A DNA stretch of 46,095 bases from Flavobacteriaceae bacterium (GTDB lineage: Bacteria > Bacteroidota > Bacteroidia > Flavobacteriales > Flavobacteriaceae): contig JAQWSN010000029.1 in assembly GCA_029243165.1 (NCBI GenBank), positions 1 to 46,095 of the forward strand, written 5' to 3'. Positions 1 through 46,095 of the stretch are shown piece after piece. Numbering within the stretch: the first letter of the stretch is position 1; each line of letters begins with the position of its first letter. The position numbers were made by a program, and so were the translations under genes. The notes under the pieces were generated by a model that was given only the letters and a program-made list of their open reading frames with translations, was not told where the DNA came from and did not search any database.

Positions 1-161
1 CTAAGGCAAAGCCTAATTGGTGAAAAACTTATTAACCGCCCCATTTAAAGTTTTCCATTGTAGTAGGTATTATTTTAATATCAAGGCTAATATACGTTTT
101 TGAAAAAGTATTTTAATTAACTTGATAAAACAAATAATATGAAATACACCAAGTCTTAAAC
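1..161. other. Leading intergenic stretch, no supported gene
   Basis: AT-rich sequence before the first gene. I see no convincing coding region, tRNA or strong terminator. An eight-codon reading frame on the minus strand (positions 58-32) is too short to support. Confidence 0.5.
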
Positions 162-665
162 ATGGAAATAAGTCACTACAAGAGTCCCTTAGGATGGATT
201 GAGATCGAAACAAAAGATAAAGCCTTAATCGCCATGCATTTTATCCTAAACCCAAAAGAAAAACGATCGCCCAACAAGAAAATAAATTGTAAAATTGAAG
301 AACAGTTGGCAAACTATTTCAACAATAAATCATTGGATCTCAATTTTAAGATGAAGCCCAAAGGCACTCCTTTTCAACAAGAAATTTGGAAATTAGTATC
401 ACAAATTGAGCTTGGAAAAACACTTTCATATAGCAAAATAGCCGAACGTTATGGCAATAGAAAAGCGATTCGCGCTATAGGTGCAGCCATTGGAAAAAAT
501 ACCATTTTAATTTTCATTCCTTGTCATCGTGTGATTGGAAGTAATGGTTCAATGGTTGGCTACGCAGGAGGTATTCCCAATAAAAAGTGGCTTTTAGAAC
601 ACGAAGGCTTTCCTATTCAAAAAAGCTTAGATTTGTATGACTCTCTTCAAAAAAACATTAATTAA
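162..665 (+). CDS. ogt: Methylated-DNA--protein-cysteine methyltransferase
   Basis: Suicide repair enzyme that moves the alkyl group from O6-alkylguanine in DNA onto its own cysteine. The active-site motif IPCHRVIG is intact, with the acceptor cysteine at residue 121, and the arginine-finger segment RAIG precedes it near residue 104. At 167 residues it has the usual length of the Ogt/MGMT single-domain type, without an AdaA domain. The family usually has Asn-Pro about ten residues before the active site; here the pair is Asn-Thr, so the hinge Asn is kept and the Pro is changed. The next gene starts 11 bases downstream, so the two may be cotranscribed. Confidence 0.93.
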   Translation: MEISHYKSPLGWIEIETKDKALIAMHFILNPKEKRSPNKKINCKIEEQLANYFNNKSLDLNFKMKPKGTPFQQEIWKLVSQIELGKTLSYSKIAERYGNRKAIRAIGAAIGKNTILIFIPCHRVIGSNGSMVGYAGGIPNKKWLLEHEGFPIQKSLDLYDSLQKNIN

Positions 666-676
666 AGTCTAATTGA

Positions 677-1837
677 ATGAAAAAAATATTTAAAATTTTA
701 GGGTTTTCTCTAGCTGTATTAGTTGGTGCCCTTTATGTTTCAGACTATAGCTATTTACTTGATGGTGTATTTAAGATTTACTTGACGGGACACAAAACTG
801 CTTTCCTGGATGATTACACTTATTTTGATAATAGAACTCTAGCTGCCTCTGAAAATCCTCAAGCTTGGCCATTACATGCACAATATAATACGATTTCTCT
901 TTCAGATAATTTAGAACAGCATCACAAAAAAAGGGGAACTGTTGCTTTTTTGGTGATAAAAAATGACAGTCTCTATTTTGAAAAATATTATGATGGTTAT
1001 GGTCTTGATTCTAAAAGCAATTCTTTTTCCATGGCTAAAAGCTACGTTACCTCCCTTTTGGGTAAAGCAATTATGGATGGTTTTATCCAAAATCTAGACC
1101 AACCCGTTATTGATTTTTTCCCCGAGCTCAAAGGAGAATATGCTAAAAAAGTAACCGTTGGAGATTTGGCCAGTATGGCTTCAGGGCAGAAATGGGATGA
1201 AGCCTATTATTCTCCTACATCTGTTACCACGGCTGCTTACTTTGTGTCTGATTTAGAAAAATTAATTTTGGAGCAACCCATTGACGAAATTCCTGGAAAA
1301 TCGTATGAATACAAAAGTGGTACTACACAACTACTGGGAATGTTGATTGCTAGAGCAACCGATAAAAAACTTACCGATTACCTCTACGAAAGCCTTTGGA
1401 ATCCTATGGGAGCTGAACATGAGGCACTGTGGCAATTAGACAGTAAAGAGAAAGGTCTTGAAAAAGCATATTGTTGTATTGCTTCTAATGCACGTGATTT
1501 CGCCCGTTTGTCTAAGTTATTTAAGAATCATGGAAAATGGAACGGGAAAACACTCCTGGATTCTACATTCATTGCCAAATCAATACAGCCCCGTTTTAAG
1601 GAAAGTCCTCAGTACGGCTATGGCTGGTGGTTAAAAAAATACAAAGGGCAAGAGGTTTTCATGAATCGCGGACACCTTGGGCAATATGTAATCACGTTTC
1701 CCCAGGAAGATTTGATCTTAGTTAGACTTGGGCACAGTGTCGGAATTAAAGACGATTCGGACGACCCCTTTACTCCTGATATTTACAACTACATGGATAT
1801 TGCCTTAGAACTCAATAGCAATGCTAGCAAGCCTTGA
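677..1837 (+). CDS. Serine hydrolase, beta-lactamase (class C) family
   Basis: Member of the beta-lactamase/penicillin-binding-protein fold esterase family. An N-terminal hydrophobic segment (residues 5-22) probably anchors it or acts as a signal peptide. The nucleophile motif S-M-A-K lies at residues 118-121. The second motif is Y-K-S (within YEYKSG) rather than Y-x-N, and the third is H-L-G near residue 333. Length is 386 residues. The substrate cannot be told from sequence; such proteins include peptidases, esterases and lipases as well as true lactamases. Its 3' end overlaps the next gene by 17 bases in another frame, which suggests translational linkage. Confidence 0.85.
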   Translation: MKKIFKILGFSLAVLVGALYVSDYSYLLDGVFKIYLTGHKTAFLDDYTYFDNRTLAASENPQAWPLHAQYNTISLSDNLEQHHKKRGTVAFLVIKNDSLYFEKYYDGYGLDSKSNSFSMAKSYVTSLLGKAIMDGFIQNLDQPVIDFFPELKGEYAKKVTVGDLASMASGQKWDEAYYSPTSVTTAAYFVSDLEKLILEQPIDEIPGKSYEYKSGTTQLLGMLIARATDKKLTDYLYESLWNPMGAEHEALWQLDSKEKGLEKAYCCIASNARDFARLSKLFKNHGKWNGKTLLDSTFIAKSIQPRFKESPQYGYGWWLKKYKGQEVFMNRGHLGQYVITFPQEDLILVRLGHSVGIKDDSDDPFTPDIYNYMDIALELNSNASKP

Positions 1838-2537
1838 CATAAATAAAATTTTATTTTTAGACATTGAAACTGTTCCGCTCTATGCGAAATTTGATGAAGT
1901 CCCTGAGATAGAAAAAATATATTTTGAAGAGAAAACAGCCTACCAAAGAAAGGATCAGGTATCAGCAAAGGATTTCTATGACAGAGCCGGGATATGGGCT
2001 GAATTTGGGAAAATCATTTGTATCTCCGTTGGCTATTTTATTCCTCAAAACGCACCAAGAGAATTTCGTTTAAAAAGTTTTTCAGGGGATGAATCTACCC
2101 TGTTGATCGAATTTAAAAAACTAATCGAAAAGCATTTCAACAGTCCAAAAAATAGACTTTGTGGACATAATGCTAAAGAATTTGATTTTCCCTTCATCGC
2201 TCGACGCATGCTGGTAAATCGGATTCCTTTACCTTCAACACTTCGGCTTTTTAACAAAAAACCCTGGGAAATTCAACATCTTGACACCCTCCATCTTTGG
2301 CGTTTCGGTGATTACAAACACTACACCTCTTTAAAACTAATGGCGCATGTCTTGGGAATTCCCTCCCCTAAAGATGATATTGACGGAAGCCAAGTAGCCA
2401 AAGTTTACTATGAAGATCAGAATTTAAAGCGTATCATCCAGTACTGCGAAAAAGATGTTGTCACGGTAGCTCAAGTTTTTCTAAGGCTTCGAAACCAATC
2501 TTTACTGAAGAGTGAAGAAATCGTTTTTAGCAATTAA
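1821..2537 (+). CDS. Predicted 3'-5' exonuclease, PolB-like DEDD family
   Basis: Stand-alone exonuclease domain related to the proofreading domain of family B DNA polymerases. Exo I is D-I-E at residues 14-16, Exo II is the segment GHNAKEFDFPF, and Exo III is YCEKDVV near the C-terminus. These supply the acidic residues for two-metal catalysis. There is no polymerase domain, and the 238-residue length fits the free-standing flavobacterial form. The gene starts inside the end of the preceding hydrolase gene. A role in DNA repair or degradation is inferred; the presence of an alkyltransferase two genes upstream is only weak support. Confidence 0.85.
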   Translation: MLASLDINKILFLDIETVPLYAKFDEVPEIEKIYFEEKTAYQRKDQVSAKDFYDRAGIWAEFGKIICISVGYFIPQNAPREFRLKSFSGDESTLLIEFKKLIEKHFNSPKNRLCGHNAKEFDFPFIARRMLVNRIPLPSTLRLFNKKPWEIQHLDTLHLWRFGDYKHYTSLKLMAHVLGIPSPKDDIDGSQVAKVYYEDQNLKRIIQYCEKDVVTVAQVFLRLRNQSLLKSEEIVFSN

Positions 2538-2579
2538 AAAATAGCTATATTTAAACTTACTTAGATTTAAATATTTGAT

Positions 2580-4259
2580 ATGGAATACGATGCAATTGTA
2601 GTTGGTACTGGTGTTAGCGGTGGCTGGGCTGCAAAAGAACTTTGTGAAAAAGGATTAAAAACTTTGGTACTCGAAAGAGGGCGTATGGTAAAACATCTTG
2701 AAGATTACCCTACCATGCACTTAGATCCTTGGGATATGAAAAATGGTGGAAGAACTTCTCAAGAAGATTTAAAGAAATACAACAAACAAAGAAGATGGGG
2801 AGTTAACGAAGGCAATAAACATTTCTACAATAACGATTCCGAATACGATTATGATGAGGATAAACCCTTTGATTGGATCCGAGGAACACAAGTAGGAGGT
2901 CGTTCGTTGATCTGGGGAAGACAAACCTACCGATGGAGTGATGACGATTTTGAAGCAAACCTCCGTGATGGTATTGCCATAGACTGGCCCGTTCGGTACA
3001 AAGATATTGCCCCATGGTATTCCTATGTAGAGAAATTTATTGGAGTTAGTGGTGAAGCCTTAAATCTTCCCCACCTCCCAGACAGTGAGTTTTTACCTCC
3101 GATGGAGTTAAATTGTGTTGAAAAGGAATTTCAATCTTCAATTGCAAAAAACTACTCCGATCGCTTACTAACAATTGGTCGGGTAGCTCATGTTACTCAA
3201 GATACAAAATCAGAAGGTGGCAGAACACAATGTCAATTTCGAAACCGTTGTGATAGAGGATGCCCCTTTGGAGCCTATTTTAGTTCCAACTCTTCAACAC
3301 TCCCTGCAGCTGAAAAAACTGGAAATATGACCCTTAGACCTAATTCAGTGGTAAGTGAGGTGATTTATGATGAAAATACTCAAAAAGCGACAGGGGTTCG
3401 TGTGGTAGATGCCCTCACCAAAGAAGTATTAGAATTTAGCTCTAAAGTCGTCTTCATATGTGCTTCTTCTATGGCTTCGACTGCAATTTTGTTAAATTCA
3501 AAATCCAATCGTTTTCCTAACGGTCTCGGCAACGATTCTGGAGAATTAGGACACAACATCATGGACCATCAACTGGGTAGTGGAGCCTCTGGAACTTTTG
3601 AAGGCTTTGAAGACAAATACTACACTGGCAGACGTCCTAACGGATTTTACATCCCACGCTTTAGAAACATCGGTGGTAAATCAAAAGAGGTTGATTTCTT
3701 AAGAGGTTATGGATATCAAGGAGGAGCAGGTCGTGGAGATTGGTCTAAAACCATTGCAGAATTGGGCTACGGATCAGATTTTAAAAATGCTTTGCTCGAG
3801 CCCGGTAAATGGAATTTGGGAATGGGTGGTTTTGGAGAAGTATTGCCTTATCATGAAAACAAAATGTATTTGAATTATGATAATATCGATCAATATGGTA
3901 TCCCTAAAATCATATTTGATGCCGAGTTCAAGGAAAACGAAAAGAAAATGAAAGAAGATTGGAAAATCCAAGCTGCTGAAATGTTAGAATATGCAGGGGT
4001 GAAAGACGTCAATATTTTTGATTCTAATGCTCCCATCGGAAAGGGGATTCACGAAATGGGAACCGCTCGGATGGGACACGATCCTAAAACTTCGATCCTT
4101 AACAAACACAATCAAGTGCATAGTGTACCTAATGTGTATGTGACTGACGGTGCTTTCATGACCTCTTCAGGAACTCAAAATCCTTCTCTGACCTACATGG
4201 CTTTTACCGCACGTGCTGTAAATCATGCCGTATCAGAACTTAAAAAAATGAACCTTTAA
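2580..4259 (+). CDS. GMC family FAD-dependent oxidoreductase
   Basis: Flavin enzyme oxidising an alcohol group, probably of a sugar or polyol. The Rossmann FAD motif G-T-G-V-S-G is at residues 9-14, followed by the LVLERG strand that normally ends in the ribose-binding acid. The C-terminal GMC signature contains HEMGTARMG (about residue 490) and the ASSGTQNPSLT-like FAD-binding end. A cysteine-rich stretch near residues 217-230 (CQFRNRCDRGC) is typical of the gluconate/fructose/sorbose dehydrogenase-like subgroup. In this subgroup a small Tat-exported subunit 3 and a cytochrome c are often next door; none is seen here, so the electron acceptor is unknown. No signal peptide is visible. Confidence 0.9.
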   Translation: MEYDAIVVGTGVSGGWAAKELCEKGLKTLVLERGRMVKHLEDYPTMHLDPWDMKNGGRTSQEDLKKYNKQRRWGVNEGNKHFYNNDSEYDYDEDKPFDWIRGTQVGGRSLIWGRQTYRWSDDDFEANLRDGIAIDWPVRYKDIAPWYSYVEKFIGVSGEALNLPHLPDSEFLPPMELNCVEKEFQSSIAKNYSDRLLTIGRVAHVTQDTKSEGGRTQCQFRNRCDRGCPFGAYFSSNSSTLPAAEKTGNMTLRPNSVVSEVIYDENTQKATGVRVVDALTKEVLEFSSKVVFICASSMASTAILLNSKSNRFPNGLGNDSGELGHNIMDHQLGSGASGTFEGFEDKYYTGRRPNGFYIPRFRNIGGKSKEVDFLRGYGYQGGAGRGDWSKTIAELGYGSDFKNALLEPGKWNLGMGGFGEVLPYHENKMYLNYDNIDQYGIPKIIFDAEFKENEKKMKEDWKIQAAEMLEYAGVKDVNIFDSNAPIGKGIHEMGTARMGHDPKTSILNKHNQVHSVPNVYVTDGAFMTSSGTQNPSLTYMAFTARAVNHAVSELKKMNL

Positions 4260-4277
4260 ACCAGAAGTCTTAAGTAC

Positions 4278-5966
4278 ATGCCAGAGCATCCAAAACCAAT
4301 TGAGAAAAAAAAACCTCTATTGGATGTAAGGGGACTTTCTCTGAGTATAGAGGGTAAATTGTTATTATCTGAAGTTTCATTACAGCTTTCAGAAAATGAA
4401 ATTCTAGCATTGGTGGGAGAGTCTGGGAGTGGTAAATCACTCCTCGCTTTATCCATGCTTGGGCTCCAACCCAAAAAAGCAGAAGTAGCTGCAGAATGTC
4501 TTTCATACAACCAACAATCGCTTTTGAAAATTGAAAAAAAGGACTGGCAAAAGTTGAGGGGAAATAAAATAGGAATGGTTTTTCAAGAACCCCAATCAAG
4601 TCTAAATCCCTCCATGCGTTGTGGTAAGCAGTTGACAGAAGTTTTGCAACAACATACTAGACTTTCCAAAAAAGCACAACGAGAAAAAATTAGGGAAGCC
4701 TTGACAGAAGTTCAACTCCCTGACCCTAGTCGAATTTACAATGCTTATCCCCACGAAATTAGTGGAGGACAAAAACAACGAGTAATGATTGCCATGGCAC
4801 TACTCTGTCATCCACAATTATTAATTGCTGACGAACCCACTACCGCACTCGACGTAACCGTTCAAAAAGAAATCATTGAACTTCTCAAAGGATTACAAAA
4901 AAAACGGAACATGAGTGTTTTATTTATTTCTCATGACTTGGCTTTAGTCAAACAACTTGCCGACCGTGTCATGGTAATGTACCAAGGTGAAATTGTCGAA
5001 CAAAATCTAACCCAACAGTTATTTGAAAAACCAAAAGAACCCTACACCAGAGGATTACTTTTTGCTCGACCCTCTACAGAAAAAAGACTCCTTCCGCTAC
5101 CTACCCTCAGAGATTACCAAACTGGAACCTTTAAAACTCATCAACAAAGTTCACTAGAACGCTCAGAAGTTCACAAAAAAATTTATGTACAGCAACCTAT
5201 TTTAGTGGTCGAAGGGATTGAAAAAATTTATCAATCTCGAACGGGGCTATTTCAAAAATCAAGTGCTTTTCAAGCAGTTTCCTCCCTGAGTTTTTCAATT
5301 TTTCCAAAAGAAACTCTAGGTTTGGTTGGAGAGTCGGGCTGTGGAAAATCTACCCTTGCTAAAGCTCTAATTTACCTTGATCCTCCCACAAAAGGAAGAC
5401 TTTATTTTAAAGGTAAACTTATTAATCCAAGGGATAAAAAAATGATGCGTGTCATCAGACAAAAAATTCAATTTGTCTTTCAAGATCCTTATGCCTCGCT
5501 CCACCCGCTTAAAAAAGTAGGAAATGTAATTGAGGAAGTTTTGGAATATTATTCCGAAAAATCAGAGCGCAATTTTAAAGACGAAACCTTTAGATTACTG
5601 AATCAGGTAGGTCTTTCAGAGACGTATTTTAATCGCTTCCCCCACCAACTATCGGGGGGACAACGCCAAAGAGTTGTCATTGCTCGGGCGCTGGCCTCCA
5701 ATCCAGAATTATTGATTTGCGATGAAAGTGTTGCCGCACTCGATATTTCTGTTCAAGCTCAAGTATTGAACTTACTCAATAGACTCAAAAAAGAATTAGG
5801 ACTGAGTTATTTGTTTATCTCACATGATTTAGCAGTTGTAAAGTACATGTCAGATCGGGTTATGGTAATGCAGCATGGGCAACTAGTAGAACTCCAAGAG
5901 GCTGATGCACTTTACAAAAATCCTCAAAGCCCTTTTACTCAAAAATTGATCAATGCCATTCCCTAG
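4278..5966 (+). CDS. ABC transporter, fused double ATP-binding protein (peptide type)
   Basis: Two full ABC ATPase domains in one chain of 562 residues, like YejF or GsiA, which power peptide or glutathione importers. Walker A motifs are GESGSGKS (about residue 46) and GESGCGKS (about 351). Signatures are SGGQKQR (about 160) and SGGQRQR (about 458). Walker B ends in ADEPT in the first half and CDESV in the second, and both halves have the downstream switch histidine in SHDLA. The oligopeptide-type C-terminal extension (EPYTRGLL and SPFTQKLI) follows each half. No permease or binding protein is adjacent, so its membrane partners must be encoded elsewhere. Confidence 0.92.
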   Translation: MPEHPKPIEKKKPLLDVRGLSLSIEGKLLLSEVSLQLSENEILALVGESGSGKSLLALSMLGLQPKKAEVAAECLSYNQQSLLKIEKKDWQKLRGNKIGMVFQEPQSSLNPSMRCGKQLTEVLQQHTRLSKKAQREKIREALTEVQLPDPSRIYNAYPHEISGGQKQRVMIAMALLCHPQLLIADEPTTALDVTVQKEIIELLKGLQKKRNMSVLFISHDLALVKQLADRVMVMYQGEIVEQNLTQQLFEKPKEPYTRGLLFARPSTEKRLLPLPTLRDYQTGTFKTHQQSSLERSEVHKKIYVQQPILVVEGIEKIYQSRTGLFQKSSAFQAVSSLSFSIFPKETLGLVGESGCGKSTLAKALIYLDPPTKGRLYFKGKLINPRDKKMMRVIRQKIQFVFQDPYASLHPLKKVGNVIEEVLEYYSEKSERNFKDETFRLLNQVGLSETYFNRFPHQLSGGQRQRVVIARALASNPELLICDESVAALDISVQAQVLNLLNRLKKELGLSYLFISHDLAVVKYMSDRVMVMQHGQLVELQEADALYKNPQSPFTQKLINAIP

Positions 5967-6017
5967 AAATAAAATCAAAACTATTAAAAGCAGCCCAGGG
6001 GTAATACATAGGTAATT

Positions 6018-7055
6018 TTACACCGACGGGTTCGGAATCGCTTCGTGAATTTCATTGATCGCGTCAATCACCTCCTGAGCTAGTTTAATATTTGCAGTAT
6101 TGATATTCTCTTTTAATTGAGTGAGATCCGTTGCTCCTATGATGTTACTCGTTACAAAAGAACGATCGTTTACAAAGGCTAAAGCAAGTTCAGTCAAGGT
6201 TAATCCGTTTTTAATAGCCAAATCGTGGTAGGCTTCTACTGCTTCTAGACAGGGATCAGAACTGTAGCGGTCGTAATGTGGAAAAAGAGTTAAACGAGCA
6301 TTTTCGGGTTTTTTTCCTTGCCTGTATTTCCCAGATAATACGCCAAAGGCAAGAGGAGAATAAGCCAAAAGACCCACATCCTCCCGATGGCAAACTTCTG
6401 CATTACCTGCCTCAAAGGTTCGGTTGAGTAATGAATACGGATTTTGAATGGTTCGCAATCTTGGTGGTTCTGTAGTAGAAGCTTTTAAAAAGCTCATCAT
6501 TCCCCAAGAGGTTTCATTTGAAAGGCCAATATGACGAATCCTTCCTTTTTTAACCTGCTCATGGAGTGCATCCAAAACCTCTTCAAAGTTTTCTTCCCAC
6601 TTGTCTCCTCGTTTGTAATCATAGCCTCGTTTACCAAAAAAATTAGTAGGGCGTTCTGGCCAATGCAATTGATACAAATCAAGATAATCAGTTTGGAGAC
6701 GTTTAAGGCTGTTTTCAATAGCGGTATTAATTGTCTCTTTGGAATAACTTTTATCTGTACGAATGTGCTGGGTAAAAGCAGCAGGACCCGCTATTTTAGA
6801 AGCTAAAATAATTTTATCTCTAAGCCCTGTTTTTTTGAACCAAGTTCCAATAAAACGCTCCGTAGCTCCCTGTTCTTCTTGGCGGGGAGGGATGGGATAC
6901 AACTCTGCAGTATCAAAGAAATTAACTCCTTGTTCAAAGGAATAGTCCATCTGGTCATGACCTTCTTGCTCGGTATTTTGCCTGCCCCAAGTCATGGTGC
7001 CTAAACAGATTTTGCTTACTTTGATTTGGGTTTGAGGTAAAAAATTGTATTCCAT
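6018..7055 (-). CDS. Aldo/keto reductase (Tas-like)
   Basis: NAD(P)H-dependent oxidoreductase with a TIM-barrel fold. The catalytic tetrad is present: Asp48 and Tyr53 in FFDTAELY, Lys87 in LASKIAG and His131 in LYQLHWPE. The 345-residue length and the N-terminal segment with G-T-M-T-W-G match the Tas/AKR11-13-like branch. The NAD(P)-binding end is present (SNIIGATDLTQLKEN). The start codon overlaps the stop codon of the OmpA-like gene by one base, so the two are probably in one transcript. The physiological substrate is unknown. Confidence 0.9.
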   Translation of the reverse strand: MEYNFLPQTQIKVSKICLGTMTWGRQNTEQEGHDQMDYSFEQGVNFFDTAELYPIPPRQEEQGATERFIGTWFKKTGLRDKIILASKIAGPAAFTQHIRTDKSYSKETINTAIENSLKRLQTDYLDLYQLHWPERPTNFFGKRGYDYKRGDKWEENFEEVLDALHEQVKKGRIRHIGLSNETSWGMMSFLKASTTEPPRLRTIQNPYSLLNRTFEAGNAEVCHREDVGLLAYSPLAFGVLSGKYRQGKKPENARLTLFPHYDRYSSDPCLEAVEAYHDLAIKNGLTLTELALAFVNDRSFVTSNIIGATDLTQLKENINTANIKLAQEVIDAINEIHEAIPNPSV

Positions 7056-7954
7056 TAATTTGTTTCTAATAGTGATGTGATTTCGTCTAATGATGGGCTC
7101 AAAACTACCTCAATTCTTCGGTTGGCTGCTCTTCCCTCTGCGGAACTGTTTGGCGCAATGGGTACAAATTCACTTCTGCCTGCGGCAGTGAGGTTTTGAG
7201 GAAGAATTTGTTCGTTTTCCAATAAAATATTAACTACGGCTGTGGCACGTTTTGTGGACAAATCCCAATTGGATTCCAATTGTCCTTTAGGTGAAAAAGG
7301 GACATTGTCCGTATGTCCTTCAATTAAAATTGAAATGTCTGGATTTTCTTCTAAAACTGAAGCCAATTCTCGAAGGGCATTTTTTCCTTGGGGTTCTATG
7401 TCCCAACGTCCAGATTTAAATAAAAGTTTATTCTCCATGGAAACATAAACTTTTCCATTTCGCTGCTCAACGGTGAGTCCTTTTCCTTTAAAATTCAATA
7501 ACGCATTGGACAAACGCTCCTTAAGTTCATCTAAGGCCTGTTTCTGATTCTGAATCATTGCTTCCAATTGGTCTACACGTTCTGATCGTGACTGAAGTTC
7601 CGTTTTTCTCAATGCAATTTCTTTGAGTAAAGCATTATTCTCGGCAATACTACCTTGGATCTTCTCTTCACTATTTTCCTTTAAGAGAATGTATTTTTGC
7701 TCCCATTCTTTGAGTTCATTTAAAGCCTTCGAAATACTGTCTCTAGCACCTTTTAGATGAGACCGTACTTGTTCCAGGTCGCTGTTCTGTTTGTCCCATG
7801 ACTGTTGAAGCGAATCGCGTGATTTTTCTAGAGCATTTCGTTCTAATTTCACTTCTGCATATCGAGCTTCTAAATCATTAAAAACTTTGGTCGAGACACA
7901 GCTTGAAAAACTGATCAGTAAAAAAAATAATACTGTTAAATGTGGGTACTTCAT
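7055..7954 (-). CDS. OmpA family lipoprotein with coiled coil
   Basis: Outer-membrane-anchored peptidoglycan-binding protein. It has a lipoprotein signal with the predicted lipidated cysteine at residue 19 (SFSSC). A long charged coiled coil covers about residues 25-145, and an OmpA C-terminal domain about 165-295. The domain shows the peptidoglycan-contact elements IEGHTDN and the terminal segment GRAANRRIEVVL. At 299 residues it resembles the family widespread in Flavobacteriia. It lies two bases after the exonuclease III gene and overlaps the aldo/keto reductase start, forming a compact three-gene minus-strand set of unrelated functions. Confidence 0.9.
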   Translation of the reverse strand: MKYPHLTVLFFLLISFSSCVSTKVFNDLEARYAEVKLERNALEKSRDSLQQSWDKQNSDLEQVRSHLKGARDSISKALNELKEWEQKYILLKENSEEKIQGSIAENNALLKEIALRKTELQSRSERVDQLEAMIQNQKQALDELKERLSNALLNFKGKGLTVEQRNGKVYVSMENKLLFKSGRWDIEPQGKNALRELASVLEENPDISILIEGHTDNVPFSPKGQLESNWDLSTKRATAVVNILLENEQILPQNLTAAGRSEFVPIAPNSSAEGRAANRRIEVVLSPSLDEITSLLETN

Positions 7955-7956
7955 AA

Positions 7957-8718
7957 TTAAAATTTGAGTTCAAGTCCAACTGGACAATGGTCAGAATGTT
8001 TTGCTTCAGGCAAAATAAAGGAACGTTCAATGTTGTTCTCAATGGATTTACTTACCAAAGCATAATCAATTCGCCAGCCTTTATTGTTATTTCTAGCATT
8101 GGCACGATAACTCCACCAACTGTACTGATGGGGTTCTGGATTGAGATAACGAAAAGAATCGATAAAACCCGATTGGATAAAATTGTCCAGCCATTCTCTT
8201 TCCTCGGGTAAAAATCCAGAAACATTTTTATTTCTAACTGGATCGTGAATATCTATTGCTTTATGACAAATGTTGTAATCGCCACAAATAATCAATTTAG
8301 GACATTCTTCTTTAAGCTCATTGACATACTCTTGAAACTCGTCCATGAATTGAAATTTGTAATCCAGTCGGTCCGAATTCGTTCCCGATGGTAAATACAA
8401 ACTCATGATGGAAACCTCGTCAAAATCTGCTCTGAGAATTCTTCCTTCAAAATCCATATGATCAATTCCGCTACCGTAAGTAATATTATTCGGTTTTTTC
8501 TTAGAAAAAATAGCAACACCACTGTAACCTTTTTTTTGAGCAGAAAACCAATAATGGTGATATCCGAGATCTTCTAGGACTGAAGTATCAACTTGAGACT
8601 CTAGAGCTTTGGTTTCTTGGATACAAATGACATCCGCTTTAGTGGCTTCTAGCCATGGTGCAAATCCTTTTTTTAGAGCTGCCCGAATTCCATTAACGTT
8701 GTATGAAAGTATTTTCAA
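7957..8718 (-). CDS. xthA: Exodeoxyribonuclease III (AP endonuclease)
   Basis: Exonuclease III-type AP endonuclease of base-excision repair. Motifs in order: NVNGIRAA at residues 7-14, IQETK with the metal-binding Glu35, LYLPSGTN, GDYNICHKAIDIH, RIDYALVS, and SDHCPVGLEL with the catalytic His near the C-terminus. I place the start at the TTG at 8718-8716, giving 253 residues, the family's usual length, and a first line of MKILSYN that aligns with other family members. The frame stays open upstream to 8895, but that stretch has no family similarity and would run through the divergent gene at 8750. Confidence 0.93.
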   Translation of the reverse strand: MKILSYNVNGIRAALKKGFAPWLEATKADVICIQETKALESQVDTSVLEDLGYHHYWFSAQKKGYSGVAIFSKKKPNNITYGSGIDHMDFEGRILRADFDEVSIMSLYLPSGTNSDRLDYKFQFMDEFQEYVNELKEECPKLIICGDYNICHKAIDIHDPVRNKNVSGFLPEEREWLDNFIQSGFIDSFRYLNPEPHQYSWWSYRANARNNNKGWRIDYALVSKSIENNIERSFILPEAKHSDHCPVGLELKF

Positions 8719-8749
8719 ATCTATCTTTCTACGAATATAAAAAATCCAA

Positions 8750-9307
8750 ATGAATAAAATAAGTTGCTTAATCCTTCCTGGAATTTTGTTTTCACAGGTT
8801 GATCCAGAAGTAATTGCACCCCATTCAAGCTCAGATTTAAAACAAGAAATAAAGGTCAATATTCTTGATCTATTAATCGTCCCTGCTATTGGCATTACGT
8901 ACGAGCGTTACATCAATCCCTATTCCAGTTATGGCATTTATGGTTTTGTCAATTTCAACCACTATGATGATGACTATCGTTATGAAAAAATTGAATTGGC
9001 TCCATTTTACCGGATTTACTTTCAAAAAAAGAAAAAAGAATCCAACAAGGGGCTTTTTACTGAGTTGTTTTCTGGAATCAATCTTGGAAAAGTAGAATAT
9101 TATTGGTACCAAGACGATATTTACGAACCTGCTTCACTGTATTCACAAGAATACCTCGGAATTGCCATGGGAGCTTCTCTTGGCTACAAATTTGATAATT
9201 TCAATAATTTCACTTTTGAAATTTCTTTAGGGGCTGGAAGGTATCTTAATAAACAAGAAGTTGAAGCTTATACAAGAGTTAATTTTTCAATCGGTAAGCG
9301 GTTTTAA
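8750..9307 (+). CDS. Small outer-membrane-barrel-like protein, unknown function
   Basis: A 185-residue protein with a short, weak signal-like start (residues 1-15, ending FSQ). It contains alternating aromatic and polar strands and ends in a Phe (NFSIGKRF), the pattern of a small beta-barrel of the outer membrane. It is rich in Tyr and Phe, with no catalytic motif seen. It is divergent from exonuclease III with only 31 bases between the two starts, so the promoters must overlap. Its TAA stop shares a TTAA palindrome with the stop of glycyl-tRNA synthetase on the other strand. Family assignment is by pattern only. Confidence 0.65.
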   Translation: MNKISCLILPGILFSQVDPEVIAPHSSSDLKQEIKVNILDLLIVPAIGITYERYINPYSSYGIYGFVNFNHYDDDYRYEKIELAPFYRIYFQKKKKESNKGLFTELFSGINLGKVEYYWYQDDIYEPASLYSQEYLGIAMGASLGYKFDNFNNFTFEISLGAGRYLNKQEVEAYTRVNFSIGKRF

Positions 9308-10845
9308 AGTTGTCGCAAAAGCGAAGTAATGCTTACTTGGTCTTGAATGGTCGCATTTAAATTGTCAATAGAAATGCGTTCTTGAATCATAGAATCTCGT
9401 TGTCTGAGTGTAACGGTATGGTCTTCTAAACTTTGGTGATCTACCGTAATGCAGAAAGGAGTCCCTAGCGCATCTTGTCTTCGATAACGTCTTCCTACAG
9501 CATCTTTCTCATCGTAAACCGTTTGAAAATCCAATTTTAATTTTTCCACTATCGTCCGAGCCAGTTCAGGAAGGCCATCTTTTTTAACAAGAGGTAAAAC
9601 TGCAGCTTTATTGGGTGCTAAGGCGTAGGGAAATTTTAAAACAGTACGGGTTGCTCCGCCCTCCAGTTCTTCTTCAGTAAGAGCATTTGAAAAAACCGCT
9701 AAAAACATACGGTCTAAACCTATGGAAGTTTCCACTACATAGGGCACATAATTTTCATTACGCTCGGGATCAAAATATTGTAATTTTTTACCCGTGAATT
9801 TTTCGTGACTGGATAAATCAAAATCAGTACGGGAATGAATTCCTTCCAATTCTTTAAAACCAAAAGGAAAACGAAATTCAATATCAGTAGCTGCATCGGC
9901 ATAATGAGCTAATTTTTCATGGTCATGAAAGCGATATTTATCTTGACCCATTCCAAGGGCAAGGTGCCACTTCATTCGATTTTCTTTCCATTGGGCGTAC
10001 CACTCTTTTTGCGTGCCAGGAGGAATGAAAAATTGCATTTCCATTTGTTCAAATTCTCGCATTCTAAAAATGAATTGTCTTGCTACAATCTCGTTTCTAA
10101 AAGCTTTCCCTGTTTGAGCAATTCCAAAAGGCAACTTCATACGACCTGTTTTTTGAACGTTTAAGAAGTTGACGAAAATTCCTTGGGCGGTTTCTGGACG
10201 CAAATACAAATCCATAGCTGTGTCTGCTGAAGCTCCTAGCTTAGTGCCAAACATCAAGTTGAATTGCTTTACATCTGTCCATTCTCTTGAACCCGATTCA
10301 GGACAAGAAATCTCCAATTCTTCAATTAACGCTTTAACATCTGCCAAATCTTCTTTTTCTAAAGATTGCCCTAAACGTTTCAAGATGGCTTCTGCCTTTT
10401 CTTGATTTGCAATAACTCTTGGGTTAGTAGATCGGAATTGGGCTTCATCAAAAGTGGCACCAAAACGTTTGGCTGCTTTTTTGACCTCTTTATCAATCTT
10501 AGTTTCAATTTTAGCAACATAATCTTCAACCAGAACATCTGCGCGGTAGCGCTTTTTAGAGGTTTTATTGTCAATAAGTGGATCGTTAAACGCGTCCACA
10601 TGGCCCGAAGCTTTCCATGTAGTAGGATGCATAAAAATTGCTGCATCAATCCCAACAATATTTTCGTTGAGTTGAACCATTGCTTTCCACCAATATTGTC
10701 GGATGTTGTTTTTTAATGCAACACCATTTTGGGCATAGTCATAAACGGCGCTAAGTCCGTCATAAATTTCACTTGAGGGAAAGACAAATCCGTACTCTTT
10801 GGCATGGGAGATTACTTTCTTAAATTGATCTGTTTGTTGCGTCAT
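9304..10845 (-). CDS. glyQS: Glycine--tRNA ligase (dimeric class II)
   Basis: Charges tRNA-Gly with glycine. This is the single-chain, alpha2-type class II synthetase (513 residues), not the heterotetrameric GlyQ/GlyS. Visible elements are the N-terminal segment YGFVFPSSEIY, motif 2 FRNEIV with its following REFEQMEMQFF, the glycine-site SHEKFTGK region, and class II motif 3 with SIGLDRMFLAVF. The C-terminal anticodon-binding domain runs from about residue 410 and includes KKDGLPELA and FCITVDHQSLEDHTVTLRQRDS. The ATG at 10845 gives the expected N-terminus. Confidence 0.97.
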   Translation of the reverse strand: MTQQTDQFKKVISHAKEYGFVFPSSEIYDGLSAVYDYAQNGVALKNNIRQYWWKAMVQLNENIVGIDAAIFMHPTTWKASGHVDAFNDPLIDNKTSKKRYRADVLVEDYVAKIETKIDKEVKKAAKRFGATFDEAQFRSTNPRVIANQEKAEAILKRLGQSLEKEDLADVKALIEELEISCPESGSREWTDVKQFNLMFGTKLGASADTAMDLYLRPETAQGIFVNFLNVQKTGRMKLPFGIAQTGKAFRNEIVARQFIFRMREFEQMEMQFFIPPGTQKEWYAQWKENRMKWHLALGMGQDKYRFHDHEKLAHYADAATDIEFRFPFGFKELEGIHSRTDFDLSSHEKFTGKKLQYFDPERNENYVPYVVETSIGLDRMFLAVFSNALTEEELEGGATRTVLKFPYALAPNKAAVLPLVKKDGLPELARTIVEKLKLDFQTVYDEKDAVGRRYRRQDALGTPFCITVDHQSLEDHTVTLRQRDSMIQERISIDNLNATIQDQVSITSLLRQL

Positions 10846-10897
10846 GGCGCAAAAATAATTCTTTTTGTTATTTTTAAGTAGCTCTTGATCTTATTCT

Positions 10898-11599
10898 ATG
10901 AAAAAAAATAGTCCTGCCGTTTTACAAGCCTTTATTGAAATATTTTTCCCACGCCAATGTTTCGGCTGTGAAACTCCTCTTAAGTTTTATGAAATAAACC
11001 TCTGTTTGGATTGTCAAATCAGAATGCCACTGACTTCATTTCACAAAACAAAAAAGAATTTATTATTTCAGAAATTGGAATTGCACTTCCCCATTGAAAA
11101 TGCTACCGCATTATTTCATTTTGAAAAAGAGGGAGTTCTAGCGCATTTGATTCATTTATTCAAGTACCAGGGAATGCAAAAAATAGGCTTGTTTTTGGGA
11201 GAATGGTTAGCCGAAAATCTGATAGAAAGCGGTTCCTTTCAGAACTTAAACGGCATAGTTCCCGTGCCACTTCATCCAGCAAAAAAAAGAAAAAGAGGAT
11301 TTAATCAGGCAGAACTTATTGCTAATACACTTGCAGAAAAATTAAAAATCCCCGTTTATTCCCATGCACTTAAACGAATTAAAAACACCACTGCTTTAGC
11401 TCATTTAGGAGAAATTAATCGGCATAAAGAAGTGCAAAATGCGTTTTTAAGAAACCCTTCGTTTTCCTCTAAACCACAACACTTGCTTTTGATCGATGAT
11501 GTATTCACAACGGGAGCCACACTTGCCGCTTGTGCAAAAGCCTTGAGGAAAAATAGTGAAATAAAATTGAGTATCGCAGTACTTGCTTGTAGGTTGTGA
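10898..11599 (+). CDS. comF: ComF family phosphoribosyltransferase-like protein
   Basis: Member of the ComF/GntX family. An N-terminal four-cysteine zinc site is visible (Cys21, Cys24, Cys36, Cys39). A type I phosphoribosyltransferase domain follows, with the PRPP loop LLIDDVFTTGATL at about residues 194-206. The segment VPVPLHPAKKRKRGFNQAELIA is the other family hallmark. In naturally competent bacteria ComF helps handle incoming DNA; its exact reaction is not settled. Length of 233 residues is typical. The stop overlaps the first possible start of the next gene. Confidence 0.92.
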   Translation: MKKNSPAVLQAFIEIFFPRQCFGCETPLKFYEINLCLDCQIRMPLTSFHKTKKNLLFQKLELHFPIENATALFHFEKEGVLAHLIHLFKYQGMQKIGLFLGEWLAENLIESGSFQNLNGIVPVPLHPAKKRKRGFNQAELIANTLAEKLKIPVYSHALKRIKNTTALAHLGEINRHKEVQNAFLRNPSFSSKPQHLLLIDDVFTTGATLAACAKALRKNSEIKLSIAVLACRL

Positions 11600-11637
11600 A
11601 TAGAATAATGCTTTATTTTGTGAGGATTATTTTGATC

Positions 11638-13314
11638 ATGAAATTCGGTTTAAACATTCTTCTTTTAGGTGGGCTGTTATTGTCTACAATTCAATGTGCC
11701 AAACGTGCATCACCAACGGGTGGCCCGAGAGATACTATTCCCCCTGTACTCGTAAATGCCTCTCCCAAAATGAATACAGTATTTTTTGATAAGGAAGAAT
11801 TCGTACTCAACTTCAATGAATACATAACCCTTAAAGACTTAAGTAAGCAACTCATTGTATCTCCCCCTTTGAATTCAAGTCAGTACAAAGTCTATCCTGT
11901 AACTGGGGCTTCAAAAAAAGTCACACTCAAGTTACTAGATACCCTTATGGATAACACGACCTACACTTTCAATTTTGGAGAAAGTATTACCGATTTTAAC
12001 GAATCCAACCCCTCTTCTTACTTAACGTACACTTTATCCACTGGAGCAACTATTGATTCTCTTTACATTAAAGGGCGGATTACAGATGCTTTTGAAAGAG
12101 AGACTGAGCGATTTATTTCCCTTCAACTCTACCCTATTGACAGTACGTTCAGTGATTCTGTAATTTACAATCAAAAACCGCTGTACGTTACAAGTACTTT
12201 AGACACTACCATTTACCGATTTCAAAACCTTAAAGCTGGTAAATATTCCATCATCGCACTGGAAGATAAGTCTGGAAATTACTTTTTTGATCAGAATATG
12301 GATAAGATCGGTTTTACTGAAAACATAATAGAACTTCCCCAAGATTCCATTCTAGATTTTAGGCTATTCAAAGAAAGGTCTAACTTTTTTTGGGACAAGC
12401 CATACTTCGTAAATGATCATCACATCATTCTAGCTTATTACGGAGACCGAGAAGAAGAACCCTTTAAAATGGTGAGTGATGTTCCAGAAAGTTTTGAATC
12501 TCTCGTTACAAAAAGCAGAAAAACAGATACACTAAATTACTGGTTTAAAGGAGCTGAATTGGACTCCCTTAAGTTTGAATTAAACATTCAAGATTCTCTT
12601 CAAATAAAAACGGTAAAATTTAAAAATCCCGTCCCTGATTCATTGATCATTGACAAGTTTACAACAGGTAGTTTGCGACTTCAAAACAAATTCGAACTCA
12701 AAGCAAATCTACCCGTAACAGAGGTCAATTCAGATCAATTAATTGTCACTAATAGAGATACCGTTCAGATACCTGCATCCTTGAAAATTCAAGAAAACTA
12801 CGACCGTATTACTGTGGATTTCAACGTTATTCCAAACGATCGTTATCAAATAAAGCTTTTACCCAATGCTTTGGTTGACTTTTGGGGCAATACAAACGAC
12901 ACTCTAGTTTTTCGAACTTCGACTAAAAAAATTGAAGATTACGGAAATATTTTTTTAAGAGTCCAGCATCAAAGTCCGTATCCATTCATCATTGAATTGC
13001 TAGAGAACAACAAAGTCATTCGCAGATATGACACACCTGTAGAAGGAAACAATTATGCTTTTGAATTACTTGATTCTGGGAAGTACAGAGTTCGCCTCAT
13101 AGAAGATACTAATGAAAATAGACAATGGGATACTGGAAATTACCTTCAAAAAATTCAACCTGAAAAGGTCATTTATTTTTGGAAAGAAATTGATCTAAGA
13201 GCAAATTGGGACATGAATGAAACATTTAATACAAGTCAAAATCATCCCGATCTTCCAGAAAGCGCAACCGCTTCCGATGTGCTTGAAGTTCCAGATAATC
13301 CAATTCAGCAGTAA
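11638..13314 (+). CDS. Ig-like domain lipoprotein
   Basis: Surface or periplasmic lipoprotein of the flavobacterial Ig-like (Big_5-type) family. From the ATG at 11638 the protein has a clean signal ending in TIQC, with lipidated Cys20, followed by the family hallmark SPTGGPRDTIPP. The Ig-like domain follows at about residues 30-135, then a long beta-rich region of 558 residues total. An in-frame ATG at 11596 would add 14 residues but spoils the signal peptide; a GAGG sequence at about 11621 fits the later start. The last 89 bases overlap the convergent omega-amidase gene. Function unknown. Confidence 0.85.
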   Translation: MKFGLNILLLGGLLLSTIQCAKRASPTGGPRDTIPPVLVNASPKMNTVFFDKEEFVLNFNEYITLKDLSKQLIVSPPLNSSQYKVYPVTGASKKVTLKLLDTLMDNTTYTFNFGESITDFNESNPSSYLTYTLSTGATIDSLYIKGRITDAFERETERFISLQLYPIDSTFSDSVIYNQKPLYVTSTLDTTIYRFQNLKAGKYSIIALEDKSGNYFFDQNMDKIGFTENIIELPQDSILDFRLFKERSNFFWDKPYFVNDHHIILAYYGDREEEPFKMVSDVPESFESLVTKSRKTDTLNYWFKGAELDSLKFELNIQDSLQIKTVKFKNPVPDSLIIDKFTTGSLRLQNKFELKANLPVTEVNSDQLIVTNRDTVQIPASLKIQENYDRITVDFNVIPNDRYQIKLLPNALVDFWGNTNDTLVFRTSTKKIEDYGNIFLRVQHQSPYPFIIELLENNKVIRRYDTPVEGNNYAFELLDSGKYRVRLIEDTNENRQWDTGNYLQKIQPEKVIYFWKEIDLRANWDMNETFNTSQNHPDLPESATASDVLEVPDNPIQQ

Positions 13315-14005
13315 CTAAAGTTTCCACCGCTGAAATTTTTCCCGAAACACTATTCCCTAAAGGATCATAAACCGCACTATGTCCTGGATAGAGATGCCCT
13401 TTTTCATCTTCTCCTATTCGGTTAACCCCAACCACGTAGGAAAGGTTTTCAATGGCTCGGGCTTGAAGTAACGTATCCCAAGCGTGAATTCTTGGTTTGG
13501 GCCAGTTGGCTACATAAAAAAGCACATCATAATCTTGAGTATTTCGAGACCAAACAGGAAATCTTAAATCGTAGCAAATGCGTAGACAAATTTTCCATCC
13601 TTCATATTCAAAAATTCCCTCATTTGATCCTGCCCTAAACGTTTTATGCTCTCCTGCAAGGGTAAACGTATGCCGCTTGTCGTAATGCATTACATCTCCT
13701 GAGGGGGTCACAATGACAAACCGATTGTAATAATATCCTCCTTCATAAATTACCAAACTTCCTCCTATTGCAGCATCTAATTTTGTAGCCCAAGTTTGCA
13801 TCCATTGCATGCTCGGTCCACCCATAGGTTCTGCAATCGTTTCAGGAGTCATGGTAAACCCTGTAGTAAACATTTCAGGCAATAAAACTATGTCTGTAGA
13901 GGCTTTAATGCTTTGAAACTTCCGGTCAATGTAAGCTCTGTTTTTTAATGGTGATTCCCAAAAAAGTGGAATTTGTAAAGCTGTTAGCTGCAGTTTTGAT
14001 TTCAT
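13226..14005 (-). CDS. Nitrilase-superfamily omega-amidase (YafV-like)
   Basis: C-N hydrolase with the Glu-Lys-Cys triad: Glu44 in LLPEMFTTGF, Lys110 in HYDKRHTF and Cys144 in RICYDLRFP. The overall pattern and 259-residue length match the YafV/Nit2-type omega-amidases, which hydrolyse alpha-ketoglutaramate or ketosuccinamate in metabolite repair and the methionine salvage/transaminase cycle. The C-terminal ending with FLEDRDDF is the normal family ending, so the 89-base tail-to-tail overlap with the Ig-like lipoprotein gene is real unless that other gene is mis-terminated. Confidence 0.93.
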   Translation of the reverse strand: MKSKLQLTALQIPLFWESPLKNRAYIDRKFQSIKASTDIVLLPEMFTTGFTMTPETIAEPMGGPSMQWMQTWATKLDAAIGGSLVIYEGGYYYNRFVIVTPSGDVMHYDKRHTFTLAGEHKTFRAGSNEGIFEYEGWKICLRICYDLRFPVWSRNTQDYDVLFYVANWPKPRIHAWDTLLQARAIENLSYVVGVNRIGEDEKGHLYPGHSAVYDPLGNSVSGKISAVETLVTAELDYLELQAHRKRLRFLEDRDDFDLY

Positions 14006-14071
14006 CTTAATTTGAGACCTTAGTCAATTGAATATCACTAAATTTAAAAGATTTAATTAAAAAATAACAGA

Positions 14072-15217
14072 ATGCGACTCAAAATTTCGTTACTCGCCGT
14101 ACTCCTTTTTAACACCTTTGGTTTTGCACAAACTTATTTCCCTACTGCACACGGGTGGGAATCAAAAAGTCCAAAAGAATTTAATGTTAAAGTTGAGGTG
14201 CTTGAAAAAGCAATCGACTTTGCCCAATCCAATGAATATTCTGGAGATCGAGATTTACGAATAGCGATTCTAAAGGGATTTGCACGTGAACCTTATCACC
14301 AAATTTTGGGACCTACAAAAAAACGAGGAGGACCCGCTGGTATCATTTTAAAAAACGGATATCAAATTGCTTCATGGGGAGATCCCCATCGGGTTGACAT
14401 GACCTTTAGTGTTACGAAAAGTTATTTATCCACTGTTGCAGGCTTAGCAGTAGATCAGGGCTATTTTAATCCAGAAGATTTTGTGGTAAATACCCTTTGG
14501 GATACCACATTTGATGGGGTTCATAACCAGCAAATTACTTGGGAACATTTGCTTAACCAATCTTCTGATTGGTCCGGCACATTGTGGGGTGGGCACGACT
14601 GGGCCGACCGACCACCACGAGAAGGGTCTATTGATGATTGGAAAAACAGAACCTACCACAAACCTGGAACCCATTTTGAGTACAATGACATACGTGTCAA
14701 TTTGCTCGCTTATTCCCTGCTTCAAGTATGGCGCAAACCCCTTGCTCAAATTTTAAAAGAACACATTATGGATCCCATAGGCGCCAGTACAACCTGGAGG
14801 TGGTATGGATACAAAAATTCTTGGGTAGAACTTGATGGAATGAGAATGCAATCGGTTTCTGGAGGAGGACATTCAGGAGGAGGTCTTTTCATTAATACGG
14901 AAGATCATGCCCGTTTTGGACTGTTGTTTCTCAATGAAGGAAATTGGAATGGAAAACAATTGATCAGTACATCGTGGATTAAAAAAGCAATAGCCCCTTC
15001 CCCAGCCCAGCTCAACTATGGCTACATGTGGTGGCTTAACAAAAAAGGAACTTCTCGTTATTGGGAAGGAGTTCCTGAAAATGTGTATTATGCTGCGGGC
15101 TTTGGAGGAAATTTTATTGTCATCATTCCTGATGAAGCAATGATAATCGTAACCCGATGGTTGGAACCCAGTCAAATGGGAACATTCGTAAAACAAGTAC
15201 TCGATGCAATACCCTAA
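14072..15217 (+). CDS. Secreted serine hydrolase, beta-lactamase (class C) family
   Basis: Second class C-like hydrolase of the window, 381 residues, not closely similar to the one at 677. It has a cleavable signal peptide (residues 1-19, ending GFAQ). The catalytic S-V-T-K is at residues 113-116 and the Y-N-D motif is in FEYNDIRVN. A glycine-rich segment AAGFGGNF replaces the usual H/K-x-G third motif. It resembles the family annotated as serine hydrolase or 6-aminohexanoate-dimer hydrolase. It is probably periplasmic. It is followed after a few bases by the broken membrane gene. Confidence 0.85.
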   Translation: MRLKISLLAVLLFNTFGFAQTYFPTAHGWESKSPKEFNVKVEVLEKAIDFAQSNEYSGDRDLRIAILKGFAREPYHQILGPTKKRGGPAGIILKNGYQIASWGDPHRVDMTFSVTKSYLSTVAGLAVDQGYFNPEDFVVNTLWDTTFDGVHNQQITWEHLLNQSSDWSGTLWGGHDWADRPPREGSIDDWKNRTYHKPGTHFEYNDIRVNLLAYSLLQVWRKPLAQILKEHIMDPIGASTTWRWYGYKNSWVELDGMRMQSVSGGGHSGGGLFINTEDHARFGLLFLNEGNWNGKQLISTSWIKKAIAPSPAQLNYGYMWWLNKKGTSRYWEGVPENVYYAAGFGGNFIVIIPDEAMIIVTRWLEPSQMGTFVKQVLDAIP

Positions 15218-15223
15218 AATTTG

Positions 15224-15750
15224 ATGAGCCCCACAAAATCTAATATTTACTTAACTCTAATCTCTTTTAGTTCAGCTTGGATCACTTACTTTGCCCATGA
15301 GGCATTTCATTGGTTTGCCTATTCCCTTTTAAAAATTAAGACTCATTTTAAGCTGAATACCATTGAGATTCTTGATAATAACCTATTGATTCCAGATTCA
15401 AAACAAATAATCATTTACGGAAGCGGCATAGGCTTTACCTTTTTTCAAGCATTTCTCTGTTTTTATGTATTAAAAAGAAAACAAATTTTTTGATTATTTG
15501 CACTCCTCATTGCAGCCTTTGAGTTAAGATTACTTGCAGCAATTTTAAATTTTAGTAAACCAAGTGATGAAGGAAAAATAAGCCTCCTTTTGGGTTTGCC
15601 ACTTCATACATTATCCGTAGTTGTAGTTGGAGGAATGGGGTACTTTTTTTTTAAAACAGCAACCACAAAAAATTCGTTGTAAAAGAAACCTTTCTAAGTG
15701 CAGTTGTTGTTTTTATTGCTATTTATCTGTTTAGTCTTATCCAAATCTAA
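15224..15750 (+). pseudogene. Degraded HExxH-containing membrane protein
   Basis: From ATG at 15224 the frame encodes a hydrophobic protein with H-E-A-F-H, an HExxH zinc-protease-like motif, at the end of its first membrane segment. It stops at a TGA at 15491-15493. The very same frame then continues open for 62 codons with a further two membrane-like stretches to a TAA at 15680. Moving one base earlier recovers another 23 codons from 15679, starting VKETFLSAVVV and forming a further membrane helix that ends at the TAA at 15748. So one nonsense change plus one single-base loss (possibly in the T tract near 15643 or the A tract near 15667) would explain the present state. The ancestor was perhaps a roughly 175-residue M50-like or otherwise unassigned membrane protein. 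An assembly error is possible but would need two events. Confidence 0.6.
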
Positions 15751-15904
15751 CTTTATTAAAAAAACCAAAAAAGTTGTAAAAAATTATTACTTTTAAAGTA
15801 GGAATCTTGTAAACATTGCTAAAGCCAAAACAATTAATTCTCATGTTTTTCGTTTTAATTAAAGTTCGTTGGGATTCAAAACAACCTAAATCTTTAAACA
15901 CCCC
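15751..15904. other. Intergenic region before small lipoprotein gene
   Basis: AT-rich 154 bases between the broken membrane gene and the next gene. I see poly-A and poly-T tracts but no clear -33/-7 pair, hairpin or RNA gene. Confidence 0.4.
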
Positions 15905-16135
15905 ATGAAAAAATCACTTAAACTTACTACAACCTTACTGATTGCCATTTTATTCTCGAATTGTGCAACTATTTTAGGTGGAGAAATCACCCAACATCAA
16001 AAAACAAAACCCCTACCGGGAGAGCCACAAAGAGATGTCAGGGTAATAGCCCTAATTGCAGATCTTGTCCTCTTTTGGCCAGGAACTATTGTAGATTTTG
16101 CAACTGGAGCAATCTACAAACCCAAATACAAGTAG
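15905..16135 (+). CDS. Small lipoprotein, YceK-like in layout
   Basis: A 76-residue lipoprotein with a classic signal and lipidated cysteine at residue 20 (LFSNC). The mature part has GEPQRDVRVIALIADL followed by a hydrophobic stretch WPGTIVDFATGAIYKP. This pattern recurs in a family of small Bacteroidetes lipoproteins and recalls enterobacterial YceK in its hydrophobic end. No enzymatic motif. The function is unknown. It stands alone, with no close partner on the same strand except the barrel protein 127 bases downstream. Confidence 0.75.
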   Translation: MKKSLKLTTTLLIAILFSNCATILGGEITQHQKTKPLPGEPQRDVRVIALIADLVLFWPGTIVDFATGAIYKPKYK

Positions 16136-16262
16136 TAGTCCTTGATAAATGAAAACCCCTCCCAAATCAATTTATTCGCTTATGATCAGCTAAATATGGT
16201 CTGAATTTGTCGAAAAGAGACCCTAAAGCCGAGTAGACGCTAACCTACTATTCTTATTTACC

Positions 16263-16886
16263 ATGTCCCCAAAATCAAAACTATTCTACGTAGTTTCCTT
16301 TCTACCCTTATTTGTGTTTTGCCAGAAAATTAATTTTGGTATCAAAGGAGGCTTAAATCTTTCAAATGATAAATTCGAAGTTTCCACCCTAGGGAATCCC
16401 ATCAACATAATTACAGAAATTAAACCTTCTTATCACTTTGGTGGCTTGGTGGAGTTTTTGATGACTGATAAAAAAACTCATTTTCAAATAGAAGTCCTTT
16501 ACACTGGCAACGGAACTTCAATTCGTGAAAGTGATTTGTCTAAGGCTACTGATGTCAAATTGACACAGATTGCAATCCCCTTTTTAGCCAAATTTGATGC
16601 AACAGAGGATTGGAGTCTTACCACAGGTTATTACTTTGGACATATCATAAGCGCAGTAGAAAAAGATCGTTTTAGTGGATCTAGTGACGCCAAAACTGAT
16701 TTTCAAATATTTGACTTTGGCTTACTTATGGGTTTTGAATTTAAGGTCAACACCAAATTGTTCTTTGATTTAAGATTCAATTACGGTTTACCCAATTTTA
16801 ATAATTCAACTGCTTTTGAGGAAAATAAAACCGAACGAGTTTGCAAGAATAGAACCGTTAACTACGGAGTAGTTTACAAGTTCTGA
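16263..16886 (+). CDS. Outer-membrane beta-barrel (porin-like) protein
   Basis: A 207-residue protein with a signal peptide (about residues 1-20, ending VFCQ). Its mature part begins INFGIKGGLNLS, the usual first strand of the OMP_b-brl_2 (PorT-like) family in Bacteroidetes. Alternating amphipathic strands follow, and it ends in Phe (GVVYKF), as expected for recognition by the barrel-assembly machinery. A specific substrate or partner cannot be named. It converges with sdhB, leaving seven bases between the two stops and no visible terminator. Confidence 0.82.
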   Translation: MSPKSKLFYVVSFLPLFVFCQKINFGIKGGLNLSNDKFEVSTLGNPINIITEIKPSYHFGGLVEFLMTDKKTHFQIEVLYTGNGTSIRESDLSKATDVKLTQIAIPFLAKFDATEDWSLTTGYYFGHIISAVEKDRFSGSSDAKTDFQIFDFGLLMGFEFKVNTKLFFDLRFNYGLPNFNNSTAFEENKTERVCKNRTVNYGVVYKF

Positions 16887-16893
16887 GGTTTAC

Positions 16894-17643
16894 TTATCCC
16901 TTTAAACTAGCGTACAAATACTCCCGATTCATACGGGCAATATTTTCAAGAGAAATTCCCTTCGGACACTCTACCTCACAAGCTCCGGTATTAGTGCAAT
17001 TTCCAAAACCCTCTTCGTCCATCTGATTGACCATGTTTAGTACGCGATCCGTAGCTTCCACTTTTCCTTGAGGAAGAAGTGCGTACTGAGAAACTTTTGC
17101 GGAAACAAACAACATCGCTGATGCATTTTTACAAGTGGCTACACAAGCTCCACACCCGATACATGCAGCAGCATCAAAAGCTTTATCCGCATCGTGTTTT
17201 TCAATTGGAATGGCATTAGCGTCTTGCGTATTTCCTGAAGTATTAACACTTACAAAACCTCCCGCTTGTTGAATACGATCAAAAGAAGAACGATCTACTG
17301 TAAGATCTTTGATAACAGGAAAGGCTTTCGCTCGAAAGGGTTCGATGGTAATGGTATCCCCATCTTTAAACTTGCGCATGTGCAATTGACAAGTTGTTAC
17401 TAGGCGGTCAGGACCGTGGGCTTCACCGTTAATAAACATAGAACACATTCCACAAATTCCTTCACGACAGTCATGATCAAAAGCTACAGGATCTATTCCT
17501 TTATCAATTAACTCTTCATTGAGGACATCCATCATTTCGAGAAATGACATGTCTGGAGAAACCTCTTGCATTTGATAGGTTTCCATTTTTCCTTTCGCAT
17601 TGGCGTTGGCTTGTCGCCAAATTTTTAGGGTTAAATTCATCAT
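16894..17643 (-). CDS. sdhB: Succinate dehydrogenase / fumarate reductase iron-sulfur subunit
   Basis: Carries electrons from the flavoprotein to the membrane cytochrome in complex II. The [2Fe-2S] cysteines are Cys59, Cys64, Cys67 and Cys85. The ferredoxin-type set is Cys161, Cys164, Cys167 and Cys171, completed by Cys216, Cys222 and Cys226 near the C-terminus for the remaining clusters. Length of 249 residues fits the family. It is the last gene of sdhC-sdhA-sdhB, starting two bases after the sdhA stop. Met1 and Met2 are equally possible starts. Confidence 0.97.
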
Positions 17644-17644
17644 G

Positions 17645-19645
17645 CTATTTATACGATCGTGTTTTTACTTCAATTTCTTCGTAATCCAATTGCTCCTTGT
17701 GCAATTTTGCTTTTGCTGGCTCTCCCTTAAATTCCCATGCGGAAACATAAGTGAAGTTTTCATCGTCTCGCATTGCTTCTCCCTCAGGGGTTTGAGACTC
17801 TTCTCTAAAATGACCGCCACAAGACTCGTTGCGTTCCAAGGCATCTTTAGCAAATAACTCTCCAAGCTCTAGAAAATCGGCAACTCGTGCTGCCTTAGCA
17901 AGTTCAGGGTTAAATTCTCCTGTTGATCCCGGTACTTTCACATTTTTATAAAAATCTTCTCGTAGGGATTTAATCTCTGTAATGGCCTCGTTTAAACCTT
18001 TAGTATTTCTTGACATTCCACATTTGTCCCACATGATTTTACCCAGTTTCCGGTGATAATAATCTACCGTATGGGTTCCATCATTATTGACAAAAGCTTC
18101 CATTTGTGCTTTCACTGAAGCTTCTGCTTTTTCAAATTCGGGTAGGTCCGTATCAATGGTTCCTGTCCGGATATCGTCCGCTAAATAATCCCCGATGGTG
18201 TAAGGCAAAACAAAATAACCATCTGCTAGACCTTGCATAAGTGCGGAAGCTCCCAAGCGGTTTGCCCCGTGATCTGAAAAATTCGCTTCCCCAATGGCAT
18301 AGCATCCTGGAATGGAAGTCATCAGGTTGTAATCTACCCAAACCCCTCCCATAGTGTAATGAACTGCTGGATAGATCATCATGGGTGTTTCGTAAGGATT
18401 CTGATCCACAATTTTTTCATACATCTGGAACAGATTTCCATATTTGGCTCGAATTACGTCTTGGCCTAATTTTTTGACAAGGGCTGCATCATTTTCGTCT
18501 AGACCTTTGACATGAGCCTGCTCCTTTCCATACCTTTGGATAGCAGCAGCAAAATCCAAGTAAACAGCTTCACCAGTCTTGTTGACTCCATAACCCTCAT
18601 CACAACGTTCTTTAGCAGCTCTGGAAGCTACATCGCGTGGGACTAAATTACCGAAGGCTGGATAGCGTCTTTCCAGATAGTAATCCCGATCTTCTTCTTT
18701 TAAATCAGTAGGTTTTAATCGACCCTCACGAATCGCCTTGACATCTTCTAATTTTTTCGGTACCCATATTCTACCATCGTTTCGAAGAGATTCAGACATT
18801 AAAGTCAGTTTGGATTGATGTTCTCCAGAAACAGGGATACAAGTGGGGTGAATTTGGGTAAAACAAGGATTGGCAAAATGCGCTCCTTTTTTGTGAATTT
18901 TCCAAGCGGCAGAGACATTACTCCCCATGGCATTGGTAGATAAGAAAAATACATTTCCGTACCCCCCAGAAGCGATAACAACTGCATGAGCACTATGGCG
19001 TTCTAATTTTCCGTTCACTAAGTTTCGTGCAATGATTCCTCTAGCTTTCCCGTCCACAACCACAAGTTCCATCATTTCATGACGGTTGTACATTTTAATT
19101 TTACCTCTTCCAATCTGGCGATTCATCGCAGAATAAGCTCCCAACAACAACTGCTGACCCGTTTGGCCTTTGGCATAAAAAGTTCGAGATACTAAAACCC
19201 CTCCAAAAGAACGATTATCTAGCAATCCTCCATAATCTCTAGCAAAAGGAACTCCTTGTGCTACACACTGATCAATGATATTGGTAGAAACTTCAGCCAA
19301 GCGATGGACATTGGCTTCTCTAGAGCGGTAGTCCCCTCCTTTGATTGTGTCATAAAAAAGGCGGTAGGTGGAATCCCCATCTCCTTGATAATTTTTTGCA
19401 GCATTAATTCCTCCTTGAGCAGCGATTGAGTGTGCGCGTCGAGGAGAATCTTGAAAACAAAATGTTTTTACATTGTAGCCCAATTCGGCTAAAGTAGCAG
19501 AAGCAGAAGCTCCGGCCAAACCTGTTCCAACGACAATAACATCAATCAAACGCTTGTTCGCAGGGCTGACCAAGTTAATATTACTTTTATGCTTTGTCCA
19601 CTTATCCGCTAAGGGTCCTTTAGGAATTTTAGAATCTAGTGCCAT
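17645..19645 (-). CDS. sdhA: Succinate dehydrogenase / fumarate reductase flavoprotein subunit
   Basis: Catalytic FAD subunit of complex II, oxidising succinate to fumarate in the TCA cycle. The dinucleotide motif G-T-G-L-A-G is at residues 40-45, and the covalent-FAD segment [13 protein letters not shown] starts at His72. Substrate-site elements include [13 protein letters not shown] and [10 protein letters not shown]. At 666 residues it is the longer Bacteroidetes/B. subtilis-type form. It has one base between its start and the sdhC stop and one before sdhB, so the three must be translated from one message. Confidence 0.97.
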
Positions 19646-19646
19646 A

Positions 19647-20306
19647 TTAAAATGCGGTTAAATGATGAAACAATGCGATGAATACAAATCCAATAGGAAC
19701 TACGATAGAGAACGCTACTGTAATTGATTTGATCGCTTTTGAGTATTTATTATTCAAACCTACGGATTGAAAAGATGAAGCAAACCCATGGTACAAATGG
19801 AGTGCTAAGAAAACAAAGGAAAGGGTGTAAATACCAACTCGAACAGGGTTTTCAAACCTGTGGACCAATTCTTCAAAATAACGGTTTGGATCAAGTGGTA
19901 AAACCTCTACATATTTGTAGTTCATTTCAGGCACCCAAAAATCATAAAGGTGCAATCCTAAAAAAGAAAGGATAACAATTCCTGATAAAATCATGTTTCT
20001 AGATACCCAAGGGGCATTGGCTCCTCCTTTGTAACTTTTGTATTTGTGTTCTCTTGATTTCCAATTCTGAAGTTCAAGAACAAAACCCATGGTAAAGTGA
20101 AATAAAACCCCCAATATTAAAATGGGCTGAAATACATACTGTACCAAAGGATTATTCCCCATAAAATGCGAGATTTCATTGAAAAGGGTTTCACTAAAAA
20201 CAGAAGTAATGTTGATGGCAAAATGTTGGGTTAGAAACACAATCAAAAAGAGTCCAGAAAGCGCCATGGTAAGTTTCCTTCCAATTGAAGAGGCTATTAA
20301 AGTCAT
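19647..20306 (-). CDS. sdhC: Succinate dehydrogenase cytochrome b558 subunit
   Basis: Single membrane anchor subunit that carries heme b and reduces menaquinone. The 219 residues form about five hydrophobic segments with histidines placed for heme ligation (for example [29 protein letters not shown]). This is the fused, SdhD-less type found in Bacteroidetes. It is first in the sdhCAB operon, and a good -7/-33 promoter lies just upstream at 20326-20356. Confidence 0.95.
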
Positions 20307-20325
20307 AAGGTTTCAATTTGTGTTA

Positions 20326-20356
20326 CAAAATTAAGGCATAAACAGTCACCAACAAA
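20326..20356 (-). promoter_or_regulatory. Candidate promoter of sdhCAB
   Basis: On the minus strand a TAATTTTG (positions 20333-20326) matches the Bacteroidetes -7 consensus TAnnTTTG. A TTTG (20356-20353) lies 19 bases upstream of it as the -33 element. Transcription would begin near 20320, giving a leader of about 14 bases before the sdhC ATG. Confidence 0.6.
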
Positions 20357-20507
20357 CTGGTTTGGCGTATTTTTATGAATTAGGTTCGGTTCTCCTAAAA
20401 AAACCTTTAATCTGTTTAACATTACTTCAATTTTTGACCTACTCTGGCTAAAATGAATGAACAAAAACAATCGTTTTAACGTCTTAACTTTTCTTTTAAA
20501 ATTGAAA

Positions 20508-20521
20508 AAAACAGCTGTTTT
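20508..20521. promoter_or_regulatory. 14-bp perfect palindrome upstream of pepP
   Basis: The sequence AAAACAGCTGTTTT is its own reverse complement and lies 40 bases before the pepP start. It could be an operator or the stem of a small hairpin; nothing ties it to a known regulator. Confidence 0.35.
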
Positions 20522-20560
20522 AAATTTTAAAAATCAATTACCTTAGTAAAAAACAAAAAA

Positions 20561-21853
20561 ATGCGATATCATCCCTTAACTGCTTCCGTTTACATAAAGA
20601 ATAGAAAGCACTTTGTCAATGCCTTAGAGCCTAGAAGTTTAGCCATCTTCAATTCAAATGATATTTATCCTACAGGCGCAGATAGTACCTTACCCTTTGA
20701 ACAGCATCGTGATTTGTTCTATTTGTGTGGTATCGATCAAGAAGAAAGTATTTTACTTCTTTTTCCAGATGCTTTTGAAAAAAAGCACAAGGAAATTCTT
20801 TTTATTAGGGAGACCAATGAACATATTGCCGTTTGGGAAGGTGCTAAACTCACTAAAAAACAAGCTCGAGAACTGAGTGGTATCGAAACCGTTTATTGGC
20901 TTAGTGAATTCAATCGTGTTTTTCAGCAACTAAGTACCCAATGCGATTGCTTTTACTTTAACACAAACGAACACTACCGTCAGGCAGTAGAAACGCAAAC
21001 TCGAGAAGATCGTTTTATCGCTTGGTGCAAAAAAACCTATCCCGCTCATAGGGTTGGGAAAAGCAATCCTATTTTACAAAAATTAAGAGCTGTTAAAGCA
21101 CCAGAAGAAATCAATCAAATTCAACAAGCTTGCGACATTACAGAAAAAGGATTTCGTAGAATTTTATCGTTTATCAAACCCGGAGTTTGGGAATATGAAA
21201 TTGAGGCGGAATTGGCACACGAGTTTATTCGAAATCGATCCAAAGGCTTTGCCTACACACCCATTATTGCTTCTGGACAAAATGCCAATGTTCTCCATTA
21301 CATTGAAAATAATAAACAGTGCAAGGAGGGTGAATTAATTCTGATGGATGTTGCAGCTGAATACGGTAATTATTCAAGTGACCTAACCCGAACCGTTCCC
21401 GTATCGGGAAAATTTACTTCCAGACAAAAAGAAGTTTATGAATCTGTTTTAAAGGTTAAAAAAGAAGCAACCAAATTGTTAGTTCCAGGGACAATCTGGA
21501 AAGAATTTCATGTAGAGGTTGGCAAACTTATGACCTCTGAGCTATTGAAACTTGGGCTTTTAAATAAAGTAGATATTCAGAATGAAAGTTCTGAAAAACC
21601 AGCTTACAAAAAATATTTCATGCATGGCACATCACACCACATGGGCTTGGACACTCACGATTATGGCTTACTGCACCTACCCATGGAAGCCAATATGGTT
21701 TTTACAGTTGAACCAGGGATTTACATTCCCGAAGAAGGGTTTGGTGTTCGTTTGGAAGATGACGTTGTGATCCAATCTAAAGGAGAACCACTCAACCTAA
21801 TGGATTCAATTCCTATTGAGATAGAAGAAATTGAGACCTTAATGAACGCATAA
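20561..21853 (+). CDS. pepP: Xaa-Pro aminopeptidase (aminopeptidase P)
   Basis: Removes N-terminal residues that precede proline. It has the N-terminal AMP-N domain (about residues 1-140) and the creatinase/pita-bread metallopeptidase domain (about 175-425). Two-metal ligands are visible in order: Asp in LMDVAAEYG, Asp in YSSDLTRT, His in GTSHHMGLDTHD, Glu in TVEPGIYIP and Glu in GVRLEDDVV. Length of 430 residues is normal. It is monocistronic, divergent from sdhC and closed by a hairpin terminator. Confidence 0.94.
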   Translation: MRYHPLTASVYIKNRKHFVNALEPRSLAIFNSNDIYPTGADSTLPFEQHRDLFYLCGIDQEESILLLFPDAFEKKHKEILFIRETNEHIAVWEGAKLTKKQARELSGIETVYWLSEFNRVFQQLSTQCDCFYFNTNEHYRQAVETQTREDRFIAWCKKTYPAHRVGKSNPILQKLRAVKAPEEINQIQQACDITEKGFRRILSFIKPGVWEYEIEAELAHEFIRNRSKGFAYTPIIASGQNANVLHYIENNKQCKEGELILMDVAAEYGNYSSDLTRTVPVSGKFTSRQKEVYESVLKVKKEATKLLVPGTIWKEFHVEVGKLMTSELLKLGLLNKVDIQNESSEKPAYKKYFMHGTSHHMGLDTHDYGLLHLPMEANMVFTVEPGIYIPEEGFGVRLEDDVVIQSKGEPLNLMDSIPIEIEEIETLMNA

Positions 21854-21883
21854 AAAAAGCCTCCTTTAATTAGGAAGCTTTTT
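21854..21883. terminator. Bidirectional hairpin terminator between pepP and MFS gene
   Basis: Stem arms 21854-21865 and 21872-21883 (AAAAAGCCTCCT and AGGAAGCTTTTT) pair with one mismatch around a six-base TTAATT loop. The A- and T-rich ends make it work as a rho-independent terminator for both convergent genes. Confidence 0.8.
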
Positions 21884-21904
21884 GTGTTTATTTAATTGAA
21901 GTGC

Positions 21905-23113
21905 TTAAGCTTCAGCAGGTTTTAGTTTTCGTTGCCAGAAATACAGTATGGTAAACAATATGATTAAAATCCCTGGAAAGCCAATCATGTAAGTCAGTGT
22001 TTGCTGCCCAGCTGCCAAGTCAAGAGCTGTTCCTGTAAGTCCTTTTGTAGCTTGTTCTGCTGTAGAACTGTCAATCCAACTACCAATAATGGGTTGGAAA
22101 ATAGAACTTGAGAACATACCCATACCCCCAATAATTGACATCCCCAAAGCACCACTTGCTGGAATTTTTTCTGCTACAAAACCAATCATATTAGGCCAGA
22201 AATAACAAATTCCAAGGGCAAAGAAAATCGCGGCTACATAAACCATCGATCCCGTTTGGGTGCTAAATAAAAAGATTCCGATTGCAGCTAAAACTGCAGA
22301 ACCCAGTAAAACCCCTGTCTGGTCAAATTTATGTACAATATCTCCACCAAAATAGCGTCCTACTGCCATAAGACCCGTGATTAATGCTAAAATTACCATG
22401 GGTTGTGCGCCGCTGTTTTGCATGATCAAACTTGTCCACTGTTGGGGTCCAAATTCTGAAATAGCTGTTAGTGCCATACATGCTAACATAAAGAGGTAGA
22501 TCGGAGTAGCCATCGCTTTAAAATTTTCGCTCACTGAAGTTGCAGCCTCCACTTTGGGTTTTGGAAATTCTTGGCCATAAAATAAATACGCATAAATTAA
22601 GGTAGGGATCATGATGATCCAAATTTGAGATTGCCATCCAAGATCAGCGTCAGTCATAAATTTGGAGATTAAACTTCCTATCACAATTCCACCGGGAAAC
22701 CACATATGGAAACGATTTAAAAGAGTATTCATTTGCTTGCCCTCATAGGCATCAGCTATCATTGGATTACAAGCGGCTTCTGTACATCCGTTCCCAATCC
22801 CAATTAGAAGAGTTGAAATTAACAATCCAACGTAGCCCCCCGAATAAATGGTTAGTACAATTCCCAAAGTATGGGCGATAAAAGCAAAATACATGATTTT
22901 CTTAGGTCCAAGAGTATGATAGAATAATCCTCCTAGGATCATGGAAATTGGAAAGCCTAAAAACCACATGGAATTAATAAATCCAAGCTGTTGAGCACTT
23001 AAACTGAACGCTTCTCCTAATTGAGGTAAAATTCCAGCTCGAATGCTGAATGAAAAAGCAGTGGTAATCAGTGCAAAACAACGTCCATAAAAACGTCTGT
23101 TACTGTTTGTCAT
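21905..23113 (-). CDS. MFS transporter (probably sugar type)
   Basis: Twelve-helix major facilitator protein of 402 residues with the start RRFYGRCFALITTAFSFSIR. A conserved GNGCTEAACNPMIAD segment lies near residue 110 in helix 4, and RFHMWFPGGIVIGSL near 140. The pattern resembles the FucP/glucose-galactose branch often found in Bacteroidetes sugar loci, but no sugar gene is adjacent here. It lies on the same strand as the feo genes, about 100 bases after the Cys-rich mini-gene, so it may be separately transcribed. The substrate is not known. Confidence 0.85.
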   Translation of the reverse strand: MTNSNRRFYGRCFALITTAFSFSIRAGILPQLGEAFSLSAQQLGFINSMWFLGFPISMILGGLFYHTLGPKKIMYFAFIAHTLGIVLTIYSGGYVGLLISTLLIGIGNGCTEAACNPMIADAYEGKQMNTLLNRFHMWFPGGIVIGSLISKFMTDADLGWQSQIWIIMIPTLIYAYLFYGQEFPKPKVEAATSVSENFKAMATPIYLFMLACMALTAISEFGPQQWTSLIMQNSGAQPMVILALITGLMAVGRYFGGDIVHKFDQTGVLLGSAVLAAIGIFLFSTQTGSMVYVAAIFFALGICYFWPNMIGFVAEKIPASGALGMSIIGGMGMFSSSIFQPIIGSWIDSSTAEQATKGLTGTALDLAAGQQTLTYMIGFPGILIILFTILYFWQRKLKPAEA

Positions 23114-23136
23114 AATAGTTCAAATTTCAATTTTGT

Positions 23137-23165
23137 TATTCTAAAGATATATTTTTTTTAGAATA
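23137..23165. promoter_or_regulatory. Inverted repeat upstream of MFS gene
   Basis: TATTCTAAA at 23137-23145 and its exact complement TTTAGAATA at 23157-23165 surround an 11-base loop. It sits 24 bases before the MFS start. No T-run follows on the minus strand, so a regulatory site is more likely than a terminator. Confidence 0.4.
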
Positions 23166-23211
23166 GAACACTATGAGATTAAAATTTAAAGGAGATTTCA
23201 GTGTTAGTCTT

Positions 23212-23343
23212 TTAATGGCATCCACAGTCCGTGCCACAGGAAGCATTTTTTTTAGCCTTGGGTTTGGGCATCCATTTGAAAATCAAATAAGCTAGGGCAG
23301 ATACCACTGCAACTAAGACCAATACGTTCTGAATCCATTCCAT
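23212..23343 (-). CDS. FeoB-associated Cys-rich membrane mini-protein
   Basis: A 43-residue protein starting MEWIQNVLVL, with one membrane helix (about residues 3-24), a basic linker and a C-terminal Cys-rich tail (SCGTDCGCH). This layout matches the FeoB-associated Cys-rich membrane protein family (Pfam PF12669 type), placed after feoB in many Bacteroidetes and Firmicutes and thought to take the place of FeoC. Its ATG overlaps the feoB stop by one base, which fixes the start. An in-frame ATG at 23427 would add 28 residues lying inside feoB and is rejected. Confidence 0.85.
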   Translation of the reverse strand: MEWIQNVLVLVAVVSALAYLIFKWMPKPKAKKNASCGTDCGCH

Positions 23344-25433
23344 CAGGATAAAATTTGATAGGTTGAAAAGGCAATTACATAAGCCAATAAGGACATGCCA
23401 AACAACTGAATGGTAGGCCATTTCCAAGAATTTGTTTCCTTTTTAACAATAGCCAAAGTACTCATACATTGCATGGCAAAGGCGTAAAAAAGCATCAATG
23501 AAATTCCACTGGCAAGATCAAAAAGCGGTTTGCCATCTGCCCGAACTTCAGATCCCATTCGGCTTTTAATCGTTTCTTCGGCATCACTTTCCACGCTGTA
23601 AATGGTTGCAAGAGTACCCACAAAAACTTCACGGGCAGCAAAAGAACTGATCAAGGCAATTCCTATTTTCCAGTCGTAACCCAAAGGGGTAATGACCGGT
23701 TCAATAGATTTTCCCAAAATCCCGATGTAGGAATGTTCTAGCTTGTACGCATTGATCTTGTTGATTAGCGCTTCGCCTTTTAAGTTGACATGATTTTGGG
23801 ATACAATTTGCTCTGCGTTAGAAAAATCTTTACCCGGTCCGTAAGAAGCTAAAACCCATAGAAGAATGGATATTGCAAGAATAATTTTTCCAGCTTCGGT
23901 TACAAAAGTTCTCGTTTTTTCCCAGACGGTGATTCCAACATTTTTAATCAAGGGTAATTTGTAATTTGGCATTTCAACTACGAAATAACTTTTGGACTGG
24001 ATTTTTAAGGTTTTACTCAGTATCCAGGCTGAAATTAAGGCCATTCCAAAACCAATCAAATAAAGAAACATCAGCATCAGTCCTTGGTAATTGAGTCCAA
24101 AAAAAGACCCCTCAGGTATGACCAGTGCAATGAGAATAGCATACACGGGCAAACGTGCAGAACAAGTAGTGAAAGGGGTGACCAAAATGGTAATCAATCG
24201 CTCTTTCCAATTTTCGATGTTCCGAGTTGCCATCACAGCGGGTATGGCGCAAGCTGTTCCTGAGATTAGTGGAATGACACTTTTGCCATTTAATCCAAAA
24301 CGCCTCAACCCTCTATCCATTAAAAAGACCACTCGGCTCATGTAGCCCGACTCTTCCAGTAGTGAAATAAAGAAAAATAAGAATGCAATTTGAGGGATAA
24401 AGATGACGATCCCTCCCAAACCGGGAATGATTCCCTCAGCCAAAAGGTTTGTAAAAAGTCCTTCTGGAAGTTTGTTTTTGGTTTGCTCACTTAAAGAAGC
24501 AAAAGTTGTATCAATAAAATCTTGGGGGATACTACTCCAGTCAAAAATAGACTGAAAAATCGTCATCAGAATCACAAAGAAAATTACATAACCCCAGAAT
24601 TTATGAATGAGGATTCGATCCAATTTACTTCTCAGATCAGTAGCTGCTTCACGATCAATAATGAGGGTCTCTTTTAATGTCCCATTAATAAATTGATACC
24701 TTTTCACGGTTTCTTTTTGCTGTAATCTTTTCAAATAGGACTCAGGCTGTGTTTTGAAATCTGTTGCATCGGAAACTCTATTTCTATCAATTTTAGCAAA
24801 ATTTACGTCTTGGGTGATCACCAACCACAACTTGTACAATTGCTGATTAGGAAATGTTTTTTTTAAATTTTCAAAATAATCCTGGTCAATATGCTCCAAT
24901 TCAATTGTTGGTCGGGTCGATAGCTTTCTGTAGTCGATCAAATGATTTTTCAAAAGGTCTAAACCCTTATTCTCACGTGTACTGATCAAAGCAATTTTAG
25001 TATCCAACTTGGCTTCCAACAGAGGGATATCGATACTGATTCCCTTACGTTTCATTTGATCAGCCATATTGATTACCAATAGGGTTGGGATTCCCAGATC
25101 CTTTACTTGAGTAAACAACAACAAATTCCGTTTGAGATTTTCTACATCGGTTACTACCACAGCCACATCAGGAAAATCTTTGCTGTTTTTATTGAGCAAT
25201 AACTCAATAACAACACTTTCATCCATCGAAGAAGCGTTTAAACTGTAGGTTCCAGGCAGGTCAATGATATGCGCTTTAGTTGTTCGATTCAATTTGCAAA
25301 CCCCTTCTTTCTTTTCAACGGTAATTCCAGGATAATTTCCCACTTTTTGCGAGAGTCCCGTCAGTGTATTAAATACCGAAGTTTTACCCGTATTGGGATT
25401 CCCTAATAATGCGATATTCAAGGAAGTACTCAT
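23343..25433 (-). CDS. feoB: Ferrous iron transport protein B
   Basis: Fe(II) importer of the inner membrane. The N-terminal G-protein domain has G1 GNPNTGKT at residues 11-18, G3 DLPG, and G4 NMAD near residue 124. A membrane domain of 8-10 helices begins near residue 270. The two Gate-type segments (CAIPAVMATR and the repeated FAAREVFVGTLATIY) carry the conserved cysteine and glutamate. At 696 residues it is normal length for Bacteroidetes. It is followed with a one-base overlap by the Cys-rich mini-gene and preceded three bases upstream by feoA. Confidence 0.97.
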   Translation of the reverse strand: MSTSLNIALLGNPNTGKTSVFNTLTGLSQKVGNYPGITVEKKEGVCKLNRTTKAHIIDLPGTYSLNASSMDESVVIELLLNKNSKDFPDVAVVVTDVENLKRNLLLFTQVKDLGIPTLLVINMADQMKRKGISIDIPLLEAKLDTKIALISTRENKGLDLLKNHLIDYRKLSTRPTIELEHIDQDYFENLKKTFPNQQLYKLWLVITQDVNFAKIDRNRVSDATDFKTQPESYLKRLQQKETVKRYQFINGTLKETLIIDREAATDLRSKLDRILIHKFWGYVIFFVILMTIFQSIFDWSSIPQDFIDTTFASLSEQTKNKLPEGLFTNLLAEGIIPGLGGIVIFIPQIAFLFFFISLLEESGYMSRVVFLMDRGLRRFGLNGKSVIPLISGTACAIPAVMATRNIENWKERLITILVTPFTTCSARLPVYAILIALVIPEGSFFGLNYQGLMLMFLYLIGFGMALISAWILSKTLKIQSKSYFVVEMPNYKLPLIKNVGITVWEKTRTFVTEAGKIILAISILLWVLASYGPGKDFSNAEQIVSQNHVNLKGEALINKINAYKLEHSYIGILGKSIEPVITPLGYDWKIGIALISSFAAREVFVGTLATIYSVESDAEETIKSRMGSEVRADGKPLFDLASGISLMLFYAFAMQCMSTLAIVKKETNSWKWPTIQLFGMSLLAYVIAFSTYQILS

Positions 25434-25436
25434 GCG

Positions 25437-25664
25437 CTATTTTATCAATCGAACAAAGATATGCTGTGCTGTTTCTTTTCTTATCGCCAGATGAGATTCA
25501 TCAATTTTTAGGTACAAGGGGTCGTTAAATGGAGCCTTTTGAATCAAAGAAATACTGTTTCCAGGCAGACATCCCATTTCAATCAACTTTAATGGGAGCT
25601 GGTCCGTTTCTATGGTTTCTATTGTTGCTTGCTCGCCCTTAGTAAGTTGATCCAGTGGAATCAT
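25437..25664 (-). CDS. feoA: Ferrous iron transport protein A
   Basis: Small cytosolic SH3-like protein (75 residues) that supports FeoB. The pattern LPLKLIEMGCLPGNSISLIQKAPFNDPLYLKI and the ending LAIRKETAQHIFV are typical of FeoA. It is first in feoA-feoB-mini-protein. A -7-like element at 25687-25694 and repeats near the start are noted separately. Confidence 0.93.
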   Translation of the reverse strand: MIPLDQLTKGEQATIETIETDQLPLKLIEMGCLPGNSISLIQKAPFNDPLYLKIDESHLAIRKETAQHIFVRLIK

Positions 25665-25686
25665 TATTTAGAATCATTTTAAAGAA

Positions 25687-25694
25687 CAAAAGTA
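25687..25694 (-). promoter_or_regulatory. Candidate -7 element of the feo operon
   Basis: TACTTTTG on the minus strand fits TAnnTTTG, 23 bases before the feoA start. No good -33 TTTG was found at the normal spacing, so confidence is limited. Confidence 0.45.
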
Positions 25695-25735
25695 GGAAAA
25701 TAACTTTCTTTTAAGAGGAAAAGCAAATTAAAAAA

Positions 25736-26416
25736 TTAGGGATTGGGGTATTCTTGCTTTAGAATAAAAATATCGGCAATCAAGGTTTTCATTGCTTCCA
25801 AGTCAGTCCCATCGTAAAAACCTCGTATGCGTTGGTCTGGATCAACCAAAATAAAATTTTCAGTATGAATCATATCAAACGGACCTCCGTCTCCATCGTC
25901 CTTCACGGCTAGATAGGATTTTCTTGCAAGTGAATATATTTCCTTTTTGTTCCCCGTGAGCAAATTCCATTTGGAATCAACAACTCCTTTTTCTAAAGCA
26001 TATTTTTTCAGTTGTGCAACCGAATCTATTTTAGGAGTAACACTGTAAGATAAAAACATGACCTGAGGATCTTTCAAAAATTCATTTTGCAAACCTCCCA
26101 TATTGGCTGTCATTTTTGGGCATATGGTGGGACAGGTTGTAAAGAAAAAATCCGCAACATAAATTTTCCCATTGTAATTTTTTTCAGAAATTAATTTTCC
26201 ATTCTGGTTGGTCAGTGAAAAGGGAGCTATTTTATGAAATTTTTTTTTGTGCTGCAGGGTACTGTCAACAAGTTCATAATTAACCATCGAGGGTTGATAA
26301 ATAGGAAGTAGTTTCTGGGGTTTTAGCGCATTGTAAAATAGTGCAAGTATCCCCCCAGACAGGATTAGGAACACAGTAATAAAGCTCCTGTATTTTTTAA
26401 AATTCCTTTTCATCAT
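25736..26416 (-). CDS. SCO1/SenC family copper-binding thioredoxin-like protein
   Basis: Membrane-anchored copper chaperone or thiol oxidoreductase that helps build the CuA site of cytochrome c oxidase. One N-terminal helix (residues 11-28) is followed by a periplasmic thioredoxin fold. The metal ligands are Cys95 and Cys99 (TTCPTICPKM) and His184 (DMIHTENF). Length of 226 residues is usual. A TAAATTTG element (26437-26430, minus strand) 14 bases upstream may be its -7 box. No oxidase genes are nearby. Confidence 0.92.
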   Translation of the reverse strand: MMKRNFKKYRSFITVFLILSGGILALFYNALKPQKLLPIYQPSMVNYELVDSTLQHKKKFHKIAPFSLTNQNGKLISEKNYNGKIYVADFFFTTCPTICPKMTANMGGLQNEFLKDPQVMFLSYSVTPKIDSVAQLKKYALEKGVVDSKWNLLTGNKKEIYSLARKSYLAVKDDGDGGPFDMIHTENFILVDPDQRIRGFYDGTDLEAMKTLIADIFILKQEYPNP

Positions 26417-26429
26417 TTATTTTAAAGTG

Positions 26430-26437
26430 CAAATTTA
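26430..26437 (-). promoter_or_regulatory. Candidate -7 element of SCO gene
   Basis: TAAATTTG on the minus strand fits TAnnTTTG, 14 bases before the SCO start codon. The nearest TTTG upstream is 25 bases away, slightly long for a -33 element. Confidence 0.4.
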
Positions 26438-26548
26438 AAGTTTCTAAAGCTTATATCGAATTCAAAAACTTAAAAGAATGGTAAAAGATGTTTTGAATTT
26501 TTATTATGTAGGCTATTGTAGTACTTTTGCCTGAATCAAAAAAAATCT

Positions 26549-27865
26549 ATGAGTCCATTTGTAGTCAAAGCGATCCAATTATTAATGAGTCTTTCCCTGC
26601 TCATTGTACTTCATGAATTGGGTCATTTTATCCCTGCTCGAATTTTTAAAACACGAGTTGAAAAATTCTTTTTATTTTTTGATGTAAAATTTGCCCTATT
26701 TCAAAAAAAGATAGGGGAAACAACTTATGGGATTGGATGGCTGCCTCTGGGTGGTTATGTCAAAATCTCCGGGATGATTGATGAGAGCATGGACACCGAA
26801 CAAATGCAACAGCCTGCACAACCCTGGGAGTTTCGATCGAAGCCAGCTTGGCAACGATTAATCATTATGCTGGGTGGAGTGACAGTTAATTTAATTTTAG
26901 GATTTTTGATCTACATGATGATACTCTTCGTATGGGGCAAAAATACCTTGCACACCAACGATCTTCCCTTAGGGATGGACCCTACGCCAATTGCTCAAGA
27001 AATCGGATTTCAGCCTGGAGACCAAATCATGACCGTTGATGGGAAATCTCTTGACAATGTCCTAGAAATCAACAAACTTTTATTTTTAAGATCAGTACAA
27101 ACCGTAACTGTTAAACACTTTGACGGTAAAACAGAACGTTTATCGATTCCTGAAAATTTTGGAAAGCAAATGTTTGAATCGGGTGAATTAATCCCTTTTT
27201 CTCCCATGTTCCCATCCGTTTTAGACAGTATTATTCCTAACTCTCCAGCAGCCAAAGCTGGGCTTTCCCAAAATGATAAAATTTTAGCTGTAAATGATGT
27301 CCCCATTCGGCATTGGACAGATTTTAAACGTGAAATGACTGACGAGTCTCGATTGTTGACCTTGGTTTATCAACGAGGCCAAAGTCGAGATACCGTTCAG
27401 TTAACAACTGCTGCTGACGGCACTTTGGGTGTGTACCCACAAGCTTTACCCATAAAATTTACCAATGAAAAACTGGGGATCGGTGCCAGTATCACAGAAG
27501 GATTTAGTTATGGCTATTGGACACTTTATGATTACGTAGCACAATTTCAATACATTTTCACCAAAAAAGGAGCCTCACAATTAGGCGGTTTTGGAGCCAT
27601 TGGAAATATGTTTCCTGACACTTGGAATTGGAAAGGTTTTTGGGCGAGCACAGCATTGATTTCCATTATTTTAGCTTTTATGAATGTTTTACCCATACCC
27701 GCATTGGATGGAGGGCATGTAATGTTTCTTGCTTATGAAATCATAACGGGTAGAAAACCCAATGATAAGTTTATGGAATACGCTCAAATGTTTGGGTTTT
27801 TTCTCTTACTAACTTTGGTTCTTTACGCCAACGGAAATGACCTTTACCGATTGGTCTTCAGCTAG
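26549..27865 (+). CDS. rseP: RIP metalloprotease RseP (site-2 protease)
   Basis: Intramembrane zinc protease that cuts anti-sigma factors and remnant signal peptides in the inner membrane. H-E-L-G-H is at residues 22-26 in the first helix, and the second metal-binding motif NVLPIPALDGGH is near residue 380. Two PDZ-like domains lie in the periplasmic part (about residues 145-290). Length of 438 residues is usual. A TACTTTTG element at 26522-26529 may be its -7 box. Its stop overlaps the end of the convergent LacI-type gene by eight bases. Confidence 0.96.
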   Translation: MSPFVVKAIQLLMSLSLLIVLHELGHFIPARIFKTRVEKFFLFFDVKFALFQKKIGETTYGIGWLPLGGYVKISGMIDESMDTEQMQQPAQPWEFRSKPAWQRLIIMLGGVTVNLILGFLIYMMILFVWGKNTLHTNDLPLGMDPTPIAQEIGFQPGDQIMTVDGKSLDNVLEINKLLFLRSVQTVTVKHFDGKTERLSIPENFGKQMFESGELIPFSPMFPSVLDSIIPNSPAAKAGLSQNDKILAVNDVPIRHWTDFKREMTDESRLLTLVYQRGQSRDTVQLTTAADGTLGVYPQALPIKFTNEKLGIGASITEGFSYGYWTLYDYVAQFQYIFTKKGASQLGGFGAIGNMFPDTWNWKGFWASTALISIILAFMNVLPIPALDGGHVMFLAYEIITGRKPNDKFMEYAQMFGFFLLLTLVLYANGNDLYRLVFS

Positions 27866-28904
27866 TCAAAGATTTTTGGACTTCTCTTGCTGTAGTATCT
27901 CTGACTATGAGTTTTGAGGGAAGTTTTAAAGTTCTATTTTCAGGTTCTAAGCCTTGTTTTTTAAGAGATTTCTCATTTAAAAAAGCTTCAAAAACCTTTA
28001 CTCCCATCGTTATTCCTGGCTGATCTATGGTGGTAATTGATGGAAAGTAAAATTGCGAAAACCTCCAGTTACTAAAACCAACAACGGCTAATTCTTCAGG
28101 GATTTTAATGTTGTGCTCCTTAAAAAGCTTTATTGCACCTGCCGCCGTTAAATCAGAAATTGCAAATAATCCATCAAATTCAATTCCTAAGTCCAATACT
28201 TTTTTAGCATTGTAGTATCCTTCGTTTCCATCAGCATTTTCACAAACAAAGACTCGACTCGTATCAAAAGGAATGTCATACTTTTCTAGTGCATCTCGAT
28301 ATCCCAAATAACGGTCTATTGAAATTTGAGGTGAGTAAGCACCTCTAAAATGGAGGATTTTTTTACATCCTTTTAAGATCAAGTGCTCGGTTGCATCAAA
28401 TGCAGCTTTTCGATCATCAATAATAATTTTTGGGCAATCAATTATTTTTTCAATTTTATCGAACATTACCAATAGCTTACCCTCTTTTTGCACTTCTTCT
28501 AAATGTTTGAACTCGTTTGTCTGTTGCGTCACAGCCATAAGAATAGCATCTACATTTTGATTTAAAAATTGGGAAATCAACTTTTTTTCTTCTTCAACAG
28601 ATCCCTGAGAACACCCTACTAAAACGTTGTATTTACTTTGCTGTGCACGTTTTAAAACTCCTGCTAAAACACTATTAAAAAAATCATGATTCATTTCAGG
28701 CAAAATAAGGGCTACCGTATTGGTCTCTTTAGTTCTCAGGTAGGAAGCATTTCGGTCGGGTTCAAAACCAACTTTTTTTACATATTGCAATACCCGCTCC
28801 CGTGTTTTAGAATTAACATCCGGGTAGGAGTTTAGAACCTTAGAAATTGTTGCTTTGGACAATTTCAGAGCAGCAGCAATATCGGATAGCTTTATCTTAC
28901 TCAA
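27858..28904 (-). CDS. LacI-family transcriptional regulator
   Basis: DNA-binding repressor or activator of 348 residues. The N-terminal helix-turn-helix is intact (SDIAAALKLSKATISKVLN at about residues 6-24) with the hinge region to residue 55. The periplasmic-binding-protein-like sugar-sensing domain spans about 60-335. It is divergent from susC, and a perfect palindrome with a central CG, the form typical of LacI-family operators, lies between them. The likely job is control of the susCD/VCBS locus in response to a sugar or sugar-like ligand, and autoregulation. The ligand is not known. Confidence 0.93.
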   Translation of the reverse strand: MSKIKLSDIAAALKLSKATISKVLNSYPDVNSKTRERVLQYVKKVGFEPDRNASYLRTKETNTVALILPEMNHDFFNSVLAGVLKRAQQSKYNVLVGCSQGSVEEEKKLISQFLNQNVDAILMAVTQQTNEFKHLEEVQKEGKLLVMFDKIEKIIDCPKIIIDDRKAAFDATEHLILKGCKKILHFRGAYSPQISIDRYLGYRDALEKYDIPFDTSRVFVCENADGNEGYYNAKKVLDLGIEFDGLFAISDLTAAGAIKLFKEHNIKIPEELAVVGFSNWRFSQFYFPSITTIDQPGITMGVKVFEAFLNEKSLKKQGLEPENRTLKLPSKLIVRDTTAREVQKSLTS

Positions 28905-28946
28905 AATTTAATTAATAGCTAATTTTAATTAATGTTTAAGTTTTTC

Positions 28947-28958
28947 GAAATCGATTTC
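28947..28958. promoter_or_regulatory. Candidate LacI-family operator
   Basis: GAAATCGATTTC is a perfect 12-bp palindrome centred on CG, the typical layout for LacI-family sites. It lies 43 bases before the regulator start and 109 bases before susC. It directly follows a possible -7 box of the regulator gene (TATTTTTG, 28969-28962 on the minus strand), so a bound protein would cover that gene's start of transcription. Confidence 0.6.
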
Positions 28959-29067
28959 TGTCAAAAATACAATACTAACTTTAAAAATTTAACATTTATT
29001 TAATATTTATCGTTAAAATTGAATACTTAATAATTTAGACTTAAAACAAATTAAATCCAAGAAAGTA

Positions 29068-32019
29068 ATGAAAAAAGAGTTTTTAAAGAAAATCTCATTG
29101 GTTTTTGCATTTTTTGTTACTGTTGGGATGTATGCCCAAACAGTCACAGGATTGGTTACCAGTGAAGACGGACCACTGCCAGGAGCAACGGTCCAAGTAA
29201 AAGGAACAGCAATCGGTGTGAGTACTGATTTTGATGGAAATTTTACCATTCAAGCAGATAACACTGATGTATTAATGGTTTCTTTTGTTGGATTCACCTC
29301 TCAGGAAATTGCAATAGGTGACCAAGATCAGATAACAGTTACCCTTGTCGCTGATAATGAACTGGAAGAAGTTATAGTTACGGGATACGGTTCGCAAAAG
29401 GAAAAAGAAATTACTTCTGCCGTTGTTAAGGTGACAGCTGAAGAATTTAACAAAGGACCTATTAATGATGCTACTCAACTGTTACAGGGTAAAGTAGCTG
29501 GATTAAGTATCTACAATAAGGGAGGAAATCCAAACGCTCCTGCAACGATACGTTTAAGAGGACTTTCTACTGTGGGTGCTAATGTTTCACCACTTGTTGT
29601 AGTTGACGGTGTTGTAGGTGCTTCTTTAGACAACGTAGATCCAAACGATATTGAATCAATTAACGTTCTGAAAGATGGATCGGCAGCTGCAATTTATGGT
29701 TCTCGAGGATCTTCTGGAGTAATTATTGTAACTACAAAAGGAGGAAAAAGCGGTGAAGTAAGTTTAACTTACAATGGACAACTTGCAAGCGCCTCAATTC
29801 TTAACAGGATTGATGTTATGAATCCTGATGAATTTAGAGCTGCTGGTGGTTCTGATTTAGGCGGTGAAACCGACTGGACAGAAGCAGTAACTCGAAATGC
29901 TATTTCTCAAATACACAATATCTCTGCTTCAGGAGGTTTTGGTAATACAACATTTCGTGTTTCAGCCAATGTGAGAGAAAATGAAGGAATTGTTATTAAT
30001 ACTGGTTTTGAACAATTTAACTCAAGAGCAAATATTTCTACAAGAGCTTTAGACGATAAATTAAAAGTAGATTTTAACGCTTCATTTACTCAAAGAAGTT
30101 CTAGTTTCGGTGAGTCACTAGTTTTAAAATATGCCACCTTGTTCAATCCTACTGCGCCTATTTACACAGAGGGTTCTGAATATTTCCCCGGAAATTCTGG
30201 TGATGCTATCGGAGGTTACTTTGAAACCTTTGGTCTTTTTGACAGTTACAACCCAGTATCGATTGCTGAACAACACGAACGTACAGGTGAAAGAACTGAA
30301 TTAAACTACAACTTATCTGTTGGTTATGACTTTTCGGACAACTTTGATGTTCAGTTTAGAGCTGCACGCCAAACCTCTTTAAACAACAATAGACGCTATG
30401 TTCCAGTAACAGCATTGTTGGCAGGAAACGCTTTGAGTCCAACTCGAAGAGGTCTTGCAGATTTTAATGATAACCGATACGAGTTTAAATTGTATGAAGC
30501 TTTCGCTAATTACAACATCACCTCAGACGGTTTTAATGTGAATCTTACGGGAGGATACTCTTTTCAACAAGATAATTTTACAAGTAAAGCATTTGGTCTA
30601 GGTGACTTCCCAGGAAACAATATGGACTACAGTTACAACATCGATGCCTCTGAAGATTTATTAAAAGCTGGATTTATTACAGCAAACAGTAGTAGAGGTC
30701 CAGACAACAAAATAATTGCTTTCTTCGGACGGGCAAACGTTGTTATTGATGATGCCATTTACGTTAACGCCTCTGTAAGAAGAGAAGGTTCAACAAAACT
30801 TGGAGACGGAAATAAGTGGGGAACATTCCCAGCATTTGGTATCGGAGCTGACTTAAATAAATACATTGGCACTGAGTACGATTTATTTAAAATCAGAGTA
30901 GGGTATGGTGAAACTGGATCTCTTCCTGGAGGAAGTGGTCTTTCACAAGTAGTTTACAACTTCAATTATGACTCAGGAGGTTCTGGAAATACATCTCAAG
31001 CACGAGCTGCAAACCCTGATTTAAAATGGGAATCAAAAGCTGAAACGAATATTGGATTGGATTTTGCTCAAGGAAAACTTAGTGGTAGTTTAGATGTGTA
31101 CACAAGAGATATTTCTGATTTTATCTTAGAGACACGAGTTGATGTTGCTACCTATGGATTTGACAGACGTTTCGAAAATTCAGGTAAAATTAATACTCAA
31201 GGGCTAGAATTGAATATTGGATATCAGTTTACTGACAATTATCAAACTAACATTAACCTTTCAACATACAATACCACGCTGGAAGAATATGTTATTGAGG
31301 ATGGTGACATTACTGGAAATCTTGGTTCACCAGGTCAAAACTCTACTAATATGATATTGATTAGACCAGGAGAAGCAATAGGTCAAATCTGGGCACCTCG
31401 TTTTGATGGTGTAAATGCTGATGGATCTAATAATTTTGGAGATGTAAATAACGATGGTCTTATTACCGCGAGTCAAGATAAATGGAATGATGAAAACGCT
31501 GACTTTATTTCAGCTGGTAATGGTATTCCAACCCTTGAATTAGGTTGGTCTAATAATGTTAATATAGGTAACTGGAGTGTAAATGCCTTTTTCAGAGGTG
31601 CATTTGGCCACAGTTTAGTGAATACGTTTAGAGCATTTTACGAGCCTCGTTTGGCGAGTCAGTCCTCTTACAATTTTGTAAACACAGAACTTGCTTTACC
31701 TGAATTGACTGTAGCTCAATTTAGTTCGCTGTATGTTGAGAAAGCTGACTTTTTCAAACTAGACAACTTAACAGTAGCTTACAACTTTAACCTCAGTGAA
31801 AGTTCGATTATTGAAGGAGCACAGATCTCTGCTAATGTTCAAAATGCATTTGTAATTACCAACTACACTGGTATTGATCCAGAACCAGCTCTTGTTGATG
31901 GTGGATTTAACGGTGCTGGATTTTCCCCAGCAGGAAACGTTTTAGCTCCAGGTATTGATAGAAGAGATAATTATTTTACTGCTAGGACAGTAACAATTGG
32001 ACTAAATATTAACTTTTAA
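29068..32019 (+). CDS. SusC/RagA-type TonB-linked outer-membrane transporter
   Basis: Energy-dependent importer of oligomeric nutrients. Signal peptide at residues 1-23 (GMYAQ). A carboxypeptidase-D-like regulatory domain (about 25-95) precedes a TonB-box-like segment EEVIVTGYGS at about 100-109. The plug domain (about 115-230) contains the SusC hallmarks LRGLSTVG and LKDGSAAAIYGSRGSSGVIIVTTKGG. A 22-strand barrel then runs to the terminal Phe at 983. It pairs with the SusD gene 11 bases downstream. Being under a LacI-type regulator suggests a carbohydrate-like ligand, but no glycoside hydrolase is near, so the substrate is open. Confidence 0.96.
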   Translation: MKKEFLKKISLVFAFFVTVGMYAQTVTGLVTSEDGPLPGATVQVKGTAIGVSTDFDGNFTIQADNTDVLMVSFVGFTSQEIAIGDQDQITVTLVADNELEEVIVTGYGSQKEKEITSAVVKVTAEEFNKGPINDATQLLQGKVAGLSIYNKGGNPNAPATIRLRGLSTVGANVSPLVVVDGVVGASLDNVDPNDIESINVLKDGSAAAIYGSRGSSGVIIVTTKGGKSGEVSLTYNGQLASASILNRIDVMNPDEFRAAGGSDLGGETDWTEAVTRNAISQIHNISASGGFGNTTFRVSANVRENEGIVINTGFEQFNSRANISTRALDDKLKVDFNASFTQRSSSFGESLVLKYATLFNPTAPIYTEGSEYFPGNSGDAIGGYFETFGLFDSYNPVSIAEQHERTGERTELNYNLSVGYDFSDNFDVQFRAARQTSLNNNRRYVPVTALLAGNALSPTRRGLADFNDNRYEFKLYEAFANYNITSDGFNVNLTGGYSFQQDNFTSKAFGLGDFPGNNMDYSYNIDASEDLLKAGFITANSSRGPDNKIIAFFGRANVVIDDAIYVNASVRREGSTKLGDGNKWGTFPAFGIGADLNKYIGTEYDLFKIRVGYGETGSLPGGSGLSQVVYNFNYDSGGSGNTSQARAANPDLKWESKAETNIGLDFAQGKLSGSLDVYTRDISDFILETRVDVATYGFDRRFENSGKINTQGLELNIGYQFTDNYQTNINLSTYNTTLEEYVIEDGDITGNLGSPGQNSTNMILIRPGEAIGQIWAPRFDGVNADGSNNFGDVNNDGLITASQDKWNDENADFISAGNGIPTLELGWSNNVNIGNWSVNAFFRGAFGHSLVNTFRAFYEPRLASQSSYNFVNTELALPELTVAQFSSLYVEKADFFKLDNLTVAYNFNLSESSIIEGAQISANVQNAFVITNYTGIDPEPALVDGGFNGAGFSPAGNVLAPGIDRRDNYFTARTVTIGLNINF

Positions 32020-32030
32020 TACATAAAACA

Positions 32031-33668
32031 ATGAAAAACTATAAAAAATCATTTTTAGGGATTCTATCTGTTTTTACTTTTGTAATTGCATGTACTGACT
32101 TAGAAGAAGAGTTAGTGAATGATTTTACGGAAAGTATAACTGTCCCAGGAGTTACTGTGGATGTAGCAGCAGTAGATGGTAGCTCTCAAGCAGTTCAAGA
32201 TCAAATTGGCGCTGCTTATGAAAAATTGAGAAATGGTACAGCTGGACACAATGACTATTGGTCAGTTCAGACTGTTTCCTCAGATGAGATGCAAGTCGGC
32301 CAAAAAGGTGGTGACTGGTATGATGGTGGTATCTGGTTAGATATGCACATGCATGTTTACACAGCTGCTAGTGGTCCATTGACCAACACCTACAATACCC
32401 AGTACAATGCTATTAGTGAGATAAATTTAAGTCTTGCTAAATCGGGATTAACTGCCAATGAAACGGCTCAACTTCGAGTTTTAAGAGCATTTTTCTATTG
32501 GAGATTAATGGATCTTTTTGGAAACGTAAAAATTGTTAAAACGGCAGGTTCGGATGCACCTCAATCTACTCGTGCTGAGGTTTTTGCTTTTGTTGAAAGT
32601 GAAATTCTTGCTGCGTTAGGTATTACTTCTGTTTCTGGATCAATGGATTTAACAAATAGTGATTTGAGTACAAGTCCAAAAAAATATAGGATTAATCAAT
32701 ATGCTGCTTTAGGTCTTCTTTCAAGAATTTATTTGAATGCTGAAGTTTATACTGGAACTGCACGTTATGCAGAAGCTGCAACAGCTGCAGGATGGGTAAT
32801 CGACAACGGTCCTTATCAATTAACAACTGAAGCAAACTCTTCAGTTAAGAATCTTGCTAAACGCCCAGGTGTTGCTACCGACCCTGATAACATCGTTGGT
32901 TATCCAGCAATGTTTGCACCAAATAACCAAGATAACGTTGAGACCATTTGGACAGTTGCTTTTGATGGCTTTAAAGGAGGAGGAATGAACTTTCACATGA
33001 TGGGACTTCATCAGCCTTCTCAATTTGCTTATAATTTTGATTCTCAACCATGGAATGGTTATCAAACACTTGAGGCAATGTACAGATCCTATGAATCTAA
33101 TGATGTCAGAGGGCAAAATAACTTCTTAGTTGGTCAACAGTATTCTTACTCTGGACTACCTTTAAGTGATTGGGCTGCTGATGACTTTAATGCTGATGGA
33201 ACGAAACACTTACCGCTAAATTACACTCCTGAAATTAATGAGTTATACCCTAATTCAATTCGTCAGAGTGGAGCACGGATGTACAAGTTTAGTCATGAGC
33301 AGTTCGAAAGAAATGAAAAGTCTAATGACTTTCCAATTATTCGTTTATCAGAAATGTATATGAATCGAGCGGAAGGCTTGGCTAGGGCTGCAGGTGACTG
33401 GTCCTTAGCTTTACCCGATGTTAATATTATTCGTGAAAGAGCAAAAGTAAGTGCTTACTCCTCAATTGATGCTACAGAATTTTTAGCAGAAAGAGGACGT
33501 GAATTTATTTTTGAATCTCACAGAAGAACAGATTTGATTCGTTTTGGTAAATATACTGACGCATGGTTTGAAAAATCAGCTTCAGAGGATTACAAAACAT
33601 TAATGCCCATACCCACAGATGCTATTACAGCAAGTGGTGGAACTCTTACACAGAATCCAGGGTACTAA
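32031..33668 (+). CDS. SusD/RagB-type nutrient-binding outer-membrane lipoprotein
   Basis: Surface lid of the SusC pore. Lipoprotein signal with Cys21 (FVIACTDLEEE); the acidic residues just after the cysteine resemble the Bacteroidetes surface-export signal. The TPR-like helical SusD core covers the rest (for example LRVLRAFFYWRLMDLFGNV at about residue 150, and the C-terminal FLAERGREFIFESHRRTDLIRFGKY). It ends with the family's usual TQNPGY. At 545 residues it is typical. A strong terminator follows directly. Confidence 0.95.
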   Translation: MKNYKKSFLGILSVFTFVIACTDLEEELVNDFTESITVPGVTVDVAAVDGSSQAVQDQIGAAYEKLRNGTAGHNDYWSVQTVSSDEMQVGQKGGDWYDGGIWLDMHMHVYTAASGPLTNTYNTQYNAISEINLSLAKSGLTANETAQLRVLRAFFYWRLMDLFGNVKIVKTAGSDAPQSTRAEVFAFVESEILAALGITSVSGSMDLTNSDLSTSPKKYRINQYAALGLLSRIYLNAEVYTGTARYAEAATAAGWVIDNGPYQLTTEANSSVKNLAKRPGVATDPDNIVGYPAMFAPNNQDNVETIWTVAFDGFKGGGMNFHMMGLHQPSQFAYNFDSQPWNGYQTLEAMYRSYESNDVRGQNNFLVGQQYSYSGLPLSDWAADDFNADGTKHLPLNYTPEINELYPNSIRQSGARMYKFSHEQFERNEKSNDFPIIRLSEMYMNRAEGLARAAGDWSLALPDVNIIRERAKVSAYSSIDATEFLAERGREFIFESHRRTDLIRFGKYTDAWFEKSASEDYKTLMPIPTDAITASGGTLTQNPGY

Positions 33669-33686
33669 TACCTTTCATTTTTAGTT

Positions 33687-33727
33687 AAAAATGGGTCAAT
33701 CAAAAAATCGGTTGACCCATTTTTTTT
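33687..33727 (+). terminator. Strong terminator after susD
   Basis: Perfect 13-bp stem: 33687-33699 (AAAAATGGGTCAA) with 33712-33724, a 12-base loop, and an eight-T run (33720-33727). It stands only 12 bases before the next gene, leaving no room for a promoter, so the downstream genes should depend on read-through. Confidence 0.88.
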
Positions 33728-33739
33728 ATTTTTATCCCT

Positions 33740-36700
33740 ATGAAATCAATTGAATTTTTTTGGTGGATTCCCTTGCTAATCTTCTCTTGTACTTCTTCAA
33801 AAAGTAATCTTTTTGAAATGCGTGAAGATCTGGAAATCGGCTTTGAAAATAATTTAACCTACACCCAAGACTTTAATCCTTATACTTACAGAAACTTTTA
33901 CAATGGTGCTGGTGTTGCATTAGGAGATATTAATAATGATGGCCTTTTAGACATCTACATGACAGGAAATCTTGTCGACAACAAATTGTTTTTAAATAAA
34001 GGAAACTGGATCTTCGAAGACATTACGGAAAAGGCAGGTGTTGCGTGTAAAGGAGTATGGTCCACAGGAGTAACCTTTGCAGATGTTAACAGTGATGGCC
34101 TGCTTGATATTTATGTTTGCAAATCTGGAAAACCAGAAGGGCCTAATAGACACAACGAACTCTTCATCAATCAAGGTGACTTAACTTTTACAGAGGATTC
34201 CAAATCCTACGGTCTAGATGTGTTAGGATTGTCTGTCCATGCCGCATTTTTTGATGCAGACCTGGACGGAGATTTAGACTGTTACGTCTTAAATAATTCG
34301 CTACGTTCGGTGGGTGGATATGATCTTATTAAAAACCAACGCAATACTCCAGATCCAAATGGAGAAGGAAACAAATTCTTTGAAAATCGAAATGGGGTCT
34401 TTATTGATGTAAGTACAGAAAAAGGAATTTACACCAGTGCTATCGGGTTTGGATTAGGAATTACGCTAAGTGATTTCAATAATGATCGACTTCCCGATTT
34501 GTACATTTCAAATGATTTTTTTGAACGAGACTATTTTTACCTCAATACTAAAAATGGGTTTAAAGAAGCTTTGGAAGAACAATTTCAATCTATCTCCATG
34601 GGAGCCATGGGTGCCGATGCAGCCGATTTGAATAACGATTTAAACTCTGATCTTTTCGTAACGGAAATGCTCCCTGCAAATCTGAAAAGACAAAAACTAA
34701 AAGCAAAATACGATTCTTGGGATAAATACACCCTCATGGATAAAAAAGGGTATTTTCATCAATATCCGAGAAATTCATTACAACGCAATACAGGAAAAAA
34801 TCAGTTTCTTGAAATCAGTCGTTTCTCTGGAGTTGCAGCCACCGAATGGAGCTGGGCATCACTCCTCTTCGATATGAATAATGATGGATTAAATGATATT
34901 TTCGTGGCCAATGGAATTTTTAAAGACCTCTTAGACCGAGATTATTTAGCCTACATGGCCAATGAAACTCAAGTCCAAATGCTGTTGGAAAACAGAGAGG
35001 ATGCAATTGAAAAACTAATCGACATCATGCCTTCTAAAGCAGTTCCTAATAGTGCTTTTGAAAATAAAGGAGACTTTCAGTTTGAAGATCAAACAAAAGC
35101 GTGGGGCTTAAATTTACCAAGCTTTAGCAATGGAAATGCCTACGGCGATCTGGATAATGATGGGGATCTGGATTTGATTGTCAACAATGTCAACATGCCC
35201 AGTTTTTTCTATGAAAACAAAACCGATACACTAAACGCAAGAAGTTTTACTTTACAATTGAAGTCCAAGACTAAAAACACCTTTGCTGTTGGAGCAAAAG
35301 CAATAATTTATTACGACCATGGAAAACGACAGATGAAAGAACAATTTCCTTCTAGAGGGTTCCAGTCCTCTGTCGCTAATACACTTCATTTTGGACTAGG
35401 AAACTCACAGCAGGTAGACAGTCTCCAAGTTTTATGGCCCAACGGGGATCAAGAAATGCGCTACAATCTAAAATCCAATACCCGACATGTGTTATTGCAA
35501 AAAAAAGAAGCGATCTCTAACGCTATTGCACCCAAAGAAAAGATCCAGAGACAAGTCAATGAAAGTCGTCCTTTGGCATTTAAACACAAGGAAAATAATT
35601 GGAGTGAATTCAATCGCGAACGACTCATACCTCAGATGAATCACAACAACGGTCCTGCTCTTGCTACTGTAGATTTAAATGAAGATGGAATTACAGACTT
35701 TTACATAGGAGGGGGTAAAAATCAAACTGGAGCCCTTTTTATTTCTAACAAATCGGGATTTGATAAAATCCAATCGCCTTTCGAAAAAAGCAATCGATCA
35801 GAAGATACAGACGCTTTGTTTTTTGATGCAGATGCGGATGGGGATATGGACTTAATTATTACAAGTGGAGGAAAATCATTTTCAAAGTTTTCTTCTGACC
35901 TAGATGATCGCTATTATGAAAATACAGGAAATCACACATTTGTTAAAAAGGAGAATGCTTTTTCATTTGAAACTCATTTTTCTACTTCAGCTGTCGGATC
36001 GGGAGATTTTAATCAAGATGGAAAGACTGACCTGATTGTAGGAGAGCGATTCAACTTACAAACTTATGGGAAGAAGGCTTCCCTCCATTTGCTGATAAAC
36101 CAAGGAGAAGGAAAATTTATTGAAAAATCAGTTTCTGACTTTGATCAAACTGGAATGATAACCGACCTTACTGTCTCAGACATCAATCAAGACGGATGGC
36201 CTGATGTGATTGCTTGTGGAGAATGGATGCCTATCCAAATATGGATCAACACTAAGGAGTCGTTTTCAAATAAAACCAAAGAATACGGTCTTTCGGAAAC
36301 CAGTGGGCTGTGGAATACGCTACTTGTAAAAGACATAAATCAAGATGGAATACCCGATATTCTTGCTGGAAATCTAGGTGAAAATACTTTTTTTAACCCT
36401 GGAATGAGGCTCTATTTAAATGATTTTGATAAAAACGGCACAGAGGAACAAATCATATGTCAGGGAATAAACGAAGATTACTATCCCATTGTAGATAAAG
36501 ATGAATTGATTTCACAGTTACCCTATTTAAAGAAAAAGGTAGTCAAGTACGAAGATTATGCTAAAGCGCGTATGCAAGATCTTTTTACGCCAAATCAGCT
36601 TGAGGAAAGCGAAATCAGTGAACTGAATCTCTTAAAGTCTTCCCTTTTTTTAAGCGATCCCCAAACAGGATATCATTCTCATGATTTACCAGCAGAAATT

Positions 36701-36994
36701 CAATATGCCCCTGTATTTGCTTTGGCTCAACAGAATCAGGAAAAAACTCTAAAAGGAACTTTTTATCTTGGAGGAAATCAATATTTAGTCAAACCCCAAT
36801 TCGGGCGCTACGATGCTTCCAAAGGATGGTCTTTAAAATATCGGATTCAAGGAACTAAAATTGAATTCGAAACACCTGAAATATTGGGTGTGAATGGACA
36901 AATAAGACAGTTGGAAATTGTAAATTTGAAGCGCAATCCACAGCTGTTAATTGGGATTAATAACCAGGCAGTAGAACTGCTTGAATTGGATTAA
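33740..36994 (+). CDS. Giant FG-GAP/VCBS-ASPIC lipoprotein, paralog 1
   Basis: A 1084-residue lipoprotein with lipidated Cys17 (LLIFSC). Seven Asp-rich calcium-type motifs (D-x-N-x-D-G-x-x-D form, e.g. DINNDGLLD, DADLDGDLD, DLDNDGDLD) lie between residues 63 and 475, suggesting a seven-bladed propeller. An ASPIC/UnbV domain follows at about 515-590, with RGFQSS and VLWPNG. A further six such motifs lie at about 643-900, then a tail with QLPYLKKKV-KYEDYA and an LPAEIQ-like element. Some calcium sites have lost residues (DLNNDLNSD, DFDKNGTEE). This is the family often named CRTAC1 or VCBS-repeat protein; its function in bacteria is unproven. It is probably at the cell surface and may work with SusC/D. 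Confidence 0.9.
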   Translation: MKSIEFFWWIPLLIFSCTSSKSNLFEMREDLEIGFENNLTYTQDFNPYTYRNFYNGAGVALGDINNDGLLDIYMTGNLVDNKLFLNKGNWIFEDITEKAGVACKGVWSTGVTFADVNSDGLLDIYVCKSGKPEGPNRHNELFINQGDLTFTEDSKSYGLDVLGLSVHAAFFDADLDGDLDCYVLNNSLRSVGGYDLIKNQRNTPDPNGEGNKFFENRNGVFIDVSTEKGIYTSAIGFGLGITLSDFNNDRLPDLYISNDFFERDYFYLNTKNGFKEALEEQFQSISMGAMGADAADLNNDLNSDLFVTEMLPANLKRQKLKAKYDSWDKYTLMDKKGYFHQYPRNSLQRNTGKNQFLEISRFSGVAATEWSWASLLFDMNNDGLNDIFVANGIFKDLLDRDYLAYMANETQVQMLLENREDAIEKLIDIMPSKAVPNSAFENKGDFQFEDQTKAWGLNLPSFSNGNAYGDLDNDGDLDLIVNNVNMPSFFYENKTDTLNARSFTLQLKSKTKNTFAVGAKAIIYYDHGKRQMKEQFPSRGFQSSVANTLHFGLGNSQQVDSLQVLWPNGDQEMRYNLKSNTRHVLLQKKEAISNAIAPKEKIQRQVNESRPLAFKHKENNWSEFNRERLIPQMNHNNGPALATVDLNEDGITDFYIGGGKNQTGALFISNKSGFDKIQSPFEKSNRSEDTDALFFDADADGDMDLIITSGGKSFSKFSSDLDDRYYENTGNHTFVKKENAFSFETHFSTSAVGSGDFNQDGKTDLIVGERFNLQTYGKKASLHLLINQGEGKFIEKSVSDFDQTGMITDLTVSDINQDGWPDVIACGEWMPIQIWINTKESFSNKTKEYGLSETSGLWNTLLVKDINQDGIPDILAGNLGENTFFNPGMRLYLNDFDKNGTEEQIICQGINEDYYPIVDKDELISQLPYLKKKVVKYEDYAKARMQDLFTPNQLEESEISELNLLKSSLFLSDPQTGYHSHDLPAEIQYAPVFALAQQNQEKTLKGTFYLGGNQYLVKPQFGRYDASKGWSLKYRIQGTKIEFETPEILGVNGQIRQLEIVNLKRNPQLLIGINNQAVELLELD

Positions 36995-37011
36995 AATGAA
37001 GAATAAGAATC

Positions 37012-37584
37012 ATGAGTAAAACACTTTTCAAACTTTCGGTATTGTTTCTGATCACTACAAGCTGTTCTTTTTCAGAATACGATACACTGTTAAAAACAGA
37101 ACTCAAAAAAAATCAAAAAGTAGATTCTGTATTTTTTAATCTTCGCTTAGGAGAATCAAAAGAAATCTACCACAAAAAAAGCTGGGATTTGAACAACAGC
37201 AGACAGGTAGTGCAGGGGCGATCCTATTTTTACATGAAAAAAATTTTTTCAGATTCAAAAACTGAAAAGAAAAGAAACGATTTTGCACTTGAATTTAGTG
37301 GAAGATTCAACTCCGAAAAAAAAATGAAGATGTTGGATGTAAAATTTTATCATTTGCTTTGGACTCCCTGGAACGAAATGTATCAAGCACCTAAGCTTCT
37401 TCCTAGAATTCTAGATTCCTTGGAACTTTGGTTTCCAGGAAACCCTTTTTTAGAAGTCAAAACCGGTAATGACTCAATCCCCAGCATCCATGTTAAGATA
37501 GATGGAGACCGAAGGTTTCGTGTCTTTGTGGAAAATTCACAAGATGTAGCCGTCAAAATAGATGATCTAAATGAAGACAATTAA
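37012..37584 (+). CDS. Small lipoprotein of unknown family in VCBS operon
   Basis: A 190-residue protein with a lipoprotein signal and Cys18 (LITTSC). The mature part is charged and rich in beta-type segments (for example SWDLNNSRQ, FALEFSGRF, MLDVKFYHLLW, FLEVKTGND, IHVKIDGDRRF). I recognise no domain or catalytic motif. It starts 17 bases after the first giant VCBS gene and overlaps the start of the second by 14 bases, so it is translationally tied to them. An accessory surface or periplasmic partner of the VCBS proteins is a reasonable guess but not shown by sequence. Confidence 0.75.
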   Translation: MSKTLFKLSVLFLITTSCSFSEYDTLLKTELKKNQKVDSVFFNLRLGESKEIYHKKSWDLNNSRQVVQGRSYFYMKKIFSDSKTEKKRNDFALEFSGRFNSEKKMKMLDVKFYHLLWTPWNEMYQAPKLLPRILDSLELWFPGNPFLEVKTGNDSIPSIHVKIDGDRRFRVFVENSQDVAVKIDDLNEDN

Positions 37585-40500
37585 ACCCCAATTTATTTGG
37601 AAATGCAGTTCTTTATTGGTGCTGATCTTAAGTATTCTCTCTTGTGGAAAAAACAAGTCAGAGAAACTGTTTCATTTAATTTCTTCTGAAAAAAGCGGAA
37701 TTACCTTTTCAAATGATTTAACCTATTCCGATGATTTTAATGTCTACAAATACCGAAACTTTTACAATGGTGGAGGTATTGCTGTTGGAGATGTCAATAA
37801 CGACGGTCTGGTTGATTTGTATTTTACAGCCAATCAAAAATCCAATGAACTTTACCTTAATCAAGGGGATTTTAAATTTAACCGTGTAACGGAAACTGCT
37901 GGTGTAGGAGGAAAAAAAGCTTGGGCTACAGGGGTTACTATGGTTGACATTAATGCCGACGGATGGCTTGATATTTACGTTTGTAATTCGGGCGATTTGG
38001 AGGGAGACAACAAACAAAACGAACTCTTTATCAATAATCAAGATGGGACTTTTGAAGAAAATGCTGCTAGCTACGGTCTAGACGACAAAGGATTTTCAAC
38101 CCATTCGGTCTTCTTTGATTATGACAAAGACGGTGATCTAGACGTTTACCTTTTAAACAATTCTTATCAAGCTATAGGAAGTTTCGACCTAAGAAGAGAA
38201 GAGCGACCAAAACGGGATGCTTTGGGAGGAGATAAGTTAATGCGAAACGACAATGGCATTTTTGTGGATGTCAGTGAAAAAGCAGGAATTTATGGAAGTG
38301 TTATCGGATTTGGATTGGGAGTGACTGTTGGGGATGTAAATGGAGATCAATGGGAAGATATTTTTATTTCTAATGATTTTTTCGAACGAGATTACCTCTA
38401 CATCAACCAACAAAACGGGAGTTTTAAAGAGGTTTTAACCCAACAAATGAAATCAATCAGCGGTGCTTCTATGGGAGCGGATATGGCCGATATTGATAAT
38501 GATGGAGACAATGATATTTTTGTTACAGAAATGCTTCCCTCCGATTATGAACGACTAAAATCTGTAACTACATTTGAAGACTGGAACCGATATCGATACA
38601 ATGTAAAAAACTCCTACCACCACCAGTTTACTAGAAATATGCTTCATCGTAACAACGCTAATGAAAGTTTTAGTGAAGTGGGAAGAATGGCAGGAGTAGA
38701 AGCTACAGATTGGAGCTGGGGTGCGCTTTTTTTTGATATGAATAACGACGGTCTTAAAGATCTTTTTGTATCCAACGGAATCTACAAAGACCTAACTGAC
38801 CAAGACTACCTCCAATACATTTCGAGTGAAGAAGTTGTGAATTCCATTGTTCAAGAAAATAAGGTGAATTACAAAAAACTCATTGATATCATTCCTTCTG
38901 AAAAGGTGCCCAATAGTGGCTTTTTAAACTTAGGACAAACTCGTTTCAAGAGAACAGCTTCTTTAGGCTTAGATACCCCGAGTTTTTCAAACGGATCTGC
39001 CTATGCAGATCTTGATAATGATGGTGACTTAGATTTGATTGTAAACAACGTCAACATGGAGTCTTTTATTTACCGAAATAATTTGTCTAAAGAAACCGCA
39101 AATTACCTCCAAATTCAACTCAAGGGTGAAGGAAAAAACACCTTTGCTCTTGGTACTCAAGTAAGTGTTTTCACAGAAAAGGATACACTGTATTTTGAAC
39201 AGCAACCCGCAAGAGGATTTCAATCCAGTGTGGATCCAAGAATTACAATCGGCTTGGGAAAAAGTGCAAAAGCTTCGGTAGAAGTTTTATGGCCATCAGG
39301 TAAAAAGAGCCTGTTAAACGAAGTTGTACAAAATCAAACCCTTGTTTTAGAGGAAAAAAAAGCTCAGTTGATTGAAAATATTCCTTCAAAAAATAAAATT
39401 CCTCTTTTTACAAAAGCGAGCGAAAACGTACTCGTCTACAAACACAAAGAAGCTAATTTTGTGGATTTCCATCGCGAGCGACTCACCTATCACATGTGCA
39501 GCGGAGAAGGCCCTCTTAGCAGTGTAGGCGACCTCAACGGTGACGGATTAGAGGATTTGGTAATTCCTGGACCGAAAAACGAATCCACTACGGTATTCAT
39601 CCAAAATTCTCAAGGAAACTTTTCAGCCCTAAGGCAAGACGTTTTTAGTAAGCAAGCACGTGCTGAACATACGGAATCCTTGCTATTCGATGCAGATGGT
39701 GATGGCGACCTTGATTTGTATCTTGCCTCAGGCAGCGTTGAATTGAGTGCTTTTTCTGATTTTCTTTACGACCGTTTGTTTTTCAACCAAGGGGATGGAA
39801 CCTTTAGCATGTCCTCACAAAAATTTCCTTCAGAAGGAACGAGAATGAATACAGGAGTGGTCAAATCCGCAGATTTTGATCAGGACGGTGATCAAGATTT
39901 ATTCGTAGGAGAACGAACTAAAATTGGTGCTTATGGGCAAGCGGGTTCGGGATATCTTTTAGAGAACAACGGTCAGGGACAATTTGAAGAAGTGAGCTCA
40001 GAAAAGGCTCCTTTTTTAAATCAATTTGGAATGATAACCGATGCTGTTTTTAATGATTGGGATCAAGACGGTGATCCGGATCTTATCGTAGCAGGAGAAT
40101 TTATGGGATTGGAAATTTTAGAAAATGTGGGCGGTAAGTTCATCCAAAAAAAAGATCCTCTTTTGTCATCATACAAAGGTTGGTGGAATACCCTTCACGC
40201 GGTTGATGTGGATCAAGATGGGGATATGGATCTCATTGGAGGAAACCACGGGATCAATTCCAGATTCAACGCATCTGAGTCACACCCCATCAAACTTTAC
40301 CTCAACGATTTTGATCGAAACGGTTCTGTCGAAGGTATCCTAACCTTCTCCAACAAGGAATCCAGAGACCTCCCTTATGCACTGCGCCATACTTTAATTG
40401 ATCAAATTAAAAGTTTAAAGAAAAAATTTCCTGATTACCAGTCCTTTAAAAATGCTGATATTAATCAGATTTTTAGTCCAAAAGAAATGGAGGGGGTTCA

Positions 40501-40870
40501 AGTATTGAAAGCCACTACGTTGGAATCCATGGTATTTCTCAATGAAGGTGGGTTTAATTTTAGTGCACATGCACTTCCTCAAGAAGCGCAACTTGCTCCA
40601 GTGTATGCTATTGAAGACGGAGATTTTGATCGCGATGGTGATTTGGATCTTGTCCTCGGTGGAAATCTTTATCGGGCCAAGCCTGAAGTTGGAATTTACG
40701 ATGCCAGCCACGGGGTGTACTTGGAAAATAATGAGGGAACATACATGGCTAGTTCCCGAGCAAATGACTTTTATGTTAAAGGGGAGATTCGAGACATCAA
40801 GCGTATCGATAATCAGGTTTTTGTTTTTCGCTCAAATGATAGCATAGCCGTTTTAAAAACTACACGATGA
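37571..40870 (+). CDS. Giant FG-GAP/VCBS-ASPIC lipoprotein, paralog 2
   Basis: Paralog of the gene at 33740, 1099 residues, lipidated Cys25 (SILSC). Seven calcium-type motifs span about residues 74-487 (DVNNDGLVD, DINADGWLD, DYDKDGDLD, DVNGDQWED, DIDNDGDND, DMNNDGLKD, DLDNDGDLD). The ASPIC/UnbV domain is at about 526-595 (RGFQSS, VLWPSG). Then come the shared linker (YKHKEANFVDFHRERL) and a second motif set at about 653-1025. It has one motif more than its relatives, a late DFDRDGDLD near residue 1017. Overlaps the small lipoprotein gene by 14 bases and the next paralog by 4, pointing to translational coupling. Confidence 0.9.
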   Translation: MKTIKPQFIWKCSSLLVLILSILSCGKNKSEKLFHLISSEKSGITFSNDLTYSDDFNVYKYRNFYNGGGIAVGDVNNDGLVDLYFTANQKSNELYLNQGDFKFNRVTETAGVGGKKAWATGVTMVDINADGWLDIYVCNSGDLEGDNKQNELFINNQDGTFEENAASYGLDDKGFSTHSVFFDYDKDGDLDVYLLNNSYQAIGSFDLRREERPKRDALGGDKLMRNDNGIFVDVSEKAGIYGSVIGFGLGVTVGDVNGDQWEDIFISNDFFERDYLYINQQNGSFKEVLTQQMKSISGASMGADMADIDNDGDNDIFVTEMLPSDYERLKSVTTFEDWNRYRYNVKNSYHHQFTRNMLHRNNANESFSEVGRMAGVEATDWSWGALFFDMNNDGLKDLFVSNGIYKDLTDQDYLQYISSEEVVNSIVQENKVNYKKLIDIIPSEKVPNSGFLNLGQTRFKRTASLGLDTPSFSNGSAYADLDNDGDLDLIVNNVNMESFIYRNNLSKETANYLQIQLKGEGKNTFALGTQVSVFTEKDTLYFEQQPARGFQSSVDPRITIGLGKSAKASVEVLWPSGKKSLLNEVVQNQTLVLEEKKAQLIENIPSKNKIPLFTKASENVLVYKHKEANFVDFHRERLTYHMCSGEGPLSSVGDLNGDGLEDLVIPGPKNESTTVFIQNSQGNFSALRQDVFSKQARAEHTESLLFDADGDGDLDLYLASGSVELSAFSDFLYDRLFFNQGDGTFSMSSQKFPSEGTRMNTGVVKSADFDQDGDQDLFVGERTKIGAYGQAGSGYLLENNGQGQFEEVSSEKAPFLNQFGMITDAVFNDWDQDGDPDLIVAGEFMGLEILENVGGKFIQKKDPLLSSYKGWWNTLHAVDVDQDGDMDLIGGNHGINSRFNASESHPIKLYLNDFDRNGSVEGILTFSNKESRDLPYALRHTLIDQIKSLKKKFPDYQSFKNADINQIFSPKEMEGVQVLKATTLESMVFLNEGGFNFSAHALPQEAQLAPVYAIEDGDFDRDGDLDLVLGGNLYRAKPEVGIYDASHGVYLENNEGTYMASSRANDFYVKGEIRDIKRIDNQVFVFRSNDSIAVLKTTR

Positions 40871-43800
40871 TATTAAAAAAAGTATTCGTTGGAATACTGT
40901 TGATTGGGTTCATTGGCTGCCAAACCAAGGGGGAGCAGAAAATTGAAAATGCCCATTTCAACATGGCCGTTCGAACTTCGGAACAAACGGGAATTCGATT
41001 TGAAAACACGCTAAAAGATCAATCAGATCTCAACATTATTGAGTATTTGTATTATTACAACGGAGGTGGCGTAGCCGTAGGAGATATCAATAATGACGGC
41101 TTGGAAGACCTCTTTTTTTCTGCCAATCAGTTGCCAGATAAATTGTATTTAAATTTGGGAGAACTCAAGTTTCGTGATGTTTCAGTGGAAGCTGGAATCG
41201 ATCAAACCAACTCTTGGTCCACAGGAGTCAGCATGCAAGATGTAAACAATGATGGTCTCCTAGATATTTACGTTTGTAAAGTTGGAACCTTTAATTCACT
41301 AGACGCACGTAACCAGCTCTACCTCAACAATGGAGATTTGACTTTTACAGAATCTGCTCAAAAACTGGGGGTTGATTTTTCAGGGTTTTCAACACAAGCA
41401 GCCTTTTTAGATTATGATAAAGATGGTGATTTGGATTTTTATTTATTGAATCACAACATTCATTCGGTCAGAAGCTACGGTACAGTAAAAAACCGAAAAG
41501 ACCAAGATACTCTAGCAGGAGATCGTTTTTATGAAAACAAAATTAATGAGATTGGGGTTTTTGTTGACGTTACCGAGGCATCACAAATTTACAACAGCCC
41601 GTTGGGGTATGGACTCGCTATTGGGGTTTCAGATTTTAATCAGGACGGCTGGCCCGATTTGTACATTGGAAATGACTTTCATGAAAACGACTACCTCTAT
41701 CTTAACAATCAAAACAACAGCTTTACCGAATCCATAGCAACATCCATGAATCATACTTCCCGTTTTACCATGGGTGTAGATGTTGCTGATCTGAATAATG
41801 ATGGAAAACTAGATCTTTTCACAACAGACATGCTTCCTTTTGATCCTAAAATCTTATTAAAATCGGGTGGGGAAGATTCCGATAAAGTGGCTAGAATAAA
41901 ACAAAAATATGGTTTTAATAGCCAGTATGCACGTAATCACTTACAGATCAATCAAGGAAATAACACTTATGCTGATCTTGCTCTAATGACTGAAACTTAC
42001 GCTTCGGACTGGAGCTGGGGAGTCTTGCTGGCAGATTTTGATAACGACGGCTGGAATGATATTTTTATTCCTAATGGAATTGTAAAAAGGCCCAATGACT
42101 TGGATTACATAAAGTACTTGAGTAATAGTAATTTCAGTCAATTTGAAAGTTCTAAAAAGGAGCAGCTACGGGTCAAGATAATTGATGAGATGCCAACGCT
42201 ACAGATTCCCAATCTATTGATTAAAAATAAAGGAAATTTGGACTTTGAGTTGATTGGAAACTCCCCAATCGGGTCTCCTGGATTTACTACAGGAGCAGCC
42301 TACAGCGACCTAGACAACGACGGGGACTTGGATCTTATTTTTAACAATATCAACGCTGCTGCCCAAATCTTAGAAAATCAACATGACCCAAAGCGTGGGA
42401 TTCAAATTGAATTAAAACCCACGAAAGAATACCCTCAATTGTTAGGAACAAAAGTGCGCTATTTTTCAGGGGGGCAAAGTTGGATCAAAGAATATCAGAT
42501 TTTGAGAGGATTTCAATCCACATCATCTCATAAGCTCAATTTGTCTTTACCGGATGGGAAAACCTTGGATTCTATTCAGGTTTTTTGGCCTCATGGACGC
42601 ACCGCTTTAATTGGAAGTCCTCAGAAAAATCTTTTGATTTTAAGCCCATCTTCTTCTGACCCTTTAACTAAAAATAAAAAAATAGATTCTCGATTTGAGC
42701 TTAAAAAATTTCCTTTTCGACACATTGAAAACACCTATTATGACGAGGATAAAGAGGCATTGATCCCCGAACGGCTTTCGCAAGAAGGACCGGCTTGGGC
42801 TTATGCAGACTTTGATCAGGATGGGATCAAAGATTTTTTTATTGGAGGAGCCAAAGAACAGCCTGCCCAAATTTTGTTTGGAACAGCTAAGGGAACTTTT
42901 TACAATAAATTTATCTCTGATTTTGACCGTGATAGAGGATTTGAGGACGTTGCTGCGGCTACCCTTGATATTGATCGTGATGGAGATCTAGACCTTTACA
43001 TCGGTAGTGGCGGAAATCAAGAAGTCTCACCCAACCCAAGTCTTGAAGATCGAATTTATGTCAACGACGGACAGGGTATTTTTAAACGGGCCCCCATCCC
43101 CTTACCCCAAACCAATACGGGTTGTGTTGCAATAGCAGATTTTGATAATGATCAATTTCCAGATTATTTTATTGGCAGTAGAAATATTACAGGCGCTTAT
43201 GGTCTAACTCCCAATAGCTTTATTGTCCAAAATGAAAACGGAATCGCCATGAAAATTTTGGACCGTAAACAATGGGGCATGATTAGCGATGCTAAATGGG
43301 CCGATCTTAACGGAGATCGCTTTTTAGATTTAATTTTGGTTGGTGACTGGATGCCAATTACAATCTTGATCAATAATCAAGGCAAATCCTTTGAAAATAA
43401 AACACTAGAATTCGGTTTGGGCAATACACAGGGCCTTTGGAATACAGTTGAACTTTTTGATTTTGATCAAAACGGCTTTCTGGATATTATTGCTGGAAAT
43501 TCAGGAACCAATTCCAAATGGCATCCTAGTGAGACGCGCCCTGTAAAATTGTATCTGGATGATTTTGATGAAAATCAACAAGCTGACCCTATTGTATTTT
43601 ATCCCTACGGAGATCGAAATATTCCTTTTGCTGGAAAAGATAAGTTAGCGAGCCAACTGCCTGTGATAAAAAAACGCTTTACTCGATATGAAGATTTTGC
43701 AGAAGTATCAGACATTAAAACTTTACTTGGAAAAAGTGAGGAAGATATCTTACAAATCAAACAGCTAAACGAACTGCGCTCCATGGTTTTTTTAAACCAA

Positions 43801-44118
43801 GACGGGAATCGTTTTAGTTCTCATCCACTCCCCGATGTAGCACAACAAAGTTCCATTGAAGGATTTAGTATTGACCCTACAAATGGTGCTATTGCTTTTG
43901 TAGGGAATTCTTCGGCTTGGGTGGTAGAATTAGGCAGTAGTTTAGCCAATCCTGGTGGGATCCTCCATGGATTCGATCCCAAAACAAAACAATACGAATC
44001 TTACGAGGCTTTTCCTTTACCCCTAGGAACCGAAGGGAAACACATTCAACAAATTCCCAATGGGGATTACGTAGTTATTGTAAATAATGGAGACTCATAC
44101 CAAATAACGGTAAAATAG
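40867..44118 (+). CDS. Giant FG-GAP/VCBS-ASPIC lipoprotein, paralog 3
   Basis: Third paralog, 1083 residues, lipidated Cys18 (LIGFIGC). Seven motifs lie at about residues 72-488 (DINNDGLED through DLDNDGDLD) and the ASPIC/UnbV domain at about 525-595 (RGFQST, VFWPHG). Six weaker motifs follow at about 647-905, the last degraded (DFDENQQAD). The tail shares ASQLPVIKKR-F-RYEDFA with paralog 1 but lacks the extra calcium motif of paralog 2; instead it ends in a Gly/Asn-rich stretch. Its ATG overlaps the previous stop (ATGA). Last gene of the run; no clear terminator follows. Confidence 0.9.
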   Translation: MILKKVFVGILLIGFIGCQTKGEQKIENAHFNMAVRTSEQTGIRFENTLKDQSDLNIIEYLYYYNGGGVAVGDINNDGLEDLFFSANQLPDKLYLNLGELKFRDVSVEAGIDQTNSWSTGVSMQDVNNDGLLDIYVCKVGTFNSLDARNQLYLNNGDLTFTESAQKLGVDFSGFSTQAAFLDYDKDGDLDFYLLNHNIHSVRSYGTVKNRKDQDTLAGDRFYENKINEIGVFVDVTEASQIYNSPLGYGLAIGVSDFNQDGWPDLYIGNDFHENDYLYLNNQNNSFTESIATSMNHTSRFTMGVDVADLNNDGKLDLFTTDMLPFDPKILLKSGGEDSDKVARIKQKYGFNSQYARNHLQINQGNNTYADLALMTETYASDWSWGVLLADFDNDGWNDIFIPNGIVKRPNDLDYIKYLSNSNFSQFESSKKEQLRVKIIDEMPTLQIPNLLIKNKGNLDFELIGNSPIGSPGFTTGAAYSDLDNDGDLDLIFNNINAAAQILENQHDPKRGIQIELKPTKEYPQLLGTKVRYFSGGQSWIKEYQILRGFQSTSSHKLNLSLPDGKTLDSIQVFWPHGRTALIGSPQKNLLILSPSSSDPLTKNKKIDSRFELKKFPFRHIENTYYDEDKEALIPERLSQEGPAWAYADFDQDGIKDFFIGGAKEQPAQILFGTAKGTFYNKFISDFDRDRGFEDVAAATLDIDRDGDLDLYIGSGGNQEVSPNPSLEDRIYVNDGQGIFKRAPIPLPQTNTGCVAIADFDNDQFPDYFIGSRNITGAYGLTPNSFIVQNENGIAMKILDRKQWGMISDAKWADLNGDRFLDLILVGDWMPITILINNQGKSFENKTLEFGLGNTQGLWNTVELFDFDQNGFLDIIAGNSGTNSKWHPSETRPVKLYLDDFDENQQADPIVFYPYGDRNIPFAGKDKLASQLPVIKKRFTRYEDFAEVSDIKTLLGKSEEDILQIKQLNELRSMVFLNQDGNRFSSHPLPDVAQQSSIEGFSIDPTNGAIAFVGNSSAWVVELGSSLANPGGILHGFDPKTKQYESYEAFPLPLGTEGKHIQQIPNGDYVVIVNNGDSYQITVK

Positions 44119-44129
44119 AATCCTTCTTT

Positions 44130-44525
44130 TTATTGCTGGGTGGTGATTTGCACTACCCCTCCCGATCCAGCAAAGCCGTAATTCGCAATTTCAGTAGCTT
44201 TTTTTAAAAGTTGGATTTTAGTGATTTCGACGGGATTGACAGAAAAAACCGTTCTCGAAAAAGTACCTACTTGAGTACCGTTTACAACAAAAAGAACTTC
44301 CTTTGGAGTGTTGACTCCTGCAATACCTCGAATAAAAACTTGGGCATTTTGTCCTTGCCCACGAGTTACTATTCCCGGATACATCCGCAAACGATCAAGT
44401 AAAGATACATTAACTAATGTTTCCTCTTTGGTAGGTCTCTGCTTTGGGTCATTCGATGCAACCTTAGTAGTGCCACAACATATTAATAAAAATCCCAGTA
44501 ATAAAGTTAAAAATGTTTTTTTCAT
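44130..44525 (-). CDS. Stand-alone TonB-receptor plug-domain lipoprotein
   Basis: Only 131 residues: a lipoprotein signal with Cys16/Cys17 (FLLICC) and then an isolated plug domain. The features match SusC-type plugs: LLDRLRMYPGI, the V-F-I-R-G-I strand, PLFVVNG-like LFVVNGTQVG, and IQLLKKATEIANYGFAGSGGVVQITT. There is no barrel and no frameshift remnant downstream, so this is a complete small gene, not a fragment. It is convergent with the last VCBS gene. How a plug without a barrel works is unknown; it may bind TonB, ligand or an outer-membrane partner. Confidence 0.85.
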   Translation of the reverse strand: MKKTFLTLLLGFLLICCGTTKVASNDPKQRPTKEETLVNVSLLDRLRMYPGIVTRGQGQNAQVFIRGIAGVNTPKEVLFVVNGTQVGTFSRTVFSVNPVEITKIQLLKKATEIANYGFAGSGGVVQITTQQ

Positions 44526-44634
44526 CCGTTTGTTTAATAGATTAAAAGTACTAATTAAAACTCTTTTTAGAATTTTATTTCACTAGCAGTGAAGTCAAGT
44601 GATTTAATTCAAAAATGCTGGAATGGATATCCTC

Positions 44635-44642
44635 TAATTTTG
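44635..44642 (+). promoter_or_regulatory. Candidate -7 element of RidA-like gene
   Basis: TAATTTTG fits TAnnTTTG, 28 bases before the start codon. No clear -33 element at normal spacing. Confidence 0.35.
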
Positions 44643-44669
44643 TAAATTGTATTAAATCAAATTATTTGT

Positions 44670-45221
44670 ATGAAACCAATCATTACCTTTTTGCTGATTT
44701 TGAGTTTTATTTCTTGTAATCAGACATCCAAAGATTCAACTCATTCCAAAACAGACCCATCTTACAACCCAGAAGCTCAATTAGAAAAACTTGGAATACA
44801 ATTGCCCGAAGTGTCTCTCCCAGTTGCCAATTATGTTAGGGCAGTCAAAACGGGAAACTTATTGTTTTTATCTGGAAGCGGTCCCAAGAAAGAAGATGGT
44901 AATTACATAACCGGAAAGGTAGGTTCCGACTTGAGTATTGAACAAGGCTATGAAGCTGCTCGAATAACTGGCATTAACCACCTGGCTACACTTAAAGCAG
45001 AACTGGGTGATTTGAGAAGAGTGAAAAGAATTGTAAAAGTTTTGGGTATGGTGAATTCCTCTCCTGAATTTACGGAACAACCTAAAGTGATTAATGGGTT
45101 TTCTGATTTGATGGTGGAAGTATTCGGAGAACGAGGGAAACATGCCCGTTCAGCAGTTGGAATGGCATCATTACCCATTGGAATAGCGGTTGAAATTGAA
45201 TTGATTATAGAATTTGAGTAA
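44670..45221 (+). CDS. RidA-family lipoprotein
   Basis: RidA/YjgF-fold protein. The family removes reactive enamine/imine intermediates made by PLP enzymes. The fold is clear from residue 55 on: VKTGNLLFLSGSGP, the ARSAVGMASLPIG segment with the conserved Arg near residue 162, and the final EIELI. Unlike the usual cytosolic enzyme, it has an N-terminal lipoprotein signal with Cys16 (LSFISC) followed by a Ser/Thr-rich linker, so it should sit outside the cytoplasm. The length, about 150 residues after the linker, fits the longer RidA subgroup. Substrate outside the cytoplasm is unknown. Confidence 0.86.
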   Translation: MKPIITFLLILSFISCNQTSKDSTHSKTDPSYNPEAQLEKLGIQLPEVSLPVANYVRAVKTGNLLFLSGSGPKKEDGNYITGKVGSDLSIEQGYEAARITGINHLATLKAELGDLRRVKRIVKVLGMVNSSPEFTEQPKVINGFSDLMVEVFGERGKHARSAVGMASLPIGIAVEIELIIEFE

Positions 45222-45283
45222 GCCTTTTTTCGTTGGATCCATTTTAAAGTTGCAACCCTGCTACAGATTACAGTAAAATATTG

Positions 45284-45313
45284 TTGTTTTTATCATATTT
45301 GATTTTATATTTG
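45284..45313 (+). promoter_or_regulatory. Candidate promoter for tRNA-Asn
   Basis: TTG (45284-45286), a 19-base spacer and TATATTTG (45306-45313) match the Bacteroidetes -33/-7 pattern. Transcription would start near 45320, about 118 bases before the mature tRNA. Confidence 0.55.
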
Positions 45314-45375
45314 CGGACTGTTTTGAGGGATTTGCAAATAAGATATTTTTAAAATACGCAAATCAAAACGCAAAT
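45309..45375. repeat. Cluster of ATTTGC / GCAAAT motifs
   Basis: ATTTGCG at 45309-45315, the perfect palindrome ATTTGCAAAT at 45330-45339, and ACGCAAAT twice at 45356-45363 and 45368-45375 (12-base spacing). The first copy overlaps the -7 element. Purpose unknown. Confidence 0.5.
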
Positions 45376-45437
45376 GACCGCTTAATATTAAATGTCATAT
45401 TTTTAAAAAAACTTGAATCCCTTACAAACTTTAACAT

Positions 45438-45511
45438 TCCTCCTTAGCTCAGTTGGTTAGAGCATCTGACTGTTAATCAGAGGGTCCTTGGTTCGAGTCC
45501 AAGAGGGGGAG
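45438..45511 (+). tRNA. tRNA-Asn (anticodon GTT)
   Basis: A 74-base cloverleaf. Acceptor arms TCCTCCT and AGGGGGA pair with one G-T. The D-arm is GCTCAGTTGGTTAGAGC. The anticodon stem TCTGA/TCAGA holds CTGTTAA with anticodon GTT, and the T-arm is CTTGG-TTCGAGT-CCAAG. The discriminator base is G and CCA is not encoded. A hairpin terminator lies 36 bases downstream. tRNA 3' ends are frequent integration sites, and the genes that follow look accessory. Confidence 0.96.
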
Positions 45512-45547
45512 CTAGCCTAACCGCTACACTACACATTCAAACATAAG

Positions 45548-45572
45548 CCCTCACGGAAAGTGGGGGTTTTTT
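45548..45572 (+). terminator. Terminator after tRNA-Asn
   Basis: CCCTCAC (45548-45554) pairs with GTGGGGG (45560-45566) with one G-T pair around GGAAA, followed by six T. Confidence 0.85.
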
Positions 45573-45609
45573 CTTACAGTTAAATCAGAACTTAAAGTTA
45601 GTCAAATTC

Positions 45610-45629
45610 TTGGCACTCATTTGGCACTC
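45610..45629. repeat. Direct repeat TTGGCACTC x2
   Basis: TTGGCACTC occurs at 45610-45618 and 45621-45629, an 11-base period, one helical turn, between the tRNA terminator and the accessory genes. It could be a pair of integrase arm sites. Confidence 0.45.
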
Positions 45630-45631
45630 TT

Positions 45632-45856
45632 TTAAATGTCTTCAATAAATAAGGGTAAATCCTCTACATCATTACTAATTATAGAAGCTTGTAGACGAGG
45701 TAAGGTGTATTGTAATGCTATTTGAAGCAACTTTAACTTTTGAGTATTATTTAGTTCTTCTATTTGGATAGAATTAATCAAACCATCAATTAGGTTTTCT
45801 AACTTACTTCTTATTTCTGTTGTTATTTTGTTTGGTGTGCCTGCTGTTCTTCCCAT
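45632..45856 (-). CDS. Small mobile-element-type protein
   Basis: A 74-residue protein that starts MGRTAGTPNKIT, resembling the GRPxGxxNK start of small proteins common in Bacteroidetes prophages and integrated elements. A helical middle (residues 15-60) and an acidic end follow. No catalytic motif. The position just past a tRNA 3' end, together with this start, suggests an integrated element. Exact function unknown; a DNA-binding or terminase-small-subunit-like role would be a guess. Confidence 0.6.
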   Translation of the reverse strand: MGRTAGTPNKITTEIRSKLENLIDGLINSIQIEELNNTQKLKLLQIALQYTLPRLQASIISNDVEDLPLFIEDI

Positions 45857-45874
45857 ATTTTGTTAAATTTAGTT

Positions 45875-46095
45875 ATGTCTATCTATATACCCATAATTTT
45901 TGTTTCTGCTTTATATTATGCAATTGGTCATTTTATAAATAAAGAAAATTCAAAATACCTCCTATCAGGGTATAATACAATGTCAGATGAGAAAAGAAAA
46001 AAATTTGATATTGAAGGTTATCTTAAAATATTTAAACCCTTTTTTAAAAATCAAGCCCTGTATTCCTTAATAGTATTTCAACTCTTTGATTTTTT
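45875..46095 (+). CDS. DUF3784-like membrane protein, partial
   Basis: Frame open from ATG at 45875 to the end of the window (73 codons and two bases). It begins with a membrane helix (SIYIPIIFVSALYYAIGHFI). LLSGYNTMSDEKRKKFDIEGYLK follows as two adjoining segments, LLSGYNTMS and KKFDIEGYLK, the hallmark of the DUF3784 family. A second helix starts at the window edge. The 3' end is missing from the window. Function unknown. Divergent from the small element gene with 18 bases between starts. Confidence 0.75.
   Translation, partial: MSIYIPIIFVSALYYAIGHFINKENSKYLLSGYNTMSDEKRKKFDIEGYLKIFKPFFKNQALYSLIVFQLFDF

Follow-up and report, generated by a model that had tools for sequence, protein, structure and literature searches.

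In Bacteroidota, glycans are taken up mainly by SusCD systems. The window analysed here, i.e. the whole stretch of 46,095 nucleotides, carries such a system next to three very large lipoproteins. ORFs were found at the coordinates given in the first-pass annotation, and their Pfam and NCBIfam matches were judged by the curated cut-offs. A LacI-family regulator gene (27858..28904, minus strand, first codon TTG), whose LacI and Peripla_BP_1 domains both score above cut-off, is transcribed divergently from susC. The latter (29068..32019, plus strand) encodes a SusC-type TonB-dependent outer-membrane transporter (TIGR04056, 571.5 bits for a cut-off of 368.25) and is separated by 11 nt from the gene of the SusD lid lipoprotein (32031..33668, plus strand; PF07980, 92.2 bits for a cut-off of 23.1). 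The direct succession of these two families, both above cut-off, is that of a SusCD uptake locus. A PDB search with the SusD sequence returned SusD entries, and the protein displays a lipobox-like Cys with the acidic stretch TDLEEE after the lipid Cys. Behind a terminator-like hairpin follow four genes, all on the plus strand: A1 (33740..36994, 1084 aa), LP190 (37012..37584, 190 aa), A2 (37571..40870, 1099 aa) and A3 (40867..44118, 1083 aa). A sugar-type regulator with SusCD, three propeller lipoproteins of about 1,090 residues and one unknown lipoprotein had been proposed in the first-pass annotation, and each of these assignments was borne out; LP190 is the unknown lipoprotein, devoid of any Pfam or NCBIfam match.

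Propeller lipoproteins and LP190

The FG-GAP_3 and UnbV_ASPIC (PF07593) domains were detected above cut-off in A1, A2 and A3, and no glycoside hydrolase or lyase family of Pfam or NCBIfam matched any of the three. A confident AlphaFold2 model was obtained for A1 (pLDDT 91.1, pTM 0.92), whose closest counterpart in the fold search is murine CRTAC1 (TM 0.70 on target, 0.37 on query). PDB entry 9etn is the best match of the ASPIC propellers in both sequence and fold, the fold having been compared for A1 only. The domains of all three proteins, together with the CRTAC1-like fold of A1, are those of the ASPIC/UnbV (CRTAC1) family. CRTAC1 and the window proteins share FG-GAP repeats followed by an ASPIC domain; unlike CRTAC1, the latter carry more FG-GAP repeats, forming a second propeller, behind the ASPIC domain, are lipoproteins and belong to a SusCD operon. 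Double propellers such as DDB1 display a general likeness only, with TM values of at most 0.31 to A1 among the best 50 matches. The 52 matches found in a viral structure library at E <=0.001 (TM on target up to 0.50 in the best 50 of 52) are a matter of general propeller likeness.

The three proteins fall into separate positional clades (A1, 7 rows; A2 and A3, 6 rows each; 100% in each case), which rules out a recent tandem triplication. LP190 was found in 18 of 149 family genomes, as a single copy in each. The best of its fold models, built from 7 sequences, reached a pLDDT of 84.7 and the other four ranged from 67.1 to 54.9. Comparison of the LP190 model with the PDB gave no match at E <=0.001, and the sequence search gave nothing better than E 0.36.

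Conservation of the cassette

LP190 was used as the cassette marker in a genome scan which located 220 loci, of which 80 were kept for counting. The order SusC-SusD-A1-LP190-A2-A3 is conserved: ASPIC ORFs flank LP190 on both sides in 80/80 loci, and SusD directly precedes the first ASPIC gene in 68 of them, 10 of the other 12 stopping at a contig edge. The cassette ranges over Flavobacteriaceae, Saprospiraceae and Roseivirga/Marivirga-type bacteria. The association of SusCD with the propellers, for which a neighbourhood survey had been suggested, is thus conserved, and the system is not confined to this window but recurs in several bacterial families.

The same tendency is observed for long ASPIC proteins in general. 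The genome of the window contains 7 ASPIC matches in 4 clusters, all four starting directly behind a SusC-SusD pair (the SusD of cluster C4 was identified by Pfam as SusD-like_2). Within the genus, a long ASPIC gene lies directly behind SusD in 14/17 regions, the other 3 being cut by the contig end. At the family/order level, 40 regions were picked from the matches listed, at one to four clusters per genome and not as a random draw. The long ASPIC gene lies directly behind SusD in 24 of these and within two to four genes in 5 more, so that a same-strand SusD occurs at most four genes upstream in 29/40; the remaining 11 have no same-strand SusD nearby. The figure of 29 includes six further loci with a divergent, Pfam-confirmed SusD subtype (ten such proteins were confirmed by Pfam), which does not enter the density estimate. 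For PF07980-type SusD alone, 23/40 regions were observed and 3.8 expected from PF07980 density, which rules out a chance neighbourhood. Short and 1,340-aa ASPIC proteins were found near SusD in 0/20 regions for 0.8 expected; as these control regions come mostly from SusD-poor genomes, the result is an absence of association, not avoidance.

Putative regulatory elements and neighbouring sugar genes

The gap between the LacI and SusC genes contains an operator-like palindrome, TCGAAATCGATTTCTG (28945..28960), with a perfect 12-bp core (28947-28958). The form CGAAANCGNTTTCG occurs exactly in 27 of 39 LacI-SusC gaps and with at most one mismatch in 34 of them (the window copy has one), compared with averages of 0.0 and 0.02 in shuffled gaps. 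A divergent LacI gene adjoins SusC in 37/56 LP190 loci, these 56 being the loci, among the 80, with SusD before the cassette, a complete SusC and a neighbouring ORF. Sugar operons under LacI control are typified by a regulator that combines a helix-turn-helix with a sugar-binding domain and by a palindrome ahead of the gene controlled, an arrangement present here; the regulator and the conserved palindrome therefore argue for an operon of the sugar type.

The genome of the window has a single exact copy of the 12-bp core, along with 10 further one-mismatch sites (26 for the reversed control). Inspection of nine of these 10, with a hydrolase regulon in view, revealed no sugar gene with a convincing site; the sites near a GH13 gene (L249) and in L246 fall inside ORFs. 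The tenth, C11:6360, is known by its coordinate. Over 14 genomes, 41 sites were counted for 24 of the reversed control, the excess being clear only in G027, G060 and G061 (25 vs 5). Three of the 8 sites in G027 lie at genes without obvious sugar link, and other LacI paralogues may bind the same palindrome.

The hairpin between SusD and A1 (33687..33734, plus strand) consists of a 15-pair stem (33687-33724) and a T-rich tail. Sixteen terminator-like sites were detected in 27700-45300, for an average of 12.1 in shuffles, so that only this hairpin, which has the longest stem of the 16, stands out. Such a hairpin is present in 97/109 SusD-ASPIC junctions; when gaps of 40-250 nt are considered, it is found in 81/91 SusD-ASPIC gaps vs 35/223 of the remaining same-strand gaps in the same loci. 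Since the stem ends 15 nt before A1 (median 27 nt), little room is left for a separate promoter. This favours attenuated read-through into A1, as the hairpin itself suggests, over a transcription of A1-A3 independent of susCD, although the hairpin could also reflect separate transcription of the propeller genes.

No glycoside hydrolase, polysaccharide lyase or sulfatase was detected with Pfam among 30 window proteins, scanned out of 38 ORFs of at least 100 aa (none of the other 8 is a separate gene inside the gene block); the scanned set therefore does not make up a classical polysaccharide utilisation locus. The first-pass annotation had described the system as free of hydrolases, which holds for this copy but not in general, GH13, GH97, GH65, GH37 or XylA/XylB genes adjoining the cassette in relatives. 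Genes found there beside the cassette or under the palindrome encode GH13, GH32, GH37, GH65 and GH97 enzymes, trehalase, sucrose phosphorylase, xylose isomerase, FGGY kinase and PfkB kinases. They vary by lineage, gluconate/6PGD-type genes and a 3-keto-disaccharide hydrolase being encountered as well, and around some cassettes the stretch examined is free of sugar genes. Because the relatives carry sugar-cleaving enzymes beside the cassette, the hydrolase-free state is a trait of this copy and not of the cassette kind. Although mixed, the list of genes points to small, mostly alpha-glucosidic sugars as the likely substrate.

Proposed mechanism and alternative readings

The locus is, with somewhat better than even probability, a LacI-controlled small-sugar SusCD uptake operon with a non-catalytic propeller assembly. 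The substrate would most likely be an alpha-glucosidic di- or oligosaccharide, e.g. sucrose or trehalose. LacI would occupy the palindrome and be released when sugar is present. SusC and SusD would be made in excess, the hairpin allowing part of the transcripts to proceed into A1-LP190-A2-A3. A1-A3 and their small partner LP190 are predicted to be outer-membrane lipoproteins, the former being three non-interchangeable double propellers whose many calcium-type loops probably bind calcium. Together with SusCD, the four proteins may build a non-catalytic assembly in which the substrate is held or handed over. They would take the gene position of SusE/SusF-type proteins while being unrelated to them.

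The orientation of such an assembly can be considered from the N-termini. An acidic stretch after the lipid Cys is presumably the surface-export signature of outer-membrane lipoproteins. A lipobox-like Cys is present in 264/286 long ASPIC proteins, and at least two acidic residues at +2..+6 were counted in 40% of them (n=264), as opposed to 98% of SusD (n=113) and 24% of other lipoproteins (n=169). The proportion is 31% at the A1 position (n=68), 54% at A2 (n=68), 37% at A3 (n=65) and 26% for LP190 (n=80). The propellers may quite conceivably, if with less than even probability, be exposed on the cell surface, on top of SusCD or around it, and catch substrate there, a reading that overlaps with the uptake operon proposed above. 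Their genes directly follow SusD, most of the proteins carry a lipobox-like Cys, the acidic residues are present in 54% at the A2 position, and a K(D/E)2 stretch occurs in 7% of long ASPIC proteins vs 1% of other lipoproteins. The propeller lipoprotein BtuG caps the TonB-dependent transporter BtuB (PMC10404256), and additional lipoproteins assemble on SusCD (PMC7618045); the propellers would act in the manner of BtuG or of utilisome SGBPs. Against this location, the long ASPIC class lacks the acidic signature of an SGBP (SusE/SusF), although its genes occupy the SGBP place directly behind susD in the window and in the 24 family/order regions mentioned above. The lid place, moreover, is already held by SusD: BtuG sits itself in that place in vitamin B12 uptake, whereas the window has SusD plus three long propellers. 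The Bacteroides SusCD loci and utilisomes for levan and dextran offer another likeness, with a SusC barrel, a SusD lid and co-encoded outer-membrane lipoproteins. In the window, however, the latter are FG-GAP/ASPIC double propellers and not members of a known SGBP or GH type, their N-termini are not SusD-like, and this copy lacks an enzyme.

As the propellers do not have the strongly acidic N-terminus of SusD, a periplasm-facing partner is also a live reading, though a rather unlikely one. SusCD would then pass the sugar to an assembly of the three double propellers and LP190 anchored in the outer membrane by its inner leaflet, a counterpart of the utilisome which would hand it on to a transporter or enzyme. 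An inner-face receiver of this kind is not known from any SusCD system.

It is unlikely that SusCD imports another class of molecule while LacI reports the general sugar status. The palindrome does lie at or just before pckA in L223, L230, L237 and L238 (PEPCK identified by family search in L237 and by eye in the other three), as for a Cra-like global regulator, and in L193 the cassette is followed by an amidase-like gene that scores below its model cut-offs; in several genera, nevertheless, sugar-cleaving and sugar-kinase genes are repeatedly found next to the cassette. Less probable still is that one or more propellers are undiscovered carbohydrate-active enzymes standing in for the missing hydrolase. 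Beyond the lack of hydrolase families among the 30 window proteins scanned, residues N345, W370, S371, W372, N391, N437 and Q926 are invariant in a 73-row alignment although they do not belong to the calcium loops, but they may be structural and the nearest solved relative is CRTAC1. The long ASPIC gene also stays behind SusD where GH3, GH26, GH31, NAGLU or sulfatase genes follow, an accessory-like behaviour. Attachment or calcium-holding proteins as mere passengers of the susCD genes, a role recalling the adhesion suggested in PMC2668756 for repeat proteins, FG-GAP ones included, in single-cell genomes of marine flavobacteria, are very improbable given the strict gene order over several families, the short or overlapping gene junctions and the three positional clades.

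In the open-access literature without supplements, searches for FG-GAP with polysaccharide utilization loci found no report, VCBS with SusC or TonB-dependent gave nothing related, FG-GAP with SusD nothing related beyond the passages of PMC2668756, and ASPIC/UnbV human CRTAC1 only. An FG-GAP gene beside hydrazine-synthase-like genes appears in a passage of PMC12758564. North Sea Flavobacteriia possess PULs for alpha-glucan and trehalose-type substrates in which SusCD accompanies GH13/GH65, a likeness to the present system, but the main text of that article, its supplement aside, does not join FG-GAP with SusD (PMC6298971). The locus is a real and widespread variant of the SusCD uptake locus, apparently undescribed, with a putative function for its propellers. 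If the proposal is correct, large propeller lipoproteins would be a new type of partner for a well-studied transporter, and the common FG-GAP/ASPIC annotations of marine Bacteroidota would gain a first functional context. LP190 and the palindrome are easy handles to locate and probe the cassette, whose class occurs in marine strains, e.g. Lutibacter flavus, Cellulophaga tyrosinoxydans, and Winogradskyella, Maribacter and Arenibacter strains.

Gene content and conservation of the cassette

The LacI-family regulator (27858-28904, divergent from SusC), SusC, SusD, the three FG-GAP/ASPIC propeller lipoproteins A1, A2 and A3 (33740-36994, 37571-40870 and 40867-44118, + strand) and the small 190-aa lipoprotein LP190 (37012-37584, +) described in the first-pass annotation were all recovered where it had placed them, using ORF, Pfam and NCBIfam assignments. 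The ORF coordinates leave gaps of 11 nt (SusC-SusD), 71 nt (SusD-A1) and 17 nt (A1-LP190) and overlaps of 14 nt (LP190/A2) and 4 nt (A2/A3), and a lipobox-like cysteine is found in each of A1, LP190, A2 and A3. The proposed lack of hydrolases holds for the window copy, as none of the 30 window proteins scanned matched a family of glycoside hydrolases, lyases or sulfatases. A3 is followed by a lone TonB plug-domain protein without barrel (44130-44525, - strand, convergent with A3), a RidA-like lipoprotein and a tRNA-Asn. SusC-like-tagged ORFs of 131-163 aa occupy the equivalent place in the sampled regions L052, L124 and L126, and also in L123, apparently identical with the L052 contig.

The genome containing the window (2.09 Mb, 34 contigs, 94% complete, the window being one entire contig) encodes seven ASPIC domains in four clusters, each starting directly 3' of a SusC-SusD pair; the SusD preceding the cluster of contig C4 is of the Pfam SusD-like_2 type. 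Four of the eight SusC over cut-off are followed by such a cluster. Six of the seven ASPIC proteins belong to the long, A1-A3-like class and the seventh (569 aa, region L008) lies further downstream in one SusCD-ASPIC locus, after a PAP2 lipoprotein.

Among 60 relatives, 32 carry ASPIC genes and 50 a PF07980 SusD. Eighty regions were sampled: 17 from the same genus, 3 others (L060-L062), 40 around long-class genes (38 family, 2 order; chosen at one to four clusters per genome) and 20 controls, 18 of them around shorter ASPIC proteins (about 460-820 aa) and 2 around 1,340-aa ones. ASPIC lies directly behind a same-strand SusD in 14 of 17 genus regions, the exceptions (L045, L048, L059) being cut by contig ends, and the ASPIC gene of L046 is split in two pieces. 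The same arrangement is seen in L060 and L061, the 3.8-kb contig of L062 having no SusD, and in 24 of the 40 family/order regions; two to four genes intervene in five more (L069, L071, L083, L092, L096). Same-strand SusD is absent from the remaining 11 (L064, L065, L068, L072, L073, L074, L078, L080, L094, L101, L102). The 29/40 regions with SusD close upstream compare with 0/20 controls of either size, which show no SusD anywhere in the region and where 0.8 was expected from gene density (Fisher p = 2e-8). Six of the 29 depend on a divergent SusD subtype, of which all ten proteins scanned, those six included, match SusD-like Pfam models; PF07980-type SusD alone accounts for 23 of 40 regions, 3.8 being expected by its density. 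The SusCD-propeller association suggested for the window is thus conserved.

A scan of named genomes with seven LP190 rows yielded 220 encoding stretches. In the best 80 of these 220, LP190 is always directly flanked on both sides by same-strand ASPIC ORFs (80/80), exactly two ASPIC ORFs follow it in 69, and SusD stands immediately 5' of the first ASPIC in 68, with a contig edge in 10 and an intervening ORF in L131 (229 aa) and L178 (554 aa). Three stretches (L123, L125, L146), apparently from the already sampled genomes G004 and G027, were excluded from the junction and N-terminus counts below. Among the carriers are Lutibacter, Winogradskyella, Cellulophaga, Arenibacter, Maribacter, Polaribacter, Algibacter, Roseivirga, Marivirga and Saprospiraceae. 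Of 149 family genomes drawn evenly, 18 encode LP190, each in a single copy; its flanks were checked for G000, G016, G027 and G035, and G022 agrees by coordinates. Over best local matches in the LP190 loci, identity has a median of 53.5% for window SusC (65 loci) and 54.2% for window SusD (69 loci). In a FastTree phylogeny of 78 long ASPIC proteins (local SH-like support), cassette positions one, two and three each group apart, in clades of 7, 6 and 6 rows with 100% support, and triple sets without LP190 (L079, L096, L065) fall within the same larger 32-row clade (95%).

This operon type is real, widespread and conserved: a SusCD uptake locus in a variant form that carries a new class of partner. 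No description of it was found in the open-access literature searched, which does not prove its absence in print.

The gene immediately following the last ASPIC encodes a PAP2 lipoprotein in 40 of the best 80 LP190 loci. Such genes also follow an ASPIC gene at L008:7912-9264, whose product weakly matches the vanadium chloroperoxidase N-terminal domain, and L010:4121-5464; the window copy has none. The PAP2 lipoprotein may be a further component of the system. Cassette ASPIC genes are broken into several ORFs in L169 and L141 (Maribacter litopenaei and a Cellulophaga MAG), which could reflect either decay or sequencing errors. Another recurring ASPIC setting is represented by the order-level L101 and L102, with proteins of ~1,050 aa, no SusCD nearby and flanking ORFs of 334 and 660 aa in both.

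Operator-like palindrome and intergenic hairpin

The palindrome preceding SusC (28945-28960) reads CGAAATCGATTTCT in the window. Across 39 LacI-SusC gaps (the window and 38 LP190 loci), CGAAANCGNTTTCG is matched exactly in 27, and a further 7, 3 and 2 gaps have it with one, two and three mismatches, respectively; shuffled gaps (200 rounds) gave averages of 0.0 exact and 0.02 at <=1 mismatch, an excess far beyond what fitting the letters to the same gaps can produce. Searched across 14 whole genomes, the strict pattern is present in 11, the three lacking it being those of the window's genus, and totals 41 sites versus 24 for the reversed control. The excess is confined to G027, G060 and G061 (25 versus 5), and single sites elsewhere may be due to chance.

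A terminator-like hairpin (33687-33724) separates SusD from A1. Hairpins with a T tail were present in 97 of 109 SusD-first ASPIC junctions, 20-30 nt of flank included, and in 81/91 SusD-ASPIC gaps of 40-250 nt versus 35/223 of the remaining same-strand gaps in these loci. The other cassette junctions, whose gaps are mostly too short for one, gave 0/116, 0/84, 0/84, 4/105 and 0/52. The stem ends 15 nt before the first ASPIC gene in the window (median 27 nt; <=40 nt in 57/85). A sigma-70-type promoter scan returned 41 sites versus 49.9 in shuffles, using a consensus from which Bacteroidota promoters deviate.

Fold and membrane face of the propellers

A1, the one propeller protein modelled, gave a confident AlphaFold2 structure (73 rows, pLDDT 91.1, pTM 0.92). 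Its best PDB match by both profile and fold is murine CRTAC1 (9etn; sequence-profile E 2e-30; TM 0.70 on target, 0.37 on query). A1 contains twelve D-x-[DN]-x-[DN]-x3-D loops, of which seven precede and five follow the ASPIC domain; from these and the strand pattern we infer two propellers.

Acidic stretches after the lipid cysteine mark surface export in Bacteroidota. At least two acidic residues at +2 to +6 were found in 98% of 113 SusD versus 40% of 264 long ASPIC proteins; PAP2 (34% of 47), LP190 (26% of 80) and the other lipoproteins of these loci (24% of 169) were also scored. By position in LP190 loci, the values are 31% of 68 (A1), 54% of 68 (A2) and 37% of 65 (A3). This low acidity weakens the view of the propellers as surface binders, least so for A2, and opens an inner-face reading.

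Candidate substrates

Family searches of genes adjoining the cassette identified FGGY kinases (L076, L143), GH13 (L093, L134), GH97 (L167, L187), trehalase (L188), a GH100-like protein (L079), a 3-keto-disaccharide hydrolase (L172) and sodium/solute symporters (L076, L100, L168). Also adjoining it are a xylose isomerase over cut-off (L143), a candidate one with a weak TIM-barrel match (L076), GH65 with a trehalase below NCBIfam cut-offs (L185) and an MFS protein weakly matching sucrose symporters (L129). A 6PGD with kinase domain occurs in L087, a locus with two ASPIC and no LP190, and a xylose isomerase and kinase, their N-termini judged by eye, in L096. Under the palindrome in relatives lie GH32, a PfkB kinase and a sugar porter (L222, G027); sucrose phosphorylase, trehalase, kojibiose hydrolase and a PfkB kinase (L228, Lutibacter flavus); and a GMC oxidoreductase with a gluconate-dehydrogenase-like subunit and a 3-keto-disaccharide hydrolase (L234). 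Sites in G027 (L224, L225, L226) and likewise L231, L235, L236 and L240 are situated at genes without obvious sugar link. We take the substrates to be small, largely alpha-glucosidic sugars varying by lineage, a reading that the mixed nature of this list genuinely weakens.

In four genomes (L223, L230, L237, L238; PEP carboxykinase identified by family search for L237) the palindrome is also located at, or slightly ahead of, the start of a pckA-like gene, a hint of a Cra-like LacI regulator. The window GMC oxidoreductase (2580-4259, +) is 63-65% identical to the GMC genes of L227 and L234, under the palindrome, and of L147, behind a cassette. Nine 3-keto-disaccharide hydrolase domains are encoded in the 2.1-Mb genome of the window (contigs C31, C1, C4, C15, C21, C28), and a SusCD pair on C31 (L011) has three of these close by. 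At L249:2029-6376, a GH13 gene is followed by alkanesulfonate-monooxygenase-like and sodium/solute symporter-like ORFs, both assigned by eye, and sulfo-sugar use is possible there.
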